Assembly (NCBI RefSeq): GCF_900110415.1
Contig: NZ_FODR01000002.1
Location: forward strand, 620,001-684,000
Direction: 5' to 3'
Source: Mucilaginibacter sp. OK283
GTDB taxonomy: Bacteria; Bacteroidota; Bacteroidia; Sphingobacteriales; Sphingobacteriaceae
DNA length: 64,000 bases
Under the pieces are notes generated by a model. The model saw only the letters and a list, made by a program, of their open reading frames with translations. It had not been told where the DNA came from and searched no databases. Position numbers and translations under genes: made by a program. This document shows positions 1-64,000 of the stretch, piece after piece; position 1 is the first letter of the stretch, and the number at the start of each line of letters is the position of its first letter.

Positions 1-540
1 GCGATTTATCTTGATGTTAAGCAATTTTTAGCTAACCAACGTCAGGGTACACACAAATCAAAACAGCGTAACGAAATTGCAGGTTCAACCCGCAAATTAT
101 ATAAACAAAAAGGTACAGGTGGTGCCCGTGCAGGTAGCGTTAAATCTCCATTATTTAATGGTGGTGGTCGCGTTTTCGGTCCGCAACCACGCGATTACAG
201 CTTCAAATTAAACAAGAAGTTAAAATCACTGGCCCGTAAATCGGCTTTATCATACAAAGCAAAAGATAACAACATTTTAGTATTGGAAGATTTTAATTTT
301 GATAGCATCAAAACTAAAAACTACATTAAAATGGAGGCCGACCTGAATGTTACTAATGACAAAACATTATTAGTAGTAGCAGGCGCCGAAAATAACAATG
401 TGTATTTATCAAGCAGAAACCTGAAGAAAACGAAAGTAATTTCGGTTGAGCAGCTAAACACTTATGATGTGTTAAACGCTGGTAAACTGTTATTAACTAC
501 AGGCGCTGTTAAAACTTTGGAGGAAGCATTAGCTAAGTAA
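1..540 (+). CDS. rplD: 50S ribosomal protein L4, 5'-truncated
   Basis: Frame 1 is open from the first base of the window, so only the C-terminal 179 residues are present and the start lies upstream. The segment [16 protein letters not shown] followed by [13 protein letters not shown] is the conserved L4 loop that reaches into the peptide exit tunnel. L4 is an early-assembly 23S rRNA-binding protein. The next gene, rplW, starts two bases after the stop, as expected inside the S10 cluster. An ATG at 283 lies within the conserved domain and is not the start. Confidence 0.97.
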
Positions 541-542
541 TT

Positions 543-833
543 ATGGAAATTTTAAAGAAACCCCTACTTACTGAAAAAGTAACTCAATTAACCGAGAAAC
601 TTAACCGTTATGCTTTCAAAGTTGATCACAGAGCAAACAAAATTCAGATTAAAGGCGCCATTGAGGCAATGTACGGTGTTAACGTTAAGGCGGTAAACAC
701 TATGAAATACGTCGGCAAACTTAAAACTCGCAATACTAAGGCAGGCGCCGTATCTGGCCGTGCTGCTACGTATAAAAAAGCGATCATTACTTTGAATGAC
801 GGTCAAACAATTGATTTTTACAGCAATATATAA
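543..833 (+). CDS. rplW: 50S ribosomal protein L23
   Basis: The 96-residue product has the L23 signature: an N-terminal [12 protein letters not shown] segment and the [14 protein letters not shown] region. L23 binds 23S rRNA domain III at the tunnel exit and is the docking site for trigger factor and SRP. Length is normal for bacteria. It sits between rplD (2-nt gap) and rplB (8-nt gap) in the ribosomal operon and is probably translated from the same mRNA. Confidence 0.98.
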
Positions 834-841
834 TTATAGAG

Positions 842-1669
842 ATGGCAGTAAAGAGATTTAAACCGGTTACCCCGGGTACCCGTTTCAGAGTTGACGTATC
901 TAACTCAGATATTACAACAAACGTTCCTGAAAAGTCGTTGGTTGTATCATCCAACACAAGATCGGGCGGACGTAACAACACCGGTAAAATGACTATGCGC
1001 TACTTAGGTGGTGGTCATAAGCAAGCATACAGGTTGATTGATTTCAAACGTAATAAATTTGACATCCCTGCAAAAGTTGCAACTATCGAGTACGATCCTA
1101 ACCGTTCGGCACGTATAGCACTGTTACATTTTGTTGATGGTGAAAAACGATACATGATAGCTCCGGAAGGCTTAACAGTTGGAACGGTAGTTGTAGCCGG
1201 CGAGACAGCTACTCCAGAGGTTGGTAACACCATGCCTTTGAAGAACATCCCGTTAGGTTCTATCATCCACAACATTGAGTTAAACCCAGGCCAGGGTGGT
1301 GTTATTGCCCGCAGTGCCGGTACTTATGCCCAGCTTTCGGCGCGCGATGGTAAATATGCCATCATCAAATTGCCTTCAGGCGAAACACGTATGATATTGT
1401 CAACTTGTTTGGCAACTATCGGTACCGTTTCAAATGGCGAAAGAGCAAACGCGGTGTTAGGTAAAGCAGGCCGCAAACGTTGGTTAGGCCGCAGGCCGCG
1501 TGTTCGTGGTGTTGCCATGAACCCGGTAGATCACCCTATGGGTGGTGGTGAGGGTAGAGCCTCAGGTGGTCATCCACGTTCACGTAAAGGGTTGTTAGCT
1601 AAAGGCTACAAAACTCGTGATAAGAAAAAAGGGTCGGATCGTTATATCATTGAAAGAAGGAAAAAATAA
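842..1669 (+). CDS. rplB: 50S ribosomal protein L2
   Basis: The 275-residue product is a full-length L2, with an OB-fold N-terminal half and an SH3-like C-terminal half. The segment [14 protein letters not shown] lies near the peptidyl-transferase centre. Its histidine at residue 231 is retained, while the second His of the common VDHPHGGGEGR form is Met here. L2 is needed for subunit association and peptidyl transfer. The stop codon overlaps the rpsS start by one base (TAATG), which suggests translational coupling. Confidence 0.98.
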
Positions 1670-1935
1670 TGGCACGTTCAATTAAAAAAGGACCTTATAT
1701 TGATCATAACCTGGAAAGAAAAGTTCTGACCTTGAATGAATCAAGCAAAAAATCAGTTGTAAAAACATGGTCACGTCGTTCCATGATCTCTCCTGATTTC
1801 GTTGGTCACACATTCGCAGTACACAATGGTAACAAGTTTATCCCGGTGTATGTAACAGAAAACATGGTTGGTCACAAGTTGGGAGAATTTGCTCCAACCC
1901 GTACATTCCGCGGTCACGCAGAGAAGAAAAAATAA
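1669..1935 (+). CDS. rpsS: 30S ribosomal protein S19
   Basis: The 88-residue product shows the S19 signatures [15 protein letters not shown] and [16 protein letters not shown]19 sits in the 30S head, contacts S13 and helps hold the A- and P-site tRNAs. The start shares one base with the rplB stop, so reinitiation or coupling is likely. rplV follows after six bases. Confidence 0.98.
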
Positions 1936-1941
1936 CAGGCA

Positions 1942-2370
1942 ATGGAAGCAACAACAAAAATTAAAAAGTCTGTACTGATCAGGCAACAAAAAGAAGCTGC
2001 AAAAGCCGTAACCGGTGGTGCATCTGTTGCCAAGTTACAGGACTGCCCAACTTCACCACGCAAGATGCGTTTGGTAGTTGACCTGGTTCGTGGTAAAAAT
2101 GTATTTTCAGCTTTAAGTATCTTAAAGTTTACTAATAAAGAAGCTGCCATCCGCGTAGAGAAATTATTAGTATCGGCAATTACTAACTGGGAAGCAAAAA
2201 ACGAAGGTAAAAAAGCCGAAGATCATGGCTTGTTTATTAAAGAAATCTCAGTAGGCGGTGGCCGTCAGCTAAAAAGGTTACGCCCTGCTCCGCAAGGAAG
2301 GGGATACCGTATCCGTAAACGCTCAAACCATGTAACACTGGTTGTGGATAGTAAAAACGAAAACAATTAA
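1942..2370 (+). CDS. rplV: 50S ribosomal protein L22
   Basis: The 142-residue product matches L22. The core runs from about residue 25 with [18 protein letters not shown], and the beta-hairpin [20 protein letters not shown] lines the exit tunnel. The protein is about 30 residues longer than the 110-residue E. coli form because of an N-terminal extension rich in Lys, Gln and Ala plus a short polar C-terminus. Placement between rpsS and rpsC is the standard S10 order. Confidence 0.97.
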
Positions 2371-2376
2371 TTTGAA

Positions 2377-3288
2377 ATGGGACAGAAAGCACATCCAATA
2401 GGTAACAGATTAGGAATCATCAGAGGTTGGGATTCTAATTGGTTCGGTGGCAATCATTATGCCGACAAATTAGTTGAAGACGAAAAAATCCGCAAATACC
2501 TTTCAGCACGTATCGCTAAAGGTGGTGTATCAAAAGTGGTTATCGAACGCACATTAAAACGCATCACTGTAACTATACACACTGCCCGTCCGGGTATTGT
2601 GATTGGTAAAGGCGGTGCCGAAGTTGATAAGATTAAAGAAGAGTTGAAAAAACTTACCAAAAAGGAAGTTCAGATCAACATCTTCGAAATCAAACGCCCC
2701 GAGCTTGATGCACAATTAGTGGCAGAAGGTATTGCAAAACAATTAGAAGCACGTATCTCTTTCCGCCGTGCCATGAAAACTACTATAGCTTCAACCATGA
2801 GAATGGGTGCCGAAGGTATTAAGATCATGACATCAGGCCGTTTAGGTGGCGCTGAGATGGCACGTAGCGAACAATATAAAGAAGGAAGAATTCCTTTGCA
2901 CACTTTCCGTGCTGATATTGACTACGCATTAGCAGAAGCATTAACTACTTATGGTAAAATAGGTGTTAAAGTATGGATCTGTAAAGGCGAAGTTTACGGC
3001 AAACGCGATTTATCGCCAAACATTGGTGGTGCAAGCAGCGCAAGCGGTAAAGGTGGCAGGCCAGATGGTGCACCGGCATTCGGTGGTCGTGATAACGCTC
3101 GCGGTGGCGAACGTGGTGGCGAACGCAGAAATGACAGGAAACCAGGTGGCGGCGATCGCAGAGGCGGTCCTGGAGCAGGTGGTCAAGGTGGTCCTCGTGG
3201 TGGCGGTAGCCGTCCGGGTGGTCAAGGTGGCAGCCGTCCAGGTGGTCAAGGTGGCGGTAACCGTCCAGGTGGCCCAGGAAAGAGATAA
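2377..3288 (+). CDS. rpsC: 30S ribosomal protein S3 with a Gly/Arg-rich tail
   Basis: Residues 1 to about 210 form a normal S3: the KH domain with [14 protein letters not shown], then the C-terminal domain ending in [16 protein letters not shown]3 lies at the mRNA entry tunnel and helps unwind mRNA structure. The following 90 or so residues are unusual, being almost entirely Gly, Arg, Gln, Pro and Ser with near-tandem units such as SRPGGQGG, like eukaryotic RGG RNA-binding tails. Codon use in the tail is continuous with the gene and the frame is intact to its stop, so this looks like a real extension. Confidence 0.96.
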
Positions 3289-3336
3289 TTATAAAATAGA
3301 AAGACAAATATCGTAACGATATAAAAGCTTAAGAAA

Positions 3337-3759
3337 ATGCTACAGCCAAAAAGAACGAAGTTCAGAAAGATGCAAAAAGGCAGGATGAAAGGTTTAGCCA
3401 CTCGTGGTGCTGAACTTTCATTCGGATCTTTCGGTGTAAAATCACTCGAAGCGGCATGGATTACCAGCCGCCAGATCGAGGCTGCACGTATTGCTGTAAC
3501 ACGTTTTATGAAACGTGAAGGCCAGGTGTGGATCAGGATTTTCCCTGACAAGCCTGTAACCAAGAAACCAGCAGAGGTACGTATGGGTAAAGGTAAAGGT
3601 GCTCCTGAGTACTGGGTAGCGGTAGTACGCCCCGGAAGGATCATTTTTGAGGCCGAAGGTGTGCCTATGGAAGTTGCTAAAGAGGCTTTGCGCCTTGCAG
3701 CACAAAAACTTCCGGTACAAACAAGATTTATTGTACGTAGGGATTACGTAGAAGCATAA
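3337..3759 (+). CDS. rplP: 50S ribosomal protein L16
   Basis: The 140-residue product has L16 features: [19 protein letters not shown] at the N-terminus and [19 protein letters not shown] in the centre. L16 organises the A-site region and the central protuberance of the 50S subunit. The length is typical. A 48-nt gap separates it from rpsC, and the unusually long 125-nt gap to rpmC holds a word-repeat palindrome. Confidence 0.98.
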
Positions 3760-3765
3760 ATTGGA

Positions 3766-3872
3766 AGAGTTGAAAAGTTGTAAAGTTTTCACAAGTTGTA
3801 AAGTTAGATGCCGAACTTTCAACCATCAAACCAAAACAATACAACGTTGAAACTTTCTACTATTACAACAAA
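3766..3872. repeat. Iterated-word palindrome between rplP and rpmC
   Basis: The gap holds the word AGTTGTAAAGTT in near-tandem copies at about 3773-3806, followed by partly complementary words such as AACTTTCAAC and ACAACGTTGAAACTTTC at about 3813-3860. The arms can pair as an imperfect hairpin within the operon transcript. It belongs to the structural class seen in many gaps of this window. Confidence 0.6.
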
Positions 3873-3884
3873 TAACACAAGAAG

Positions 3885-4094
3885 ATGAAGAACTCAGAAA
3901 TTTTGGGACTATCTACAGAAGAACTGGTAGCAAAAATCGGCGAGGAAAGGTCAACCCTTACCAAATTGAAATTTGCTCACGCAGTATCGGCTATCGAGAA
4001 TCCATCCCGTATAACAAAGGTACGCAAGGGAATTGCTCAGTTAAATACTGAATTAACAAAACGCAAAGCGGCGTCGGCTTCTGAAAAGAATTAA
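3885..4094 (+). CDS. rpmC: 50S ribosomal protein L29
   Basis: The 69-residue product has the all-helical L29 pattern: MKNSEILGLSTEELVAKI at the start, then the KLKFAHAVSAIENPSRI and VRKGIAQLNTEL segments. L29 binds near the tunnel exit next to L23. The length is normal, with a short Lys/Ala/Ser tail. rpsQ follows after 20 bases. Confidence 0.96.
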   Translation: MKNSEILGLSTEELVAKIGEERSTLTKLKFAHAVSAIENPSRITKVRKGIAQLNTELTKRKAASASEKN

Positions 4095-4114
4095 TTTTTT
4101 AAGCATTCAGAAAA

Positions 4115-4369
4115 ATGGAAAGAAATTTAAGAAAAACACGTACCGGCCTGGTGGTTAGCAATAAGATGGAAAAATCTATTGTAGTGGCTGTTGAGCGTAA
4201 AGTGAAACACCCTATCTACGGTAAATTCGTGAAAAAAACCACAAAATTTATGGCTCATGATGAGACCAACACTTGTGGCATTGGCGATACCGTATTGATT
4301 ATGGAAACCCGCCCGCTGAGCAAGAGCAAAAACTGGAGATTAGTTCAAATTTTAGAAAGGGCTAAATAA
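4115..4369 (+). CDS. rpsQ: 30S ribosomal protein S17
   Basis: The 84-residue OB-fold protein carries the S17 motifs [19 protein letters not shown] and [20 protein letters not shown]17 is a primary 16S rRNA-binding protein needed early in 30S assembly. The position between rpmC and rplN is canonical and only one base separates its stop from the rplN start. Confidence 0.98.
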
Positions 4370-4370
4370 G

Positions 4371-4739
4371 ATGGTACAACAGGAATCAAGATTAAACGTA
4401 GCCGATAACAGTGGCGCTAAAGAAGTTTTAGTGATCCGCGTGTTAGGTGGTACCGGCAAAAGGTATGCATCTATAGGCGATAAGATAGTAGTAACCGTAA
4501 AAAGCGCTTTACCTTCAGGTAACGTAAAAAAAGGTACTGTATCAAAAGCCGTAGTAGTACGCACCAAAAAAGAGATCCGCAGAAAAGATGGTTCATACAT
4601 CCGTTTCGACGATAACGCAGCTGTTTTGTTAAATAACCAGGATGAGCCAAGAGGCACACGTATCTTTGGCCCTGTTGCAAGAGAACTGCGTGAGAAACAA
4701 TTTATGAAAATTGTATCATTAGCACCGGAGGTATTGTAA
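4371..4739 (+). CDS. rplN: 50S ribosomal protein L14
   Basis: The 122-residue product is a standard L14, starting [19 protein letters not shown] and ending with the conserved [19 protein letters not shown] segment. L14 forms part of an intersubunit bridge and is the binding site of the silencing factor RsfS. The length is exactly typical. rplX follows after two bases. Confidence 0.98.
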
Positions 4740-4741
4740 TC

Positions 4742-5086
4742 ATGGAAAAGAAAAAAGTTGCAACACCAGGCAAACTGAAAATTCGCAAAGGCGACCTGGT
4801 AAAAGTTATAGCCGGCGATTCAAAAGGATCGCAAGGTAAAGTAGTTGAGGTGATAATAGCAAAAAACAGGGCTGTTGTTGAAGGTGCCAATATGGTATCA
4901 AAACATACCAAACCTAATGCTGCTAACCCTAACGGCGGAATTGTTAAACAAGAAGCTGCTATACATATTTCAAACCTAATGCTGGTTGACCCTAAATCAG
5001 GTAATACAACCCGTGTTGGCCGTAAATTGAACGATGCCGGCAAATTAGTAAGGGTAGCAAAAAAATCAGGGGAGGAAATTAAGTAA
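4742..5086 (+). CDS. rplX: 50S ribosomal protein L24
   Basis: The 114-residue product contains the KOW motif [20 protein letters not shown] near residues 13-32 and the [19 protein letters not shown] segment. L24 is one of the two initiator proteins of 50S assembly. The length agrees with bacterial L24 proteins. Its stop overlaps the rplE start by one base (TAATG), which points to coupled translation. Confidence 0.98.
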
Positions 5087-5649
5087 TGACTTACGTACCA
5101 AGATTAAAAACAAAATACAAAGACGAAATTCGTACCGCACTGAAAGATAAATTTCAGTACAAAAGCGTAATGCAGGTTCCTAAACTGGAAAAAATTGCCA
5201 TTAACCAGGGTGTTGGCGGTGCTACTACCGATAAAAAACTGATCGAGAACACCATCACCGAGTTAACAACCATCACTGGCCAGCAGGCAGTATCTTCAAA
5301 ATCTAAAAAAGATATCTCGAACTTTAAATTGCGTAAAAATATGCCGGTTGGCGTACGTGTTACCTTGCGTGACAACACAATGTATGAGTTTTTAGATCGT
5401 TTAATCGCTGTTGCCCTGCCACGTATCCGTGACTTTAAAGGCATCAACGACAAAGGTTTTGACGGCAGAGGTAACTATACTTTAGGTATTACAGAGCAAA
5501 TTATATTCCCTGAGATAAATATTGACAAAATCAATAAAATCCAAGGTATGGATATTACCTTTGTAACCTCCGCAACAAACGATGTTGAAGCATTGGAGTT
5601 GTTGAAACAATTTGGATTACCATTTAAAAATCAAAATAGCAATGGCTAA
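5086..5649 (+). CDS. rplE: 50S ribosomal protein L5
   Basis: The 187-residue product has L5 motifs: [16 protein letters not shown], the [19 protein letters not shown] region and [19 protein letters not shown]5 binds 5S rRNA and contacts P-site tRNA. Its last eight bases overlap the start of rpsN in another frame, an overlap conserved in many spc operons. Confidence 0.98.
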
Positions 5650-5911
5650 AGAAGGTGTAAAAGCTCGTGAAGTAAAGCGCGCTAAATTGGTTGCTAAATA
5701 CGCAGAGAAAAGAGCAGCCCTTAAAGAAGCCGGCGATTACGTTGGTTTAGATAAATTACCTAAGGCATCATCTCCGGTAAAATTACACAACCGTTGTAAA
5801 TTAACCGGCCGCCCACGTGGTTATATGCGTCAGTTTGGTATTTCACGGGTAACATTCCGTGAAATGGCTCTTGATGGCAAAATCCCGGGAGTAAAGAAAG
5901 CAAGCTGGTAA
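5642..5911 (+). CDS. rpsN: 30S ribosomal protein S14, zinc-free form
   Basis: The 89-residue product begins [13 protein letters not shown] and ends with the S14 core [19 protein letters not shown]. The frame is open further upstream to 5612, but that would extend deep into rplE and lacks family similarity, so the ATG at 5642 is preferred. The CxxC pairs of the zinc-binding S14 form are absent (only one Cys), so this is the long C-minus type. S14 acts in late assembly of the 30S head. Confidence 0.97.
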
Positions 5912-5915
5912 TTTC

Positions 5916-6038
5916 AGTATCAAGTATATAGTATCAAGTAGCAAGACATACCTTGCGAACGGTATTGAAGAGTAGAGGTAGTTAGCATCAGAAAACAAGA
6001 CAAAATCTTGATACTTGATACTAACTACTTGATACTAT
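5916..6038. repeat. Iterated TATCAAGTA palindrome between rpsN and rpsH
   Basis: The left arm (about 5916-5945) repeats AGTATCAAGTA. The right arm (about 6006-6037) carries the complement TACTTGATACT, also repeated. A spacer of about 60 nt separates them. The right arm shares a run of about 25 nt with the right arm of the element next to sdhA near 26,150. The element lies inside the ribosomal operon transcript and starts four bases after the rpsN stop. Confidence 0.75.
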
Positions 6039-6109
6039 AAAAAAGAATTAACCGATGGAAGGTCGCCCCGGATGTTACGGGAAGGAAACCACCATCATAA
6101 CCCAATAAA

Positions 6110-6508
6110 ATGAATACAGATCCAATCGCAGATTATCTTACAAGAGTAAGGAATGCTATTAAAGCCAACCATAGGGTTGTTGAAATTCCTGCATCAAATC
6201 TGAAGAAGGAAATCACCAAGGTGCTTTTCGACAAAGGTTACATTGCCAATTACAAGTTTGAGGAAAATGGTCCGCAAGGCAGCATCAAAGTTGCTTTAAA
6301 GTACCACCCGATAACTAAAATTTCTGCTATCCGTAGCATTACGCGCATCAGTAAACCAGGTTTGAGGAAATACGCAGGCATGGAAAAAATGCCAAGAGTA
6401 TTAAATGGTTTAGGTATCGCCATCCTGTCAACTTCTAAAGGCGTAATGTCTGATAAAGAAGCCCGTCAGCAAAATGTAGGTGGCGAAGTTTTATGCTACG
6501 TTTATTAA
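6110..6508 (+). CDS. rpsH: 30S ribosomal protein S8
   Basis: The 132-residue product starts MNTDPIADYLTRVRNA and ends with the S8 signature STSKGVMSDKEARQQNVGGE. S8 binds 16S helix 21 and, in enterobacteria, represses the spc operon by binding its own mRNA near rplE. The 198-nt gap upstream is long for this operon and holds the TATCAAGTA palindrome plus a short GC-rich stretch near 6060-6095. Whether S8 autoregulation uses this site cannot be judged from one sequence. Confidence 0.98.
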   Translation: MNTDPIADYLTRVRNAIKANHRVVEIPASNLKKEITKVLFDKGYIANYKFEENGPQGSIKVALKYHPITKISAIRSITRISKPGLRKYAGMEKMPRVLNGLGIAILSTSKGVMSDKEARQQNVGGEVLCYVY

Positions 6509-6524
6509 TAGGAGAAATTAAGCA

Positions 6525-7082
6525 ATGTCAAGAGTAGGAAAAGCACCGATAGCAATGCCAGCAGGAGTAACTGTTACCGTATCAGCAGATAATGTTGTTA
6601 CAGTAAAAGGCCCTAAAGGTCAATTGCAGCAAGCGGTTGATAGCGATATCACCATTGCACAGGAAGATGGTCAGTTACTGGTTCAACGCCCGTCTGATCA
6701 AAAACGTCACAAAGCATTACATGGTTTATACCGTGCGCTTATCAACAACATGGTAGTAGGCGTAACCGAAGGTTACAAAATCCAACAGGAATTGGTTGGT
6801 GTAGGTTACCGTGCTACCAATACCGGTAATACATTAGATTTAGTGTTGGGTTACTCTCACCACTATGTATTTGAATTGCCAACAGAAATTAAAGTTACAA
6901 CCACTGCTGATAAGGGTAAAAACCCAACTATCATACTTGAATCAATTGACAAACAGTTAATTGGCCAGGTAGCTGCAAAAATACGTTCGTTACGTACTCC
7001 AGAGCCTTACAAAGGTAAAGGTATTAAGTTTGTAGGCGAGATATTGAGAAGAAAAGCAGGTAAATCAGCATCTAAAAAATAA
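6525..7082 (+). CDS. rplF: 50S ribosomal protein L6
   Basis: The 185-residue product has the duplicated L6 fold, starting [19 protein letters not shown]. The C-terminal signature [16 protein letters not shown] is complete. L6 lies near the sarcin-ricin loop and the factor-binding site. The length is standard. It is spaced 16 nt from rpsH and 5 nt from rplR. Confidence 0.98.
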
Positions 7083-7087
7083 TCGTC

Positions 7088-7438
7088 ATGGGAGCTAAAT
7101 TATCAAGAAGAGACAGGATTAAAAAAGGTATCAGAAAACGCCTTTCAGGATCAACAGAGCGTCCTCGCCTGTCAGTATACAGGAGCAATAAAGGTATTTA
7201 CGCGCAGATCATTGACGATTTAACCGGTAAAACTATCGTATCAGCATCATCTTTGTCAAAAGATTTTACCGCTGATGGCACAAAATCTGATCAATCAGTA
7301 GCCGTAGGCAAACTGGTAGCTCAGAAAGCTATCGCAGCAGGTATTAAAGATGTGGTTTTCGACAGGAACGGTTATTTGTACCATGGTCGTGTTAAGTCAC
7401 TGGCCGAAGGTGCACGTGAAGGTGGTTTAAACTTTTAA
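7088..7438 (+). CDS. rplR: 50S ribosomal protein L18
   Basis: The 116-residue product shows the L18 pattern: a basic N-terminus ([18 protein letters not shown]), [20 protein letters not shown] and the C-terminal [20 protein letters not shown]18 carries 5S rRNA into the central protuberance together with L5. The length is normal and the gene sits in its standard place between rplF and rpsE. Confidence 0.98.
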
Positions 7439-7450
7439 TCGAACAGAGAA

Positions 7451-7969
7451 ATGTCAACAATCAACATAAAAAGAGTAAAAACAAGCGAGATCGAATTAAA
7501 AGACCGCTTGGTAAGCATACAGCGTGTTGCCAAAGTAACCAAAGGTGGCCGTACTTTCAGCTTTTCTGCCATTGTGGTAGTAGGCGACGAAAACGGTGTT
7601 GTAGGTTACGGATTAGGCAAAGCAAAAGAGGTTACCGAAGCCATTGCAAAAGGTATTGATGATGCTAAAAAGAACTTAGTTAAAGTTCCTATTATCAACA
7701 ACACAATCCCTCACGAGCAAATTGGCAAATTCAGCGGTGGTTTTGTTTTCTTGAAACCAGCAGCAAACGGTACCGGTGTTATCGCGGGTGGTGCAATGCG
7801 TGCAGTGTTAGAGTCTGCAGGTATCCACAACGTGTTAGCTAAATCAAAAGGTTCATCAAATCCGCACAACGTGGTTAAAGCAACTGTATCTGCGTTATCA
7901 CAATTACGTGATGCCCATACTGTAGCACAGCAACGTGGCGTTAGTTTAGGTAAAGTATTTAACGGATAA
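7451..7969 (+). CDS. rpsE: 30S ribosomal protein S5
   Basis: The 172-residue product has the N-terminal double-stranded RNA-binding fold ([20 protein letters not shown]), the [10 protein letters not shown] turn and the C-terminal domain with [15 protein letters not shown]5 contributes to decoding accuracy and to mRNA helicase activity at the entry tunnel, beside S3 and S4. rpmD follows after six bases. Confidence 0.98.
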
Positions 7970-7975
7970 TCAGTC

Positions 7976-8155
7976 ATGGCCAAAATCAAAATAACACAGA
8001 TTAAGAGCGTGATCGACAGAAGTGAGCGCCAAAAAAAGACTATCGAAGCATTAGGCTTGCGTAAAATTAACCACAGTGTGGAAGTTGAGGCAACTGCAGC
8101 TATAATTGGTATGGTTAGAAAAGTTAACCACCTGGTAGCGGTAGAAAATATTTAA
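7976..8155 (+). CDS. rpmD: 50S ribosomal protein L30
   Basis: This short 59-codon gene begins ATGGCCAAAATC; its product starts MAKIKITQIKSVIDRS. It contains the L30 core QKKTIEALGLRKINHSVEVE, and the stop is TAA at 8153-8155. L30 is a small protein of the 50S subunit near 5S rRNA. The gene fits exactly between rpsE and rplO in canonical order, with 6-nt and 4-nt gaps. Confidence 0.97.
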   Translation: MAKIKITQIKSVIDRSERQKKTIEALGLRKINHSVEVEATAAIIGMVRKVNHLVAVENI

Positions 8156-8159
8156 TATC

Positions 8160-8606
8160 ATGAATTTAAGTAATTTAAAACCTGCAGAAGGTTCTACTAA
8201 AAATAGGAAAAGAATTGGCCGTGGTACAGGTTCTGGCCGTGGCGGTACGTCAACCCGTGGCCACAAAGGCGCCGGTTCACGTTCAGGTACAAGCAGCAAG
8301 GTAGGTTTTGAAGGCGGTCAGATGCCTTTACAACGCCGTGTGCCTAAGGTTGGTTTTAAAAACCCTAACCGCGTAGAGTATACTGGTGTAAACCTTGATG
8401 TATTGCAAGAATTAGTAACAAAATACACACTTGATGTTGTTGATTTTGATACTTTGAAATTACATGGTTTGGTATCACGTAACGACCTGGTTAAAATTCT
8501 GGGCCGTGGCGAATTAACTGCCAAATTAGAAGTTAAGGCACATGCATTTACTGCTACAGCTCAAAAAGCTATTGAAGCAGCTGGTGGTACCATAGTTAAG
8601 CTATAA
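8160..8606 (+). CDS. rplO: 50S ribosomal protein L15
   Basis: The 148-residue product starts MNLSNLKPAEGSTKNRKRIG. The Gly/Arg-rich extended N-terminal arm (GRGTGSGRGGTSTRGHKG) threads into 23S rRNA. The globular end contains GRGELTAKLEVKAHAFTATA. The length is typical. It is followed by secY after seven bases, the usual link between ribosome and translocon genes. Confidence 0.98.
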   Translation: MNLSNLKPAEGSTKNRKRIGRGTGSGRGGTSTRGHKGAGSRSGTSSKVGFEGGQMPLQRRVPKVGFKNPNRVEYTGVNLDVLQELVTKYTLDVVDFDTLKLHGLVSRNDLVKILGRGELTAKLEVKAHAFTATAQKAIEAAGGTIVKL

Positions 8607-8613
8607 TTTTAGG

Positions 8614-9954
8614 ATGAAGAAATTTTTCACCACATTATCCAATATCTGGAAAATCGAAGATTTAAGAGTGCGTATTATAAACACACTCTTATTTCTTGCA
8701 ATATATCGCGTTGGTACTTTCGTTGTTTTGCCAGGGGTTAATCCTGCATTAGTAGCTAACCAGAAAGCAGAAGGATTAGTAGGATTGCTGAATATGTTTG
8801 CAGGAGGGGCGTTTTCACATTCGTCTATTTTTGCATTGGGTGTAATGCCTTATATCTCGGCTTCAATTGTGGTGCAATTATTAGGCATCGCGGTACCTTA
8901 TTTTACCAAATTGCAAAAAGAGGGCGAAAGCGGCCGTAATAAGCTAAACCAGTGGACACGTTACCTAACCATAGGTATAACTGCCCTGCAGGCTATAGGT
9001 TATTTAAAATCGCAGATCTCTGCTGATGCTATGATGATCAGCAACCCATTCTTTACTGTTCTTAACATGTTTGTTTTAACGGCAGGTACATTATTTGTGA
9101 TGTGGCTGGGCGAAAAAATTACAGACAAAGGTATTGGTAACGGTATATCGCTTATCATCATGGTGGGTATCATTGCCCAGTTGCCCGGTGCATTTTTAAC
9201 AGAATTTAACTCGCGTACCAGTGGTACAGGCGGTTTAATTACATTCATTGTTGAAATTGTGGGCTTAATTGGGGTTGTAATGTTTACTATCCTTATTGTA
9301 CAGGGTACCCGTAAAATTGCGGTGCAGTATGCTAAACGTATAGTGGGCAATAAACAATATGGTGGCGTGCGCCAGTATATACCGTTAAAGGTAAATGCTG
9401 CCGGTGTAATGCCTATTATATTTGCGCAGGCATTAATGTTTATACCGCAAACTGTACAACAGTTTATGCCAAGCATTTCATCAAACGGTATACTAATTGC
9501 GTTGTCAAATTATAATTCATGGCAGCATAATACGCTGTTTGGCGTGTTGATCATCCTGTTTACTTACTTCTATACTGCTATTACGGTTAACCCTAACCAG
9601 ATGGCTGACGATATGAAGAAGAACGGCGGGTTTATTCCGGGTGTTAAACCAGGTAAGTCAACCGCCGATTATATAGATGGTGTAATATCAAAAATTACCT
9701 TACCAGGGTCTATTTTCCTGGCTATGATAGCAATTATACCGGCAATTGCCAGTTTGGTAGGTGTATCTCCAATCTTCGCAAGATTTTTTGGCGGCACATC
9801 GTTAATTATCCTGGTAGGTGTTGTGTTGGATACCTTGCAACAAATAGAAAGCCACCTGTTGATGCGCCATTATGATGGTTTAATGAAAACCGGACGGATT
9901 AAAGGACGTACAGCAATGCCTGCTGCTGCCGGAACAAGTCCGACAGCGATCTAA
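8614..9954 (+). CDS. secY: Preprotein translocase subunit SecY
   Basis: The 446-residue polytopic protein starts MKKFFTTLSNIWKIEDLRVR and has the SecY pattern of ten hydrophobic segments. The plug/TM2 region is FAGGAFSHSSIFALGVMPYISAS, shown here only as the motif FALGVMPYISAS. The cytosolic loops contain RKIAVQYAKRIVG and GFIPGVKPGKSTADYID, which contact the ribosome and SecA. With SecE and SecG, encoded elsewhere, it forms the protein-conducting channel of the inner membrane. The position between rplO and map is canonical. Confidence 0.98.
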   Translation: MKKFFTTLSNIWKIEDLRVRIINTLLFLAIYRVGTFVVLPGVNPALVANQKAEGLVGLLNMFAGGAFSHSSIFALGVMPYISASIVVQLLGIAVPYFTKLQKEGESGRNKLNQWTRYLTIGITALQAIGYLKSQISADAMMISNPFFTVLNMFVLTAGTLFVMWLGEKITDKGIGNGISLIIMVGIIAQLPGAFLTEFNSRTSGTGGLITFIVEIVGLIGVVMFTILIVQGTRKIAVQYAKRIVGNKQYGGVRQYIPLKVNAAGVMPIIFAQALMFIPQTVQQFMPSISSNGILIALSNYNSWQHNTLFGVLIILFTYFYTAITVNPNQMADDMKKNGGFIPGVKPGKSTADYIDGVISKITLPGSIFLAMIAIIPAIASLVGVSPIFARFFGGTSLIILVGVVLDTLQQIESHLLMRHYDGLMKTGRIKGRTAMPAAAGTSPTAI

Positions 9955-9960
9955 TAAGGA

Positions 9961-10752
9961 ATGTCAAAAATAATTTACAAGTCTGCCGAGGAAATAGAGT
10001 TGATCCGGGAAAGCGCGCTGCTGGTGTCCAGAACACATGCAGAGGTTGCTAAAGTAATAGGCCCGGGTGTTACTACTATCGAACTCGACAGACTTGCTGA
10101 AACCTTTATACGTGATAACGGCGGTATCCCCGCTTTTTTAAACTACGGCGGGTTTCCCTACTCCCTCTGCATATCATTAAATGACCAGGTAGTTCATGGT
10201 TTCCCCGGAAAACATGTACTGGTAGAAGGTGATTTAGTTTCTGTTGATTGCGGTGCTATATTAAACGGTTTTGTAGGCGACTCGGCTTATACTTTTGCTA
10301 TTGGCGAAGTAAGCGACACAGTAAAAAAACTCATGCGGGTAACCCGTGAGTGTTTGGACCTTGGGGTTGCTAAAGCTGTTGCAGGCATGCGGATAGGTGA
10401 TATAGGCTACGCGATACAGGAACACGCCGAGAAAAATGGCTTTGGAGTTGTTAAAGAGCTGGTAGGGCATGGTGTGGGGGTTAAACTTCACGAAAAGCCC
10501 GAAGTGCCTAATTACGGTAAACGTGGATCGGGTATTAAGCTTGAAGAGGGGATGGTGATTGCCATTGAACCGATGATAAACGCCGGCCGCGCCGGTGTTA
10601 AGTTTTGGGATGATGGATGGACTGTATCAACTGTAGATAAGAAAGCATCTGCTCATTATGAGCATACTGTTGCTATAGGTAAAGGAAAACCTGACATTTT
10701 ATCAACGTTTGAGTATGTTGATAATGTTTTAAAAGAAAAGAATAATAATTAA
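9961..10752 (+). CDS. map: Type I methionine aminopeptidase
   Basis: The 263-residue product removes N-terminal Met from nascent proteins. The pita-bread fold motifs are visible: SVDCGAILNGFVGDSAY with the two metal-binding Asp residues, GHGVGVKLHEKPEVPNYG with a metal-binding His, AIEPMINAG with Glu, and YEHTVAI with the last Glu. It lacks an SH3-like N-terminal extension, which marks it as the short type Ia. It follows secY by six bases. Confidence 0.97.
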   Translation: MSKIIYKSAEEIELIRESALLVSRTHAEVAKVIGPGVTTIELDRLAETFIRDNGGIPAFLNYGGFPYSLCISLNDQVVHGFPGKHVLVEGDLVSVDCGAILNGFVGDSAYTFAIGEVSDTVKKLMRVTRECLDLGVAKAVAGMRIGDIGYAIQEHAEKNGFGVVKELVGHGVGVKLHEKPEVPNYGKRGSGIKLEEGMVIAIEPMINAGRAGVKFWDDGWTVSTVDKKASAHYEHTVAIGKGKPDILSTFEYVDNVLKEKNNN

Positions 10753-10763
10753 ATAATTTTTAT

Positions 10764-10771
10764 TAATTTTG
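10764..10771 (+). promoter_or_regulatory. Putative internal promoter -7 element before infA
   Basis: TAATTTTG matches the Bacteroidota -7 consensus TAnnTTTG exactly and lies about 45 nt upstream of infA, in the gap after map. No clear TTTG -33 element is seen at the usual spacing. It could give infA, rpmJ and the alpha-operon genes their own transcript start. Confidence 0.4.
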
Positions 10772-10815
10772 CATCCCGGTTTTAGGGCGGATAATTAAGT
10801 AAAAATCAACAAAAT

Positions 10816-11034
10816 ATGGCTAAACAATCTTCGATCGAACAGGACGGTACAATTAGAGAGGCATTGTCAAATGCAATGTTCAGGGTTGAGCTGGAGAACG
10901 GTCATGAGATTATAGCCCATATTTCGGGCAAGATGCGTATGCACTATATCAAAATTTTACCTGGCGACAGAGTGAAGTTAGAAATGAGTCCGTACGATTT
11001 GAGTAAGGGTAGAATAACCTATAGATATAAATAA
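10816..11034 (+). CDS. infA: Translation initiation factor IF-1
   Basis: The 72-residue S1/OB-fold protein has the IF-1 landmarks [36 protein letters not shown] and [18 protein letters not shown]-1 occupies the 30S A site during initiation. Length and order (map-infA-rpmJ) are canonical. A promoter-like TAATTTTG lies upstream. Confidence 0.98.
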
Positions 11035-11041
11035 AAAAGAG

Positions 11042-11158
11042 ATGAAAGTTAGAGCATCCATTAAAAAACGCAGCGCAGATTGTAAGATCATTCGCCGTAA
11101 CGGGAAACTTTACGTTATTAACAAGAAGAATCCTAAGTACAAACAACGCCAGGGCTAA
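11042..11158 (+). CDS. rpmJ: 50S ribosomal protein L36, zinc-free form
   Basis: This 38-residue gene starts [19 protein letters not shown] and ends with the diagnostic KYKQRQG. The zinc-binding form of L36 has three Cys and one His. Here only Cys14 remains, with Ser and Asn at the other Cys positions, so it is the C-minus paralogue type that does not bind zinc. It follows infA by seven bases. Confidence 0.97.
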
Positions 11159-11171
11159 GAACAATTAATTT

Positions 11172-11245
11172 TGAATTAGTGAATTAGTGAGTTATTGAAT
11201 TAAAAATCATCTCGCACAATCACTAAATCACTAAATCACTAAATA
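11172..11245. repeat. Iterated GAATTAGTGA / TCACTAAAT palindrome
   Basis: GAATTAGT is repeated at 11172-11200 and TCACTAAA is repeated three times at about 11220-11244, so the two halves are partly complementary across a short spacer. The element fills the rpmJ-rpsM gap and ends just before the rpsM start. Confidence 0.7.
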
Positions 11246-11251
11246 AAGAAT

Positions 11252-11629
11252 ATGGCAAGGATATCAGGTATTGATTTACCAAAGAATAAAAGAGGAGAAA
11301 TCGGACTTACTTACATTTTCGGTATAGGCCGCTCAACAGCTCAAAAGATTTTGACTGAGGCAGGTATCGATTTTAATACAAAAGTACAGGACTGGACCGA
11401 TGAGCAGTTAGCCTCAATCCGTGGAATCATCAACGATCAGATTAAAGTGGAAGGTTCACTTCGTTCGGAAGTGCAATTGAACATTAAACGTTTGATGGAC
11501 ATTGGTTGCTACCGTGGTACACGTCACCGTAAAGGTTTACCATTACGTGGTCAGCGTACTAAAAACAACTCACGTACCCGTAAAGGAAAACGTAAAACAG
11601 TTGCTAATAAAAAGAAAGCTACTAAGTAG
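11252..11629 (+). CDS. rpsM: 30S ribosomal protein S13
   Basis: The 125-residue product begins [19 protein letters not shown] and carries the signature [19 protein letters not shown] followed by a basic tail that reaches the P-site tRNA. S13 forms intersubunit bridges with L5 and 23S rRNA. Canonical first gene of the alpha operon block; the 93-nt gap upstream holds a repeat palindrome. Confidence 0.98.
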
Positions 11630-11711
11630 TAAATAACGATTGGTTAGCAGCGGGTAGTTATATACTTTAAGCTTACCAGGAATAAAAATTATAATCACGA
11701 TTAGTGGGTCA

Positions 11712-11728
11712 GGGTTATTCTATAACCC
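11712..11728. other. Short perfect hairpin before rpsK
   Basis: GGGTTAT - TCT - ATAACCC forms a perfect seven-pair stem with a three-base loop in the 128-nt gap between rpsM and rpsK. There is no T-tract, so it is not a typical terminator. It may be an mRNA processing or regulatory hairpin, which is inference only. Confidence 0.45.
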
Positions 11729-11757
11729 AGTAATTCATTAATTCAATAATTAAAAAA

Positions 11758-12147
11758 ATGGCTAAAAGTAAAAAAGTTACCAAAAAGCGCATTGTGATTG
11801 TTGAGCCTGTTGGCGAAGCACACATCAATGCTACTTTTAACAACATCATCATTACCCTTACCAACAAAACCGGACAGGCTATTTCATGGTCATCTGCAGG
11901 TAAAATGGGTTTCAAAGGTTCAAAAAAGAACACTCCTTATGCTGCCGGTCAAGCTGCTGCCGATTGCGGTAAAGTTGCTTATGACTTTGGTTTGCGTAAA
12001 GTAGAGGTGTTTGTAAAAGGCCCTGGTGCTGGTCGTGAGTCGGCTATCCGTACTTTGCAAACTGCAGGTATCGAAGTTACCACTATCAAAGATATTACAC
12101 CGCTTCCACACAATGGTTGCCGTCCGTCTAAAAGAAGAAGAGTTTAA
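11758..12147 (+). CDS. rpsK: 30S ribosomal protein S11
   Basis: The 129-residue product has the S11 motifs [36 protein letters not shown] and the C-terminal [17 protein letters not shown]11 lies on the 30S platform and contacts mRNA at the E site. Length and gene order are canonical. Confidence 0.98.
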
Positions 12148-12156
12148 TTAACAGAT

Positions 12157-12201
12157 TTTAAAGCTAAGATTCTACAGCTACAGGCTGTAAGATACTTTAA
12201 A
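12157..12201. other. Hairpin between rpsK and rpsD
   Basis: An inner stem TACAGC-TACAG-GCTGTA (12173-12189) is enclosed by TTTTAAAG and CTTTAAAA, giving an imperfect hairpin of about 45 nt in the leader of rpsD. S4 is the alpha-operon autoregulator in enterobacteria, so a structured leader here could be relevant, but no homology to that pseudoknot can be shown. Confidence 0.4.
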
Positions 12202-12211
12202 AATACACAAA

Positions 12212-12820
12212 ATGGCCAGATATACAGGACCTAAGTCCAAAATTGCACGTCGTTTCCGTGAGCCGATCTTCGGTCCGGATAAAGCGTTAGAACGTAAAAA
12301 CTATCCACCGGGAATGCATGGCGCTTCAAAACGTCGTGGAAAACAATCTGAGTATTCAACTCAGTTAATGGAGAAACAAAAAGTTAAATACACTTATGGT
12401 GTATTAGAGCGTCAGTTCGAAAACTTGTTTCACCGCGCTTCGGCTAAAGAAGGTATCACAGGTGAAAACTTGCTGAAATTCTTAGAAGCCCGTTTAGATA
12501 ACGCTGTTTATCGTTTAGGTATATCACCTACACGTTCAGGCGCCCGTCAGTTGGTTAACCACAAACACATTAATGTAAACGGTGCTGTTGTAAACATCGC
12601 ATCATATGCATTAAAAGCTGGTGACGTTATCTCTGTACGTGAAAAATCTAAATCATTAGAAGCTATTACTACATCAGTAGCAGGCAGAAGAATCAACAAA
12701 TACAGCTGGTTGGAGTGGGATGCAAATACCTTAACAGGTAAATTCCTTAACTATCCTAACCGCGATGAAATTCCTGAAAATATTAAGGAGAACCTAATCG
12801 TCGAGTTGTATTCAAAATAA
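12212..12820 (+). CDS. rpsD: 30S ribosomal protein S4
   Basis: The 202-residue product starts [20 protein letters not shown]. The S4 RNA-binding domain is visible as [20 protein letters not shown] and [17 protein letters not shown] at about residues 95-130. S4 is a primary 16S binder and helps form the mRNA entry pore. The N-terminal zinc-binding Cys cluster found in some S4 proteins is absent. Confidence 0.98.
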
Positions 12821-12915
12821 TAAAAATAATTATCCAGGGGATGGTTGGCATATTCTGTCAATCATTTTCGTGGTTAAAATCATTTCAATTAGTAAACAAT
12901 AAATAAAGGATATAA

Positions 12916-13908
12916 ATGGCAATTTTAGCATTTCAAAAACCAGACAAGGTTATCATGCAAAAAGCAAATGATTTTGATGGTACGTTTGAATTTCGTCCGT
13001 TAGAACCAGGTTTTGGTGTAACCATTGGTAATGCTCTGCGTCGTATCTTACTTTCATCACTCGAAGGTTATGCAATTACTTCAGTACGTTTTTCGGGAGT
13101 AACGCATGAGTTTTCAACCATCAAAGGTGTTGTTGAAGACGTAACCGAGATCATCTTGAACCTTAAACAGGTTCGTTTTAAAAAGACTGGTGAATCTGGC
13201 GACAGCGAGAAAATATTTGTTATTATAAATGGCCAGGATGCTTTTAAAGCCGGAGACATTACTAAATTCTCCAACAACTTTACAGTATTAAATCCTGATC
13301 TGGTTTTATGTAACATGGACTCATCAGTAACGCTTGAAATTGAGCTTACTGTTGGTAAAGGCCGTGGTTACGTGCCGAGTGAAGAAAACAAAAACCCTGA
13401 TGCAAATGTTGGCGTTATCGCTATCGACTCTATCTATACGCCGATAAAGAACGTTAAATATACCATCGAAAACTATCGTGTTGAGCAAAAAACCGACTAT
13501 GAAAAATTAGTATTGGATATTGCTACTGATGGTTCTGTTCATCCTGAAGATGCTTTGAAGGAAGCTGCAAAGATCCTTATCCAGCACTTTATGTTGTTCA
13601 GCGATGAAAACATGATGTTAGAAGCGCAGGCTAAAGAAGAAACTAAAGAAGTTGACGAGGAAATTTTGCACATGCGCAAGATTCTTAAAACTGAATTGGT
13701 TGATCTTGACCTTTCTGTACGTGCATTAAATTGCCTTAAAGCTGCAGATATCCGCAGCCTGGCTGATTTAGTATCGTACGATGTTGCTGATATGTTAAAG
13801 TTCAGGAACTTTGGTAAAAAATCACTGACTGAAATCCAGGACCTGGTTAAATCAAAAGGTTTATCTTTTGGTATGAACCTGTCTAAATTTAAGTTAGACG
13901 AAGAATAA
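12916..13908 (+). CDS. rpoA: DNA-directed RNA polymerase alpha subunit
   Basis: The 330-residue product has an N-terminal dimerisation domain with [16 protein letters not shown] (about residues 35-50). A linker rich in Glu and Lys follows near residue 240. The C-terminal domain contains [18 protein letters not shown] and [13 protein letters not shown] helix-hairpin-helix segments that bind UP elements and activators. Length is normal. It sits between rpsD and rplQ as in most bacteria. Confidence 0.98.
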
Positions 13909-13918
13909 GTCGTTAAAT

Positions 13919-14030
13919 CTTGAGTTCTGAGTGTTGAGTTTATCTCTGTCACTCGGGACTCAAGTCATTTATAGGGTAGTTGGTTTTTTAGGGTTTTAAA
14001 CTCACTACTCATCACTTAAAACTCAATACT
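13919..14030. repeat. Iterated GAGTTCTGAGT / ACTCAACTC palindrome
   Basis: The left part (13919-13941) reads TTGAGTTCTGAGTGTTGAGT. The right part (about 13998-14030) carries complementary words AAACTCACTACTCATCACTT and AAAACTCAATACT. A middle block CGGGACTCAAGTC lies between. It fills most of the rpoA-rplQ gap and begins shortly after the rpoA stop. Confidence 0.65.
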
Positions 14031-14104
14031 ATTAAATAGCGAAGGCATAATTCCGAAGGCTTGAGTAAATCGCCGGACGGTATGCACGTGAAATAATTAA
14101 AACA

Positions 14105-14650
14105 ATGAGACACGGAAACAAAAACAATCACTTAGGCCGTACTACCAGCCATCGCAAGGCGATGCTGTCAAACATGGCAACTTCGCTTATCCTACACAAG
14201 CGTATTACTACAACATTAGCTAAAGCAAAAGTTTTGCGCGGTTATATCGAACCACTTTTAACTAAATCAAAAAGCGATACTACTCACTCTCGTCGTACAG
14301 TGTTTAGCTACCTGCAAGATAAAGATGCTACAACTATCCTTTTCCGCGAGATTGCTGAGAAGATTGCTAACCGCCCAGGTGGTTACACCCGTATCATCAA
14401 GTTAGAAAACCGTTTAGGTGACAACGCCGAAATGGCAATCATCGAGTTAGTAGATTATAACACTGTTTACGGTGTTGATACTGCCGCAACTGCTAAAAAA
14501 TCAACACGTCGTCGTGGTGGTTCAGCAAAAGCTAAAACAGCAGCACCAGTTGCAGCTGAAGAAGCAGTAGTTGTTGAAGAAGCTAAAGAAGCACCAGTTG
14601 CTGAAGCTCCTGCAGCCGACGCTCCGGAAACTGAAGAAAAAGGAGAATAA
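14105..14650 (+). CDS. rplQ: 50S ribosomal protein L17 with an acidic Ala/Glu tail
   Basis: Residues 1 to about 120 form a standard L17 ([40 protein letters not shown]). The remaining 60 or so residues are low complexity: a short basic patch [14 protein letters not shown], then an Ala/Glu/Val/Pro-rich acidic tail ending ETEEKGE. E. coli L17 is only 127 residues. L17 surrounds the tunnel exit region. This is the last gene of the ribosomal superoperon and is followed by a strong terminator. Confidence 0.96.
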
Positions 14651-14670
14651 TTATTCTTTTTTTTAGATAT

Positions 14671-14707
14671 AAAAACGCCCTGTTCATTTGAGCAGGGCGT
14701 TTTTTTT
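14671..14707 (+). terminator. Rho-independent terminator of the ribosomal operon
   Basis: AACGCCCTG - loop - CAGGGCGTT forms a perfect nine-pair stem followed by a run of T. It lies about 20 nt after the rplQ stop and faces the minus-strand acetyltransferase gene, so it may serve both directions. Confidence 0.9.
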
Positions 14708-14739
14708 GACATGATAATTGGAATGCGTGGATGACGGAT

Positions 14740-15276
14740 TTATAAACCAGATGGTGGTTTGGTGAGTTTGTATGTCAGCAATCCTTCTATCTCCTCCATC
14801 TGCTCAAAGCCAAACTTGTCCATTAGCCTGCGCGATGGCAGGTTATCGGCATAAGTATGCACAATAATGGCTTTTACAAACGGATGCGTAAATGCCCATT
14901 TAATCATCGCCTGTATGGCCTCTGTAGCGAAGCCCTTGTTGTGCTGGTTGGCATCAATCATGTAGCCTATTTCTGCTTCGCCGTTTTCGTTTGGATAGCC
15001 CGCAAAGCCCATGCCACCGACGGATGTGTTTGTGCTTTTAAGCACCAGTTCCCAATCGGTATACCATAGGTATTTGTCGGGATAGGCGAGGGTATTGGGC
15101 AGCCAGAAGTTGTCCAATGCATCAATGATTTCGGCATAATAAAATGGATCAACGAGCATAAAGGAAGGTGTCAGTCCCATGGAAATTTCCATCAGCGTGC
15201 GGTCCTGGCGTAGCAATAAAAGTTGCTGATGTGTTAACGGTATCAGTGTTAACCGTTCAGATTCTAAATAAAACAT
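14740..15276 (-). CDS. GNAT family N-acetyltransferase
   Basis: The 178-residue product has the RimJ/RimL-type acetyltransferase pattern. It starts MFYLESERLTLIPLTHQQL, has a central VGGMGFAGYPNENGEAEIGY strand region (shown in part as GEAEIGYMIDANQHNKGFAT) and the acetyl-CoA-binding motif NKGFATEAIQAM near residue 112, and ends with RLMDKFGFEQM. The substrate cannot be told. It is a single gene convergent with the ribosomal operon. Confidence 0.85.
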   Translation of the reverse strand: MFYLESERLTLIPLTHQQLLLLRQDRTLMEISMGLTPSFMLVDPFYYAEIIDALDNFWLPNTLAYPDKYLWYTDWELVLKSTNTSVGGMGFAGYPNENGEAEIGYMIDANQHNKGFATEAIQAMIKWAFTHPFVKAIIVHTYADNLPSRRLMDKFGFEQMEEIEGLLTYKLTKPPSGL

Positions 15277-15484
15277 TTGATTTGTTTAGGAATTAAATAA
15301 CAATAGCAAACCGGTTCTCTTTTTTAAAGTGAAGGTTAAGCTTTGCGGGCAAAGCTTTTGTTATACAATTCCAGGCGTAGTGATTGGCCCGATTTGGTTA
15401 TTAAGTAACAGAGGCGCTTTGTTTGTTAGGATAAATATGAGGATTTAGTTTTAAAATAACTAATGCTGTAATTTAATATAATTT

Positions 15485-15567
15485 GCGTTAGGGGGAGTAG
15501 CGGATACCGGCCCCGAGCCTAAGGCCGTGTGTGCGTATGAGCGGATGACCCGGCCGTAGGCAACGCC
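15485..15567. repeat. 83-bp structured element, copy 1
   Basis: This block and 32179-32260 share the conserved segments GCGGATACCGGCC, CTAAGGCC, GTATGAGC and CCCGGCCGTAGGCAA in the same order. The ends pair: GCGTT at the start with AACGC at the end here, GCATT with AATGC in copy 2. The compensatory change supports a folded structure. It could be an RNA or a REP-like mobile repeat; orientation of transcription is unknown. Confidence 0.7.
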
Positions 15568-15912
15568 ATTGTTAGTTGATTAGGTAGAACAGCGAGCAGT
15601 TGGTTAGGTTATGCTTTATTTAAAATTTTAGATATCCGCCGGTTCCGTTTTGGTTGTTTTACCCAATTTTAAATCACTTTCACTTTTTTGCATCTTAGCA
15701 ATAAATTAAATCCGGTACTGTAGGGTTGTTTTTATTTTGTTCTTTTTGCTTGAACTTTACAGGCAGGTTTTTCATAACACTAATCTAAGATTTAATCAAA
15801 CCTTTTGCTTTTTTCCTTTCTCCTTTCACCTCCAACGAAGCGATTTCTGCCAACCTGTCACCACAGTTTATGACTTTTCTGACGCAATAATTGTCATCCT
15901 GACCATATGCCC

Positions 15913-15941
15913 TGCCAAACGGGTTTGGCACAAACGTTGAT
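15913..15941 (+). promoter_or_regulatory. Palindrome and sigma-54-like sequence before dnaK
   Basis: TGCCAAAC-GG-GTTTGGCA is a perfect inverted repeat (15913-15930) of operator size. Its right half overlaps TTGGCACAAACGTTGAT (15925-15941), which fits the sigma-54 consensus TGGCAC-N5-TTGC except that the -12 GC is GA. The predicted start would be about 35 nt before the dnaK ATG. It may be an operator, a weak sigma-54 promoter, or neither. Confidence 0.35.
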
Positions 15942-15986
15942 AAATGGCTGTTGTAGTAATTTAATAAAATCAGAAAAAACAATCAT

Positions 15987-17888
15987 ATGTCTAAAATAAT
16001 TGGAATCGACTTAGGAACAACAAACTCCTGCGTGTCTGTAATGGAAGGTAACGAACCTGTAGTTATAGCAAATAGCGAGGGAAAACGTACTACGCCATCC
16101 GTTGTAGCTTTTATTGATAACGGCGAGCGTAAAGTTGGTGATCCGGCTAAACGTCAGGCAATCACTAACCCTACAAAAACCATTTCGTCTATCAAACGCT
16201 TTATGGGTAACCAGTTTAACGAAGTTACCAGCGAGGCCGCACGCGTACCTTATAAGGTAGTTAAAGGAGATAACAACACCCCACGTGTTGAAATTGGCGA
16301 CCGTAAATACACTCCACAAGAGATTTCGGCCATGATCCTTCAGAAAATGAAGAAAACTGCCGAAGACTTTTTAGGAACTGAAGTTACTGAAGCTGTTATT
16401 ACAGTACCTGCGTACTTTAACGATGCACAACGCCAGGCAACTAAAGAAGCCGGTGAAATTGCTGGTTTAAAAGTTCGCCGTATTATTAACGAACCTACTG
16501 CTGCTGCCTTGGCTTATGGCTTTGATAAAGCACACAAGGATATGAAAATTGCGGTATTTGACTGCGGTGGTGGTACGCATGACGTATCAATCCTTGAATT
16601 AGGTGATGGTGTATTTGAAGTAAAATCAACCGATGGTGATACGCACTTAGGTGGTGACGACTTTGACCAGGTAATTATTGACTGGTTAGCTGACGAATTT
16701 AAAAGCGACGAAGGTATTGATCTGCGTAAAGATCCGATGGCTTTGCAACGTTTAAAAGAATCGGCCGAAAAAGCTAAAATTGAGTTGTCAAGTTCTGCAC
16801 AAACAGAAATTAACCTGCCATACATTACAGCTGCCGATGGTATGCCTAAACACCTGGTTAAAACTTTAACCCGTGCTAAATTTGAGCAACTGGCAGATAG
16901 CCTGATTAAACGTACTATTGAGCCTTGCAAAACAGCATTGAAAAATGCAGGTTACAGCACATCAGATATCGACGAAGTTATCCTGGTAGGTGGTTCAACC
17001 CGTATCCCTGCTATTCAGGAAGCTGTTCAGAAATTCTTTGGCAAAACTCCATCAAAAGGTGTTAACCCAGATGAGGTTGTAGCTATCGGTGCTGCTATTC
17101 AAGGTGGTGTATTGACAGGCGAAGTTAAGGATGTGTTGTTGTTAGATGTTACCCCGCTTTCATTAGGTATCGAAACTATGGGTGGTGTAATGACCAAATT
17201 AATTGAGTCGAACACAACTATCCCTACTAAAAAATCTGAAACTTTCTCAACTGCCAGCGATAGCCAGCCATCTGTTGAGATCCACATATTACAGGGTGAG
17301 CGCCCAATGGCTGCAGGTAACCGTACTATAGGCCGGTTCCACCTGGATGGTATTCCACCAGCACCTCGGGGCGTGCCTCAAATCGAAGTAACATTTGATA
17401 TTGATGCCAACGGTATATTGCACGTATCTGCTAAAGATAAAGCAACCGGTAAAGAGCAAAAAATCCGTATCGAAGCCTCTTCGGGTTTAACTGATGCCGA
17501 GATTAAAAAGATGAAGGATGAAGCTGAAGCTAATGCTGATGCCGACAAAAAAGCACGTGAAGAAGTTGAAAAACTTAACGGTGCCGATGCCTTGATCTTC
17601 TCGACAGAAAAACAACTGAAAGAGTACGGTGATAAAATTGGCGCTGATAAAAAAGCTCCTATCGAAGCCGGTTTAGCTAAGTTAAAAGAAGCTTACGCTG
17701 CTAAAAACTTTGATGCGATTGAAGCCGCTCAAACTGAACTGAACGCTGCATGGGCAACCGCATCTGAAGAGATGTACAAAGGTGCTGCCGATGGTGGTCA
17801 GCCTCAGCCAGAAGCTAACGCAGGCGCACAAGATCATGGCGACACCGTAACTGATGTTGACTTTGAAGAAGTAAAAGACGAGAAATAA
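15987..17888 (+). CDS. dnaK: Molecular chaperone DnaK (Hsp70)
   Basis: The 633-residue product has the Hsp70 layout. The ATPase domain starts [20 protein letters not shown] and contains [14 protein letters not shown] and [14 protein letters not shown]. The linker [15 protein letters not shown] follows near residue 385, then the substrate-binding domain and a C-terminal lid ending in [11 protein letters not shown]. The phosphate-2 motif, usually DLGGGTFDVS, reads [10 protein letters not shown] here at residues 192-201; the Thr and the two Asp are kept. It stands alone, without grpE or dnaJ beside it, and has its own terminator. Confidence 0.97.
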
Positions 17889-17916
17889 TATTAAATTTCG
17901 TTAAATACATACAAGG

Positions 17917-17948
17917 GCCCGGTTGAAGAAATTCAGCCGGGCTTTTTT
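17917..17948 (+). terminator. Terminator of dnaK
   Basis: GCCCGGTTGA - loop - TCAGCCGGGC forms a GC-rich stem followed by TTTTTT, about 30 nt after the dnaK stop. A strong intrinsic terminator. Confidence 0.88.
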
Positions 17949-18011
17949 GGGCGATAATTTTTGCCCTTTCATAGCATGACGAGAGGTGCATCATTTAATC
18001 CTGTATCCTCC

Positions 18012-18100
18012 TGTCATTCTGAGGTACGAAGAATCTATTTTACGCCATGCACGGCCGATAGGAAAGTTCGCGAATAGATTCTTCGTACCTCAGAATGACA
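18012..18100. repeat. 28-nt perfect inverted repeat (GTCATTCTGAGG type)
   Basis: TGTCATTCTGAGGTACGAAG continues to position 18039, and its exact reverse complement lies at 18073-18100, with a 33-nt spacer. The arm resembles the GTCATTCTGAG...GAATCTATT repeats that are common between genes in Bacteroidota genomes. It lies between dnaK and the next gene. No transposase is nearby. Confidence 0.85.
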
Positions 18101-18149
18101 AGAGTATTTTTCTTATTTTTACTCCATAACAAAAGGCAAATAAATTTCA

Positions 18150-19169
18150 ATGTCAACAAAACCAATTGTAGCGGGCCTGATGGCCTACGGTATGTCGGGC
18201 CGTATTTTTCACGCCCCATTTTTATCAGCCAATCCTGGCTTTACTTTTAAAGCTATTGTGGAACGCCATGAAAAAAAGGCCGGCAAAGTATACCCGGATG
18301 TAATTAGCTATAACACTATAGACGAATTGCTGAATGACACTGAAATTGAATTGATTGTTGTTAATACGCCAAATGATACTCATTTTGACTATGCCATGCG
18401 GGCGCTTAATGCCGGTAAACATGTGCTGATAGAAAAACCTGCCGCAGTTACTTCTGCCGAAGTAAAGGCATTATTTGATTTGGGCAGGCAACTTGATTTG
18501 AAAGTAATGATTTACCAAAACCGCCGGTACGATAGTGGTTTCATTTCGGTAAAAAAAGTTATTGAAAGCGGCCGGCTTGGCGAACTGATAGAAGTGAATT
18601 TCAGGCTCGACAGGTATCGTATGGCTATCGGGGCAAAGCAGTTTAAGGAAACTAAAGAAACGCCGGGTAACGGCTTAACGTACGATTTGGGCGCGCACCT
18701 GGTTGACAACGCCATCAGTATTTTTGGCCGGCCGTTAAGTTATGTGAAAACTACAGCCACACATCGTCCCGGGTCGCAGGTTGATGATTATTTTCACATT
18801 CATTTAAGTTATCCCAACCAATTAAACGTGTATTTAACGTCGGGCTTGTTGATTGCCGAGCATCTGCCGGGCTTTGTTGTACATGGCACATTGGGCAGTT
18901 TTGTAAAGTTGCGTACAGATGTGCAAGAGGCACAATTAGATGCCGGAATGATGCCGGATGCAGCAGGTTTTGGAGTTGAGCCTGAAGGAAGCGAGGGTAA
19001 ATTGGTACTGATGGGGCCTGACAATGAGAAAACTGTAGAGTGGGTTCCGTCAGATAAGGGTAATTATAATGGTTTATTTGATGCCGTGTATCATACTGTG
19101 CGTGAAAATGCGTTATTCCCGATAACTGAGGAACAAATAGCCTGGCAGATGGAATTGCTGGAGAGCTAA
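18150..19169 (+). CDS. Gfo/Idh/MocA family NAD(P)-dependent oxidoreductase
   Basis: The 339-residue product has an N-terminal Rossmann fold with GLMAYGMSGRIFHAPFL and the family signature LIEKPAAVTSAEVKAL near residues 94-107. The second domain includes YDLGAHLVDNAISIFG, which carries the catalytic-type His. Members oxidise or reduce sugars and inositols, but the substrate is not evident. It is followed after 42 nt by a thioredoxin-like lipoprotein and the two may share a transcript. Confidence 0.9.
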   Translation: MSTKPIVAGLMAYGMSGRIFHAPFLSANPGFTFKAIVERHEKKAGKVYPDVISYNTIDELLNDTEIELIVVNTPNDTHFDYAMRALNAGKHVLIEKPAAVTSAEVKALFDLGRQLDLKVMIYQNRRYDSGFISVKKVIESGRLGELIEVNFRLDRYRMAIGAKQFKETKETPGNGLTYDLGAHLVDNAISIFGRPLSYVKTTATHRPGSQVDDYFHIHLSYPNQLNVYLTSGLLIAEHLPGFVVHGTLGSFVKLRTDVQEAQLDAGMMPDAAGFGVEPEGSEGKLVLMGPDNEKTVEWVPSDKGNYNGLFDAVYHTVRENALFPITEEQIAWQMELLES

Positions 19170-19211
19170 AAATATCGTAACTATGCTTTAATGAAATATT
19201 ATATCAACATA

Positions 19212-19700
19212 ATGAAAAGAATATGTTTGTTGCTTTGCCTTATTGCAGCCGCGGGCTGCAGCCAGGCCCAAACCATGCCCGTAAATAGCAAAATTGCCCC
19301 ATATCATATATTAACCACCGACAGTGTTTATGTTACGCCTGCCGACCTGAAAAAGAACAAGCCGGTGATGGTGATTTACTTCTCGCCGGACTGCAGTCAC
19401 TGCCAGCACTTGATGTATGATTTAAAACCCGAATTGGATAAGCTTAAAGGGGTGCAGATTGTAATGATAACCTTTGTGAACCAGCTAAAGGCCATACAGG
19501 TATTTCAGCGCGATTTTGATTTGGCTAAATATCACAATATCATTATAGGTACCGAAGGGTATACTTACGTAGTGCAGCGTTATTACCACGTACAAACCAC
19601 GCCATACATTGCCATTTATGATAAAAACGGTAAACTTGCCCAGGCTTATGACAAAGTGCCAAAAATTCCGGTGCTGATGGATGCAATTAAGAAAGTGTAA
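19212..19700 (+). CDS. Thioredoxin-like lipoprotein
   Basis: The 162-residue product starts MKRICLLLCLIAAAGCSQAQ, a lipoprotein signal with Cys16 in the lipobox AAGC. A longer start at 19191 adds seven residues ahead of the signal and is less likely. FSPDCSHCQH gives a CSHC redox motif at residues 61-64, and PYIAIYDKNGKL matches the cis-Pro region of a thioredoxin fold. It is probably a periplasmic disulphide or peroxide-linked redox protein. The stop codon is the first part of a 42-nt repeat arm. Confidence 0.85.
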   Translation: MKRICLLLCLIAAAGCSQAQTMPVNSKIAPYHILTTDSVYVTPADLKKNKPVMVIYFSPDCSHCQHLMYDLKPELDKLKGVQIVMITFVNQLKAIQVFQRDFDLAKYHNIIIGTEGYTYVVQRYYHVQTTPYIAIYDKNGKLAQAYDKVPKIPVLMDAIKKV

Positions 19701-19739
19701 TTTTAATTTGAGAATTTGAAGATTTGAGAATTTGAAAAT
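19698..19739. repeat. 42-nt repeat arm, left copy (AATTTGAGAATTTGAAGATT)
   Basis: TAATTTTAATTTGAGAATTT and the bases up to 19739 are exactly the reverse complement of 20918-20959. The arm itself is an iterated AATTTGA(G/A) word. It starts with the stop codon of the thioredoxin-like gene; the mate starts with the stop codon of the alpha-E gene. Weak complementary words also occur at 19765-19782, so a local hairpin is possible too. Confidence 0.85.
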
Positions 19740-19831
19740 GGTTTATTAATTCAACTTTTAAAAAATCTAATCTTCAAACTATTTTACGCTTGTAACAGCG
19801 TGTCCAAAATTGATATTAAGAAAATTGAAAA

Positions 19832-20806
19832 TTATTGTTGTTGCTGTTGTTGTTGCTGAATAATCTCTAAATGTCTTTGGTAGCTATTTTTGGGGCCACT
19901 GGTAGTTGGTTGATACAAATTGTCGTGATGGGCTTTATCGTCTATGCTTCTGAACGTATTCTCATTATCATCTACGCTAACAGCTACTTCCAGTTTATGG
20001 CCGGATGTGCCTTTATAAACGCCCTTTACCGGCGAACAATCTGAAAAATTACGGCCAACTGCCAAACGCACATGGGTTTCATTAGCGATGCAGTTATTGG
20101 TAGGGTCGATACCCAGCCAGCCATAATCCGGGATATAGGCCTCGGCCCAGGCGTGGGTGGCGCCTTCACCGCGCATGGTGCTGCTATTGGTGCATATATA
20201 GCCACTTACGTAGCGTGCCGGTATTTTTAGCAGGCGCAGCATCACCATTAAAATGTGCGCAAAATCCTGGCAAACACCGGCCTTTAATTTCCAAACTTCA
20301 TCAAGTGTGGTTTCAACGCTGGTTACGCCTTTAATATATTCAAAATTTTGGTACACATAGCCGCAAAAGCGCAATGCTATCTGGAACGGGGTATCATCCA
20401 ATGCTCTTTCCTGCTCAACAATAACTTGTAGCTCGGGAAGGCCTTCAAAATATTCCTGCTTCAAAAAGTCGATATAGGGCACCATGTATTGGATGTGTTT
20501 AAGATATTCCCACTGCTGATCGGGAAAAATATCTGTAACAGGTAGTGGTCGTTGCCTGGTGGTTACATTTAATTTTGAATTGATAACCATCACCGAATGC
20601 GGTTCGCTGTAGGTGAAACTACCTATCTCGTTTCCATAATAATCAATATGGGTATCAACAACAGGGCTGCCGGTTATTGATAACTCATGTTGTGTTACCT
20701 CCTGGTACTCGTCCTTTATCGGGTATAGTACAATTTGGTTGGCACTGTCACGTACCATCCCTTCGTAACTGTATTTGGTAATATGCTGTATCTTAAAGTC
20801 GGGCAT
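19832..20806 (-). CDS. Transglutaminase-like cysteine protease-fold protein with poly-Gln tail
   Basis: The 324-residue product has the bacterial transglutaminase N-terminal domain (MPDFKIQHITKYSYEGMVRD) and a transglutaminase core. The core has Cys in LKAGVCQDFAHIL (around residue 180), His in THAWAEAYIPDYGWL and Asp in GIDPTNN. It forms a conserved triad with the alpha-E and circularly permuted ATP-grasp genes upstream on the same strand. The protein ends with eight consecutive Gln encoded by mixed CAA/CAG codons. Proposed role is amide-bond cleavage or transfer on peptides made by the ATP-grasp partner. Confidence 0.9.
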   Translation of the reverse strand: MPDFKIQHITKYSYEGMVRDSANQIVLYPIKDEYQEVTQHELSITGSPVVDTHIDYYGNEIGSFTYSEPHSVMVINSKLNVTTRQRPLPVTDIFPDQQWEYLKHIQYMVPYIDFLKQEYFEGLPELQVIVEQERALDDTPFQIALRFCGYVYQNFEYIKGVTSVETTLDEVWKLKAGVCQDFAHILMVMLRLLKIPARYVSGYICTNSSTMRGEGATHAWAEAYIPDYGWLGIDPTNNCIANETHVRLAVGRNFSDCSPVKGVYKGTSGHKLEVAVSVDDNENTFRSIDDKAHHDNLYQPTTSGPKNSYQRHLEIIQQQQQQQQ

Positions 20807-20840
20807 GTTTTTTTGAATTAGTTAATTTGAGGACTGAGAC

Positions 20841-20959
20841 AATTTGAAAATTTGAGAATTTGAAGATTTGAAAATGACTTTGATGTAAATCATCATTTGT
20901 AATCTTTTAAACAAGCAATTTTCAAATTCTCAAATCTTCAAATTCTCAAATTAAAATTA
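20841..20959. repeat. AATTTGA-word palindrome and right copy of the 42-nt arm
   Basis: The left arm at 20841-20875 repeats AATTTGA(A/G) words, and the right arm at 20918-20952 repeats the complement TTCAAATTCTCAAATC. With the flanking TTA stop of the alpha-E gene the right arm (20918-20959) is the exact inverse of 19698-19739. The element fills the gap between the alpha-E and transglutaminase genes. Confidence 0.88.
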
Positions 20960-21892
20960 TGAGTTTGCAAAGTAATATTCATTTAATGAGTTACCAATTC
21001 CATAAAGCTCTTTCCGGGTTTGTGTTAAAAACAAATGCAGGCCTTCATCGCGGATGCTTTTTACCGAACTGTATTTGATCCGGCTTTGCAACCTGCCTAT
21101 CTGGAATGACATTTCGCGGAAGGTATCTACATTGCTGTCATTTTTCAACCTGTCAAAATATCGGTGTATGTTATTTACCGAATAGATAACCGAGCGGGGG
21201 AAGTCGTTATTCAATGCTACCTGTTCCAGTACATTCTCCGCCTCAAAACCCTCGCGGTATGTTTTCAGGTACAGCTCATATCCGCCTAATGAAAGCAAAA
21301 GATGTTTCCAATAGGTGGTGTCTGTCAGCAGGTCCGGATTATCACTTACCGAACTGAATTTGGTATCCAAAATATCTACCGATTGAATGGCCCGCTCCAG
21401 GTACTTGCCGATATTCATAAAGCTGCGCCCTTCGCCACGCTCCATAGTGATCTCGGCCGTACCGTAGTAAAGCATTACTTGTTTTATCAGTATATCAAGT
21501 ACGCCGATAGGGTCTTCACGCTGTAAGGAACGCTCCAGGCGCGGATCTTTTACGGTATGGTAATACTCGTTAAGGCATTGCCAAAGATCCTTGGAGATGT
21601 GTTCCTGCACCCCACGTGCGTTCTCCCTTGCCAGGGTTATAATGTTCAATATCGAGTTAGGATTGTTTTTACCCGTAACCATGTATTTTAAAACTGCCCG
21701 GCTATCATTTTCCAGTTTATCAACTTCTGCCTCTTTAATTCCGGCAAAAATTCTGATCACCGGCTCCCACGTAAATTCCTGAACGGTATCCTGCGATGAG
21801 GCATAATTAATTTTGAGCATCCGCAGCATACCATCGCTGCGCTCAATGTAACGGCTTAACCAATAAAAACTTGCTGCAACCCTGCTTAACAT
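20957..21892 (-). CDS. Alpha-E domain protein
   Basis: The 311-residue product starts MLSRVAASFYWLSRYIERSD, the diagnostic opening of the alpha-E family, an all-helical domain. The segment GEGRSFMNIGKYLERAIQSV is also typical. Alpha-E proteins occur with circularly permuted ATP-grasp proteins and transglutaminases, as here, and are thought to be structural partners of the ligase. The biochemical role is unproven. It lies between the other two triad genes on the same strand. Confidence 0.9.
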   Translation of the reverse strand: MLSRVAASFYWLSRYIERSDGMLRMLKINYASSQDTVQEFTWEPVIRIFAGIKEAEVDKLENDSRAVLKYMVTGKNNPNSILNIITLARENARGVQEHISKDLWQCLNEYYHTVKDPRLERSLQREDPIGVLDILIKQVMLYYGTAEITMERGEGRSFMNIGKYLERAIQSVDILDTKFSSVSDNPDLLTDTTYWKHLLLSLGGYELYLKTYREGFEAENVLEQVALNNDFPRSVIYSVNNIHRYFDRLKNDSNVDTFREMSFQIGRLQSRIKYSSVKSIRDEGLHLFLTQTRKELYGIGNSLNEYYFANS

Positions 21893-21903
21893 ATTAGCCC
21901 TTT

Positions 21904-22000
21904 AAGCCCCCTAACCCCCTAAAGGGGGAATGATAAGGGGATATTTATTAAAAATTTAACTATACTATTTTCACTCCCCCTTTAGGGGGGCGGGGGGCTT
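21904..22000. repeat. CCCCCTAAAGGGGG palindrome next to the ATP-grasp stop
   Basis: The left arm AGCCCCCTAACCCCCTAAAG and the right arm (21974-22000, CTCCCCCTTTAGGGGGGCGG) are complementary, and each half is itself palindromic. The right end abuts the stop codon of the ATP-grasp gene. A related element sits at 43,279-43,392. It could act as a bidirectional transcription barrier. Confidence 0.8.
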
Positions 22001-23447
22001 ACGCCAGCACCCACGTATCTTTACTGCCGCCGCCCTGCGAGCTGTTAACCACCAATGAGCCTTCTTTTAAGGCCACACGGGTTAGGCCGCCGGGTACAAT
22101 CTCAATGCCATCGGGGCCGTACAATGCGTAGGGCCTTAAGTCAATACGGCGGGGTTTTAATGAGCCCTGCATGTAACATGGCGCTGCCGAAAGGCTGATG
22201 GTAGGCTGCGCTATAAAATTACGGGGATCTTTCAGAATTTCTTTTTTATATTCCTCAATTTCCTCTTCAGATGCCGCGTGCCCCATCAGCATGCCATAAC
22301 CGCCGCTGCCGTTGGTTTTTTTAACTACCATTTTATTCAGGTTTTTAAACACATGCTCACGCTCGTCGGGGTTGCCCAGCTGGTGGGTGGGCACGTTTTT
22401 AAGTATCGGTTCTTCGTTCAGGTAATACCTTATCATGTCCGGTACGTATACATACACCGCTTTGTCGTCGGCCACTCCGGTACCAATAGCGTTTACAATA
22501 GCTACGTTGCCTTTGCGGTAAGCTCCCATAATACCCGCTACACCCAGCATACTCGCGGGGTTAAAGACCAGCGGATCAAGGTATTCATCATCCACCCGGC
22601 GATAAATTACATCTACCTGCTGTAGCCCTGTTGTGGTTTTCATATAAACCTTATGGTTATTTACCACCAGGTCGCGTCCCTCCACAAGTTCAACGCCCAT
22701 CAGGCGGGCCAATGTAGTGTGTTCAAAATAAGCTGAGTTATAAATTCCCGGGCTTAACAGCACGATAGTAGGATTGGAAATTTGCCTTGGCGATAATGCC
22801 AGCAGGTTTTTATACAGTATCGTTGGGTACTCTGTAACACTCCTTACACCGCACTGAGGCAGCAAATCGGGGAATAAGCGTTTGGTTATTTCGCGGTTTT
22901 CCAGCATATAGCTCACGCCCGATGGGGTGCGCAAATTATCTTCCAGTACATAAAAAGTACCGTCCTCATCGCGGATCAGGTCGATGCCCGAAATATGTAC
23001 ATAGATATCGTAAGGTACCTTCAATTGGTACATCTCGCGCAAAAAGTGCGGGCACGAATAAATGATATCAATAGGCACAATACCATCCTTTACAATAAAC
23101 TGGTTATTGTATATATCTTTCAGAAAATGGTTTAGCGCGGTAAGGCGTTGCTTAATACCTTTTTCTACAAAAGCCCATTCGCTTGCGGTAATAATGCGCG
23201 GGATAATGTCAAAGGGGAAAATCTTTTCAATGCCCTCGCCGCTGTTATACACCGTAAAGGTGATACCCTGGCTCATAAAAAGACGTTTGGCCAGTTCCTC
23301 TTTTTTGTTCAGATCGTCGGCCGATTCCTGCGAAATATATTCTATTACCTTACGATAATGTTCACGAACATTGCTGTCCAGGCCATACATTTCGTCCCAA
23401 ACACCACTTATTGGGTTATATTTATCAAAATAAGCTGATTCCTGCAT
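21999..23447 (-). CDS. Circularly permuted ATP-grasp protein
   Basis: The 482-residue product has the pattern of the circularly permuted ATP-grasp family. It contains FLREMYQLKVPYDIYVHIS, GIDLIRDEDGTFYVLEDNLR, TPSGVSYMLENR and a Lys/Gly loop VVKKTNGSGGYGMLMG, and ends DLRPYALYGPDGIEIVPGGL before a C-terminal GGGSKDTWVLA. It is predicted to form amide bonds using ATP. It heads the operon with alpha-E and transglutaminase partners. No clear promoter was identified upstream. Confidence 0.9.
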   Translation of the reverse strand: MQESAYFDKYNPISGVWDEMYGLDSNVREHYRKVIEYISQESADDLNKKEELAKRLFMSQGITFTVYNSGEGIEKIFPFDIIPRIITASEWAFVEKGIKQRLTALNHFLKDIYNNQFIVKDGIVPIDIIYSCPHFLREMYQLKVPYDIYVHISGIDLIRDEDGTFYVLEDNLRTPSGVSYMLENREITKRLFPDLLPQCGVRSVTEYPTILYKNLLALSPRQISNPTIVLLSPGIYNSAYFEHTTLARLMGVELVEGRDLVVNNHKVYMKTTTGLQQVDVIYRRVDDEYLDPLVFNPASMLGVAGIMGAYRKGNVAIVNAIGTGVADDKAVYVYVPDMIRYYLNEEPILKNVPTHQLGNPDEREHVFKNLNKMVVKKTNGSGGYGMLMGHAASEEEIEEYKKEILKDPRNFIAQPTISLSAAPCYMQGSLKPRRIDLRPYALYGPDGIEIVPGGLTRVALKEGSLVVNSSQGGGSKDTWVLA

Positions 23448-23669
23448 ATGAAATTGTGAAGATTTGAAGATTACTAATCAGTTATTTTTTAAAAATGTAA
23501 TTTATGAAGTGTTTTTGATAAAAAAGCAAATTATTTTGAATTTTTTGCGATTATTTTAATTGATTTTTCATTTTTAACAAAGTTTATGTATTGATATGGT
23601 AATTTGTGAAGGTAAAAGTTGTTTTAAAGGTCTCGTCGTCTTCGCCTAAAATATCAATCGTCAGTGATG

Positions 23670-23677
23670 TATCTTTG
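23670..23677 (+). promoter_or_regulatory. Putative promoter -7 element of the lipoprotein pseudogene
   Basis: TATCTTTG matches TAnnTTTG exactly. It lies downstream of an in-frame ATG at 23664 and about 23 nt before the ATG at 23700, so it supports the later start. No clear -33 TTTG is seen. Confidence 0.4.
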
Positions 23678-23699
23678 CATAAACCTTATACAACTATTC

Positions 23700-24156
23700 A
23701 TGTTATCTCAAATCATTAAAAAGTATGGACTGTTGTGTGGAGTACTATTGCCGTTGCTTCCGGCTTGCGACAATAACAAATGGGCGAAAGGCTTATTGCC
23801 TGCTAAAGCAACGGTTAAGTTCAACGCAGTTGATACCGCGTCAGAAAGTTTTAATGTATTCTTCAATAGGTTTAGCACCGATTCTGCGTTTCAAATATCA
23901 AGGATCGAGTTCCCGCTAAAGTTAACGATAATTGCGGCGAAGGTGAAAGTGATACCACAAAATTTCTCCAAAAAAAGATTGGTCATTCGCGCATGCGCAG
24001 CCTGAGAAAAAAATAATCACCAAGCTGGCTCAAACGGGCAAAGGCATGGCCAATATTCACTTTTTTATTGAAGATACGGGCGTTTCGGTTTATTATCAAT
24101 TTGTCAGCAGGAGAGGAAAATGGTGGATGACTTCAATTAGAGATGAATCCGATTGA
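23700..24156 (+). pseudogene. Frameshifted lipoprotein, DUF4348-like
   Basis: The start reads MLSQIIKKYGLLCGVLLPLL followed by PACDNN, a lipoprotein signal. The first frame gives FNVFFNRFSTDSAFQISRIE then FPLK and soon degenerates to a stop at 24003. A second frame continues with NDNCGEGESDTTKFLQ. A third frame gives KKDWSFAHAQPEKKIITKL, then GMANIHFFIEDTGVSVYY and KWWMTSIRDESD to a TGA at 24154-24156. The pieces together resemble the DUF4348 Bacteroidota family from memory. One shift lies near 23925, the other at an A7 run near 23970. Confidence 0.6.
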
Positions 24157-24390
24157 AGTTTTACAGCGTTTCACCCAAGTCCCCACAGGCCTTTACTCAC
24201 ATATCTCTCCGCGCACCCGGCATTTCAATACTAACATTTAAGTTGTTGATTTCGAGGTTGTCTTCCTTCTTTTTTAAATAATATTCCTATTTTGAGCATA
24301 TCAAAAATATTCTGCTTACTTTGGTAGTAGGCTTACAATAAAGCCTGCCATATTTAAACCATCCTATTTCAAGCTTTTCGGTTTTTAAAC

Positions 24391-25155
24391 ATGAAAACTA
24401 TTTTAGGTATTATCATTTTCCTGGTAAGTTACCGCTATGTATCGGCGCAGACTTCTGTTTTGGCTGATAATCCCGATGACGGCTGTAAAATAAAGTTCGA
24501 AAAGATTAAATCAAAAATTGATGCCAGGCGAAAAAGATACGAATTTAATGTGCAGGAATACAAGGACGGCCTGTTTTGCAGCGAATGCGGCCGCACCAAG
24601 AGCGAAATTGAAGAACGTGCCCATTTAAGTTTTAGTCAGCACATCCGCGATGGCGCCACCCATAACCGCCGTGCCCTGGTTGCAACAAAACAGCTATACC
24701 ATGACCTTTATAATGATTATCTTATTGATTTTAATGATCTTAAAAAAGAATATGATGATAAGTATAACGATTGCGGGGGCGATAATTCTTCGTTGGTTTT
24801 ACAAACAATAACAGATCAGCAGTTTCAGTTATATACGCTTGAACTTGGCGGAGACACCAATCAGTATAACACGCAGTGGGAATTACTTCGAATAAATTAT
24901 ACTTTTTATTATTCCTGGTTTATGAGGATCAGCATTACCAGGTGGCAAAGCACCAGGGTGCAGACTATTTGGCTTACCGATAATCATTATCAGGCAGATG
25001 GTCGTGAAAATGCGATTATAAAGGCAGGCAATCTTCTAAATAACTACCTTCAAACTTTAACCGGGCAAACTTTAAAAAGGGAGCAATCATCTGCCTTTAT
25101 AGGTTTGGATTCCCAACCTACATGGCCGTTGAAGGGCGCATTGGTTAGCAAATAA
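24391..25155 (+). CDS. Secreted protein of unknown function
   Basis: The 254-residue product has a signal peptide (MKTILGIIIFLVSYRYVSAQ). A Lys/Arg-rich helical stretch follows, then a CxxC motif in FCSECGRTKSEIEERAHL at residues 62-79, with further Cys at 32 and in NDCGGD. The rest is rich in aromatic and charged residues without recognisable motifs. The CxxC with nearby His could bind metal or be a redox site. I do not recognise the family. It stands alone and ends before a bidirectional terminator. Confidence 0.7.
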   Translation: MKTILGIIIFLVSYRYVSAQTSVLADNPDDGCKIKFEKIKSKIDARRKRYEFNVQEYKDGLFCSECGRTKSEIEERAHLSFSQHIRDGATHNRRALVATKQLYHDLYNDYLIDFNDLKKEYDDKYNDCGGDNSSLVLQTITDQQFQLYTLELGGDTNQYNTQWELLRINYTFYYSWFMRISITRWQSTRVQTIWLTDNHYQADGRENAIIKAGNLLNNYLQTLTGQTLKREQSSAFIGLDSQPTWPLKGALVSK

Positions 25156-25233
25156 TCAATGAACCAACGAACCTGTTGTTGTTGAATTTACCAAATAAAA
25201 GTCCCGGGCGTGGTACCTATCCGGCAACAAAAA

Positions 25234-25257
25234 ATGCCCGGAAGAAACCACGGGCAT
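25234..25257. terminator. Bidirectional terminator between the secreted-protein gene and sdhB
   Basis: ATGCCCG - loop - CGGGCAT forms a seven-pair stem flanked by AAAAA on the left and TTTTA on the right, so it can stop transcription from both convergent genes. Confidence 0.8.
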
Positions 25258-25281
25258 TTTAAATATTCAAGCTAAAATAGC

Positions 25282-26067
25282 TTAGTGTTTTACGTCATGA
25301 ACTTCTTCTTCCCTGAACAATTTAGCGCTAAAGAAATCATTGTTCATGCGGGCAATGTTGGTCAGCTTAATTTCTTTAGGGCATTCGGCTTCGCAGGCAC
25401 CGGTATTGGTACAGCTGCCAAATCCTTCTTCGTCCATTTGGGCTACCATTGATTGTACGCGGCTGTAACGCTCTGGCTGGCCTTGCGGCAATAAGCCCAG
25501 CTGGGTAACTTTTGCAGAAACAAATAACATGGCCGACGCATTTTTACATGCCGCAACGCAGGCGCCGCAACCAATACAGGTAGCTGAGTTAAATGCTTCG
25601 TCGGCAATAACTTTAGGGATAAGGATGGCATTACCATCGGTAGTTACACCGGTATTTACCGAAACATAACCGCCCGCTTGCTGAATCCTATCGAATGCCG
25701 AACGGTCAACTGCCAAATCCTTCACAACCGGGAATGCCGAAGCTCTCCATGGTTCAATGGTGATGGTTTCGCCATCATGAAAGGTACGCATGTGCAGCTG
25801 GCAGGTGGTAACACCACGCTTTGGCCCGTGCGGGTGGCCGTTGATATATAATGAGCACATGCCGCAAATACCTTCGCGGCAATCATGATCAAAGTTAATA
25901 GGCTCATCGCCTTTATGGGTCAAACTTTCGTTAACAACGTCAAGCATTTCCAAAAATGACATATCAGGCGAAATATTTTCGGCCTTGTAAGTCACGAATT
26001 TGCCCGATGTCTGAGCATTTTTTTGACGCCATACTTTCAGCGTCAGGTTCATATTTCCGTTACTCAT
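25282..26067 (-). CDS. sdhB: Succinate dehydrogenase/fumarate reductase iron-sulfur subunit
   Basis: The 261-residue product carries three Fe-S clusters: the 2Fe-2S ligands in [15 protein letters not shown], and the 4Fe-4S and 3Fe-4S ligands in [17 protein letters not shown] and [15 protein letters not shown]. The start is placed at 26067 ([13 protein letters not shown]). An in-frame ATG at 26109 would read through a TATCAAGTA repeat and is rejected. It passes electrons from SdhA to the cytochrome subunit. It is third in the sdhCAB operon. Confidence 0.96.
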
Positions 26068-26081
26068 CTCTTTAAGATTTT

Positions 26082-26178
26082 GTATCAAGTAGTAAGTATC
26101 AAGTATCAAGTAGGTTGGCGGTATCAGTTATCAAGATTTTTTTCTGTCTTGATACTTGATACTAACTACTTGCTACTA
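26082..26178. repeat. Iterated TATCAAGTA palindrome between sdhB and sdhA
   Basis: The left arm (26082-26112) repeats GTATCAAGTA, and the right arm (about 26148-26178) carries CTTGATACTTGATACTAACT and onward to the stop of sdhA. The right arm is nearly identical over about 25 nt to the element at 5916-6038. The stop codon of sdhA lies inside its last word. Confidence 0.85.
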
Positions 26179-28110
26179 AGCGTAATTTCGTTGCGATAAA
26201 TGAACTGCTTCAAATACCAGTTGTTCTTTGTGTAATTCCTCCGGTTGGTTTTCGCCTTTAAATTCCCAGGCTGCTACAAACGCGAAGTTTTCATCGTCGC
26301 GCAATGCCTCACCATCTGCTGTTTGCGATTCAACCCTGAAGTGGCCACCACATGATTCATTGCGCATCAATGCATCATCAACCATTAGTTCGCCAAGTTC
26401 GATGAAGTCGGCTATACGGCCGGCCCTTTCTAATGACGCGTTTACTTCCTCATTTTCGCCGGTTACAATGGCGTTTTTCCAGAAATCCGCTTTCAGCGCC
26501 TGAATCAAACCTTTGGCTTTTGTTAAACCTTCTGCCGTACGGGCCATGCCGCAATATTCCCACATAATGTGGCCAAGCTCGCGGTGATACTCGTTTACAG
26601 TTTTATTGCCTTTTAAAGCCAATAACTTATTGATATAGGTGATCACATCCTTTTTTGTAGCTTCAAAAGCAGGGTGCGATGTATCAACCTTTTTAGGGCC
26701 AATTTTAGCCAGGTAATCGCCAAGGGTATAAGGGATCACAAAATAACCATCGGATAAACCCTGCATCAAAGCAGAAGCACCCAAACGGTTAGCCCCGTGA
26801 TCGCTGAAGTTACATTCGCCCAAAGCATATAGGCCAGGTACGGTTGTGCTCAGGTTATAATCAACCCAAAGGCCGCCCATAGTATAGTGTACCGCCGGGT
26901 AAATACGCATAGGTTGTTTGTATGGGTTTTCATCCGTTATCTGGATGTACATATCAAACAGGTTGCCATATTTTGCCCTCACGGTGTCTTCGCCTAAACG
27001 TTTGATGGCATCGGCAAAATCAAGGAATACCGCAAAACCCGAACCACCTACGCCCTTGCCTTCTGCAACCATTTCTTTGGCGTTACGTGAGGCCACATCG
27101 CGTGGCACAAGGTTACCAAAGGCTGGGTATTTACGTTCCAGGAAGTAATCGCGGTCGTCCTCTTTTACCTGGTCGGCTTTGATGGTTCCTTTGCGTAATT
27201 GCTCGGCAATCTCAACAGTTTTTGGCGCCCAAACACGACCATCGTTACGTAACGATTCAGACATCAGCGTAAGTTTCGACTGGTGATCGCCGGTTACCGG
27301 GATACAGGTTGGGTGAATTTGGGTATAACAAGGGTTTCCGAAGAATGCGCCGCGTTTGTGGGCCCTCCAAGCAGCCGTTACGTTTGAGCCGATTGCGTTG
27401 GTTGACAGATAGAAAACGTTGCTGTATCCACCTGTACACAACAATACTGCGTGACCGGCGTGAGTATCAATAGAACCGGTTATCATGTTACGGGTAACAA
27501 TACCTTTGGCATGGCCATCAATAGTAACCACATCAAGCATTTCGGTACGGGTGTACATTTTTACCTTACCGGCATGTATCTGGCGGTTTAATGCCGAGTA
27601 TGCGCCTAAAAGCAATTGCTGCCCGGTTTGGCCACGTGCATAAAAAGTACGTGATACCTGCGAACCACCGAATGAACGGTTATCCAGCAAGCCACCGTAC
27701 TCGCGGGCAAAAGGAACACCCTGTGCAACGCACTGGTCAATGATATTTACCGATACTTCGGCAAGGCGGTACACGTTGCCTTCGCGGGCGCGGTAATCGC
27801 CACCTTTTATAGTGTCATAAAACAAACGGAACACACTGTCGCCGTCGTTCTGATAGTTTTTTGCAGCATTAATACCACCTTGTGCTGCAATAGAGTGCGC
27901 ACGGCGTGGGCTATCCTGGAAACAAAAAGCTTTTACGTTATAACCAAGCTCGGCCAATGAGGCTGCTGCTGATGCGCCTGCCAAACCAGTTCCTACAACG
28001 ATGATATCGTATTTACGCTTGTTGGCCGGATTAACCAGCTTCAGGTCAAATTTATGCTTGCTCCATTTTTGGGCTAATGGGCCTTCTGGAATTTTAGCAT
28101 CTAAACTCAT
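26176..28110 (-). CDS. sdhA: Succinate dehydrogenase/fumarate reductase flavoprotein subunit
   Basis: The 644-residue product has an FAD-binding dinucleotide fold near residue 35 ([20 protein letters not shown]). The [20 protein letters not shown] segment carries the covalent-flavin type His. Catalytic regions include [20 protein letters not shown] and [16 protein letters not shown] late segment is [20 protein letters not shown]. It oxidises succinate to fumarate, or the reverse, at the inner membrane. The gene lies between sdhC and sdhB, with repeat palindromes on both sides. Confidence 0.97.
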
Positions 28111-28129
28111 TTCTTTTATATTTTATATT

Positions 28130-28262
28130 AGTGAGTGGTTGGTTTGGTGAGTTGTGAGTGGAGAGTAGTGAGTTTGAAAGGGTGTTTTACTTCCCAACTT
28201 AATCACTTAACTTAATCAACCATTCAACTTAATCAACCTAATCAACTCATTTAACTTAATCA
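28130..28262. repeat. Iterated GTGAGT / ACTTAATCAAC palindrome between sdhA and sdhC
   Basis: The sdhA-proximal part repeats GAGTGGTTGG, GTGAGTTGTGAGT and GTAGTGAGT words. The sdhC-proximal part repeats ACTTAATCA and AATCAACC at least six times and contains the sdhC stop codon. Complementarity between the arms is partial (GGTTGGTTT-like against AACCAACC-like words). Confidence 0.65.
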
Positions 28263-29042
28263 ACCTTTAACTACAAAATAGTAATATACCGGCATAGCGG
28301 CAAAGCCCAGCGGGATAATTACTGCGAAGAACCAGGTGCCAATGGCATATACGATAGGTGTGTATTTACGGTGTACCCAGCCTAGTGTGCGGAAAGCACT
28401 CTGGAAACCATGCAACAGGTGGAATGACAGTGCACCCATGGCTATAACATAAAGAATAACATACCATAAGCTGCTAAAGCTTGTTACTACACGTGCATGT
28501 AAATCTTTTACCCTTACAATTTCTACGTTGTTTTCAACAGAAACTGAGTGGCTAAAATCTTCTGAAACCGGTGTGTAAACAGATTCGGTTGTTTTGCCCG
28601 TTGCCAGATCAGTGCGGTACTCCTTAAAAGCAACATCGTTGGTATATTTATACTTGAACCAAAAATCGCCCATGTGGATAACGATAAATAAAAACAGTAT
28701 CGACCCCAAAAGCCCCATGTTTTTTGAAGACCAGGTAGCATCAGATTTTGGCTGGATAGCATAGCCTACCGGACGTGATTTGCGGTTTTTAACCGTAATA
28801 ATTAATGCGTAAAGCGCATGTACCGCTATAGACAGGTATAAGATATACGCAATTACTTCAATTGGTGCAAAATGTGTAAGAAAGTTGGCATACACATTAA
28901 AACCAAAACCATTATCGTTGCTAAATAGCAGCAGGTTGCCCCCAAGGTGTACAATAATAAAAGTACACAAAAACAAGCCTGTTAAAGCCATGATCAGCTT
29001 TTTGCCCAGCGATGAGTTAAAGGTTTGTTTAATTTCGCTCAT
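28260..29042 (-). CDS. sdhC: Succinate dehydrogenase cytochrome b subunit (b558 family)
   Basis: The 260-residue product starts MSEIKQTFNSSLGKKLIMAL and has five membrane segments with haem-ligand His in LCTFIIVHLGGNLLLF, IVIHMGDFWFKY and SFHLLHGFQSAF. The single large subunit replaces separate SdhC and SdhD, as in Bacillus-type enzymes. An in-frame ATG at 29102 lies upstream of the promoter element at 29065-29072, so the ATG at 29042 is chosen. First gene of sdhCAB. Confidence 0.95.
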   Translation of the reverse strand: MSEIKQTFNSSLGKKLIMALTGLFLCTFIIVHLGGNLLLFSNDNGFGFNVYANFLTHFAPIEVIAYILYLSIAVHALYALIITVKNRKSRPVGYAIQPKSDATWSSKNMGLLGSILFLFIVIHMGDFWFKYKYTNDVAFKEYRTDLATGKTTESVYTPVSEDFSHSVSVENNVEIVRVKDLHARVVTSFSSLWYVILYVIAMGALSFHLLHGFQSAFRTLGWVHRKYTPIVYAIGTWFFAVIIPLGFAAMPVYYYFVVKG

Positions 29043-29064
29043 TATTAATTTAGATTTATTTTGG

Positions 29065-29072
29065 CAAAAGTA
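29065..29072 (-). promoter_or_regulatory. Putative promoter -7 element of sdhCAB
   Basis: On the minus strand TACTTTTG matches TAnnTTTG exactly, giving a predicted start about 18 nt before the sdhC ATG. A TTTTGG lies upstream but closer than the usual 19 bp. It supports the sdhC start at 29042. Confidence 0.55.
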
Positions 29073-29203
29073 TCTATTATATGCCAAAAGATATAAATGC
29101 ATCCCGCTTATTAACCGCGAAAAAGCTATTTAGAATCAATCTAAGAAATTGCCATATAATTACACAAAATCCCTCCTTTAAATAAAGGCTAACAGCTAAA
29201 ATA

Positions 29204-29869
29204 TCAGGCTATCGCTACTACTTTATCTTTCAATACAGCAAAAATTTTATCGGCCTGCCCGCTGCGGATAGCTATTTTGCCGGTGAATTTGCCAAACGAC
29301 GGAAAGATTGCCTGTTTTTTGCCGAATGCGAAGCAGGGTAAGGTAATACTTTGCCTGCCTTTACCGCTCAGGTTTACACCCGGATGGATGTGTCCGCAAA
29401 AAACATAACCGCCCGCGTTTAACAGTTCATGGTCGGGCAGGGGGTAGTGCAGCATCAGGAAGGGGCCAATTAATAATTCGTCATGCAGTTCAATATCGAG
29501 CTTTTGGTAGTTGCTGTCGGCTATAATATCATGGTTGCCCCTTATCAGGATGATTTGCAATCCCTGAAACTGGCTGCGCCAAAGTATAAACCAATCCCAA
29601 TCATTATTCATATCGCTGTGAAACAAATCGCCAAGGAAAATAAGTTTTTCGGGTTTATATTCGTGGATCAGGTCGGATAAGGTGGCCAGGTCGCTTTGTT
29701 CCATATCGCGGGGTACCGCAATACCCGCCTTGCGGAAATGGCCCACTTTACCAAAGTGCACGTCGGCAACAATTAAAGCTTTTTGCTGTTGCCAGTAAAT
29801 AGCTTTTTGAGGCAGTAATAAGAGATCCTGGTTGAGTAAATTAAAGGGAGTAGCCACACCGATCATCAT
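29204..29869 (-). CDS. pdeM: PdeM-like metallophosphoesterase
   Basis: The 221-residue product has all calcineurin-like metal motifs: ADVHFGK (Asp36, His38), GDLFHSD, RGNHD and GHIHPGV. The extra features AGIAVPRD and HYPLPDHELL match the family called ligase-associated DNA damage response endonuclease PdeM. That family is usually next to an ATP-dependent ligase, an exonuclease and a helicase; none of these is in this window, so it is solo here. A TAACTTTG promoter-like site sits directly before its start. Confidence 0.85.
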   Translation of the reverse strand: MMIGVATPFNLLNQDLLLLPQKAIYWQQQKALIVADVHFGKVGHFRKAGIAVPRDMEQSDLATLSDLIHEYKPEKLIFLGDLFHSDMNNDWDWFILWRSQFQGLQIILIRGNHDIIADSNYQKLDIELHDELLIGPFLMLHYPLPDHELLNAGGYVFCGHIHPGVNLSGKGRQSITLPCFAFGKKQAIFPSFGKFTGKIAIRSGQADKIFAVLKDKVVAIA

Positions 29870-29876
29870 AACAAAG

Positions 29877-29884
29877 CAAAGTTA
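29877..29884 (-). promoter_or_regulatory. Putative promoter -7 element of pdeM
   Basis: On the minus strand TAACTTTG matches TAnnTTTG. It ends eight bases before the ATG at 29869, so the transcript would have almost no leader. No clear -33 element was found. Confidence 0.4.
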
Positions 29885-29980
29885 AAAATTTTATTTGGGG
29901 CCAACCTGGTAAGCTTGCGTAATCAGAGAAATCACTTTTAACTTTTCTTAGATAAAGAAAATACACGACTTAAAAAAGGC

Positions 29981-30132
29981 AGGTAGCCTCTACGAGGCAA
30001 AATAAAGATTAGATGGATACTTCTACAAATATGTGGCCTCTACGAGGCATATCAGCATATTTTTCTGCCTCGTAGAGGCTACATATTTGTAGAAATGGAA
30101 AGAAAAAAATCTTTGCCCCGTTAGGGGCTACC
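29981..30132. repeat. Nested GCCTCTACGAGGC palindrome
   Basis: The inner arms 30021-30050 and 30066-30094 (TTCTACAAATATGTGGCCTC versus its complement) pair with about one mismatch across a 15-nt loop. Outer arms at 29981-30010 (AGGTAGCCTCTACGAGGCAA) and 30107-30132 pair less perfectly. GCCTCTACGAGGC is itself palindromic and occurs twice in the left half. It lies in the 396-nt gap between pdeM and the next gene; nothing else was seen in that gap. Confidence 0.85.
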
Positions 30133-30265
30133 TATATTTCGATGTCAAATCTTTAAAAGCTTCCCTGGCTTAATTGAATATGAAAGCGTACGGTTTTTCT
30201 TATATATTTTTAACCACTTGTAACACAACCCGATAATTGACCGTAAATACATCAAACCCAATTAT

Positions 30266-30673
30266 ATGAAAGCGCATCATTTTTTAGTTTTTTCATTTGC
30301 TTGTTTTATGATAGCCGCCTGTAAGGATGACAAGGTTATACCCCAACAATTACAGGGAACATACAAAGGGTCATTCAGGAGTGTAAATACGGCATCCATG
30401 ACCGATAGGGCGGGCTTGCTTAATGGCAGCGCCGAAATTGTTATCAGCGGTAATAATTACCAGGGTGGTTGCGCAGCCGTGCAACAAAGCAAGGGGGGGT
30501 ATGTAGTAGCAGGTAATGAAATAACCTTTACAGATAGCCTTATGCATACTGCCGATTTTAACTGGAGTTTGCTCCTAAACGGCACGTTTAAACAAAGTAA
30601 CAAAGGCGATAGCCTGGTATGGACTAAAACGCTGGGCACTTACAATTATATTTACACCCTTAAAAAACAATAA
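30266..30673 (+). CDS. Small lipoprotein of unknown function
   Basis: The 135-residue product has a lipoprotein signal MKAHHFLVFSFACFMIAACK with lipobox Cys at residue 19. The rest is beta-rich: LQGTYKGSFRSVN, GNEITFTDSLMH and LNGTFKQSNKGDSLVW. The pattern resembles small lipocalin-like Bacteroidota lipoproteins, but I do not recognise a family. It stands alone. Confidence 0.75.
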   Translation: MKAHHFLVFSFACFMIAACKDDKVIPQQLQGTYKGSFRSVNTASMTDRAGLLNGSAEIVISGNNYQGGCAAVQQSKGGYVVAGNEITFTDSLMHTADFNWSLLLNGTFKQSNKGDSLVWTKTLGTYNYIYTLKKQ

Positions 30674-30799
30674 CCTCGGCGGCATTATTGATTTATCGAA
30701 TGATGAAGGAAAAACTTCGATGTTGGATATTCAAAATTCGTTATTCGATATTACATTCCCTTCTTTCTTACTACTTTTACCGCAACCAATACGGTTTAC

Positions 30800-31219
30800 A
30801 TGAGTAATACCTTTAACCGCCCCATCCGAGTTCTTGTTGCCAAGGTAGGGCTCGACGGTCACGACCGCGGCGCACGCATCATAGCTACTTCGCTGCGCGA
30901 TGCCGGCATGGAAGTAATTTATACCGGTTTGCGCCAAACGCCCGAGATGGTGGTGAACACCGCCCTGCAGGAAGATGTTGATGCTATCGGTATCTCTATA
31001 TTATCCGGCGCGCATATGACGGTTTTTCCAAAAATATTAAAGCTGATTAAGGAAAAACAGATGGATGATGTGCTGGTTACCGGCGGCGGCATTATCCCTA
31101 ACGACGATATGATTGCGCTGAAAGAGCAGGGGGTAGGCGAGCTTTTTCCGCCCGGAACAAGCACGCAGGATATTGTAAAATATATTACCGATTGGGTGCA
31201 TCAGCACCGCAATTTTTAA
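30800..31219 (+). CDS. Stand-alone cobalamin-binding subunit, methylmalonyl-CoA mutase type
   Basis: The 139-residue product is a single B12-binding domain. It has the base-off ligand motif [10 protein letters not shown] (His21), then [16 protein letters not shown], and the loop [12 protein letters not shown]. This matches the small subunit or C-terminal domain of acyl-CoA mutases. The catalytic TIM-barrel subunit is not in this window. An enoyl-CoA hydratase follows after 12 nt, so the pair is probably an operon in acyl-CoA breakdown. Confidence 0.9.
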
Positions 31220-31231
31220 ATAATTATACCA

Positions 31232-32014
31232 ATGGGATTTGAAAACATATTAACAGAAACGAAAGATAGGATACTATATATTACAATCAATCGTGAAAGT
31301 AAGCTCAATGCCCTTAATAAGGCTACCCTCGCCGAACTGCATGCCGCGTTTTTTGATGCTTTTAATGAGCCTGCTGTCGGCGGTATTATTATAACCGGTG
31401 CCGGGGCTAAAGCCTTTGTTGCCGGTGCCGATATTAGCGAATTTGCCGATTTGAATGTTGCCAATGGAACCGCTCTTGCCCGTGATAACCAAACCCTGGT
31501 TTTTGATTTGATAGCCAATGGCAACAAACCTGTTATTGCGGCTATAAATGGATTTGCCTTGGGCGGCGGATTGGAACTGGCTATGGCTTGCCACATTAGG
31601 ATAGCTGCCGAGACTGCCAAAATGGGTTTGCCCGAAGTAACGCTTGGCCTTATACCCGGCTATGGTGGTACGCAGCGCCTTACTCAATTAATAGGCAAAG
31701 GCAAAGCGCTGGAGATGATATTAACCGCCGAAATGATTACCGCTGCCGATGCATTGCAATATGGCCTGGTTACCCATGTAGTTAGCCAGGAAGCTTTATT
31801 AGCAAAAGCCGAAGAGTTGATGTTGAAAATTATATCAAGGGCTCCGCTGGCCCTTGCGTCTGCTATTCACGCCGTAAATTCAGGATTAACCGATGGTATT
31901 AACGGCTATGAAACAGAGATAGAAGAGTTTGGCAAATGCTTTGGCACCGAAGATTTTAAAGAAGGGGTAGCCGCATTTTTACAGAAACGTAAGGCGGAGT
32001 TTAAGGGAAGATAA
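31232..32014 (+). CDS. Enoyl-CoA hydratase/isomerase family protein
   Basis: The 260-residue crotonase-fold product has the oxyanion-hole segments FVAGADISEFADL and FALGGGLELAMACHIRIA. GLPEVTLGLIPGYGGTQRL carries the catalytic-type Glu. It hydrates 2-enoyl-CoA; the chain length is unknown. It follows the B12-binding gene by 12 nt. The stop codon runs directly into an 8-bp tandem repeat. Confidence 0.93.
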   Translation: MGFENILTETKDRILYITINRESKLNALNKATLAELHAAFFDAFNEPAVGGIIITGAGAKAFVAGADISEFADLNVANGTALARDNQTLVFDLIANGNKPVIAAINGFALGGGLELAMACHIRIAAETAKMGLPEVTLGLIPGYGGTQRLTQLIGKGKALEMILTAEMITAADALQYGLVTHVVSQEALLAKAEELMLKIISRAPLALASAIHAVNSGLTDGINGYETEIEEFGKCFGTEDFKEGVAAFLQKRKAEFKGR

Positions 32015-32114
32015 TTATTGAATTATTGAATTATTGAATTATTGAATTATTGAATTATTGAATTATTGAATTATTGAATTATTGAATTATTGAATTATTG
32101 AATTATTGAATTAT
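32013..32114. repeat. 8-bp tandem repeat (AATTATTG) x about 12.7
   Basis: AATTATTG is repeated without interruption for about 102 bp, starting within the stop codon of the enoyl-CoA hydratase. There are no spacers and no complementary arm, unlike the other word elements. Length variation by slippage is likely. Confidence 0.95.
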
Positions 32115-32576
32115 CAGATCCTAAAAATCAAAATCCAAAAAAATCTGATAAATCCGACGAATCGCGGTTCAGACAAGTGCATTAGGGATCGTCGCGGATA
32201 CCGGCCAAAGTGGCTAAGGCCTGTGTAGTATGAGCACAGAGCCCGGCCGTAGGCAATGCCCGGAAAAAGAATCGAGCGGTTAGAATCAGAATTAAGAACG
32301 CAGTTTAATTTGATTTTTTTCGCAATTGCGGCATTTTACGCAGAAAATACCTTTCGATCGCACTAAATCCCATGTTAAGCCAGTGTTAATTCTGACATTG
32401 AAACAGCAATTGTCAAGCTATTTTACAGTGTCCTGACCATTGTACTGTATTGGTCAAAAAATAAATTATTGTCAATCAAACGGTTAAATACTCATGACTT
32501 TTGGATGAAAAATCATATGTGTTTTGGTGCTTTAATTTGCCCTGTGTTTAAAACAAAACAAAATCAAAACACAACA
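32115..32576. other. Non-coding stretch holding a structured element
   Basis: No gene is seen between the tandem repeat and the outer-membrane protein gene, apart from an upstream in-frame extension judged non-coding. It contains AATCCAAAAAAATCTGATAA-type low-complexity words and the second copy of the 83-bp element at 32179-32260. The last 250 nt are AT-rich and may hold the promoter of the next gene; no clear TAnnTTTG was found. Confidence 0.5.
32179..32260. repeat. 83-bp structured element, copy 2 (82 bp here)
   Basis: The order of conserved segments GCGGATACCGGCC, CTAAGGCC, GTATGAGC and CCCGGCCGTAGGCAA is the same as in 15485-15567. The terminal stem is GCATT/AATGC against GCGTT/AACGC in copy 1. 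An inner hairpin CTGTG-TAGTATGAG-CACAG can form here. Confidence 0.7.
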
Positions 32577-33188
32577 ATGGTTATGAAAAATTCATTCAAA
32601 ATTTCAGCTTTAATTTTAGCTTTTGCCGGCTTAGGTCTTGGCGCATCAGCTCAAACAACAACACCTACTACCACAACAACTTCTACTACAACAACCACCC
32701 CGGGTGGCATTCGTTACAGCATTGGCGTTGATGCGGGTATTCCTGTAGGCAACTTTAAAGATAATTACAAATGGAACTTAGGCGGATCGGTACAGGCAGA
32801 CATCCCGGTTTACAAACAACAGTTATTTGTAACTATTAACGCAGGATACAACAATGTTTTTGGCAAAAAGAATGTTGGTGGTGTTGCTGCCAATGATGTT
32901 ACCGATTTTAAATTGCTACCAGTAAAAGCCGGTTTAAAATTCTTCCCTATCGAAAATTTTTATGTACAGGGTGAAGCAGGTGCGGCTTTTTTGTTAAACA
33001 AATCTGATCTTGGCGCCAACAAATCAACCGCTTTTGTTTATGCTCCACAAATTGGTGTTCAGTTCCCGGTAAGCAAAACCAGCTTTATTGATGCTGGCGT
33101 GCGTTACGAAGCAACCACCAAATATGCCACTGGTGTTGATGCAAGCAAAGTGAATTTTATAGGTGTACGGGTAGCCTACGGGTTTTAA
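32577..33188 (+). CDS. Outer-membrane beta-barrel porin-family protein
   Basis: The 203-residue product has a signal peptide (MVMKNSFKISALILAFAGLG then LGASAQ), a Thr-rich linker (TTTPTTTTTSTTTTTP) and an eight-strand-like OmpW/OprF-type barrel. Barrel segments include RYSIGVDAGIPVGNF, YVQGEAGAAFLL and a C-terminal strand ending VAYGF. The frame is open upstream to 32469, but that part is not signal-like. Function is unknown; a strong terminator follows. Confidence 0.85.
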   Translation: MVMKNSFKISALILAFAGLGLGASAQTTTPTTTTTSTTTTTPGGIRYSIGVDAGIPVGNFKDNYKWNLGGSVQADIPVYKQQLFVTINAGYNNVFGKKNVGGVAANDVTDFKLLPVKAGLKFFPIENFYVQGEAGAAFLLNKSDLGANKSTAFVYAPQIGVQFPVSKTSFIDAGVRYEATTKYATGVDASKVNFIGVRVAYGF

Positions 33189-33209
33189 TATCGATTCTAC
33201 TTTTACCTG

Positions 33210-33257
33210 AAAAAGCAAAAAGAGGCGGCCGGTTATGGTCGCCTCTTTTTGCTTTTT
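33210..33257 (+). terminator. Terminator of the outer-membrane protein gene
   Basis: AAAAAGCAAAAAGAGGCG - loop - CGCCTCTTTTTGCTTTTT forms an 18-pair stem ending in T-rich sequence. One of the longest intrinsic terminators in the window. Confidence 0.9.
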
Positions 33258-33368
33258 GTGGATATTTTTTTAACCAATGTGACAACTATAATTCAATAAA
33301 ATCGTACAAATAGCTACATTGTTTGTAATTTAACGCCTTTAATACATTTTACCACTGTAGTAACCGAT

Positions 33369-34802
33369 ATGAAAAAAATCCTCATCATTGATGATGAAGT
33401 TAATGTAGCCTTACTGCTATCTAAATTTTTAATCCGCAACGGCTTTGATGTAAGCACTGCATCAAGTGGTACAGGCGGAATGGAAGCCCTTAAAGTTGGC
33501 GATTATAACCTGGTACTGTGCGATTTCAGGCTGGAAGATACCGATGGGCGGGAAATGCTCCGCAATATTAAAACACAATATCCAAAAACCGGCGTAATTA
33601 TTATTACCGGCTACTCGGATATAAAAATGGCTGTTGAGCTTATAAAAATGGGTGCCTATGATTATATTACCAAGCCCCTATATCCTGATGAAATTTTAAA
33701 TACCATCAACAAAGCGTTTGAAACACATTATGCTTTAGTTGAGGCCACCGAAAATACTACAGGAACTGTTAACGCCGACAAATCAAAAAGCAAAGAGGCT
33801 AAAAAGCAAGTATTCGCCAGTGAATTTGTGGCCGGTACCAGCAAGGCATCAAAAGAATTGCTGAGGCAAATTGAGTTGGTGGCGCCAACTAATTACAGCG
33901 TAATTATTTTAGGCGAAAGCGGTACCGGTAAAGAATCGGTTGCTAAAAGCATCCACCTGAATAGTCCGCGCCATAATCAGCCTTTTATTGCTATGGATTG
34001 CGGTTCGTTAACCAAAGAACTGGCAGCCAGCGAATTTTTTGGGCACGAGAAGGGTTCGTTCACCGGTGCTTTGTATACCAAAATAGGCCACTTTGAAATG
34101 GCAAACGGTGGTACTTTGTTTTTGGATGAGGTAGGCAACTTATCATACGAGATACAGGCCGCCCTGTTGCGCACAGTGCAGGAGCGCAAGGTTAAACGGA
34201 TTGGCAGCACAAAGGAGATTGATCTTGATGTGCGCATCATAATAGCCACTAATGAAAACCTGCAGGATGGTATAAGCAAGGGTAAATTCAGGGAAGATTT
34301 ATACCACCGCTTTAACGAGTTTACCATTTACATGCCGCCACTGCGGGATCGTGGTGCTGATATCATGTTGTTGGCCGAACATTTTTTAAGGATAGCCGCA
34401 AATGAATTGGGCCGTAATGTGGAGTCATTTGCGCCCGAAGTTATTGATTGCTTTATGAACTACCGCTGGCCGGGTAACATCCGCGAGCTTAAAAACGTGA
34501 TAAGGCGGGCCGCATTACTGGCCGAGGACAACGAGATTACCATGAAGGCCCTGCCGCTGGAAATCTCCAACTTTAAAACGCCGTCGTTTGATTACCCGGC
34601 TCATTCTGCGCCGTCGCCTTTTGATGCGCCAGAGGCTAAAGAAAACAGGCATGATTTAAAAAATGCCGCGCTTGAGGCCGAGTATGAGACCATCATCCGC
34701 GTTTTACGGGAAGTAAACTTTAATAAAACCAGGGCAGCCGAGATATTAAAGATTGACAGGAAAACCCTGTATAATAAAATGAAGGCTATCAACCTAAAGT
34801 AA
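33369..34802 (+). CDS. Sigma-54-dependent response regulator (NtrC/AtoC type)
   Basis: The 477-residue product has a receiver domain (Asp52 in LVLCDFRLED, Lys in YDYITKPL) and a linker. The AAA+ domain contains the Walker A GESGTGKESVAKS near residue 180 and the sigma-54 contact loop HEKGSFTGALYTKIGHFEMA (GSFTGA in place of GAFTGA), then LFLDEVGNL. A Fis-type helix-turn-helix ends the protein (NKTRAAEILKIDRKTLYNKM). It activates RpoN-dependent promoters when phosphorylated. No full histidine kinase is adjacent; a 69-residue dimerisation-like protein follows four bases after its stop. Confidence 0.96.
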   Translation: MKKILIIDDEVNVALLLSKFLIRNGFDVSTASSGTGGMEALKVGDYNLVLCDFRLEDTDGREMLRNIKTQYPKTGVIIITGYSDIKMAVELIKMGAYDYITKPLYPDEILNTINKAFETHYALVEATENTTGTVNADKSKSKEAKKQVFASEFVAGTSKASKELLRQIELVAPTNYSVIILGESGTGKESVAKSIHLNSPRHNQPFIAMDCGSLTKELAASEFFGHEKGSFTGALYTKIGHFEMANGGTLFLDEVGNLSYEIQAALLRTVQERKVKRIGSTKEIDLDVRIIIATNENLQDGISKGKFREDLYHRFNEFTIYMPPLRDRGADIMLLAEHFLRIAANELGRNVESFAPEVIDCFMNYRWPGNIRELKNVIRRAALLAEDNEITMKALPLEISNFKTPSFDYPAHSAPSPFDAPEAKENRHDLKNAALEAEYETIIRVLREVNFNKTRAAEILKIDRKTLYNKMKAINLK

Positions 34803-34806
34803 TACG

Positions 34807-35016
34807 ATGGATTTGCATGAACAGGAAAAGGATAGCGAAGATGACCAGCTGCGCAAGCTGAAACACGATATTAGAAACCAGCTTTCAAACGTGCACCTGG
34901 CATTGGAACAACTAAAGTACGAATTGCCGGATATAAACGAGGAGTGTTTGTTTTATATAGAAATGATTGACACAAGTGCCAAAAAGATAAACGAGTTGTT
35001 AAATGGTGCGGAGTAG
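34807..35016 (+). CDS. Small protein resembling a histidine-kinase dimerisation helix pair
   Basis: The 69-residue product is all-helical and contains LRKLKHDIRNQLSNVHLAL, which matches the H-box of HisKA domains (His in HDIRNQL), followed by a second helix FYIEMIDTSAKKINELL. There is no ATP-binding domain, and the gene stops right after the helical hairpin. It starts four bases after the stop of the sigma-54 regulator gene, so they are co-transcribed. It may be a phosphotransfer or dimer-regulating partner; this is inference. Confidence 0.75.
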   Translation: MDLHEQEKDSEDDQLRKLKHDIRNQLSNVHLALEQLKYELPDINEECLFYIEMIDTSAKKINELLNGAE

Positions 35017-35041
35017 GCAAATTACGGCCAAATTACTTTTC

Positions 35042-35071
35042 AAAACGCTGAAACTTTTTAGCGTTTTTTTT
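35042..35071 (+). terminator. Terminator of the sigma-54 regulator operon
   Basis: AAAACGCT - loop - AGCGTTTT followed by further T forms an eight-pair stem with a T-tract, 26 nt after the small protein gene. Confidence 0.8.
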
Positions 35072-35089
35072 GTCTCAGAAATGGGAAGG

Positions 35090-35161
35090 GAATCAAGAAC
35101 CCAGGAGTCGGAAATGACACAGTTTGCGATTTTCCTTTCTCGATTCTAATATCTTGATTCT
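35090..35161. repeat. Weak GAATCAAGA / TCTTGATTC inverted repeat
   Basis: GGAATCAAGAACC near 35090-35101 and TCTTGATTC near 35152-35160 are complementary, with AGTCGG/CGATTC between them partly pairing. It is a short, less regular member of the intergenic word-palindrome class, just before the AI-2E family gene. Confidence 0.4.
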
Positions 35162-35169
35162 TATCACCA

Positions 35170-36213
35170 ATGTCAATTTTTAACTACAAACAACGCAACA
35201 ATATTATCCTGGCCAGTATTATAGTGCTGGGATGTTTTTTGCTGTATGCGCTTAGTGGCTTATTCAGTAGTATACTTGGCGCTATTGTATTGTATGTTAT
35301 TTTCAGGCCGCTGTATGTGAACCTGGCCGAGAAGCGTGAATGGCCCAAATCGCTGGTGGCGCTTCTCATTATTTTTACTTCGTTAATCATTATTGTTATT
35401 CCCTTCCTTATCCTAAGCATTATGGTAGTAGGGAAAATATCCAGCATTAATATTAAAGACTTACCCATTGATCAATGGACTACAAAAATTGACGCATTTG
35501 CTGCCGCTAACCTTAATCAGCCCCATTTTGCCGAAGAAACGCTGCAAAAATTAGGCTCATTTGGTACCAGCCTGTTCCCATCTATACTTAGCAGCGCGGC
35601 AAGCATTATACTTACCTTGTTGGTTTTGTATTTTATTTTATATTTTATGCTTACACAAATGCGCGAGTTTGAAGCGGGTTTGTTAAAATACGCACCATTC
35701 AGAGAACAGCACGCATTAAAATTTGCAGCCGCCCTACGCGATTCTACCTATTCGAACGTTTTAGGACAAGGGATCATAGCTGTTACCCAGGGTGCGCTGC
35801 TGGCCAACGGTTTTTTAATATTCGGCATTCCCGACCCGGTTTTTTGGGGGGTTATAGCCATATTTATTTCATTTTTGCCGGTAGTAGGTGCGCCAACATT
35901 ATGTATACCGGCAAGTATTTTGTTATTTGCACAGGGGCATAACTGGCAGGGTGTTGCATTGCTGGCTTATGGTTTATTATTTATAGGCAACGTTGATAAT
36001 TTTTTAAGGATGATTATCAACAAGCGGGTGGCCAATACGCACCCCATTATATCCATCATTGGCGTGTTTATAGGGTTGCCGCTTTTTGGAATATTAGGCC
36101 TGGTTTTTGGTCCGCTTTTATTATCTTATTTTTTATTATTGCTGGAGATATATGAAACTAACCGTATGGCTGCCGACAGGCTTGAACGGATTAACACAGC
36201 AGCAGAAAACTGA
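35170..36213 (+). CDS. AI-2E family transporter (permease)
   Basis: The 347-residue product has about eight membrane segments in the AI-2E/YdiK pattern: paired N-terminal helices (LLYALSGLFSSILGAIVLYV), a soluble region, then the conserved LPVVGAPTLCIPASILL and IGVFIGLPLFGILGLVFGPL segments. Family members export small molecules or act as Na+/H+ antiporters; AI-2 export is not implied. No operon partner is evident. Confidence 0.9.
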   Translation: MSIFNYKQRNNIILASIIVLGCFLLYALSGLFSSILGAIVLYVIFRPLYVNLAEKREWPKSLVALLIIFTSLIIIVIPFLILSIMVVGKISSINIKDLPIDQWTTKIDAFAAANLNQPHFAEETLQKLGSFGTSLFPSILSSAASIILTLLVLYFILYFMLTQMREFEAGLLKYAPFREQHALKFAAALRDSTYSNVLGQGIIAVTQGALLANGFLIFGIPDPVFWGVIAIFISFLPVVGAPTLCIPASILLFAQGHNWQGVALLAYGLLFIGNVDNFLRMIINKRVANTHPIISIIGVFIGLPLFGILGLVFGPLLLSYFLLLLEIYETNRMAADRLERINTAAEN

Positions 36214-36365
36214 CAGCCATTGAACAGTTTTGTAAACACAGAACAAAAAAATAACTGACAAAAAAGCCATTTACATGCAATTAGTATACAAATAACACAA
36301 TTAATGATATTTGGCAAGGTATTAGTATTAATGAATCAAATGTTCAACTTTAAATTTATATTACA

Positions 36366-36632
36366 ATGAATGATAACACAAAAGTAGTTGTTGCATTGCT
36401 TGCGGGCTTGGCAGCAGGGGCAGCTTTAGGCATTTTATTTGCACCCGATAAAGGTGACGAAACTCGCGATAAGCTTACGGAATCATTAAAAAACCTTGGC
36501 GATTCGATTAAAGAAACCGCCGCGGCCGAAATTGACAACCTGGTTGGCCTGAAAGACAAAGTGGTTGGAAACATTAAATCAAAAATCCGCGGTGCCGAAG
36601 AAGAGTACCAGGACGATTTGGAACATGCATAA
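36366..36632 (+). CDS. YtxH domain membrane-anchored protein
   Basis: The 88-residue product has an N-terminal Gly/Ala-rich membrane helix (VVVALLAGLAAGAALGILFA) followed by PDKGDETRDKLTESLKNL and an amphipathic helical tail. This is the YtxH pattern, a stress-related, membrane-anchored coiled-coil type. It is followed by a holin-X-like and a small unknown gene, all on the same strand. Confidence 0.88.
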   Translation: MNDNTKVVVALLAGLAAGAALGILFAPDKGDETRDKLTESLKNLGDSIKETAAAEIDNLVGLKDKVVGNIKSKIRGAEEEYQDDLEHA

Positions 36633-36701
36633 TTTTAAATAGCCCGGATAATTCATATTATTGAGTTATCCGGGATTATAAAATTAGTAAACAAACAACC
36701 T

Positions 36702-37052
36702 ATGGAAGCCGAAAAAGAAACACCACCACCATTACCACCAATTATTGATCAGTTAAGGGAATACGCCGAAACACGGTTTAAGCTTTTAAAATATGAGGCT
36801 ATTGAAAATGGCACTTCCATTTTGGCAAGTGTTATTACCGATGTTGTTGTGGTATTAGGTATGGTGCTCTTCTTCATATTCGCCAGCCTTACTTTAGCGT
36901 TTTACCTGGCCGATTTATGGAACTCCAATTGGATGGGTTTTGGATGCGTTGCCCTTATTTATTTAATTATTGCCATCATTATTAAGTTGAATAAAAGCCG
37001 TATAGAAAAACCACTGGCCAATATTTTTATTCAAAAAATATTTAAAAGGTAA
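36702..37052 (+). CDS. Holin-X/YqjE-like inner membrane protein
   Basis: The 116-residue product has a Pro-rich N-terminus (ETPPPLPPIIDQLREYAETR), an amphipathic helix, and two membrane helices (ITDVVVVLGMVLFFIFASL and GFGCVALIYLIIAIIIKL). It fits the holin superfamily III/YqjE pattern. It lies six bases before the next gene and 69 nt after the YtxH gene. Confidence 0.82.
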   Translation: MEAEKETPPPLPPIIDQLREYAETRFKLLKYEAIENGTSILASVITDVVVVLGMVLFFIFASLTLAFYLADLWNSNWMGFGCVALIYLIIAIIIKLNKSRIEKPLANIFIQKIFKR

Positions 37053-37057
37053 ACATC

Positions 37058-37504
37058 ATGAGCTATCAGATAAGAAGTATAAACGATTTGCAGGACGAGA
37101 TATTCAGGCTCAAGACACTGGAGAGCCATCAAAGCGCGGCTTTAAAGGCGCGGGTGAGCAGCCCCTCTGCCATATTTTCATCTGTTATGTCGTTGTTTCC
37201 GCGTTCGGTTGATAGCGATGGTGTTCGTAGTCCCGGTCTTTTTCATCCGGATATTATAAACCTGGTATCAAGGTTTGTAATTCCGCTTACTTTAAATAAA
37301 ACGCTGTTTAGAAATTCAAACTTCCTGGTTAAAACATTGGTGGGGCTGGTGTCGCAAAAGGCATCCAACTATGTTAATGAAGATTCTGTATCGGGTATTT
37401 GGGGTACTGTAAAAGGTCTTTTTGAAAAGTTTACCAAAAAGAAAAGCAAGGATGAGTACAAGCCAGAACCCTATAAAAAGCCAGTTGCCGGGCCGGTAGT
37501 TTAA
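37058..37504 (+). CDS. Unknown protein, third member of the YtxH/holin-X set
   Basis: The 148-residue product starts MSYQIRSINDLQDEIFRLKT, then LESHQSAALKARV. It continues with a moderately hydrophobic centre (IINLVSRFVIPLTLNKTLF) and a Lys/Pro-rich tail. No family is recognised. Spacing of six bases from the holin-X gene suggests translation from the same mRNA; a similar three-gene set (yqjD-yqjE-yqjK) exists in E. coli. Confidence 0.75.
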   Translation: MSYQIRSINDLQDEIFRLKTLESHQSAALKARVSSPSAIFSSVMSLFPRSVDSDGVRSPGLFHPDIINLVSRFVIPLTLNKTLFRNSNFLVKTLVGLVSQKASNYVNEDSVSGIWGTVKGLFEKFTKKKSKDEYKPEPYKKPVAGPVV

Positions 37505-37545
37505 AGCTATTTTAAACCCCACCCTGCTCAATTAGCAGAAAAAGT

Positions 37546-37553
37546 TATTTTTG
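37546..37553 (+). promoter_or_regulatory. Putative promoter -7 element of trmB
   Basis: TATTTTTG matches TAnnTTTG and lies 17 nt before the GTG start of trmB. No TTTG -33 element is visible at the usual distance. Confidence 0.4.
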
Positions 37554-37569
37554 CACTTTATTTTATAAA

Positions 37570-38220
37570 GTGGGAAAAGATAAGTTAAAGCGATTTGCAG
37601 AGATTGATACCTTTAGCAATGTATTACAATTGGATGCAGGCAAACCTTTTAAAGGGGAGTGGAGCAAAGGTTTTTTTAAAAATGACAACCCGGTAGTTTT
37701 AGAGCTGGCCTGCGGCAAAGGCGAATATACCGTAAACCTGGCCCAGCTTTTTCCTGATAAAAATTTTATTGGTGTTGATTATAAAGGCAACCGCATTTGG
37801 CGTGGTGCAAAAACGGCTATTGAAGATAGCGTTGCTAATGTTGCTTTCTTACGCATCCAGATAGAAAACCTGCTGGATTATTTTGCCGATAGCGAAGTAG
37901 ACGAAATCTGGATTACCTTTCCCGACCCGCAACCGCAGCTAAGCCGCGAGAAAAAACGGTTAACATCTCCGCGGTTTTTAGATAAATATATCAGGATCCT
38001 GAAACCATCCGGCTGCGTAAACCTTAAAACCGATAACGACGGCCTGCATGCTTACACGGCCGAAAAGATTGAAGAGCTGAAACTAAAACTACACATCCGC
38101 ACCGAAGATCTTTATCATTCGCCTTATGCCGATAATGTGCTATCGATAAAAACCTATTACGAAAAAAAATATTTGAAGGATAACAAGAACATTAATTATC
38201 TTAAGTTTTCGTTTGAGTAA
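37570..38220 (+). CDS. trmB: tRNA (guanine-N7-)-methyltransferase
   Basis: The 216-residue product uses a GTG start and begins MGKDKLKRFAEIDTFSNVLQ. The class I methyltransferase fold shows VLELACGKGEYTVNLA (SAM loop) and NFIGVDYKGNRIWRGA. The TrmB signature ITFPDPQPQLSREKKRLTSP comes next. It makes m7G46 in tRNA. A repeat palindrome fills the gap to the next gene. Confidence 0.95.
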   Translation: MGKDKLKRFAEIDTFSNVLQLDAGKPFKGEWSKGFFKNDNPVVLELACGKGEYTVNLAQLFPDKNFIGVDYKGNRIWRGAKTAIEDSVANVAFLRIQIENLLDYFADSEVDEIWITFPDPQPQLSREKKRLTSPRFLDKYIRILKPSGCVNLKTDNDGLHAYTAEKIEELKLKLHIRTEDLYHSPYADNVLSIKTYYEKKYLKDNKNINYLKFSFE

Positions 38221-38225
38221 CGCAT

Positions 38226-38338
38226 GAAGGCTTAAAGCTTAAAGCGGAAGGCCTAAAGCCTTGAAAGCCAAAACCTGTCAATAATAACACCAGGTGATTT
38301 AAAGCTTTTAGCCTTAAGCATCCGGCCCTAAGCTTTTA
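38226..38338. repeat. Iterated CTTAAAGC / GCCTTAAGC palindrome
   Basis: The left part (38226-38262) reads AAGGCTTAAAGCTTAAAGCG then GGCCTAAAGCCTTG. The right part (38298-38338) reads AAAGCTTTTAGCCTTAAGCA then CGGCCCTAAGCTTTT. The words are partly self-complementary. It fills the trmB to alkyltransferase-like gap. Confidence 0.7.
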
Positions 38339-38340
38339 AA

Positions 38341-38673
38341 ATGGATGATATTAACTTTTTTGATAAAGTATACCAGGTTGCAAGACTAATACCTAAAGGC
38401 AGAGTAACGTCATATGGGGCTATCGCCGCCTATTTAGGTACCAAAGGATCATCGCGTATGGTGGGCTATGCGATGCAGGCGGCAGGCAGGGCCAATCCGC
38501 CGGTACCCGCGCACCGGGTTGTAAACAGGCAGGGCTTGCTTACCGCCAAGTTTCATTTCGGGGGTAATACCATGCAGGAGATGTTGGAAAGCGAAGGCGT
38601 AAAAGTAACTGACGACCAGGTGCAGGATTTTAAAAATGTGTATTGGGATCCAAATATTGAGTTGGCGTTATAG
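38341..38673 (+). CDS. Alkyltransferase-like (ATL) protein
   Basis: The 110-residue product matches the DNA-binding domain of O6-alkylguanine-DNA alkyltransferase (VARLIPKGRVTSYGAIAAYL, then RMVGYAM). The catalytic PCHR is PAHR here (Ala57 in VPAHRVVNRQG), so it cannot accept the alkyl group. Such ATL proteins bind O6-alkylguanine and hand lesions to nucleotide excision repair. The stop overlaps the convergent gene by six bases. Confidence 0.9.
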   Translation: MDDINFFDKVYQVARLIPKGRVTSYGAIAAYLGTKGSSRMVGYAMQAAGRANPPVPAHRVVNRQGLLTAKFHFGGNTMQEMLESEGVKVTDDQVQDFKNVYWDPNIELAL

Positions 38674-38880
38674 GTTAATGGTTTGAATTATAGTGTAATA
38701 GAGATACAGTATGGTAAAAAGCTCTATAAAAGGTATTATAATTGCCATTACAGGATGGTTTTTACCCCTCAACCATTTGTAAGTTAACCAGCAAATTCCG
38801 ACTGGAATAATAATGCTAAATATAAAGGCAAACATGATCAGTGTGAAATCGAATTTGGCTTGTCTGAAACTGTGACTCAT
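38668..38880 (-). CDS. Small two-helix membrane protein
   Basis: The 70-residue product starts MSHSFRQAKFDFTLIMFAFI and has two hydrophobic segments (LIMFAFIFSIIIPVGICWLT and MAIIIPFIELFTILYLYY) joined by a basic turn KWLRGKNHP. No family is recognised. It lies seven bases upstream-adjacent to the VOC gene on the same strand and overlaps the convergent ATL gene at its end. Confidence 0.55.
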   Translation of the reverse strand: MSHSFRQAKFDFTLIMFAFIFSIIIPVGICWLTYKWLRGKNHPVMAIIIPFIELFTILYLYYTIIQTINL

Positions 38881-38887
38881 AACAATA

Positions 38888-39247
38888 TTATTTAAGCATC
38901 TCTAATAATTCTATCCTGTTCCCAAATGGGTCGATAAAAGAAAACCGTTCCCTGCCGGGGATTACGGGTTCTTCTATAAATTCTACTTCATAACTTTTTA
39001 AATGTTCACGTGCTGCTGCAATATTGGTCACCTCAAAGGCATTGTGCCTTGAGGTGCGTGGCATGGCCTCCTCGGTACTCAAATGCAGCTGGATATTGGC
39101 AATATTAAACCAATAACCTTTCGACCTGAACTTAGGCCGCTCAATTTGCTCAAGACCTATAATATCGGCATAAAAAATCCGTGCTTCCTCCAATCGCTCG
39201 GCAGGTACAACAATCTGGAAATGGTCGGCACGTTTAAAGTTAATCAT
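38888..39247 (-). CDS. VOC (glyoxalase-like) superfamily protein
   Basis: The 119-residue product starts MINFKRADHFQIVVPAERLE and has the beta-alpha-beta-beta-beta module of the VOC fold, with FYADIIGLEQIERPKFRSKG and a C-terminal FIDPFGNRIELLEM. The FGNRIELLE end carries the usual metal-binding Glu. The substrate is unknown. A TAGTTTTG promoter-like site lies just upstream. Confidence 0.85.
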   Translation of the reverse strand: MINFKRADHFQIVVPAERLEEARIFYADIIGLEQIERPKFRSKGYWFNIANIQLHLSTEEAMPRTSRHNAFEVTNIAAAREHLKSYEVEFIEEPVIPGRERFSFIDPFGNRIELLEMLK

Positions 39248-39261
39248 CGGATATTCAGAAA

Positions 39262-39269
39262 CAAAACTA
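39262..39269 (-). promoter_or_regulatory. Putative promoter -7 element of the VOC gene
   Basis: On the minus strand TAGTTTTG matches TAnnTTTG; the predicted start is about ten bases before the ATG at 39247. No clear -33 TTTG. Confidence 0.4.
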
Positions 39270-39453
39270 CTTATTCAACACAGCACGGCGATATGGGCAG
39301 TTCCTGCCTCACCTTATTAATTGGTATATGCTTATCGATGTGGCGTTACGAAAAACAATCAAAAGTCGGCTAAAAATTGCAAACAACAAATGGCCTTAAA
39401 AAAAATGGCCTTTATTTTGCTTTGGTTAAAATATCTACTTAAAACTAAATATT

Positions 39454-39630
39454 ATGGCAAAGTATTCAGAAAAAGCAGGTGAAAAAGTTGAGAAAACCAT
39501 GCACGAAATGAAAGAGGGGAAACTTAAAAGCGGCAGCGGTAAAAAAGTGACCAGCAAGAAACAGGCCGTAGCTATTGGTTTATCAGAAGCCCGTAAGGAA
39601 GGCGCAAAGGTGCCTAAAAAGAAAAGCTGA
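39454..39630 (+). CDS. Small basic protein, DUF6496-like
   Basis: The 58-residue product starts MAKYSEKAGEKVEKTMHEMK and continues EGKLKSGSGKKVTSKKQAVA, then IGLSEARKEGAKVPKKK. It is rich in Lys and matches the DUF6496 pattern of small cationic proteins. Function unknown. It stands alone with a strong bidirectional-looking terminator behind it. Confidence 0.8.
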   Translation: MAKYSEKAGEKVEKTMHEMKEGKLKSGSGKKVTSKKQAVAIGLSEARKEGAKVPKKKS

Positions 39631-39635
39631 TATTT

Positions 39636-39684
39636 AAAAGTAACAAAGCCACCGGCTGTAATAATCGATGGCTTTGTTACTTTT
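39636..39684. terminator. Long-stem terminator shared by convergent genes
   Basis: AAAAGTAACAAAGCCA - loop - TGGCTTTGTTACTTTT forms a 16-pair stem with A and T flanks. It lies between the DUF6496-like gene and the convergent gene that ends at 39700. Confidence 0.88.
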
Positions 39685-39699
39685 AATTGATAAAAATAT

Positions 39700-40203
39700 C
39701 TACTTAAAATCGGTAGCTATCCAACTGGCCAGGTTGCCTTCTTTATTAATCTCTATCAGTTTTTCAACGTCATCATCCTTTTTATGAGATTCTTCCATGC
39801 TGTATTTGGATAGCATGGCTCTTAATGCTACCAGATTGGCCGTGTTTTTATCAAAATCGGTTTTATGTTGTAATGCAAATTTGGCGTACTGTGAAGTATA
39901 GGTAAACAACAGCTCGGGATTAAGATCGCTAAGATTATTTACGGCCTTATTGATGGATACGGAAACGCTGTGCGAGCCTTGTACCCAGGCTAAGATAAAT
40001 AAGCGGGCGGCCTGCCTTTTTTCGCGTTTGTCTTTCCAGCCGGTTTGTTGCAGCCAGTCGGCTGTGTTTATTACCTGCTGCTCGTACATGTCAAAGTCGG
40101 CATCGGTTTGCAGTTCGTAATGCATGGGCACATCATATTTTTGTGCGGTTGCCGTAAGGCAAAAGATAGTTAACGTTATACTAAGTGTTAAAATGTATTT
40201 CAT
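39700..40203 (-). CDS. Secreted protein of unknown function
   Basis: The 167-residue product has a signal peptide (MKYILTLSITLTIFCLTATA) and a helical mature part including YEQQVINTADWLQQTGW and LFILAWVQGSHSVSVSI. No family is recognised. It starts three bases after the stop of the M48 peptidase gene, so they form an operon; it may be a partner of that peptidase. Confidence 0.75.
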   Translation of the reverse strand: MKYILTLSITLTIFCLTATAQKYDVPMHYELQTDADFDMYEQQVINTADWLQQTGWKDKREKRQAARLFILAWVQGSHSVSVSINKAVNNLSDLNPELLFTYTSQYAKFALQHKTDFDKNTANLVALRAMLSKYSMEESHKKDDDVEKLIEINKEGNLASWIATDFK

Positions 40204-40206
40204 GTG

Positions 40207-42309
40207 TTATTTGTTATTAAGCAGGCTATACTGAAAGTTCAGCAAGTCTTTTTTTATTTCGAAATTCCTTTTGGCTACTGTCGATATATATGCACCTACC
40301 CCTTTGTTAAAAATGCCGATGGCCTCATTATCGTATTTAGGTTCATAATAATAAATCCACTTTGATGCCAGGTATTTATCTGCAGCTTCAAGTTGCTCCT
40401 CATCCATAAAGGCGCGGGTTTCTTCATCGGCTATTACAACCGCTATCCTTGGCTTCAGTGTGTGTTCAAAATTATAAACTTCGGTTAAAGTAGCGTTAAT
40501 ATTGTCGGCTGTCATGGTGTTGTACACCCGGTTAAAAACCGACATGGTTTTATTGTACAAATCATAATCCTGTACGGCATCGGCCTGGTATTTAAATAGC
40601 CTGTTGTATTTAACGGCAAGTAAATCGCGGGCTTCGCCGGTATTGCTTTTGTTGTAAAAGAAGATGAAAATATTTTTGTCCAAACTTTCCAGCTTTTTAA
40701 CGGATTCGTGCCGTTCATGATCAATAAGGCCGCTTACTGTTTGCGCCTCGTTCTTTATGTATTTATTGCCTTTGTAATCAAATGTTTTGATATCGTTTTG
40801 GGCAGTTATAAGTGTATTTAATGTGCTAATATCCTGCTCCATTCTTTCGATGTTTTTTGGCAGGCTGCAATTGGCATCGGTAAACAATTCCTCAAAAGTA
40901 AAAGTTGTATCTGTAACCATGTTAATTGCATCTTCCACGTCAAACCGGGTTATCCCACGACCATCATAGTAGCCTTTATATGCCTCGTTAAATGAGTTTT
41001 GGCTAATAGCGTTATAAAAATCAGCTTTAAAACCTTCCAGGTTGATAACGGAAAAATCCTTGTTTAGTTTTGCCCCGGCATAAATCTCGTCGGTAAGCAG
41101 TATCTGCAGCTGTTCGGGGTTATTAAATATCACCCAGGCGGACTCGTTAACTACAGGTGCATTCAGGTTGATAATTGTTAATGCAGCTCCCCGGTCCTCG
41201 TTTGAGGGATGCGACGACCATTGGTCATTAATAATCACCTCGCTGGTTTCGCCAATGTTGGTATGCTTATCAATTATTGGCAGCCCTATGCTATCGGCTT
41301 TAAGCCCATGGTTGGCCGCATAATGACTGATCATTTCCAGTTGTTGCGGATAAAAATTTTGTGACCGTTTGTTTTCTGCCAATTGGCTATTCCAGTAATT
41401 TAACAGGCCGCTGTAACATAGCTGCCCAACTTCAATCCGTTTTAACGATGATATGGCATGGTTTGAACCGCTTACGTAGGCTGCCATGGCATCGGCATGA
41501 AATTCCATTTCGCGCGATAAGCCCATGTATGTTTTGTTAAGCACCACATATATCTTTTTCAGGATGTTTTGCATGCCCATCACCAGTTGGATATTTATCC
41601 AGGCAAACAGCCGGAATATGCTGTGAACGCGGGCAAAGCCGTTTAAAAGCTTGCCGTAACCATCATTGTCATACAACATGTTGTGAATAACCTTGTTAAG
41701 GTTATATACGTAGCTGCCAAACTTCATGCTTCGTTGCGAAAAATGGCCAAACTCATGCGCCATAATTGCCTTAAACTCCGATAAGTTAATGGAGTTTACC
41801 AACCCGAGGCCAATTTTAAGGTTCTTTTTAACCGGAAAAAACATGCTCCAAAAGCTGGAATCGTAAAATACACCGGCGTTTACGTCGGCCGAAATAAATA
41901 TCCGTTTTGGAAAAGGCGCCTGCGCCTCGTCCGTTAGTTGTTTAATAAATGCAAAAAGCGCAGGTTGCTCGTCGGGAGTTATCTCCATCATATCTGAATG
42001 GTCGGCAGGCGTACTTTTAAAAAGAAACTTGATGGTAAAAAATACCAGCATCAACCCCGATCCCATTAAAGCAACTCCGGCTATCAATCCCATAAATGAC
42101 GACAGCCCGGATATGATAACTACGCCCAAAGCGATAAATGCCCCTGCAATGGCAACGGCACCCAGGAGTAGTAAAAGGTAGGTGAGTATAAAAAGAAATA
42201 TTGCCCCGATGGATTTGTAAACCTGTTTGGTAAAAGCCCGCGAAGGCTTTAAAATACCTTTATCGGCATGTACAGGCATCGGCGGAAAGGTAAAGGCACT
42301 TGTGCTCAT
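40207..42309 (-). CDS. M48 family zinc metallopeptidase, membrane-anchored
   Basis: The 700-residue product has two N-terminal membrane segments (IGAIFLFILTYLLLLLGAVA and GLIAGVALMGSGLMLVFF). The M48 catalytic motif HEFGHFSQRSMKFGSY (HExxH) lies near residue 187, and MEFHADAMAAYVSG gives the third-ligand Glu. A long C-terminal domain with no recognised motif follows. M48 peptidases such as HtpX and Ste24 cleave membrane proteins. It overlaps the upstream oxidoreductase gene by four bases (ATGA). Confidence 0.9.
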   Translation of the reverse strand: MSTSAFTFPPMPVHADKGILKPSRAFTKQVYKSIGAIFLFILTYLLLLLGAVAIAGAFIALGVVIISGLSSFMGLIAGVALMGSGLMLVFFTIKFLFKSTPADHSDMMEITPDEQPALFAFIKQLTDEAQAPFPKRIFISADVNAGVFYDSSFWSMFFPVKKNLKIGLGLVNSINLSEFKAIMAHEFGHFSQRSMKFGSYVYNLNKVIHNMLYDNDGYGKLLNGFARVHSIFRLFAWINIQLVMGMQNILKKIYVVLNKTYMGLSREMEFHADAMAAYVSGSNHAISSLKRIEVGQLCYSGLLNYWNSQLAENKRSQNFYPQQLEMISHYAANHGLKADSIGLPIIDKHTNIGETSEVIINDQWSSHPSNEDRGAALTIINLNAPVVNESAWVIFNNPEQLQILLTDEIYAGAKLNKDFSVINLEGFKADFYNAISQNSFNEAYKGYYDGRGITRFDVEDAINMVTDTTFTFEELFTDANCSLPKNIERMEQDISTLNTLITAQNDIKTFDYKGNKYIKNEAQTVSGLIDHERHESVKKLESLDKNIFIFFYNKSNTGEARDLLAVKYNRLFKYQADAVQDYDLYNKTMSVFNRVYNTMTADNINATLTEVYNFEHTLKPRIAVVIADEETRAFMDEEQLEAADKYLASKWIYYYEPKYDNEAIGIFNKGVGAYISTVAKRNFEIKKDLLNFQYSLLNNK

Positions 42310-43277
42310 TTAGTTTTAGTAAATGAATCCATAATATCCATTAAAACAACGGCCTCGTCAATAGAGCAGGGGTTAGGGCCCTCGTTTTTAAAGTAAGCCA
42401 CAATTTTTTCGATCATGGGTTGCTGTATGTGCTGCGGGTGTTTAAAAGTTACGGTTTCATCTTCGGTATCCGTTTTCCAGCTCACATAATTGCCAAAAAA
42501 CGGGAAAGTTATTTTTCCTTTAGTGCCGATGATCTCGCAGGTATCAGTGGTTAAACTTTCGGCAACATTAAAGCACCAGGAGCCATTAACTACCACTTTG
42601 TTTTTAAACTGAATTTGGCCGCAAACATGGTCATCGGCCTGTGTTGATGCCGATTGGTTGAGTGAGAAGCCGTGATATTTTTCAGGTTCGCCAAAATAAT
42701 ATAACATCAGGTCCAGTTGGTGCGGGGCAAGATCATGAAAATAGCCACCGCCCGAAAATTCGGGCAGCACTCTCCAATTAGCTTCGCTTTCAGCAATCAA
42801 TTTTGGCTTACGGCTTTGCCACATCCTGATTTGTACTGTGCGCACTTCGCCAATTTTTTGTTTATCCAGCAAATTCTTCACCATTAAAAACATAGGTACG
42901 GCCCTGCGGTAATGTGCTACAGTGAGTTTTGCATTGCTTTGTTTTACGGCCGCAGCCATAGCCCTGGCTTCATCGGCATTACGGGTAACAGGTTTCTCCA
43001 CGTATACATTAAAACCCTTTTCTAAGGCAGCTAAAGCATACTCCAGGTGTGATGATGGGGGAGTAGCAATATAAATAGCATTTACGCCGGCTTCGGCCAT
43101 CATTTTATCAGCGTCGCTGTACCATTTGCCCACCAGGTGGCGGCTGGCATAGTCGGCTGCTTTAACTGCATCGCGCCGCATAACGGCTATCAGGTCGCTG
43201 TCGGCCACTTTTTTAAATGCCGGCCCGCTTTTAAGTTCGGTTACATTGCCGCAACCAATTATGCCCCAATTGATCAT
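42306..43277 (-). CDS. Gfo/Idh/MocA family oxidoreductase
   Basis: The 323-residue product starts MINWGIIGCGNVTELKSGPA. It has the Rossmann motif, the family signature YVEKPVTRNADEARAM and GGGYFHDLAPHQLDLMLYYF with the catalytic-type His. It oxidises or reduces a sugar-like substrate that cannot be named. Its last four bases overlap the M48 gene. The gap upstream holds a CCCCCT-type palindrome. Confidence 0.9.
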   Translation of the reverse strand: MINWGIIGCGNVTELKSGPAFKKVADSDLIAVMRRDAVKAADYASRHLVGKWYSDADKMMAEAGVNAIYIATPPSSHLEYALAALEKGFNVYVEKPVTRNADEARAMAAAVKQSNAKLTVAHYRRAVPMFLMVKNLLDKQKIGEVRTVQIRMWQSRKPKLIAESEANWRVLPEFSGGGYFHDLAPHQLDLMLYYFGEPEKYHGFSLNQSASTQADDHVCGQIQFKNKVVVNGSWCFNVAESLTTDTCEIIGTKGKITFPFFGNYVSWKTDTEDETVTFKHPQHIQQPMIEKIVAYFKNEGPNPCSIDEAVVLMDIMDSFTKTK

Positions 43278-43278
43278 A

Positions 43279-43393
43279 TTGCCCCCTCTAAATCTCCCCC
43301 TGAATGGGGAGACTTTTAAGAAATTTATTTGGTTAATTAATTATTGGTATCAATACCCCGCTCCAGCTCCCCCTTTAGGGGGCCGGGGGGCTA
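43279..43393. repeat. CCCCCT/AGGGGG palindrome abutting the aldo-keto reductase stop
   Basis: The left arm (43279-43312, CCCCCTCTAAATCTCCCCCT then GAATGGGGAG) and right arm (43361-43392, GCTCCCCCTTTAGGGGGCCG then GGGGGCT) are complementary in part. The right end contains the stop codon region of the aldo/keto reductase gene. The same element type occurs at 21904-22000. Confidence 0.75.
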
Positions 43394-44377
43394 TAATATC
43401 GCCTCTATCTGCGCCAACTCATCGGCCGAAAAAATAATATTATCCAGCGCCTTTAATGAATCGGCCAGTTGCTCGGCACGGCTTGCGCCTATTAGTACCG
43501 ATGTAACGCGGGTATCTTTAAGCAACCATGCCAATGCCATTTGTGCCAGTGTTTGGCCACGCTGCAAGGCAAGGTCGTTAAGTCTTTTTATCTGGCTCAG
43601 GCGTTCTTCAGTTAATTGCGAAGCCTGTAAAAAACCGGTTGATTTTGCCGCCCTTGAATCTTCGGGGATGCCGTGTAAATATTTGTTAGTTAACATACCC
43701 TGGGCCAATGGCGAAAAAGGGATACAGCCCACACCCTCGTTGCCCAGCACATCCATTAAGCCGCCTTCAACCCAACGCTCAAACATGGAGTATTTTGGCT
43801 GGTGGATAAGGCATGGCGTGCCCAATTCTTTTAATATTTTAATGGCTTTAGCTGCAAGATCGGCAGGGTAGTTGGAAATGCCCGCATATAAAGCTTTCCC
43901 CTGGCGAACGATGAGATCAAGCGCTGCCATGGTTTCTTCCAGCGGCGTTTCAGGATCAGGGCGATGATGGTAAAATATATCTACATACTCCAGGCCCATA
44001 CGTTCAAGGCTTTGGTCAAGGCTGGCAACCAGGTACTTTTTTGAACCCCAATCGCCATAAGGGCCATCCCACATAGTATAGCCGGCTTTGCTGCTGATGA
44101 TCATCTCATCGCGGTAACCGCGAAAATCTTCTTTTAAAATGCGACCAAAATTCTCTTCGGCCGAACCCGGCGGCGGCCCGTAGTTGTTGGCCAGATCAAA
44201 ATGGGTAATACCGCTATCAAAAGCAAGGTGCAAAATTTTGCGGTAGTTTTCGGTGACATCAACGTGGCCGAAATTATGCCACAGCCCCAGTGAAATAGCC
44301 GGTAATTTAATGCCGCTATTACCACAGCGGCGGTATTGCATTTTTTTGTATCTGTCTGCAGATGGTAGATATGTCAT
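43391..44377 (-). CDS. Aldo/keto reductase (YghZ-like)
   Basis: The 328-residue TIM-barrel product starts MTYLPSADRYKKMQYRRCGN. The AKR tetrad is visible as FDLANNYGPPPGSAEENFG (Asp, Tyr), ISSKAGYTMWDGPYGDWGSK (Lys) and DIFYHHRPD (His). The longer loops resemble E. coli YghZ, an L-glyceraldehyde-3-phosphate reductase. The exact substrate is uncertain. Confidence 0.92.
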   Translation of the reverse strand: MTYLPSADRYKKMQYRRCGNSGIKLPAISLGLWHNFGHVDVTENYRKILHLAFDSGITHFDLANNYGPPPGSAEENFGRILKEDFRGYRDEMIISSKAGYTMWDGPYGDWGSKKYLVASLDQSLERMGLEYVDIFYHHRPDPETPLEETMAALDLIVRQGKALYAGISNYPADLAAKAIKILKELGTPCLIHQPKYSMFERWVEGGLMDVLGNEGVGCIPFSPLAQGMLTNKYLHGIPEDSRAAKSTGFLQASQLTEERLSQIKRLNDLALQRGQTLAQMALAWLLKDTRVTSVLIGASRAEQLADSLKALDNIIFSADELAQIEAIL

Positions 44378-44446
44378 ATTTATAAAAGGTATGGATTGAG
44401 TTGGATTGTATCGGAAGTAAAAATAGAATTTTAATCAGAATATTTT

Positions 44447-44548
44447 GTCTGAATCAGAATTTACAGGATTTAAGAATTTTCAGAATCTAAGCAGGATACA
44501 CTCCTATAATTCTGTTAATCGTATAATTCTGTGAATTCTGATTCAGAC
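44447..44548. repeat. GTCTGAATCAGAATT palindrome containing the folC stop
   Basis: The left arm (44447-44487) starts GTCTGAATCAGAATTTACAG; the right arm (44510-44548) is its near complement, ending TCTGATTCAGAC. The last bases, GATTCAGAC, contain the folC stop codon and its final Val codon. Similar TCAGAATTTACAGGATT repeats are widespread in Bacteroidota. Confidence 0.85.
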
Positions 44549-45850
44549 AACCTTCGCCACCACAAAAGTACTGCCACCAACAAAAACCAGGTCGTTATCC
44601 CCAGCTGCGTTTTGAGCTGCTTGTAATGCCTGTTTAACCGATGTATATGCCAATCCCTGCAAACCAATGCTTTCAGCCTTCAGCCTTAAGCTCTCGGCCT
44701 CCAAACCCCTTGGGATATCGGGTTTGCAAAAATAGTAGGTAGCATCCTTGGGGAGCATGCTTAAAACTTTGGTAATATCCTTATCGTTCACCATACCAAT
44801 TACAAAATGGAGGTGTTTGTAATTGACGGATGCAATGTTTTGTAAAACCTCCTGTATACCGTCAGGATTGTGGCCGGTATCGCAAATGGTCAGGGGTTTT
44901 TCTGTTAATGTTTCCCAGCGGCCGTGTAAACCGGTGAGGGTTTTTACCTGCGATAAGGCTGTACTGATATCATCGTCGCTAATATTGAAACCCTGAATAC
45001 GCAGTTCGTCAATAGCGGTTAACACCGTTTTTACATTTTTGAGCTGATATGAGCCGGTAAGATCAAGCCGGATGGCGAGTTGTGAGTTGTGAGTTGTGAG
45101 TTGTGAGTTTTTTGTGGCGGTTAAATCAAGTTGGTTTTCTTTTTGAATTTTGAATTTTGAATTTTGAATTTCCCACGTATCTGATGCAAATGAAAGGTTG
45201 GCATGTTCTTTTGTCGCTTTGTCAACAAATACGTGAGCTGTTTCCGGCTGGTTTTCGCCAATAATAACCGGGACGCCAGGTTTTATAATACCTGCTTTTT
45301 CGCCGGCTATGAGTTGTAAAGTATCGCCCAGGATATTCATGTGGTCCCAGCCGATGTTGGTGATAATAGAAAGTAGCGGATTGATGATATTGGTAGAATC
45401 CAATCGGCCCCCTAACCCAACTTCAATGATGGCTATATCTAATTTCTCTTTTGCAAAAACATCAAAAGCAAGGCCAACAGTCATTTCAAAGAATGACGGA
45501 CGGATCTCATCAAAATCTTTACGATGATCTTCAACAAAATCAATAACCGTTTGCTCACTGATCATTTGCCCGTTTATGCGGATGCGTTCGCGAAAATCTT
45601 TTAGGTGGGGGGATGTGTACAACCCGGTTTTGTAACCAGCCGTTTGCAATACTGCCGCCAGCATGTGCGACGTAGAACCTTTGCCATTGGTGCCGCCAAC
45701 ATGCACGCTTTTAAATTTATGCTGGGGATTATCAAGGCGTTTGCAAAGCTCGACGGTATTATCGAGGTTAGCTTTATAAGCAGAAGCCCCATCGCGCGTA
45801 AACATGGGGAGTTGGGTATATAGGTATTGGATGGTTTCGTTGTAGTCCAT
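44543..45850 (-). CDS. folC: Bifunctional folylpolyglutamate/dihydrofolate synthase, with in-frame repeat words
   Basis: The 435-residue product has the Mur-ligase-like folC motifs SVHVGGTNGKGSTSHML (P-loop), TSPHLKDFRERIRI and IEVGLGGRLDSTN. It then shows VIIGENQPETAH and LTICDTGHNPDGIQE. It adds Glu to folates. The start is set at the ATG in MDYNETIQYLYTQLP; a longer start at 45871 reads MDYGPWT, which is repeat sequence. Residues about 226-257 are encoded by two 7-mer tandem words (EIQNSKFKIQ and NSQLTTHNSQL) in a variable loop. Confidence 0.93.
   Translation of the reverse strand: MDYNETIQYLYTQLPMFTRDGASAYKANLDNTVELCKRLDNPQHKFKSVHVGGTNGKGSTSHMLAAVLQTAGYKTGLYTSPHLKDFRERIRINGQMISEQTVIDFVEDHRKDFDEIRPSFFEMTVGLAFDVFAKEKLDIAIIEVGLGGRLDSTNIINPLLSIITNIGWDHMNILGDTLQLIAGEKAGIIKPGVPVIIGENQPETAHVFVDKATKEHANLSFASDTWEIQNSKFKIQKENQLDLTATKNSQLTTHNSQLAIRLDLTGSYQLKNVKTVLTAIDELRIQGFNISDDDISTALSQVKTLTGLHGRWETLTEKPLTICDTGHNPDGIQEVLQNIASVNYKHLHFVIGMVNDKDITKVLSMLPKDATYYFCKPDIPRGLEAESLRLKAESIGLQGLAYTSVKQALQAAQNAAGDNDLVFVGGSTFVVAKVV
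45077..45171. repeat. Two iterated 7-mer words inside folC
   Basis: GAGTTGT is repeated about four and a half times at 45077-45109 and TTTTGAA about four times at 45141-45171, separated by about 31 nt. Both are multiples compatible with the reading frame. They resemble the words of the intergenic elements but are not complementary to each other. Confidence 0.85.
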
Positions 45851-45943
45851 GGTCCATGGTCCATAGTCCATAGCTATGGTGAATTTGGATGAAAATTTAT
45901 GAAATAAACTTTTGCCATGGTCTATTGTCCATTGACCATGAAC
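45838..45943. repeat. Iterated GGTCCATGGTCCAT palindrome at the folC start
   Basis: GTCCATGGTCCATGGTCCAT at 45845-45864 and related GTCCATAG words run into the first codons of folC. The right part (45915-45943) carries CCATGGTCTATTGTCCATTG then ACCATGAAC. The word contains CCATGG and is self-complementary. It fills the tonB-folC gap. Confidence 0.75.
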
Positions 45944-45950
45944 TAAAAGA

Positions 45951-46769
45951 TTAATTTACCTTAAACACAAATACCACAGTACCAACCTGGGTATCAGGTG
46001 CCGAATCGAGGGGATTTAGCTTAGAGTTTTTTACAGCATCTTCACATTTTTGCAACAACGCTGCATCGGTTATAGTGGTTCCACGGGCACCGGCACGCGC
46101 GTATACTACGTTGCCATCTTTATCAACTCTTATATCAACCATTATTTTGCCTGTTTGGCGGTTGTCGTCGCTAACAGAGGGGCGGCTTACAAAATTACGC
46201 TGGGCCATGTTAAGGTTGCCTCCGTTACCAGATCCTGTTCCGTTATAATTGTTAGTTAGCGTAGTGCCTGTAGTTTTGCCCTGGTTTCCCGGTTTATTAC
46301 CCGTTCCGTCACCCTCTCCCGTTCCGGTTGTGGCTTTGCCTTTATAAAGGGCGTTTTGATTCACAACGGGTTTTGCAACCGCTTTAGTAGGTTGTGGCGT
46401 AGCTACTGCAGTTGTTGGTTTTTTTGTTGGGGCCGCCACTTCGGGCGCATCTTCGGTATTTTGGGTAACAACGGTTTTCTCGCTGGCCTGCGGTGTTGGT
46501 TTGTCCTCCGACGGCGGGGCAGGGGTAACTTTGTCGGGTTTGGTATGATTAGCTTTCTCGGCAACCGAAGGTTCTTCTGTACTCATATAATCGTTACCCA
46601 TGCCTTCATCAACGGTGCCATAATTCACCAGGATACCACCTGTACCTTCCTCCTGCTTAGGCGGGTTTTTAAACACGATAAAATAACATGCCGCTATCAG
46701 CAAGGTCATGATAATGCCTGTTGCTAAAAACGCCTTTGGATAGTTATTTTGCTCTTCCCTATATTCCAT
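45951..46769 (-). CDS. TonB-family energy transducer
   Basis: The 272-residue product has one N-terminal membrane helix (AFLATGIIMTLLIAACYFIV). A long Pro/Thr/Lys/Ala-rich periplasmic region follows, including KVTPAPPSEDKPTPQA and AVATPQPTKAVAKP. The C-terminal TonB-like domain includes GKIMVDIRVDKDGNVVYARA and ends TVVFVFKVN. The start is at MEYREEQNNYPK; an earlier ATG reads a repeat arm. It sits downstream of exbD in the envelope operon and should carry proton-motive energy to an outer-membrane partner. Confidence 0.88.
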   Translation of the reverse strand: MEYREEQNNYPKAFLATGIIMTLLIAACYFIVFKNPPKQEEGTGGILVNYGTVDEGMGNDYMSTEEPSVAEKANHTKPDKVTPAPPSEDKPTPQASEKTVVTQNTEDAPEVAAPTKKPTTAVATPQPTKAVAKPVVNQNALYKGKATTGTGEGDGTGNKPGNQGKTTGTTLTNNYNGTGSGNGGNLNMAQRNFVSRPSVSDDNRQTGKIMVDIRVDKDGNVVYARAGARGTTITDAALLQKCEDAVKNSKLNPLDSAPDTQVGTVVFVFKVN

Positions 46770-46775
46770 TTTATT

Positions 46776-46908
46776 CAGTTGGCAGTTGCCGGTTTGCAGT
46801 TGCATGTTTGCAGTTATCAGTTGCTCTTTATTTCAAAGTTAAGCAAAAGCAAAACCTTTACGCAAATTGATAACTGCCGAGTGCCCACTGTAAACTGCAA
46901 ACTGCCTA
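46776..46908. repeat. Iterated GCAGTT / AACTGC palindrome between exbD and tonB
   Basis: Left words TTGGCAGTTGCC, GTTTGCAGTTGC and TTTGCAGTTATCAGTTG run from 46776 to about 46824. The right part (46863-46906) has AATTGATAACTGCCG and ACTGTAAACTGCAAACTGCC, ending in the exbD stop codon. The arms are complementary over several blocks. Confidence 0.82.
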
Positions 46909-47304
46909 TTTAGGTTCCGTTGCTAAAACCAGTTTAATGTTCAATTTTTGTGCTATATCCAATACCTGTACCACATCCTGTATGGCCACGGTTTTATCTA
47001 CCGATAAAACAATGGTTAATTCTTTAGCCATCGTTTTGTAGGTTGATAGTTCGTCCATGAGTTTATCTACAGGCACAACCTTTTTATCAACGGTGTACAC
47101 CAGATCTTTAGTAATTGCTACGTTGATTGTTTTTTTGGAGATAGACTGCCCGCTTGACGATTTTGGCAAAACCAACTTAACCACGTTTGGGTTGGTTACC
47201 GTAGATGCGATGAGGAAAAACAAAAGCAGGAAGAACATGATATCGTTCATAGCCGAGGTATGTACCTCGGCAGATGCACTTTTATGTCTTTTTCTTAAAT
47301 TCAT
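46906..47304 (-). CDS. ExbD/TolR-family proton-channel subunit
   Basis: The 132-residue product has a short cytosolic N-terminus (MNLRKRHKSASAEVHTSAMN). A single membrane helix follows with the conserved proton-path Asp in MNDIMFFLLLFFLIAS, then a periplasmic domain (VNVAITKDLVYTVDKK-like). With ExbB it forms the ion-driven stator that powers TonB. The start overlaps the exbB stop by four bases. Confidence 0.93.
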   Translation of the reverse strand: MNLRKRHKSASAEVHTSAMNDIMFFLLLFFLIASTVTNPNVVKLVLPKSSSGQSISKKTINVAITKDLVYTVDKKVVPVDKLMDELSTYKTMAKELTIVLSVDKTVAIQDVVQVLDIAQKLNIKLVLATEPK

Positions 47305-48011
47305 TTGCTTGGCTCCTCTAACAGGTCAATAAATTCAATGGCATCAGTTTCCAGTTTCAGAATAACCTTATCAACCATCATATTTAAAATATGGTAGCAT
47401 ACATAGGCCACAATACCCACAAATAAGCCGGCGGCTGATGTTACCATTTTTACATATAAACCACCGGATATAACACCCATACTGATGTTATCTGTTTTAG
47501 AAATATCGTAAAAAATTTTGATTACACCCGCAATAGTACCCAGGAAACCAAACATCGGCGCAATACCGGCAACAATACCCAGAATACCAATGTTTTTTTC
47601 GAGTTTGGATACTTCCAGCTTGCCAATGTTTTCTATCGCGCCTTCAATATCTTTTATCGGGCGGCCAATACGCAACAGGCCTTTTTGAAGCATACGGCCC
47701 AATGGCGTATTGCTGTTACGGCAAATGGCGATGGCTGATTCCAGGTTGCCCGAATGGATACTTGCACGTACCTGTACCATCAGGTTCGACTCATTACGGG
47801 ATGCCTTGCGGATAGTAAAATAGCGTTCAAAAAATATCACAAGCCCCAGTACAGCAAGTATGCCAATAGGTATCATTACCCAGCCGCCTTTTATCAGCAG
47901 GTCGCCAAAACGTAAATCTTCTGCGGGTGCTAATTGAGTGGCTGCATGGTTAGCGGTATCTGCTAAATGCTTTGCTGTATCTGTTACTGCCTGTATTAAT
48001 AATAAAGTCAT
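47301..48011 (-). CDS. ExbB/TolQ/MotA-family proton-channel subunit
   Basis: The 236-residue product has the three-helix ExbB layout. The first helix is MIPIGILAVLGLVIFFERYF. A cytosolic loop with AIAICRNSNTPLGRMLQKGL follows, then the paired helices in IAGIAPMFGFLGTIAGVIKI and VTSAAGLFVGIVAYVCYHIL. Its ATG overlaps the stop of the SPOR-domain gene (ATGA) and its end overlaps exbD, so translation is coupled. Confidence 0.94.
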   Translation of the reverse strand: MTLLLIQAVTDTAKHLADTANHAATQLAPAEDLRFGDLLIKGGWVMIPIGILAVLGLVIFFERYFTIRKASRNESNLMVQVRASIHSGNLESAIAICRNSNTPLGRMLQKGLLRIGRPIKDIEGAIENIGKLEVSKLEKNIGILGIVAGIAPMFGFLGTIAGVIKIFYDISKTDNISMGVISGGLYVKMVTSAAGLFVGIVAYVCYHILNMMVDKVILKLETDAIEFIDLLEEPSK

Positions 48012-49141
48012 TTCTGATGTTTAACGAGTTGATATGGATACGATGTTATTTCTATTTTCTTTTCTTTTACCAGCCTATCTTTTTGGGCTTTTGCTTCATC
48101 ATAAGTTGCAAAGCTGCCGGTTACAACCTTAATAAGCTTACCGGTACCTGGGCCGCTGTAAACGCGGGCATCAACCCCTTTTCTCTGGTAATTATCTGCT
48201 TCTGCCTGGGCTTTTTTTACCGTTTTAAACGACCCCAGGATAACGGCGAAAACAGGGCCGGTTGATGAATCGGCAGGCGGGGTGGCAGCACTTGCTGTCT
48301 TTAACGCAGAATCGGGCTTTAAAATTGCCTTTTTGATGGTATCAGTAGGCTGTGCCGCTTTTTTTACGGAGTCGGTATCGCTTTTTGTAACAGGTGTAGC
48401 TTTGGGCTCGGGCGGCAACTGCATTTCCTGGCCTTTGTTCAGGCGCAGCCATTGCGGTTTAAATTTGTAAATGGTTAAACCGGCGCTGGCCAAAATTATT
48501 ATAGCTATTAATACAATTGCCCAGGTGCTTATACTGCGCCTTGGTTCTGGCTCTGCATCAAAATATTCTTCGGGTTGATTAACAGTTTCTTCTGACAGGA
48601 TTTCCCTGATTGGTGGCGGTAATGGCAAAGGCTCCGGCGATTGTACAGCGGCCGTTGTTGCCTGGGGCGTGCCAACAGCTTCTGGCGCGGCAGTGCCCGT
48701 TTCAACTGTTACCTCTGGCGCAGCGGGCTGGTTTAGTTTTTTTATGCCGACGGGCGCGTACCCGTAAAACGATGCATTATCAGCATTGCTTATCTTTGAT
48801 TTAAAGGCAATTTTGCCTTTATCCATAAAAAACCAACCCAGATCGGCAAACGGAACTTCCTGCAAAGCAGCCTCTTGTTTTAAGGAGTTTATGTATTTAT
48901 CGGTGAAGTACTTAGATGACGCAAGGGAAATTTTTTTCTTTTCGGCGATGTACCTTGTTAAAGTGTCATCACCATCAACTATTTGCGGATTGAATTGTAT
49001 TTTATAGCCTGGCGGGTAAAATTTGCGTTCGGCATCGTTATACCATGCGCTTACACGAACATGCACAAAATGGCCCAGCCCAGGCACGCTTATTTCGCCG
49101 TGCTGGCCCAATAGTTCGCTTAAGTAATTGGCTATATCCAT
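48008..49141 (-). CDS. HU-domain/SPOR-domain membrane protein
   Basis: The 377-residue product has three parts. The N-terminal module (MDIANYLSELLGQHGEISVP) resembles the HU-CCDC81 fold up to about residue 150. A single membrane helix (WAIVLIAIIILASAGLTIYK) lies near residue 205. After a Thr/Pro-rich linker the last 85 or so residues are a SPOR domain (FAVILGSFKTVKKAQAEAD). SPOR domains bind denuded peptidoglycan at division sites. It overlaps exbB by four bases. Confidence 0.85.
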   Translation of the reverse strand: MDIANYLSELLGQHGEISVPGLGHFVHVRVSAWYNDAERKFYPPGYKIQFNPQIVDGDDTLTRYIAEKKKISLASSKYFTDKYINSLKQEAALQEVPFADLGWFFMDKGKIAFKSKISNADNASFYGYAPVGIKKLNQPAAPEVTVETGTAAPEAVGTPQATTAAVQSPEPLPLPPPIREILSEETVNQPEEYFDAEPEPRRSISTWAIVLIAIIILASAGLTIYKFKPQWLRLNKGQEMQLPPEPKATPVTKSDTDSVKKAAQPTDTIKKAILKPDSALKTASAATPPADSSTGPVFAVILGSFKTVKKAQAEADNYQRKGVDARVYSGPGTGKLIKVVTGSFATYDEAKAQKDRLVKEKKIEITSYPYQLVKHQK

Positions 49142-49175
49142 TTGCTAAAATACGGTTTACTACAAAGTTGATATC

Positions 49176-51050
49176 TTAAAATGAGAAACCAACGCCGCCA
49201 AAGATATTAAATCCATAGTTAGAATAGTATACCCAGTTTTGATAACCTGAGTTTAAAATGTTATTTGCCTGCGCAAATACTGTAATAACGGGTGTAACCC
49301 GGTATTCAACACCGCCATTCAAATCGGCAAATGAGGCGATTTCGCGGTTTTTCATTAACAGGGTTGTATTTGGTGTCGGCGTTCCCAGCGGCCCTGGTGT
49401 TATGCCGAATGGCCTGTCATAGGCGGTTCCCCTTATCAATAATGAGCCGGTAATGCTTACTTTGTTGTTAATATGAATGGCAGTACCTGCTGTCAACAAA
49501 AACTTAGGCAAGTTCCAGGCTTGCGCTTCTGTCGCCATTTTATAATCCTTAAACTCCACGCGGCCAAAAATGTTTACATCTTCAGTTGCCTTAAAATCAA
49601 GCTCGCCATTAAAACCGCTTACACGCGACCGTCCTTTATCATATATCACATCAAACTTGTAGCCCTGGGTGGTTTGGGTGCTTACAAATAAGGCCATTTC
49701 TTTTACGCTGTTGCGAAACACTGCAGCTTTAAAGCTAAGCCCGGGTGCCAGCGTGCCTTTTAAGCCGGCGCTGATATCCAATTGATCAACGGAGTTTTGA
49801 AGCTTTATATTTTGATTGATGTATGGGTTTACATTTGCAAAATCGCGAATAGATGCCCTGTTTACATCACCCTTGGCCTCAACAAAAAGGCGTACATATT
49901 TAGGAATTACCTGGTACTCGAGTTTTGCTGCAGGGAAAACAAAAAAGCGGTCATAATCGCCAAATTCTTTAGCGATGGTTACGCCCGCGTCTATTTTATA
50001 GTTGGTACCCTGGAATTTAATATAAGGGTTTAACCGCAGAATGCTGTTGTTTAAGTTATAAGCACTATCTTTTGGATTGGCAACATCAATTGAAGCGCCA
50101 AGGCCGGTGTAAAACTGTTTAATAGTTTGGTTTACGAAGCCCGAAAGCACAATATTACTCTCACGCGCTTTAAACGCATTGCTAAAAGAATAACCGTTTA
50201 GTTTTACCGAGTAGGTAAAGTCGTTTTCAACATTCTTGAAGTTTTTGGCCAGTTCAACTTCGCCGCTGATATCATTAAAATATTGTTTTTGCGGGGTAAA
50301 GGTTAAAGGAATTGAATCCGGATGGCCGTAAAAGTAAACTCCACGGCGTTTGTAATTAATACGGCCGCTAATGGTGTTTTCTGAATTGATGCTTTTGATA
50401 AACACACCAACTTCGTCTTTACTTTCGGTTTGCTTATCCCATGAACCCGATTGCGAAAGGTGTTTCAGGAAACCACCAACCTGTAAAGCCTGGTCGCGGC
50501 CGTTACCAAAATATGCTTCGCCAAACAAGGTTTTCATGCTACCCACGCCTGCTTTAACATAGTTGTTAAGCAATACCGAGTCCTGCTCGGCGGGCCGTTT
50601 TTGGGCATCAAGACGTTTAATTTCCGAATCCTGCTCCAGTTTTTTATCCATCGGGGCATAGGCCAACGGCGCCTTAAAAGGTACTTTATCTTCGAGGTCC
50701 GGATTACGGCGAATTTTTACCGCATCAGCTAAAACCGGTTTATAGGCAGTGGTTACCACAATCTCTTCTGATAAACTGCCGCCGTTTGCAGGATTGTTGC
50801 CGTTGGCGCCACCCTTTTTAGTAGTATCCTGGCTGGTTTTGCTAACTACATCGCCCAGTTTTTTTGCACCGGCATCGGTTTTTCTAACAGTAGTTTTTGT
50901 TGCGGCTTTTGCGGGTGCCTTGGCCGGCGTTTTGGCTTTAACTGTTTTTACTGTTGCCTTTTTTGCATGTTTCTTTGTTTGCGCTTGTGCAGGAACAAAG
51001 TATAATGCTATTATTAAGGTAAGCAGCGTATAGGTGTATCTTAATTTCAT
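49176..51050 (-). CDS. Outer-membrane barrel with a TonB-box-like peptide but no plug
   Basis: The 624-residue product has a signal peptide (LLTLIIALYFVPAQAQ), then a Lys/Ala/Thr-rich linker of about 65 residues (KKHAKKATVKTVKAKTPAKA). EEIVVTTAY at residues 95-103 resembles a TonB box. A barrel of repeated antiparallel strands follows from about residue 165 and ends NYGFNIFGGVGFSF. The roughly 110-residue plug domain of TonB-dependent receptors is not visible. It lies between the TPR gene and the SPOR gene and may be the target of the nearby TonB. Confidence 0.8.
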   Translation of the reverse strand: MKLRYTYTLLTLIIALYFVPAQAQTKKHAKKATVKTVKAKTPAKAPAKAATKTTVRKTDAGAKKLGDVVSKTSQDTTKKGGANGNNPANGGSLSEEIVVTTAYKPVLADAVKIRRNPDLEDKVPFKAPLAYAPMDKKLEQDSEIKRLDAQKRPAEQDSVLLNNYVKAGVGSMKTLFGEAYFGNGRDQALQVGGFLKHLSQSGSWDKQTESKDEVGVFIKSINSENTISGRINYKRRGVYFYGHPDSIPLTFTPQKQYFNDISGEVELAKNFKNVENDFTYSVKLNGYSFSNAFKARESNIVLSGFVNQTIKQFYTGLGASIDVANPKDSAYNLNNSILRLNPYIKFQGTNYKIDAGVTIAKEFGDYDRFFVFPAAKLEYQVIPKYVRLFVEAKGDVNRASIRDFANVNPYINQNIKLQNSVDQLDISAGLKGTLAPGLSFKAAVFRNSVKEMALFVSTQTTQGYKFDVIYDKGRSRVSGFNGELDFKATEDVNIFGRVEFKDYKMATEAQAWNLPKFLLTAGTAIHINNKVSITGSLLIRGTAYDRPFGITPGPLGTPTPNTTLLMKNREIASFADLNGGVEYRVTPVITVFAQANNILNSGYQNWVYYSNYGFNIFGGVGFSF

Positions 51051-51086
51051 TGCTTGTCTTCTTTTATATTACTCTTCGTTATCCTG

Positions 51087-54000
51087 TTAGTTTTGGGCTG
51101 GGGTTTTGGTGGTATCCGCAGGCGCTGCTTTATTGTCGCCGGTATCAGGTACTACAGGTGCGGCATTTTTGCTTGATTTGCCACCGTTTAACACATCCAG
51201 TTTTTGTTTGGCCGTTGGCAGTATATCATCATCGGCTTTATAGTTATCAATAATACTTTGCAGGGTTGCTTTAGCCTGGAAATTGTCTTTCAGGGCCCGG
51301 TAGTTGTCGGCTAATAAGATATATGTTTTGGCTACCCAATAATCGTAGTTTGGCATCTCCTTAGCCAGATCAAAACACATTTTTTGCGATGTTTTGTACC
51401 GGCCTTTTAAATACTCCACCTGTGCTACATTGTATTTTGCTTCGGCTGCGGCAACTGTTTTGGTGTTGGTTATGGTGTAGTTTAATTCCTTAATTGCGGT
51501 GGTTGTATCGCCCCTTTGCAAATAAGCCTTACCTGCATATAAACCTGTACGGAATTTATCTTCCTGCGCGGTTTTATCGTTTTCCCTAACCAGTTTTACA
51601 TAGTTCAGCGCGTCGTCCGGCATTTTCATTTCGGCATAGCAAAGCAACAGGTTATTAATGGCAAAGGTATAATCGGCCTTATATTCTGAATTGGTTTCCA
51701 ACCGTTTCAGAAATACCACTGCTTCGTTATATTTTTGCTGGCTAATGTAAAGCTTGGCCATCGCTATTAATGATTTTTCGCTGTAGGCGCTTGTCCAGTC
51801 GTTTAATATCAGGTTATAGTCCACTACTGCTTCCTGTGTCCTGTTCAGGTTGGTTAAGCTTTGCGCCCTTATAAACCTTGCTTGTTTTTCGTAAATCTGC
51901 TTGCCCGGGAACTTATCAAAGTAAGCGTTTACGGCACCTAATGCGCCTTGCCAGTCGTTTTTTAAATAAAGGTTGTTGGCAGCAGTTATCATAATGCTTT
52001 CCTGGTCGGCAGCGGTGTAGTTACCTATCGGTGTGGTAGCCGCATAGCTAATAAATGTTTGGGCATCACCTTTATCTGTATAAATTTTTTCTATCTGCTT
52101 AAGCGCCTGTTTAGCCTCATCGGTTGATGAGTAATCCTGGATCACTTTTTTGAATGATTCAACGGCCACATCATCATTACCGGCATTGTAATCAATTAAA
52201 CCAATAGTAACCAGCGCACGCGGGATGTAGCTGCTGCGCGGGTATTTCTGAATCATGGCCTGCAAATCTGTTTTGGCTTTATCGCCGTTTGTTTTCAGGA
52301 AATAAGTGTAGGCTATCTCGAACGACGCATCATCGGCATAATCAGAATTTGGGAATTTGTTCAGCACATCGTTCAACGTGCTTATCTTGGTATCCAACGA
52401 GCCCTGCAATCCCTGGATCATGCCACGCTGAAACAATGCGTAATCTTCGCCCTGGCTATGCCTGGCAATAATGCGGTTGTAGTAATCAAGCGCTTTGCCG
52501 TAGCTTTTAAGCACAAAGTAGCTATCGCCAATACGGGTTACCGCGTCGTTTTGGGTACTTTCGTCTTTTACGTCGCCGGCCAGGAACTTTTCAAAATAGT
52601 TAGCTGCTTTTTTGTATTGCTCGCCATAAAAGGCAGCGTAACCCACGGCGTAGTTGGCATAGTTGGCCACTTCGGTTTCCTTAGCCTCGGGCATATCTAA
52701 AAACCGTTCAAAGGTTTCAACCGACTCGGCATATTTACGTACCTCGTACATGGCTTCGGCCATCCAGTAAGTGGTAAGGGCTGCGGTTTTTGGGTCGATA
52801 GGGTTTTTTAGCGACCGAAGAAAAATACCTATGGCGTTTTCAAAGGCGCGCTCGTTATAAAACTCCAATCCACGGTAATAGGTAACCTTTTGATAAGCTA
52901 TCTGAGCACTTTCTGATTTATTGGGGATGGGTTCCAGGATGTCAACCGCTTCTTTATAATTACGGGAGTTTAGCAGTTCTTCGCCTAATAAAACCTTCAT
53001 CTCATCATTACGGCGCGAGCGCGGATAGTTTTTAAGATATAAACGCGTGGCGGCAAGGGCTTCGGTATTAAAATCCAGTTCGTATGATAGCTTGGCGTAC
53101 TCATACAAGGCATCTTCCTGTAATTGCTTGTCGTAATTAAGCTTTGATGCATTAAGGAAAGCGTTACGTGCACTTTGCTTGTTGTTCATTTTCAGGAAAA
53201 CATCGCCTAAGGTGTAGTTGCCATTTTGGCTGTATACATCTTTTTGCTCCACCAGTTTTTCAAGTTCGCTGGCCGCCTGGGCGTAGTTGCCCACCTTGTA
53301 AAAGGTGTAACCTATCTGATAGCTATCCTGTGTGTTTTGGGTACGCCCCTGGTCACGGTCCTGGAAACGGCCGTAGTACTTAACAGCATTGTCAAAATTG
53401 CCTTTGGCAAAGTACGATGCGGCAATGATGCGCAGCATTTCGGTTTCATTTTGCTGGTGGGTGTTATTAACAATAGGTACCGCGTAGTTTATTACATCGT
53501 CATAGCGTTTATCTAAAAAGTAAACGGCCGAAATGTAATAAGGGTAGCTGTTTTCGTATTTTTTTGATTTTTTTAACCGCTCAAAGTTTACCAATGCCAG
53601 GTGGTAATCTTTGTTGAGGTAGGCTATGTAGGCAAAGTAATAAGTTGCATCCTCGGTAAATTCGGTTTTTTTGGCTTTTACTTCCGCAAAAAGCAATTGG
53701 GCTTCTTTAAAATTACCTAACGAAAAATAAGCGTAGCCTTTGCGAAATTTATACTCGGTATTATCATGGCCGTTAAGCTCGCCGGCCTGTACTTTATCAA
53801 ACCATTCAATTGATTTTTCGTAGTTGCCTTGTTTAAAATATGATTTGCCTATCTGGAAATAAGCCAGTTTAGTAAGCGGATTTTCAGGATGTTCTTTAAT
53901 GAAACGCAGAAACATGCTTTCGGCATCGTCATTATTAAGGTTAAGAGCGCAAAAGGCTTCGTAATACTGGCTGTTTTCTTTTACCAGCGACAAATCCGAC

Positions 54001-54206
54001 TCGAACTTGGGCTGGTTGGTAGTTTTTAGCCGGGCAGTTTCTAATAGCCGGAATTGCTCGGCCGCAGATGCATATTTTCCTTTACTCATCAGGTCGATGG
54101 CGGTATGGTAAGTGCGGTAAACCTGGGTAGATGGATTTTGCTGTGCCAGAGCGGTTGAAGCTATAAAAACAGGAATTAGCAGGGGGATGTATCTTTTTTT
54201 GATCAT
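51087..54206 (-). CDS. Large periplasmic tetratricopeptide-repeat protein
   Basis: The 1039-residue product has a signal peptide (MIKKRYIPLLIPVFIASTAL then AQQ). An upstream ATG at 54215 adds three residues. It is packed with TPR units, for example YFQIGKSYFKQGNYEKSIEW, GDSYFVLKSYGKALDYYNRI and ARAL-type helices. The C-terminus is Lys/Ala/Pro-rich (DTTKTPAQN). Such proteins act as scaffolds for outer-membrane complexes. It is the first gene of the envelope cluster; the outer-membrane barrel gene follows after 36 nt. Confidence 0.9.
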   Translation of the reverse strand: MIKKRYIPLLIPVFIASTALAQQNPSTQVYRTYHTAIDLMSKGKYASAAEQFRLLETARLKTTNQPKFESDLSLVKENSQYYEAFCALNLNNDDAESMFLRFIKEHPENPLTKLAYFQIGKSYFKQGNYEKSIEWFDKVQAGELNGHDNTEYKFRKGYAYFSLGNFKEAQLLFAEVKAKKTEFTEDATYYFAYIAYLNKDYHLALVNFERLKKSKKYENSYPYYISAVYFLDKRYDDVINYAVPIVNNTHQQNETEMLRIIAASYFAKGNFDNAVKYYGRFQDRDQGRTQNTQDSYQIGYTFYKVGNYAQAASELEKLVEQKDVYSQNGNYTLGDVFLKMNNKQSARNAFLNASKLNYDKQLQEDALYEYAKLSYELDFNTEALAATRLYLKNYPRSRRNDEMKVLLGEELLNSRNYKEAVDILEPIPNKSESAQIAYQKVTYYRGLEFYNERAFENAIGIFLRSLKNPIDPKTAALTTYWMAEAMYEVRKYAESVETFERFLDMPEAKETEVANYANYAVGYAAFYGEQYKKAANYFEKFLAGDVKDESTQNDAVTRIGDSYFVLKSYGKALDYYNRIIARHSQGEDYALFQRGMIQGLQGSLDTKISTLNDVLNKFPNSDYADDASFEIAYTYFLKTNGDKAKTDLQAMIQKYPRSSYIPRALVTIGLIDYNAGNDDVAVESFKKVIQDYSSTDEAKQALKQIEKIYTDKGDAQTFISYAATTPIGNYTAADQESIMITAANNLYLKNDWQGALGAVNAYFDKFPGKQIYEKQARFIRAQSLTNLNRTQEAVVDYNLILNDWTSAYSEKSLIAMAKLYISQQKYNEAVVFLKRLETNSEYKADYTFAINNLLLCYAEMKMPDDALNYVKLVRENDKTAQEDKFRTGLYAGKAYLQRGDTTTAIKELNYTITNTKTVAAAEAKYNVAQVEYLKGRYKTSQKMCFDLAKEMPNYDYWVAKTYILLADNYRALKDNFQAKATLQSIIDNYKADDDILPTAKQKLDVLNGGKSSKNAAPVVPDTGDNKAAPADTTKTPAQN

Positions 54207-54424
54207 AAAGCGCATACTAACGATGATGCTAAATTAGCGAAACGAAAATGGCTAATTAACATAAGTAGTTAACAAATGTGGAAAACACGTTTATAAAACG
54301 AAGGTAATATTAAAGATGATATGTGTGTGGAAAACTTTAAAATTGTTGACTGTTCTATAGCCAGGGCGGGGAACGCAAAATAACCAATTAGTATAAGCTG
54401 CCGCAATTTTTTTAAACTTTAAGC

Positions 54425-55564
54425 GTGTTTGATAATATGTTTGTTTGCGTGTGTTGCCCGATTTTCGTGTCGGCCGGGATATACCGTTTTGCCGGTAAAA
54501 GACTTAAGCTGTTAATCATTTTGTTTTTTCCGTTGTTTTGTAATGCACAAAAAATAAACGGGCCAATTGTTTTAACCGCCCCGCAATTTTTATTGCCGGC
54601 CAACGAATTTTACATTGCCGGGGTTGTGGATGACCGGGACGACCGCGGTGCTGTAGCCTGGCTTTTACCTGCTGCGCAGCTAACCCCAGCCACACCAAAA
54701 TACAGGGTTGATCTGGTAGGGGGCACGCTACCGGCAGTTAAAGAATATATGGGCAAAAGCCTGCCGCCCGATAAAATATTAAGGCCGGTTATTATCCATA
54801 TCAAAAAACTAATGGTAGATGAAACTTTGCAGCCGGGAGGTAAAGTTGAAGGCAAATTGAGTATTGTTTTATCATTTTGGTTAAAAAAGGATGATGATGA
54901 CCTGCGGCTGATTGATTACCGCGGGGGGACAAACTATACCAGGGGCACAGGGCAGCAAATGGATGTGGGCGGGCTGTTAGGTAATTCGTTACGGGTGGGG
55001 CTGTTGTATTTTAATAGCTGGATAGATAAACAAGCTGGGGGCAATATTAAGCTGGCCAAAGGTGTAAAATTAATTTTTAGTGATTATGCCGAACAACCCG
55101 AAGGCGACACTATTTACTATTCGGCCAAGCGGCGTTTAAGTTGGGACGATTTTCAGCAAAGGCCCCTTGCCAGTAAATATGAAGCTGAAGTTTTTCCGAG
55201 CATAGCTTATGGAGAGCATGTGGAGGTTGTTAAGGGAATTATTAACGTGCACATAAGCCTAAAACCATATTTGCCCAAAAGCGCTTGCTGGGTAAAGGAT
55301 GGAGGCCGTACTCCTTATAATTTAAATCACGAGCAAAGGCACTTTGATATTGTAAAGTTGGTGATGGAGCATTTTAAGCAGCATTTGCTCAAAGAAAAAC
55401 TTACGGTTGACAATTATGATGGCCCGATTAACGTGGATTACCTCGATTCGTTCAGGGAAATGAACGACCTGCAAAAACAGTATGATGACGAAACAAACCA
55501 CGGGCTTAATGTTAGCGTGCAGGAGGAGTGGAATAAGAAGATTGATAAAGAACTTAAGCCTTAG
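54425..55564 (+). CDS. Secreted DUF922-like putative zinc peptidase
   Basis: The product is up to 379 residues if it starts at the GTG at 54425. The signal-like segment LKLLIILFFPLFCNAQ begins only near residue 27, so the true start may be later. The first half is beta-rich and unassigned. The C-terminal part has SWDDFQQRPLASKYEAEVFP and LNHEQRHFDIVKLVMEHFK, a HExxH-FD zincin motif like that of the DUF922 family. It is predicted to be periplasmic. The activity is not known. Confidence 0.78.
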   Translation: MFDNMFVCVCCPIFVSAGIYRFAGKRLKLLIILFFPLFCNAQKINGPIVLTAPQFLLPANEFYIAGVVDDRDDRGAVAWLLPAAQLTPATPKYRVDLVGGTLPAVKEYMGKSLPPDKILRPVIIHIKKLMVDETLQPGGKVEGKLSIVLSFWLKKDDDDLRLIDYRGGTNYTRGTGQQMDVGGLLGNSLRVGLLYFNSWIDKQAGGNIKLAKGVKLIFSDYAEQPEGDTIYYSAKRRLSWDDFQQRPLASKYEAEVFPSIAYGEHVEVVKGIINVHISLKPYLPKSACWVKDGGRTPYNLNHEQRHFDIVKLVMEHFKQHLLKEKLTVDNYDGPINVDYLDSFREMNDLQKQYDDETNHGLNVSVQEEWNKKIDKELKP

Positions 55565-55572
55565 ATGTGCAG

Positions 55573-55730
55573 ATGTGCAAATTTCAGATATGCAGATGTG
55601 GCCATTTTAAATTTCGAATTTGGAGATGCCTGTTTTGGCTGAGCGTGAGGGGCAAATTATCTATCGAATTATGAGTGTCACGAGCAACATGGCTTGCGAA
55701 GCGTCATCTGCATATCTGAAATTTGCACAT
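55573..55730. repeat. 26-nt perfect inverted repeat (ATGTGCAAATTTCAG) after the zincin gene
   Basis: ATGTGCAAATTTCAGATATG at 55573 onward to 55598 has its exact reverse complement at 55705-55730, with about 106 nt between. A partial extra copy AGATGTGC lies just before the left arm. It starts right after the zincin stop and ends about 30 nt before the GbsR promoter. Confidence 0.88.
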
Positions 55731-55759
55731 TTAAAATCTAAAACTTAATTTCATTTATT

Positions 55760-55789
55760 TTTGAAAGTTTAAAAACTTATCTATATTTG
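55760..55789 (+). promoter_or_regulatory. Bacteroidota-type promoter directly at the GbsR start
   Basis: TTTG at 55760-55763 and TATATTTG at 55782-55789, 18 bp apart, match the TTTG / TAnnTTTG consensus. The ATG at 55793 lies only three bases after the -7 element, so the mRNA would be leaderless or have almost no leader. It also makes an upstream in-frame TTG at 55787 unlikely as start. Confidence 0.6.
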
Positions 55790-55792
55790 GAT

Positions 55793-56299
55793 ATGGAATT
55801 GGCAGAAGCGAAGCTGAAGTTTATTGAGGCCTGGGGAAAGCTGGGTTCGGAGTGGGGCATTAACCGTACTATGGCACAGGTACATGCGTTGCTGATGGTA
55901 TCGCCCGAGGCCTTGACAACCGAGGATGTGATGGCTGAATTAAGTATATCGCGTGGCAATGCCAATATGACCCTGCGCGATTTGATTGATTGGGGGCTGG
56001 TTGAAAAACAACACAAAACCGGCGAACGGAAAGAGTTTTTTTATGCCGAGAAAGATACCTGGGTAATTGCACGCCGCGTGGCCGAAGAGCGTAAGAAACG
56101 CGAGCTTGACCCGGTTTTGAAGATTCTTGCCCAATTAACCGAAGTTAAAGGTGATGAAAATGACCCTGCCTATAAAACTTTTAAAACATCAATAAACGAC
56201 ATTAATAAACTGGCCAAAAACGTAAATACAACTTTGGATACCATGCTGAAAGCAGAAGAAAGTTGGTTTTTTGGGTCGATATTTAAAATGTTCAAGTAA
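55793..56299 (+). CDS. GbsR/MarR-family winged-helix regulator
   Basis: The 168-residue product starts MELAEAKLKFIEAWGKLGSE and has the GbsR pattern: WGINRTMAQVHALLMVSPEA, LSISRGNANMTLRDLIDWGL as the recognition region, and a C-terminal helical tail. Family members respond to osmolytes or small ligands. It precedes a four-helix membrane protein by 78 nt, probably the gene it regulates. A leaderless promoter is proposed. Confidence 0.88.
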   Translation: MELAEAKLKFIEAWGKLGSEWGINRTMAQVHALLMVSPEALTTEDVMAELSISRGNANMTLRDLIDWGLVEKQHKTGERKEFFYAEKDTWVIARRVAEERKKRELDPVLKILAQLTEVKGDENDPAYKTFKTSINDINKLAKNVNTTLDTMLKAEESWFFGSIFKMFK

Positions 56300-56377
56300 C
56301 ATTTTTTTTGAACTTTAATTTCAATTCTTTCTGAAAATTAAATAATTAAAATACATATAAACACAAATCACAAAATC

Positions 56378-56752
56378 ATGAACTACTTTATTTTAACTTA
56401 CTTTGTTTACCTGCTGGTAAGCATTGCATTAACTGTTTGGGTTGCCAAAGTATTATTCAAAAACGGCCGTGTTTTTTTGGTGGATATTTTTCACGGTAAT
56501 AATGAATTGGCCGACTCTGTAAATAAATTGCTTGTAGTTGGCTTTTACCTTGTTAATATTGGGTATATGAGCCTGGCTTTGAAAGAAACAGGGAGCATTG
56601 GCAGCACACAGGTAGTGGTAGAGGTGTTAAGCTACAAGTTGGGATGTATAATTTTAATTTTGGGTGGTATGCACTTTTTAAACCTGGTTGTGTTTTTTAA
56701 ACTACGTAGCCGCGCAAAACGGGATAAGGCTTTTAATATAAATATTCAATAA
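56378..56752 (+). CDS. Small membrane protein next to the GbsR-type regulator
   Basis: The 124-residue product has about three membrane helices (FILTYFVYLLVSIALTVWVA, LLVVGFYLVNIGYMSLAL and LGCIILILGGMHFLNLVVFF) with the DIFHGNNELADSVNK segment between. No family is recognised with certainty. It is likely co-transcribed with the regulator and is followed by two hairpins. Confidence 0.75.
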   Translation: MNYFILTYFVYLLVSIALTVWVAKVLFKNGRVFLVDIFHGNNELADSVNKLLVVGFYLVNIGYMSLALKETGSIGSTQVVVEVLSYKLGCIILILGGMHFLNLVVFFKLRSRAKRDKAFNINIQ

Positions 56753-56771
56753 ACGTAATAGAAACAGACGC

Positions 56772-56830
56772 CTTGGGGCATGATGTATGCCCAAGATAGC
56801 AGGGGCGCAAACGGCTAACCTGCTATTTTT
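56772..56830 (+). terminator. Double hairpin terminator after the GbsR operon
   Basis: A first hairpin CTTGGGGCAT - GATGT - ATGCCCAAG (56772-56795, one bulge) is followed by ATAGCAGG - loop - CCTGCTAT and TTTT (56796-56830). The second is a good intrinsic terminator, and it faces the convergent response-regulator gene. Confidence 0.8.
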
Positions 56831-56834
56831 ACCA

Positions 56835-57206
56835 TTAGGCTGCATGGTTAAGCCGTGCTTTCACACTGTGCAATAATACATCAATGTCAAAGGGTTTGGC
56901 TATAAAATCGTCCGGGCCGCCATTACTTTGGAGTACCCTGTCAGAAACATTGTGGCTGGCCGAGATCATAATAACCGGGATGTTATGGGTTTCTTTCATG
57001 CCCTTAATATGTTTGCATAACTCACGTCCATCTAAGCCCCCCAGCATAATATCAAGTAAAATCAAGTCGGGATGATGCTTTCTGATCCTGTCAAAAAGGT
57101 AATGACCGTCTGAAAGTGTTTCAACCTCGTAGCCCGATTCTTCAAGTATGTATTGTAAAACCTCCAGTATGTCCTTATCATCATCAACCGCTAATATCCG
57201 TCTCAT
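56835..57206 (-). CDS. Single-domain response regulator
   Basis: The 123-residue receiver starts MRRILAVDDDKDILEVLQYI with the phospho-acceptor Asp52 in LILLDIMLGGLDG, Thr/Ser in VIMISASHN and Lys in DDFIAKPFDI. An earlier ATG at 57230 adds eight residues and is less typical. There is no output domain, so it may act as a phosphate relay or sink. A similar protein lies at 58285. Confidence 0.92.
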   Translation of the reverse strand: MRRILAVDDDKDILEVLQYILEESGYEVETLSDGHYLFDRIRKHHPDLILLDIMLGGLDGRELCKHIKGMKETHNIPVIMISASHNVSDRVLQSNGGPDDFIAKPFDIDVLLHSVKARLNHAA

Positions 57207-57525
57207 GGTATTGTCTTTTAGTATCTTCAAAAAATGTTATTAATCATTAATTAATAACTTTACGTGGAACATAAGCAAATGTTATACCAAATTAGCTTGA
57301 TAAGTAGTTTTAAATCAGTGTAATATTGTGCTTATACTTAATTTAATTCAAAATAAATGTAAAAACACCGGAATAAAGAAATGAAAAGATGGGGAATGTT
57401 GTAAAAACGAAACAATTTGTACTAATTCTTTGGTTCAAATTTGATGATTGACCTTTGCTAAAGTCATCGTTTTTAAATAAGAAAGAAGGAAATTTGACTT
57501 GAGGCTCCAAATTCAGCGGTTAACA
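57207..57525. other. AT-rich gap with no gene
   Basis: The roughly 300 nt between the response regulator and the first zinc-ribbon gene has no open frame of quality and no strong hairpin. It probably contains the promoter of the response-regulator gene, but I could not place a TAnnTTTG element. Confidence 0.5.
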
Positions 57526-57720
57526 CTATGCTTCATCCTGCCTGGCAAAAATATAACTTGCCTTTTTACATCTGGCACAGAAGTACTTTTTTATAGGTAA
57601 AAAAAACAAAACCCTTTTGGTAAACCAGCCACGGCGCATTTTAAAATGGAAAGGGGTTCCACATTTTGAGCAATAATATACTTTTCTTGATTTTTCGCTG
57701 ATATTTTGATCGTCTGCCAT
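57526..57720 (-). CDS. Mini zinc-ribbon protein, copy A
   Basis: The 64-residue product starts MADDQNISEKSRKVYYCSKC. It has two CxxC pairs, Cys17/Cys20 and Cys48/Cys51, exactly 27 residues apart. Between them lies RRGWFTKRVLFFLPIKKYFC. The frame runs upstream to 57789, but that part is not conserved with copy B, so the ATG at 57720 is used. It is a tandem paralogue of the gene at 57835-58026. Function unknown. Confidence 0.8.
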   Translation of the reverse strand: MADDQNISEKSRKVYYCSKCGTPFHFKMRRGWFTKRVLFFLPIKKYFCARCKKASYIFARQDEA

Positions 57721-57834
57721 AGTAATATAGGGATGGCAATTTACAATATAGCCTGTATAAAACAGTACCCCACGTCCAAATACTACCAATAAGTTAGTAT
57801 TTATATACTTTTAGTTTATTTTTTATTAGTTAAA

Positions 57835-58026
57835 TTAATAAAAAACATGTCTCTTGCGTTGGCACCGATAACAAATGTATCTTTTAATCGGAAGGAAAAA
57901 TAAAAAACGCCTGGCAAAAAAACCTCTCGGGATCCTGTCTTCGAGTTCTGCCTTGCATCTTGGGCACAACGGCTTCTTTTTTTGTGGTGCCTTTGTACCT
58001 TGCTGAGGGTTTATTTGTACAACCAT
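57835..58026 (-). CDS. Mini zinc-ribbon protein, copy B
   Basis: The 63-residue product starts MVVQINPQQGTKAPQKKKPL with Cys21/Cys24 (LCPRCK) and Cys52/Cys55 (ICYRCQ), again 27 residues apart. The middle ARRFLFFLPIKRY mirrors copy A (TKRVLFFLPIKKY). Each CxxC pair should bind one half of a zinc site. The proteins are too small to hold a catalytic domain and the LFFLPIK core is unusually hydrophobic. It lies between two receiver-domain genes on the same strand. Confidence 0.8.
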   Translation of the reverse strand: MVVQINPQQGTKAPQKKKPLCPRCKAELEDRIPRGFFARRFLFFLPIKRYICYRCQRKRHVFY

Positions 58027-58284
58027 AATACAATCAGGGGTTTATTGTATCTAATTACGTTTTGTTTTTACTATCACAAAGATATGATTGTTAACAATAT
58101 TTCAATCATTTAGGTTGTTTATTATCTTATTTTTATTTTTTTTGACGAAAAAGAATTTTTTTTTGAAAAAATATCAGATTTTAAACAATCTTTTTAAATT
58201 CTTGTTAAAAGCGCGGTAAAAAGTAAATAAGAAGCTGTGATATTTCGGCTTAAATAGTGGGGATGAAGCGCAGTTGCGGGGCAA

Positions 58285-58644
58285 TTATTTTATCAGGTTG
58301 TTAACTTTCTCTACAAGTTCTACAAGATCAAAAGGCTTATTGATAATGCCGTCGCAACCATAATTTAAAAGGTGGTCATCATTACTTAAATAAGCCGAAA
58401 ATATAATAACGGGCGTGTTGCCAAATTTGGGATGCACTTTGATTGTTTTGCAAATTTCGCCGCCATTTGTGCCGGCCACGCGATAATCCAATATAACCAG
58501 ATCGGGAGCGAACTCTTCTATTAGCGGTAATACGTCCCCACTGTTTGAGGTACTGCGTACTTCAAATTGTTCGTACGTGAGTGTCTCGTGGACAATTTCT
58601 AAAATGTCCTGATTATCGTCTAATACTAAAATACGCTTTGACAT
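58285..58644 (-). CDS. Single-domain response regulator
   Basis: The 119-residue receiver starts MSKRILVLDDNQDILEIVHE with Asp53 in LVILDYRVAGTNG, Ser in VIIFSAYLS and Lys in GIINKPFDLVE. No output domain is present. It is the second such regulator within 2 kb, with the two zinc-ribbon genes between them. Confidence 0.93.
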   Translation of the reverse strand: MSKRILVLDDNQDILEIVHETLTYEQFEVRSTSNSGDVLPLIEEFAPDLVILDYRVAGTNGGEICKTIKVHPKFGNTPVIIFSAYLSNDDHLLNYGCDGIINKPFDLVELVEKVNNLIK

Positions 58645-58913
58645 AGTAAACGTAAAGGGTGAAGAGGGCCTAAAATGTATTAAAGTATCTTTAACTAACG
58701 CTGTTGAATAAAATAACAGTAGGGGAGGCCATTATTAACGATAAATCAGCACACAAACCTAAACATTTTTTATAGAGTGACATAAAAAAAGAATATGGCT
58801 TTAGTGATTTTTTTGTTTTAATTAATTTTCTTTAAAAAAAGAAGAAGATAGTTGAGGCTTTTGCCAGCTTTTAAGCAAATAATTAATGGCTGTTATCTTC
58901 ATAAATTTATCAG
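58645..58913. other. Non-coding gap between response regulator and gluconate permease
   Basis: AT-rich sequence with T and A runs and no convincing gene on either strand. It separates divergently transcribed genes and so should hold both promoters; only the one for the permease gene could be placed (58914-58944). Confidence 0.5.
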
Positions 58914-58944
58914 TTTGCATAAAAGCTTAAATCAAATATAGTTG
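58914..58944 (+). promoter_or_regulatory. Bacteroidota-type promoter of the gluconate permease operon
   Basis: TTTG at 58914-58917 and TATAGTTG at 58937-58944 are separated by 19 bp, the typical spacing; the -7 element has one mismatch to TAnnTTTG. The predicted leader is about 50 nt. Confidence 0.6.
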
Positions 58945-58998
58945 CTACTTTAGTCGCATCACATTTGGCCTACGTGTCCAATTTAACAATTTGATGTA

Positions 58999-60315
58999 AT
59001 GGTGTTAGCAATTATCCTTATTTGTATTATCCTGCTTATTTTATTGGTAAGCTGGGGCAAGGTAAACCCTTTTGTAGCTTTTCTTATTGTTGCTATAGCC
59101 GCGGGGTTAATGTTGGGCATTCCGATAAATAAGCTGATGGCCTCTGTGCAAAAAGGTATGGGCGATATTATGGGCAAATTGCTTATTATCATTTGCCTGG
59201 GCGCCATGTTGGGTAAACTTGTGGCCGTTAGCGGAGCTGCCCAAAAAATAGCCGAAGTATTGGTTAGGGCGGTTGGCCAAAAACATATACAGTGGGCACT
59301 GGTTTCGGCCGGTTTTATCATCGGTATCCCGCTTTTTTATGGAATTGGCTTTGTATTAATGGTGCCGCTTATATTTTCGGTGGTTTATAAATATAAATTA
59401 CCGGCGGTTTATATTGGCTTACCCATGCTGGCCTCATTATCGGTTACGCATGGTTTTTTACCGCCGCACCCATCGCCATCGGCGCTGGTAGCTATGTTTC
59501 ATGCCAACATGGCCACAACTTTTATTTATGGCTTGATGATAGCCATACCGGCCATTATAATTGCCGGCCCGTTGTTTGCCCGGTTTTTAAAGAAAATACC
59601 TTCGGAACCTTTGGCTACTTTCAGGGCCGATGAACTGCCGCCCGAAAAATTGCCCGGCGCTGTAAATAGTTTTCTTACTGCCTTACTGCCGGTGATATTA
59701 TTAATGCTCTCGGCCTTGTTCCCGTACCTGGGTATCAAAGATGCTTTCGTGGTAAAATTGATAGCTTTCCTTGGCGATCCTTCCATAGTAATGTTGGTTG
59801 CGCTTCTGGTGGCCACTTTTACGCTGGGTATTAAACAGGGAAAAAAAATGGGCACCCTGGCCGGTAATTATACCGATGCTGTTAAAGACATAGCGCTCAT
59901 ACTGCTTATTATTGCCGGCTCGGGAGCTTTAAGCGAAGTTTTAACCGCCAGTGGCGCCAGCGATCAGATTGCCGATCAGTTAAAGGCCTTGAACCTGCCG
60001 CCATTGCTTTTAGGTTGGGTTATAGCGGCCATTATTCGTGTTAGTTTAGGATCGGCAACGGTGGCCGGGCTTGCAGCGGCGGGAATTTTGGTAAAATTGG
60101 TAACCAAAAGTCACGTTGATCCTAATTTAATGGTGCTATCTATAGGTGCAGGAAGCCTGGCGTTTTCGCATGTTAATGATTCGGGCTTTTGGCTTTTTAA
60201 AGAATATTTTAACATCAGCATAAAAGATACCATCAGGTCATGGTCGGTAATGGAAACGTTGGTTTCATTAACAGGCCTTGCGGGAGTATTAATTATTAAC
60301 CAGTTTGTAAAGTAA
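58999..60315 (+). CDS. Gluconate:H+ symporter family (GntP) permease
   Basis: The 438-residue product has about twelve membrane segments in the GntP pattern: LILLVSWGKVNPFVAFLIVA, FIIGIPLFYGIGFVLMVPLI and SVTHGFLPPHPSPSALVAMF. Later segments are RVSLGSATVAGLAAAGI and FSHVNDSGFWLFKEYF. It takes up gluconate or a related sugar acid; the exact substrate is uncertain. An alpha/beta hydrolase follows after eight bases, so they form an operon. Confidence 0.93.
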   Translation: MVLAIILICIILLILLVSWGKVNPFVAFLIVAIAAGLMLGIPINKLMASVQKGMGDIMGKLLIIICLGAMLGKLVAVSGAAQKIAEVLVRAVGQKHIQWALVSAGFIIGIPLFYGIGFVLMVPLIFSVVYKYKLPAVYIGLPMLASLSVTHGFLPPHPSPSALVAMFHANMATTFIYGLMIAIPAIIIAGPLFARFLKKIPSEPLATFRADELPPEKLPGAVNSFLTALLPVILLMLSALFPYLGIKDAFVVKLIAFLGDPSIVMLVALLVATFTLGIKQGKKMGTLAGNYTDAVKDIALILLIIAGSGALSEVLTASGASDQIADQLKALNLPPLLLGWVIAAIIRVSLGSATVAGLAAAGILVKLVTKSHVDPNLMVLSIGAGSLAFSHVNDSGFWLFKEYFNISIKDTIRSWSVMETLVSLTGLAGVLIINQFVK

Positions 60316-60323
60316 GGCCCGTA

Positions 60324-61133
60324 ATGAAAAAACTTATAAAATTAATAACAGTATTGTTAATAGCGCTTACAGCAAACCTTGCCGGTTTTGGACAGGAAGC
60401 GGCCGGAAACTTTTATACGGCGGCCGACGGCGTAAAAATTTATTACGAGGTTAAGGGCAGCGGAATGCCGGTTGTGCTTATTCACGGGTTTTCGGGCACT
60501 GGGCAGGGATGGAAAAACGGGCACCTTTACCCCGATTTGCTTGCTGCCGGTTATAAAGTGATTGTACTTGACCAACGCGGCAACGGACAGTCGGACAAGC
60601 CGCATACAGATGCTGGTTACGCTAACGATGCCGAGGCTAAAGACATAATGGGGTTGGTAAGCAGCCTGGGGATCAAAAAATATAACGTGGTGGGCTATTC
60701 GCGCGGGTCTATCATCGCATCGCGGTTACTGGTGCTGGATAAGCGGGTGCAAAAATTGGTAATGGGCGGTATGGGCGATGCATATACCAATCCCGAATGG
60801 CCAAGGCGCGTGCACGCATACAAAGCCTTGATGGGCGATACAAGTTTTCATGATGTGGATGGTATGATAAAATATATTCATAGTAACCCGGCTTTTGATG
60901 TACCTGCATTGGCTTTGCAACAAAAATATCAGCCGTCAACAAGTCCGGAGGAATTGGCTAAAGTGAAAATTCCGGTATTGCTGATAAATGGCACAGAAGA
61001 TCATGACGGCGGATCTGAAACAGCATTACATAAAATGATCGCGACATCCAAACTAAGTTATGTGCCTGGCGACCATAACGCTGCATCAAAAACGGTACAG
61101 TTTTCGGCCAGCGTGATGGAGTTTTTTAAATAA
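60324..61133 (+). CDS. Secreted alpha/beta hydrolase
   Basis: The 269-residue product has a signal peptide (MKKLIKLITVLLIALTANLA then GFG). The hydrolase motifs are VVLIHGFSGTGQGW (oxyanion hole), VVGYSRGSIIASRLL (nucleophile Ser), NGTEDHDGG (Asp) and VPGDHNAA (His). The pattern resembles esterases and lactonases. Being co-transcribed with a sugar-acid permease, it could release the substrate in the periplasm, but this is inference. Confidence 0.9.
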   Translation: MKKLIKLITVLLIALTANLAGFGQEAAGNFYTAADGVKIYYEVKGSGMPVVLIHGFSGTGQGWKNGHLYPDLLAAGYKVIVLDQRGNGQSDKPHTDAGYANDAEAKDIMGLVSSLGIKKYNVVGYSRGSIIASRLLVLDKRVQKLVMGGMGDAYTNPEWPRRVHAYKALMGDTSFHDVDGMIKYIHSNPAFDVPALALQQKYQPSTSPEELAKVKIPVLLINGTEDHDGGSETALHKMIATSKLSYVPGDHNAASKTVQFSASVMEFFK

Positions 61134-61383
61134 ACTTTGAGTAGGGCATTGCTGGCTATTGACAGGGGGGGATATTGGGCGAATTTGAATGAAGTGTTGT
61201 AATATCGGGCGTTTTTAGAGCCATTTATTTTTCTAAGGGTTGTTCAAGACTGTGCAGGACACCTAAATAAAAATATCGTTTTACATTGCGGGTTGTAAGT
61301 TGAAGAATACTTTCGGTATACCGTACCCATGATTTTGCTAAAAGCTTTTACTACTATTATAAACCTGGATATTCCTTTTTAAG
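61134..61383. other. Gap before the rhamnosidase gene
   Basis: About 250 nt without a gene. TACTTTCGG at about 61305 resembles a -7 element with one mismatch, but the -33 match is poor. No repeat palindrome and no terminator were recognised. Confidence 0.4.
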
Positions 61384-64000
61384 ATGAAACAATGTTTACG
61401 CAAACCTGCGCTTTACACCGCTTTATTGTTTATTTGTTTGTTTAAAATTTCGGCAGTTGCTTTTGCACAAACGCCTGCAACTACGGGCCTGAAGTGCGAA
61501 TACCTGGTTGCTCCGATAGGTATCGATGCCAAACATCCGCGTTTAACCTGGCAAATGGCCGATGCGCGGCAGGGCGCAGCCCAAATCGCATATCAACTGT
61601 TTGTAGGTGCCGATTCGGCGGCCGTTGCCACAGGCAGGGGTGATAGCTGGACAACTGCCAGGGTAGTTTCGGCTGCCGGCCTGGTTACCTACAACGGCAA
61701 GGCCCTGCAACCATTTACCAAATATTTTTGGAAGGTTATTGTATGGGATAAGGCCGGTAAAAAATTAAGCGCATCGGCAATTACAAGCTTTGAAACCGGC
61801 ATGATGGAAATGCGAAACTGGAAAGGATCGTGGATAAGTGATAATAAAGGTATATCGGTTAACCCCGCCCCCTATTTTCGTAACACCTTTAAAGTGGGTA
61901 AAACTGTCAGGTCGGCAAGGGCGTATATAGCGGTAGCCGGTTTGTATGAGCTTTACATTAATGGTAAGAAAATTGGCAACCACAGGCTCGACCCGATGTA
62001 TACCCGGTTTGACAGGCGCACACTTTATGTTGCCTATGACGTAACCGCCAACCTGCAAAATGGTAAAAACGCGGTAGGTGTATTATTGGGCAACGGCTGG
62101 TACAACCACCAAAGCACGGCTGTATGGTTTTTTCACCAGGCGCCGTGGCGCGGAAGGCCAGCTTTTTGCATGGATTTAAGGGTGACTTATACCGACGGCA
62201 CTACCGAAACGATATCATCTGATACCCGGTGGAAAACATCACTGAGCCCTGTAGTATTCAACAGTATTTATACCGCCGAACATTATGATGCCCGCAAGGA
62301 GCAGCCCGGATGGAATACCCCCGATTTTATCGACTCGGCATGGAAAAACGTTATCAACCGCTCGGCCCCATCAGCAAATATTGTGGCCCAAAGCCTGCAG
62401 CCTATTCGCAATGTAGAGGAGATAGCCACCAAAACCGTTACTAAAATTGATAATAACCTATGGGTGTTTGATATTGGTCGCAATATATCCGGCGTAAGCC
62501 AGATTACCGTTAAAGGTGATTCGGGCACAGTGATCCGACTGAAACACGCCGAACGGCTGAACAAAAACGGCCACGTAGATCAATCCAATATCGATCTGCA
62601 TTACCGCCCAACCGATGATAAAGACCCTTTCCAGACCGATATTTTTATCCTTGGTGGCAAAGGCGAAGAAACCTTTATGCCTAAGTTTAACTATAAGGGA
62701 TTTCAGTATGTAGAGGTAAGCAGCAGCAAGCCCATCCAGCTGACCAAAGAAAGTTTAAAGGCTTACTTTATGCACAGCGATGTACAGCCGGTAGGCGAGG
62801 TAAGCTCATCAAACCAAACTATTAACCAAATTTGGAGCGCCACCAACCACAGCTACCTGAGCAACCTGTTTGGCTACCCAACAGATTGCCCGCAACGCGA
62901 AAAAAACGGCTGGACAGGCGATGCCCACATAGCCAGCGAAACAGGACTGTATAATTTTGATGCCATCACCATTTACGAAAAATGGCTGGCCGACCACCGC
63001 GACGAGCAACAGCCCAACGGCGTATTACCATCCATTATCCCTACCGGCGGCTGGGGCTATGAGTGGGGTAACGGCCCCGATTGGACAAGCACCATTGCCA
63101 TCATCCCCTGGAATATCTATTTGTTTTATGGCGATAGCAAACTACTGGCCGATAGCTATACCAGCATCGAAAAATATGTGAACCACATAGATGAGCTTTA
63201 CCCAACCGGCCTTACCAGCTGGGGACTTGGCGACTGGGTGCCGGTGAAATCTGTTTCGCCGGTTGAGCTTACCTCGTCGGTTTATTATTATACAGATGCA
63301 ACGATATTAGCCAAGGCAGCTCATATTTTGGGTAAACAAGCCGACTTTGTAAAATATACAGCCCTGGCTGCAAAAATAAAAAACGCTATTAATGCCAAAT
63401 ACCTCAACATGCAAACCGGCATTTACGGTCAGGGTTTTCAAACCGAGCTGAGTGTTCCGTTATTTTGGGGTGTGGTACCCGATAACATGAAAACCAAGGT
63501 GGCTGCTAACCTGGCTACCCGTGTTGCTGCCGATAATTACCACCTGGATGTGGGTATTCTTGGTGCCAAAGCCATTTTAAGCGCCCTGAGCGACAATGGT
63601 TACCCCGATGTGGCGTACAGGATAGCGTCGCAGGAAACCTTCCCTTCGTGGGGATGGTGGATGGTGAACGGCGCCACAACGCTGTACGAAAACTGGCAGA
63701 TTGATGCCAAATCTGATATCTCCCTTAACCACATTATGTTTGGCGAAATTGGGGCCTGGCTATACAAAGGCATTGCAGGCATTCAGCCCGATGCAAATGA
63801 GCCCGGATTTAAAAATGTGATCCTGGCGCCGTATTTTGTACCCGGCTTAAATGAGTTTACAGCCACGCATGCTGGCCCCTACGGCAAAATCTTATCATCA
63901 TGGAAACGGGAGGGGAGTACGGTTACTTATAAAGTAGTTGTGCCCGCAAATTCAACAGCAAGTATAACTTTCCCGGCAGGTAAAGTCACCTTATCAGGTA
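61384..64000 (+). CDS. Glycoside hydrolase family 78 alpha-L-rhamnosidase, 3'-truncated
   Basis: At least 872 codons are present and the frame runs off the end. It has a signal peptide (MKQCLRKPALYTALLFICLF and onward to FAQ). The rhamnosidase N-terminal domain (GLKCEYLVAPIGIDAKHPRL) comes next. The (alpha/alpha)6 catalytic domain contains DCPQREKNGWTGDAHI (Asp501, Glu506, Asp513) and later TTLYENWQ with Glu769. The acid is expected at Asp501. It removes terminal L-rhamnose, for example from plant polymers, outside the cytoplasm. Confidence 0.93.
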   Translation, partial: MKQCLRKPALYTALLFICLFKISAVAFAQTPATTGLKCEYLVAPIGIDAKHPRLTWQMADARQGAAQIAYQLFVGADSAAVATGRGDSWTTARVVSAAGLVTYNGKALQPFTKYFWKVIVWDKAGKKLSASAITSFETGMMEMRNWKGSWISDNKGISVNPAPYFRNTFKVGKTVRSARAYIAVAGLYELYINGKKIGNHRLDPMYTRFDRRTLYVAYDVTANLQNGKNAVGVLLGNGWYNHQSTAVWFFHQAPWRGRPAFCMDLRVTYTDGTTETISSDTRWKTSLSPVVFNSIYTAEHYDARKEQPGWNTPDFIDSAWKNVINRSAPSANIVAQSLQPIRNVEEIATKTVTKIDNNLWVFDIGRNISGVSQITVKGDSGTVIRLKHAERLNKNGHVDQSNIDLHYRPTDDKDPFQTDIFILGGKGEETFMPKFNYKGFQYVEVSSSKPIQLTKESLKAYFMHSDVQPVGEVSSSNQTINQIWSATNHSYLSNLFGYPTDCPQREKNGWTGDAHIASETGLYNFDAITIYEKWLADHRDEQQPNGVLPSIIPTGGWGYEWGNGPDWTSTIAIIPWNIYLFYGDSKLLADSYTSIEKYVNHIDELYPTGLTSWGLGDWVPVKSVSPVELTSSVYYYTDATILAKAAHILGKQADFVKYTALAAKIKNAINAKYLNMQTGIYGQGFQTELSVPLFWGVVPDNMKTKVAANLATRVAADNYHLDVGILGAKAILSALSDNGYPDVAYRIASQETFPSWGWWMVNGATTLYENWQIDAKSDISLNHIMFGEIGAWLYKGIAGIQPDANEPGFKNVILAPYFVPGLNEFTATHAGPYGKILSSWKREGSTVTYKVVVPANSTASITFPAGKVTLSG

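Follow-up and report, generated by a model that had tools for sequence, protein, structure and literature searches.

Where do the palindromes in the gaps between the genes of this DNA come from? The window (the whole stretch that was analysed, 64,000 nucleotides of a Mucilaginibacter chromosome) was described in an earlier note as having at least fourteen gaps, with fifteen coordinates listed, that share one design: a 7-9 nt word is iterated, and after a spacer comes its reverse complement. The note took a process acting locally to be the source. We think it probable instead that most of the palindromes are gene-less copies of small elements of a mobile type, which in their full-length form have a PF05635 gene between two inverted arms, each made of a 7-8 nt word iterated about five times. 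We favour this reading because the same repeated words flank a PF05635 gene elsewhere in the genus.

The palindromes and their words

We scanned 704 kb of the same chromosome (405 gaps) with a hairpin cut-off score of at least 14, and took the chance expectation from 10 dinucleotide shuffles of each gap. Hairpins reach the cut-off in 97 of the 405 gaps, against 0.7 expected, and 48 gaps have tandem-iterated arms as well, against 0.1 expected. The claimed design therefore stands far above chance. All fifteen listed sites were checked; most have the design and three belong to other repeat classes (table). The automatic scan passes eight (5916, 11172, 20841, 21904, 26082, 44447, 45838 and 55573), and at 29981 it finds a strong hairpin without iteration. 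The other six (3766, 13919, 19698, 28130, 38226 and 46776) are outside its list; imperfect arms, or a cut made by the scan's gap, are the probable reason. Several palindromes touch a stop codon, just as the note had said. The sites in the window are flanked by protein genes, for instance at rpsN-rpsH and rpmJ-rpsM; the gene names at the ribosomal gaps and at purE were checked. An Rfam search of the window gave no match.

Features in the window, with arm scores against the arms of PF05635 loci and predicted RNA folds
Feature	Position	Strand	Arms and remarks	Match to PF05635 arms	Fold z
AAGTTGTA iterated palindrome, rplP/rpmC gap	3767..3869	.	left 3767-3805, right 3845-3869; weak	12.0, within shuffles' range; no partner matched	
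AGTATCAAGTAG-word palindrome, rpsN/rpsH gap	5916..6036	.	left 5916-5946, right 6006-6036	32.0/27.0	-7.0
TTAGTGAA-word palindrome, rpmJ/rpsM gap	11169..11247	.	11169-11202, 11218-11247	21.5/18.5 (own-genome L223)	-4.5
TTGAGTTCTGAGTG-word element, rpoA/rplQ gap	13919..14030	.	left 13919-13941, proximal right 13950-13964, distal right 13998-14030	weak, 14.5/10.5 (own-genome L219); wider library, weaker arm 13.0	
AATTTGAG-word palindrome, right arm decayed	19705..19785	.	19705-19740, 19763-19785; begins directly after stop codon	left 30.0; right only 10.5, within shuffles' range	
AATTTGAAAATTTGAG-word palindrome	20841..20952	.	20841-20876, 20916-20952	39.0/29.0	-5.6
AGTATCAAGTAG-word palindrome	26079..26179	.	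26079-26110, 26148-26179	32.0/24.0	-8.3
GTGAGTTGTGAG / GTTGATTAAG mixed-word palindrome	28128..28265	.	28128-28174, 28198-28265	arm library gave no partner	
Direct TTATTGAA array, no matching inverted arm	32015..32110	+	length differs between two same-species genomes		
AAAGCTTAAAGC-word palindrome	38226..38340	.	38226-38260, 38302-38340	18.0/16.0 (L293); 1 of 5 shuffles reaching 15.5	-2.8
GTCCATGGTCCATAG-word palindrome	45840..45948	.	45840-45874, 45914-45948	20.0/13.0; 1 of 5 shuffles reaching 14.0; both arms match own-genome L218 (16.5)	-4.3
CAGTTGGCAGTTTGC-word palindrome	46775..46906	.	46775-46823, 46863-46906	partner looked for, none found	-5.5
GATGTGCAGATTTCA-word palindrome	55563..55730	.	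55563-55600, 55705-55730	25.5/21.0 (L297); own-genome L221 has the same word (20.0)	
Other class: CCCCCTAAAGGGGG repeat	21903..22001	.		9.5, no match	
Other class: GC-rich REP-like palindromes (GCCTCTACGAGGC)	29983..30094	.	no iteration		
Other class: TCTGAATCAGAATTTACAGG repeat palindrome, also given as TCTGAATCAGAATT repeat	44445..44550	.		10.5, no match	

According to the note, each gap has a word of its own, and the palindromes are therefore not copies of a single element. This is half right. Most of the words are genome-wide families that recur in other species. The vocabulary is limited and the polarity fixed: 25 pairs have the word and then its complement, and none has the reverse order.

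One known source of dispersed palindromes is the REP/BIME type driven by Y1 (RAYT) transposases. The genome has four PF01797 matches, three of them over the cut-off, and by eye the palindromes at 29983..30094 resemble those beside its Y1/RAYT-type genes, so this one site looks to be of that kind. The three genes over the cut-off are flanked by other palindromes, mostly GC-rich (by eye), and the flanks of Y1 genes L002-L005, read by eye, hold no pair of word arms. We reject these transposases as the source of the words for the iterated-word palindromes, since none of the flanks read has both arms of an iterated word, and regard the explanation as the most improbable of those considered here. 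Upstream of L004 there is a single word-iterated left arm (by eye).

Word arms around PF05635 genes

The PF05635 family, to which the 23S-rRNA-intervening-sequence protein with its Avd fold belongs, is annotated as 'four helix bundle protein', and we know of no established role for it. We found no PF05635 gene in the window. All eight that were found in the own genome sit between inverted word arms, with eight different words or word variants and a weakest arm score of 12.5; the seven proteins for which a value is given (of the eight) all exceed the TIGR02436 cut-off. Across the genus, inverted arms score at least 12 at 105 of 107 loci and the left arm is iterated at 98 of the 107, in a set that leans to high-scoring matches (357 matches were counted in the genus sample). 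Arms of at least 16 occur at 63 of 78 PF05635 loci; the same score is reached by 33 of 468 mismatched flanks and, among 85 control ORFs (100-160 aa), by 4. When the 29 divergent genus loci are taken separately, a score of 12 is also found for 65 of 145 mismatched flanks, because loci of one word share arms. In the phylum sample scoring arms are present at 21 of 30 loci, against 27 of 150 mismatched flanks, and the other nine are without them.

The arms are mostly 30-45 nt long. The number of words in an arm hardly follows the length of the word: there are 5.1 words per arm for 7-nt words and 5.0 for 8-nt words, with arm lengths of 36 and 40 nt (p=0.0005). For the genus loci alone the figures are 5.1 and 4.75, with lengths of 36 and 38 nt (p=0.006).

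Word clusters were built without protein data. For 61 of the 62 loci that fall in clusters of at least two members, the closest protein has the same word. When 11 word labels are placed on the protein tree they require 10 changes, which is the minimum; the shuffled mean is 42.5, and none of 200 shuffles was as low. Judged from sequence, branches of the PF05635 family go with their own words, and a word family specific to a protein clade is what we take to define the word-iterated PF05635 element. Linkage alone could be the source of this concordance. There are near-copies among the 78 rows, and these favour concordance.

The gene-less palindromes can be matched to these loci. Both arms match PF05635 arms at 12 or more in 28 of the 48 word palindromes, against none of 49 non-iterated hairpins and none of 144 shuffles; at 11 or more, two of the 49 and two of the 144 match. 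The own genome's PF05635 arms alone match 22 of the 48 on both sides. The 20 without matched arms include several that belong to other repeat classes and pass the iteration test. We found no PF05635 gene partner for the GGTTGATTAAG and CAGTTGG words; among the 47 CAGTTGG pattern matches listed, none is within 1 kb of a PF05635 place in the two, incomplete, lists of such places. Three window sites (3766, 28130 and 46776) have no firm PF05635 partner. At the first, arms of the related AAGTTGAAAGT match at 11 or more in the same gap of 5 of 27 genomes, the own genome not being among these. For the second, there is a PF05635-like gene (L090 in G052) with GTGAGTTGTGAATGG arms that score 12.

Gene-less copies are commoner than gene-bearing ones in the 704 kb scanned. 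At the site upstream of purE, next to a frame that from its look we take to be purK, different species have the element with its gene, a palindrome of that word without the gene, and a remnant; in G020, a genome of the same species as the own one, both the gene and the word are absent there. PF05635 gene number fails as a predictor of palindrome number. Genomes with 0, 1, 15 and 10 such genes have 2, 0, 1 and 2 palindromes per 100 kb, of which only one of the first two palindromes and the single one of G021 have word-like arms, and the own genome has 6.8 per 100 kb with its eight genes.

The same gap compared between genomes

The local generator of the earlier note would have each gap build its own palindrome, by slippage of a word and then templated inversion. 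The slippage part of this is borne out. Whole-word indels are seen between two genomes of the same species: at 46.8 kb the left arm has a 21-nt (3 x 7) tandem duplication in G020, and at 32.0 kb the TTATTGAA array differs in length. Direct arrays that have no inverted counterpart exist at 32.0 kb in the window and at position 503280 of the own contig. The inversion part finds no support. Arm-to-arm scores average 20.3 within an element (n=23); between elements that share a word they average 19.4 (n=168; one-sided p=0.15). Since within-element scores are not significantly higher, an arm behaves like a copy of the end typical of its family and not like a copy of its partner. A local generator also does not account for a limited vocabulary common to several species, for words tied to a protein family, or for orthologous gaps that are empty or have different content. 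We therefore consider it very unlikely: words do slip locally, and they come from dispersed element families tied to PF05635 clades.

Comparing the same gap between genomes, as the note proposed, shows the architecture kept while the word changes. The rpsN-rpsH gap has five word families in 21 of 27 genomes and the rpoA-rplQ gap five in 19 of 27, against 0 of 27 for each when shuffled (one shuffle per gap). Within one species, a gap can have a palindrome of one word in one genome and of another word in a second; G020 has a GATGTGCA-word palindrome in place of the AATTTGAG one at 19705..19785. By eye, we found no target-site duplication or exact insertion boundary in the orthologous gaps, and a clean boundary is lacking because the content is often replaced from the stop codon to the next conserved stretch. 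No movement events were observed in the compared genomes. A larger element joined to AAGTC palindromes (GTGTCAACGAYAAATTGAC motif), with two full copies and one partial, was dropped as a candidate.

A kept hairpin with changing words at these two gaps is also what one would expect if selection keeps a stem at the 3' end of genes, for termination or mRNA stability, and the words themselves do not matter. The predicted folds are stable at all seven sites for which they are given (z from -2.8 to -8.3), the palindromes are rarer in divergent gaps (4 of 48 versus 64 of 310, p=0.047), and a T run ends some rpoA-rplQ versions (by eye). This leaves the iteration, the fixed polarity, the shared vocabulary and the link to a protein unexplained, however, and pairing scores within an element do not significantly exceed those between elements. 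We doubt that it is the explanation, and the palindromes may have such a function as a secondary role. We are equally doubtful that the PF05635 proteins are RNA- or DNA-binding regulators with the palindromes as their operators. The cognate pairs of word and protein would fit, as would palindromes inside ribosomal-protein operons. Against it stand the sites that are unlike in two genomes of the same species, the replacement of one word family by another in a given gap, and the stop codons in some PF05635 genes, such as L216 in the own genome.

A possible mechanism and the known systems

Returning to gene-less copies of PF05635 elements, we infer that the elements are mobile and that their words are recognized. 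The PF05635 protein would assemble as a ring of five; its solved relatives 2gsc and 2rld match in sequence and fold and have five chains each. The protein would bind its word, each subunit taking one word on one arm, and the arms would in that case act as terminal inverted repeats. Gene-less forms would arise by gene loss and may be moved in trans. Transcripts could fold into long stems cleavable by RNase III, as reported for an rRNA intervening sequence, and such cutting would make insertion between genes nearly harmless.

We tentatively extend this to the phylum, as a possibility rather than the expected outcome. A five-subunit ring of the Avd fold would read a fivefold word at each end of the element. 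A joint change of word and protein would found a new family, hence more than ten words in one genome. Gene-less copies would move in trans and displace each other at gene 3' ends; much of the intergenic DNA of these bacteria would then turn over as one word takes the place of another, and known kinds of transposase or reverse transcriptase would have no part in it. A reverse transcriptase acting in trans is not required at present; the RVT_1 profile has no match in the own genome, and likewise none in 27 of 61 genus genomes.

If the palindromes are indeed gene-less copies of PF05635 elements, the puzzle of why intergenic DNA in these genomes has palindromes with iterated 7-8 nt words gains an answer as to their source, and the 'four helix bundle protein' family gains a context. 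It suggests a principle of recognition in which the symmetry of a ring has its counterpart in the repetition of a word, with about five words for short and long words alike. Odd gaps become families whose insertions, losses and replacements can be tracked between strains, including in ribosomal-protein operons. This is apparently a large and undescribed class of elements in the Bacteroidota; searches of the open-licence literature listed no description of such elements, though absence there is no proof.

We compare them with known systems using excerpts of the cited papers. As those excerpts describe them, REP/BIME elements with RAYT (PMC3733652) are likewise short, dispersed intergenic palindromes, often near gene 3' ends, with paired inverted units, variable spacers and a link to a protein family. 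Here the protein is an Avd-fold helical bundle and not a Y1 transposase, and the units are word-iterated arms. MITEs (PMC4596501) are gene-less copies with the ends of a gene-bearing element, as are the 22 of 48 palindromes that match own-genome loci; the ends of ours are iterated, and we know of no transposase for them and saw no target-site duplication. Heptamer TAACTGA repeats of Beggiatoaceae, cyanobacteria and some Bacteroidetes (PMC4679880) share intergenic iterated 7-mers and a patchy distribution. They differ in being direct arrays, with one indirect pair in the genome described and, in the excerpt, no source protein proposed. Avd of diversity-generating retroelements (PMC10053308; 4dwl, 8ub7) appears to have the fold of PF05635 (Foldseek TM about 0.8, probability about 1, E-values 0.28 to 0.54), but its role is in a retroelement that has a reverse transcriptase, and the own genome is without an RVT_1 match. 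The intervening sequences of 23S rRNA with an S23p/IVP reading frame, described in the excerpt as selfish (PMC4990558), also have a PF05635 gene between terminal inverted repeats, with a stem of about 30 bp in an element of a few hundred nt. Inverted arms that would form such a long stem are found at the genus loci above, and a PF05635/TIGR02436 frame only inside the full-length relatives. Those sequences lie in the rRNA gene (helix 9, 25 or 45) whereas the window sites lie between protein genes, and here the arms are made of iterated words, a genome has many word families, and the gene-less copies outnumber the gene-bearing ones.

Iterated palindromes in the gaps

Long ORFs were called over 704 kb of the OK283 chromosome (the genome is 7.19 Mb, and the window spans positions 620001-684000 of its contig). 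This left 405 gaps with a length of 30 to 700 nt. Each was given a score for the best hairpin it contains and another for iteration within the arm, with ten dinucleotide shuffles per gap as control. Hairpins scoring at least 14 number 97 against 0.7 expected, and those with iterated arms 48 against 0.1. The design described in an earlier note, a short word iterated and then answered by its complement, is therefore far commoner than in shuffled gaps. The same note held that the word differs from gap to gap, so that these are not copies of one element. This is true only in part: about fifteen words, grouped by us, recur among the arms in the 704 kb.

The palindromes have a polarity. A search with 16 words irrespective of partner finds 25 neighbouring pairs in which the word precedes its complement, and 0 in the opposite order. 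In 35 of the 48 palindromes the left arm has more G than C (C exceeds G in 8 and they are equal in 5), and several of the thirteen exceptions are other kinds of GC-rich repeat that pass the iteration test. It had also been argued that the second arm arises by templated inversion of the word. Among 23 of the 25 pairs (two were dropped, each the sole pair of its word) the mean arm-to-arm score is 20.3 within an element (n=23) versus 19.4 between different elements of the same word (n=168). This is not a significant excess (one-sided p=0.15), which argues against templated inversion and also against selection acting strongly to keep the two arms of an element paired. The scores fit ends that are each recognised separately.

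PF05635 genes between word arms

The arms of one long AGTATCAAGT-word element of OK283 enclose a decayed reading frame that is a member of PF05635, the 23S-rRNA-intervening-sequence family. PF05635 matches in the genome number 8, and every one of them is flanked by inverted arms, of the words AGTATCAAGTAG, GTTCATGG, GTCCATAG, AAGTCGT, GGTCATTA, GATGTGCAGATTTC, AATTTGAA and TTAGTGAATTAG. The family is present in 60 of 61 genus genomes, with 357 matches. We studied 107 genus loci: these 8, the best of each of 30 genomes, 40 that we picked mostly in order down the score list, and 29 retrieved with a divergent protein, that of the OK283 locus L222, as query. Inverted arms score at least 12 at 105 of the 107, and the left arm is iterated at 98. 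For the first 78 loci, 91 of 468 mismatched flanks also score at least 12, in part because loci of the same word have common arms, as do 20 of 85 ORFs of 100-160 aa. At 16 or more the counts are 63/78 for the loci versus 33/468 and 4/85. For the 29 divergent loci 65 of 145 mismatched flanks attain a score of 12. In the phylum sample PF05635 occurs in 157 of 198 genomes, and among the 30 best loci arms of at least 12 are found at 21, versus 27 of 150 mismatched flanks.

The word follows the protein. When the arms of the 78 loci were clustered blind to the proteins, 62 fell in clusters of two or more, and the nearest protein has the same word for 61 of these 62 (L216 and L264 in this set are one locus, seen in OK283 and in G020, a genome of the same species). 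Protein pairs have the same word in 57/60 cases at 80% identity or more, 163/249 at 60-80%, 2/159 at 50-60% and 0/2535 under 50%. On a protein tree of only 106 columns, with some long branches and 16 rows ungrouped, the 11 words can be fitted with 10 changes, which is the minimum; the shuffled mean is 42.5, with 0 of 200 as low. This agreement could be obtained from linkage alone. That words are still readable at 60-80% protein identity suggests some constraint on the arms.

Seven OK283 proteins are members of TIGR02436 ('four helix bundle protein'). That of locus L217 matches 2gsc and 2rld both by sequence and by a confident model (pLDDT 94.6); against DGR Avd chains the model gives a TM of about 0.8 with weak E-values (0.28 to 0.54), and a resemblance of PF05635 to Avd is reported (PMC10053308). 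According to PMC4990558, the structure from Xanthomonas is a toroidal homopentamer. Over 232 arms at 116 loci (98 genus, 18 phylum) the median is 5.1 words (36 nt, n=169) for 7-nt words and 5.0 words (40 nt, n=56) for 8-nt words, approximate figures since the measure tends to overrun the arm at some of the loci and the values scatter widely, with upper quartiles of 6.3 and 8.2 words. Arm lengths differ (p=0.0005) but word numbers do not (p=0.89). For genus loci alone the medians are 5.1 words (36 nt, n=146) and 4.75 words (38 nt, n=45), with p=0.006 for length and p=0.59 for number. One word per ring subunit thus remains a hypothesis, though one that the numbers support.

Many gene-less palindromes match these arms. 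On both sides, at 12 or more, 28 of the 48 do so (22 using OK283 genes alone) and 20 do not, versus 0/49 non-iterated hairpins and 0/144 shuffled arm pairs; at 11 or more these controls give 2 and 2. Nine of fifteen sites in the window match (see table). The 20 unmatched palindromes count against reading the class as gene-less copies, and so does density, which does not track the number of genes. Per 100 kb there are 6.8 palindromes in OK283 and 6.2 in G020, and 2, 0, 1 and 2 in G036, G048, G021 and G058, which have 0, 1, 15 and 10 PF05635 genes. A single AGTATCAAGT palindrome is nevertheless present in G036, where PF05635 has no match.

The best indication that full element and gene-less palindrome are two states of the same thing comes from upstream of purE, where we read 13 stretches by eye. 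A GTTCATGG-word element with its gene is seen in OK283, G026 and G027 from the sequence, and in G021, G022 and G056 by position and arms. G049 has a gene-less palindrome of that word and G052 a left-arm remnant. A TCATTGCG-type repeat or similar hairpin stands there in G042, G057, G017, G029, G031 and G013, is degraded in G010 and is absent in G036. In G020 the upstream flank is another one; it contains half a TCATTGCG-type repeat but lacks both the word and the gene. Also against the reading as gene-less copies, the gaps compared between genomes gave no exact insertion boundary and showed no movement.

Coordinates of palindromes and neighbouring features in OK283
Position	Feature	Observation
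Window 3766	Word palindrome	No partner among PF05635 arms sampled; it may lie outside the sample
Window 5916	Word palindrome	Matches PF05635 arms
Window 6045-6109	Segment ahead of rpsH	Conserved AACCGAT..GGTC..GAAACCAC..ATCA with small changes (27 genomes, by eye)
Window 11172	Word palindrome	Matches
Window 13909-14104	rpoA-rplQ gap and orthologues	Often left, proximal right and distal right arms of one word, which could form alternative stems; proximal right arm enters terminator-like T run in several species (e.g. G025, G031, G058)
Window 13919	Word palindrome	Matches weakly
Window 14030-14104	Leader ahead of rplQ	Conserved GCATAATTCC or GCGTAATTCC .. CGGTATGCACGTG (27 genomes, by eye)
Window 17889-18150	TCATTCTGAGGTACGAAGAATCT palindrome	G020 has ~1.5 kb insertion in right arm, apparently IS-like with its own gene
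Window 19698	Word palindrome	Matches on left arm only
Window 20841	Word palindrome	Matches
Window 26082	Word palindrome	Matches
Window 28130	Word palindrome	As 3766; in G052 a similar arm pair (score 12) flanks a PF05635-like gene
Window 29983-30094	REP-type palindromes	
Window 32015-32110	Direct array TTATTGAA	Length differs from G020
Window 38226	Word palindrome	Matches; small margin above five shuffles on one arm
Window 45838	Word palindrome	As 38226
Window 46776	Word palindrome	As 3766
Window 55573	Word palindrome	Matches
Contig 131162	GTGTCAACGAYAAATTGAC flank	Partial third copy
Contig 447544	AAGTC palindrome	Extra flank (GTGTCAACGAYAAATTGAC) on one side
Contig 503280 (locus L031)	Direct array GTGAGTT	Length differs from G020
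Contig 509541	Gap with fixed flanks	Clear word swap against G020
Contig 567297	Gap with fixed flanks	Clear word swap
Contig 592372	AAGTC palindrome	Same extra flank as 447544
Contig 639701 (window 19701)	Gap with fixed flanks	Clear word swap

Orthologous gaps

We compared ribosomal gaps, their gene names confirmed, between OK283 and 26 other genomes, counting palindromes that match PF05635-type arms on both sides at 11 or more, with one shuffle per gap. They occur at rpsN-rpsH in 21 of 27 genomes (5 word families), rpoA-rplQ in 19 (5 families; the gap is almost empty in G004), rpmJ-rpsM in 9 (one family) and rplP-rpmC in 7 (3 families), all with 0/27 in shuffles. Other gaps in this operon give 10/27 (rpsD-rpoA, shuffled 1/27), 7/27 (rpsM-rpsK) and, at the same score, 0/27 for both map-infA and rpsK-rpsD. 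The earlier note had raised the possibility that the word changes while the architecture is kept, and rpsN-rpsH and rpoA-rplQ bear this out. At rpmJ-rpsM a conserved GC-rich hairpin (ACAACGGTGGCCCGCCGTTCGG and variants) takes the place of the word palindrome in 16 of 27 genomes, counted by eye with two diverged copies included. Rfam gives no match anywhere in the window, the rplQ leader and rpsH upstream segment included.

The relatives to which a marker search gives a name belong to Mucilaginibacter. G020 is a one-contig genome, and blocks of the window align to it mostly at 94-99% identity, with lower blocks at 92% and 85%. Among the gaps that could be compared, below 80% identity are 12 of 34 word-class gaps (hairpin of at least 13), 6 of 25 other hairpin gaps and 17 of 116 remaining gaps; below 60% are 9, 5 and 13. 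For the word class versus all others p=0.018 and p=0.063, respectively. Word gaps thus turn over only a little faster, and change is seen in other gaps too. Three Y1 (PF01797) genes of OK283, L002-L004, are above cut-off, and their flanks hold other palindromes.

Proposed working and known systems

We propose that the PF05635 protein recognises its own element by binding to the iterated arms, and that gene-less copies, retaining the ends, might be acted on in trans. RNA transcribed across a copy would form a long stem; of 7 predicted RNA folds, all 7 lie below the mean of their shuffles (z -2.8 to -8.3). RNase III may cut this stem, and its cleavage in vitro of a Coxiella rRNA element is reported (PMC4990558). 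Copies between genes would then do little harm. Copies elsewhere would be removed by selection; the count for divergent gaps, 4 of 48 (p=0.047), points that way. A reverse transcriptase seems unnecessary at present, as RVT_1 has no match in OK283 and none in 27 of 61 genus genomes.

Our searches of open-licence papers brought up no account of PF05635 elements that lie between genes and have word-iterated ends, nor of their gene-less copies. The rRNA intervening sequences are known and have the same protein, but the elements here do not lie in rRNA, so we reject that identity. REP/RAYT is a known parallel, but by eye the flanks of the Y1 genes show no pair of word arms, so we reject this identity as well. 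In how it works, the element resembles one that bears a gene and has copies without it.
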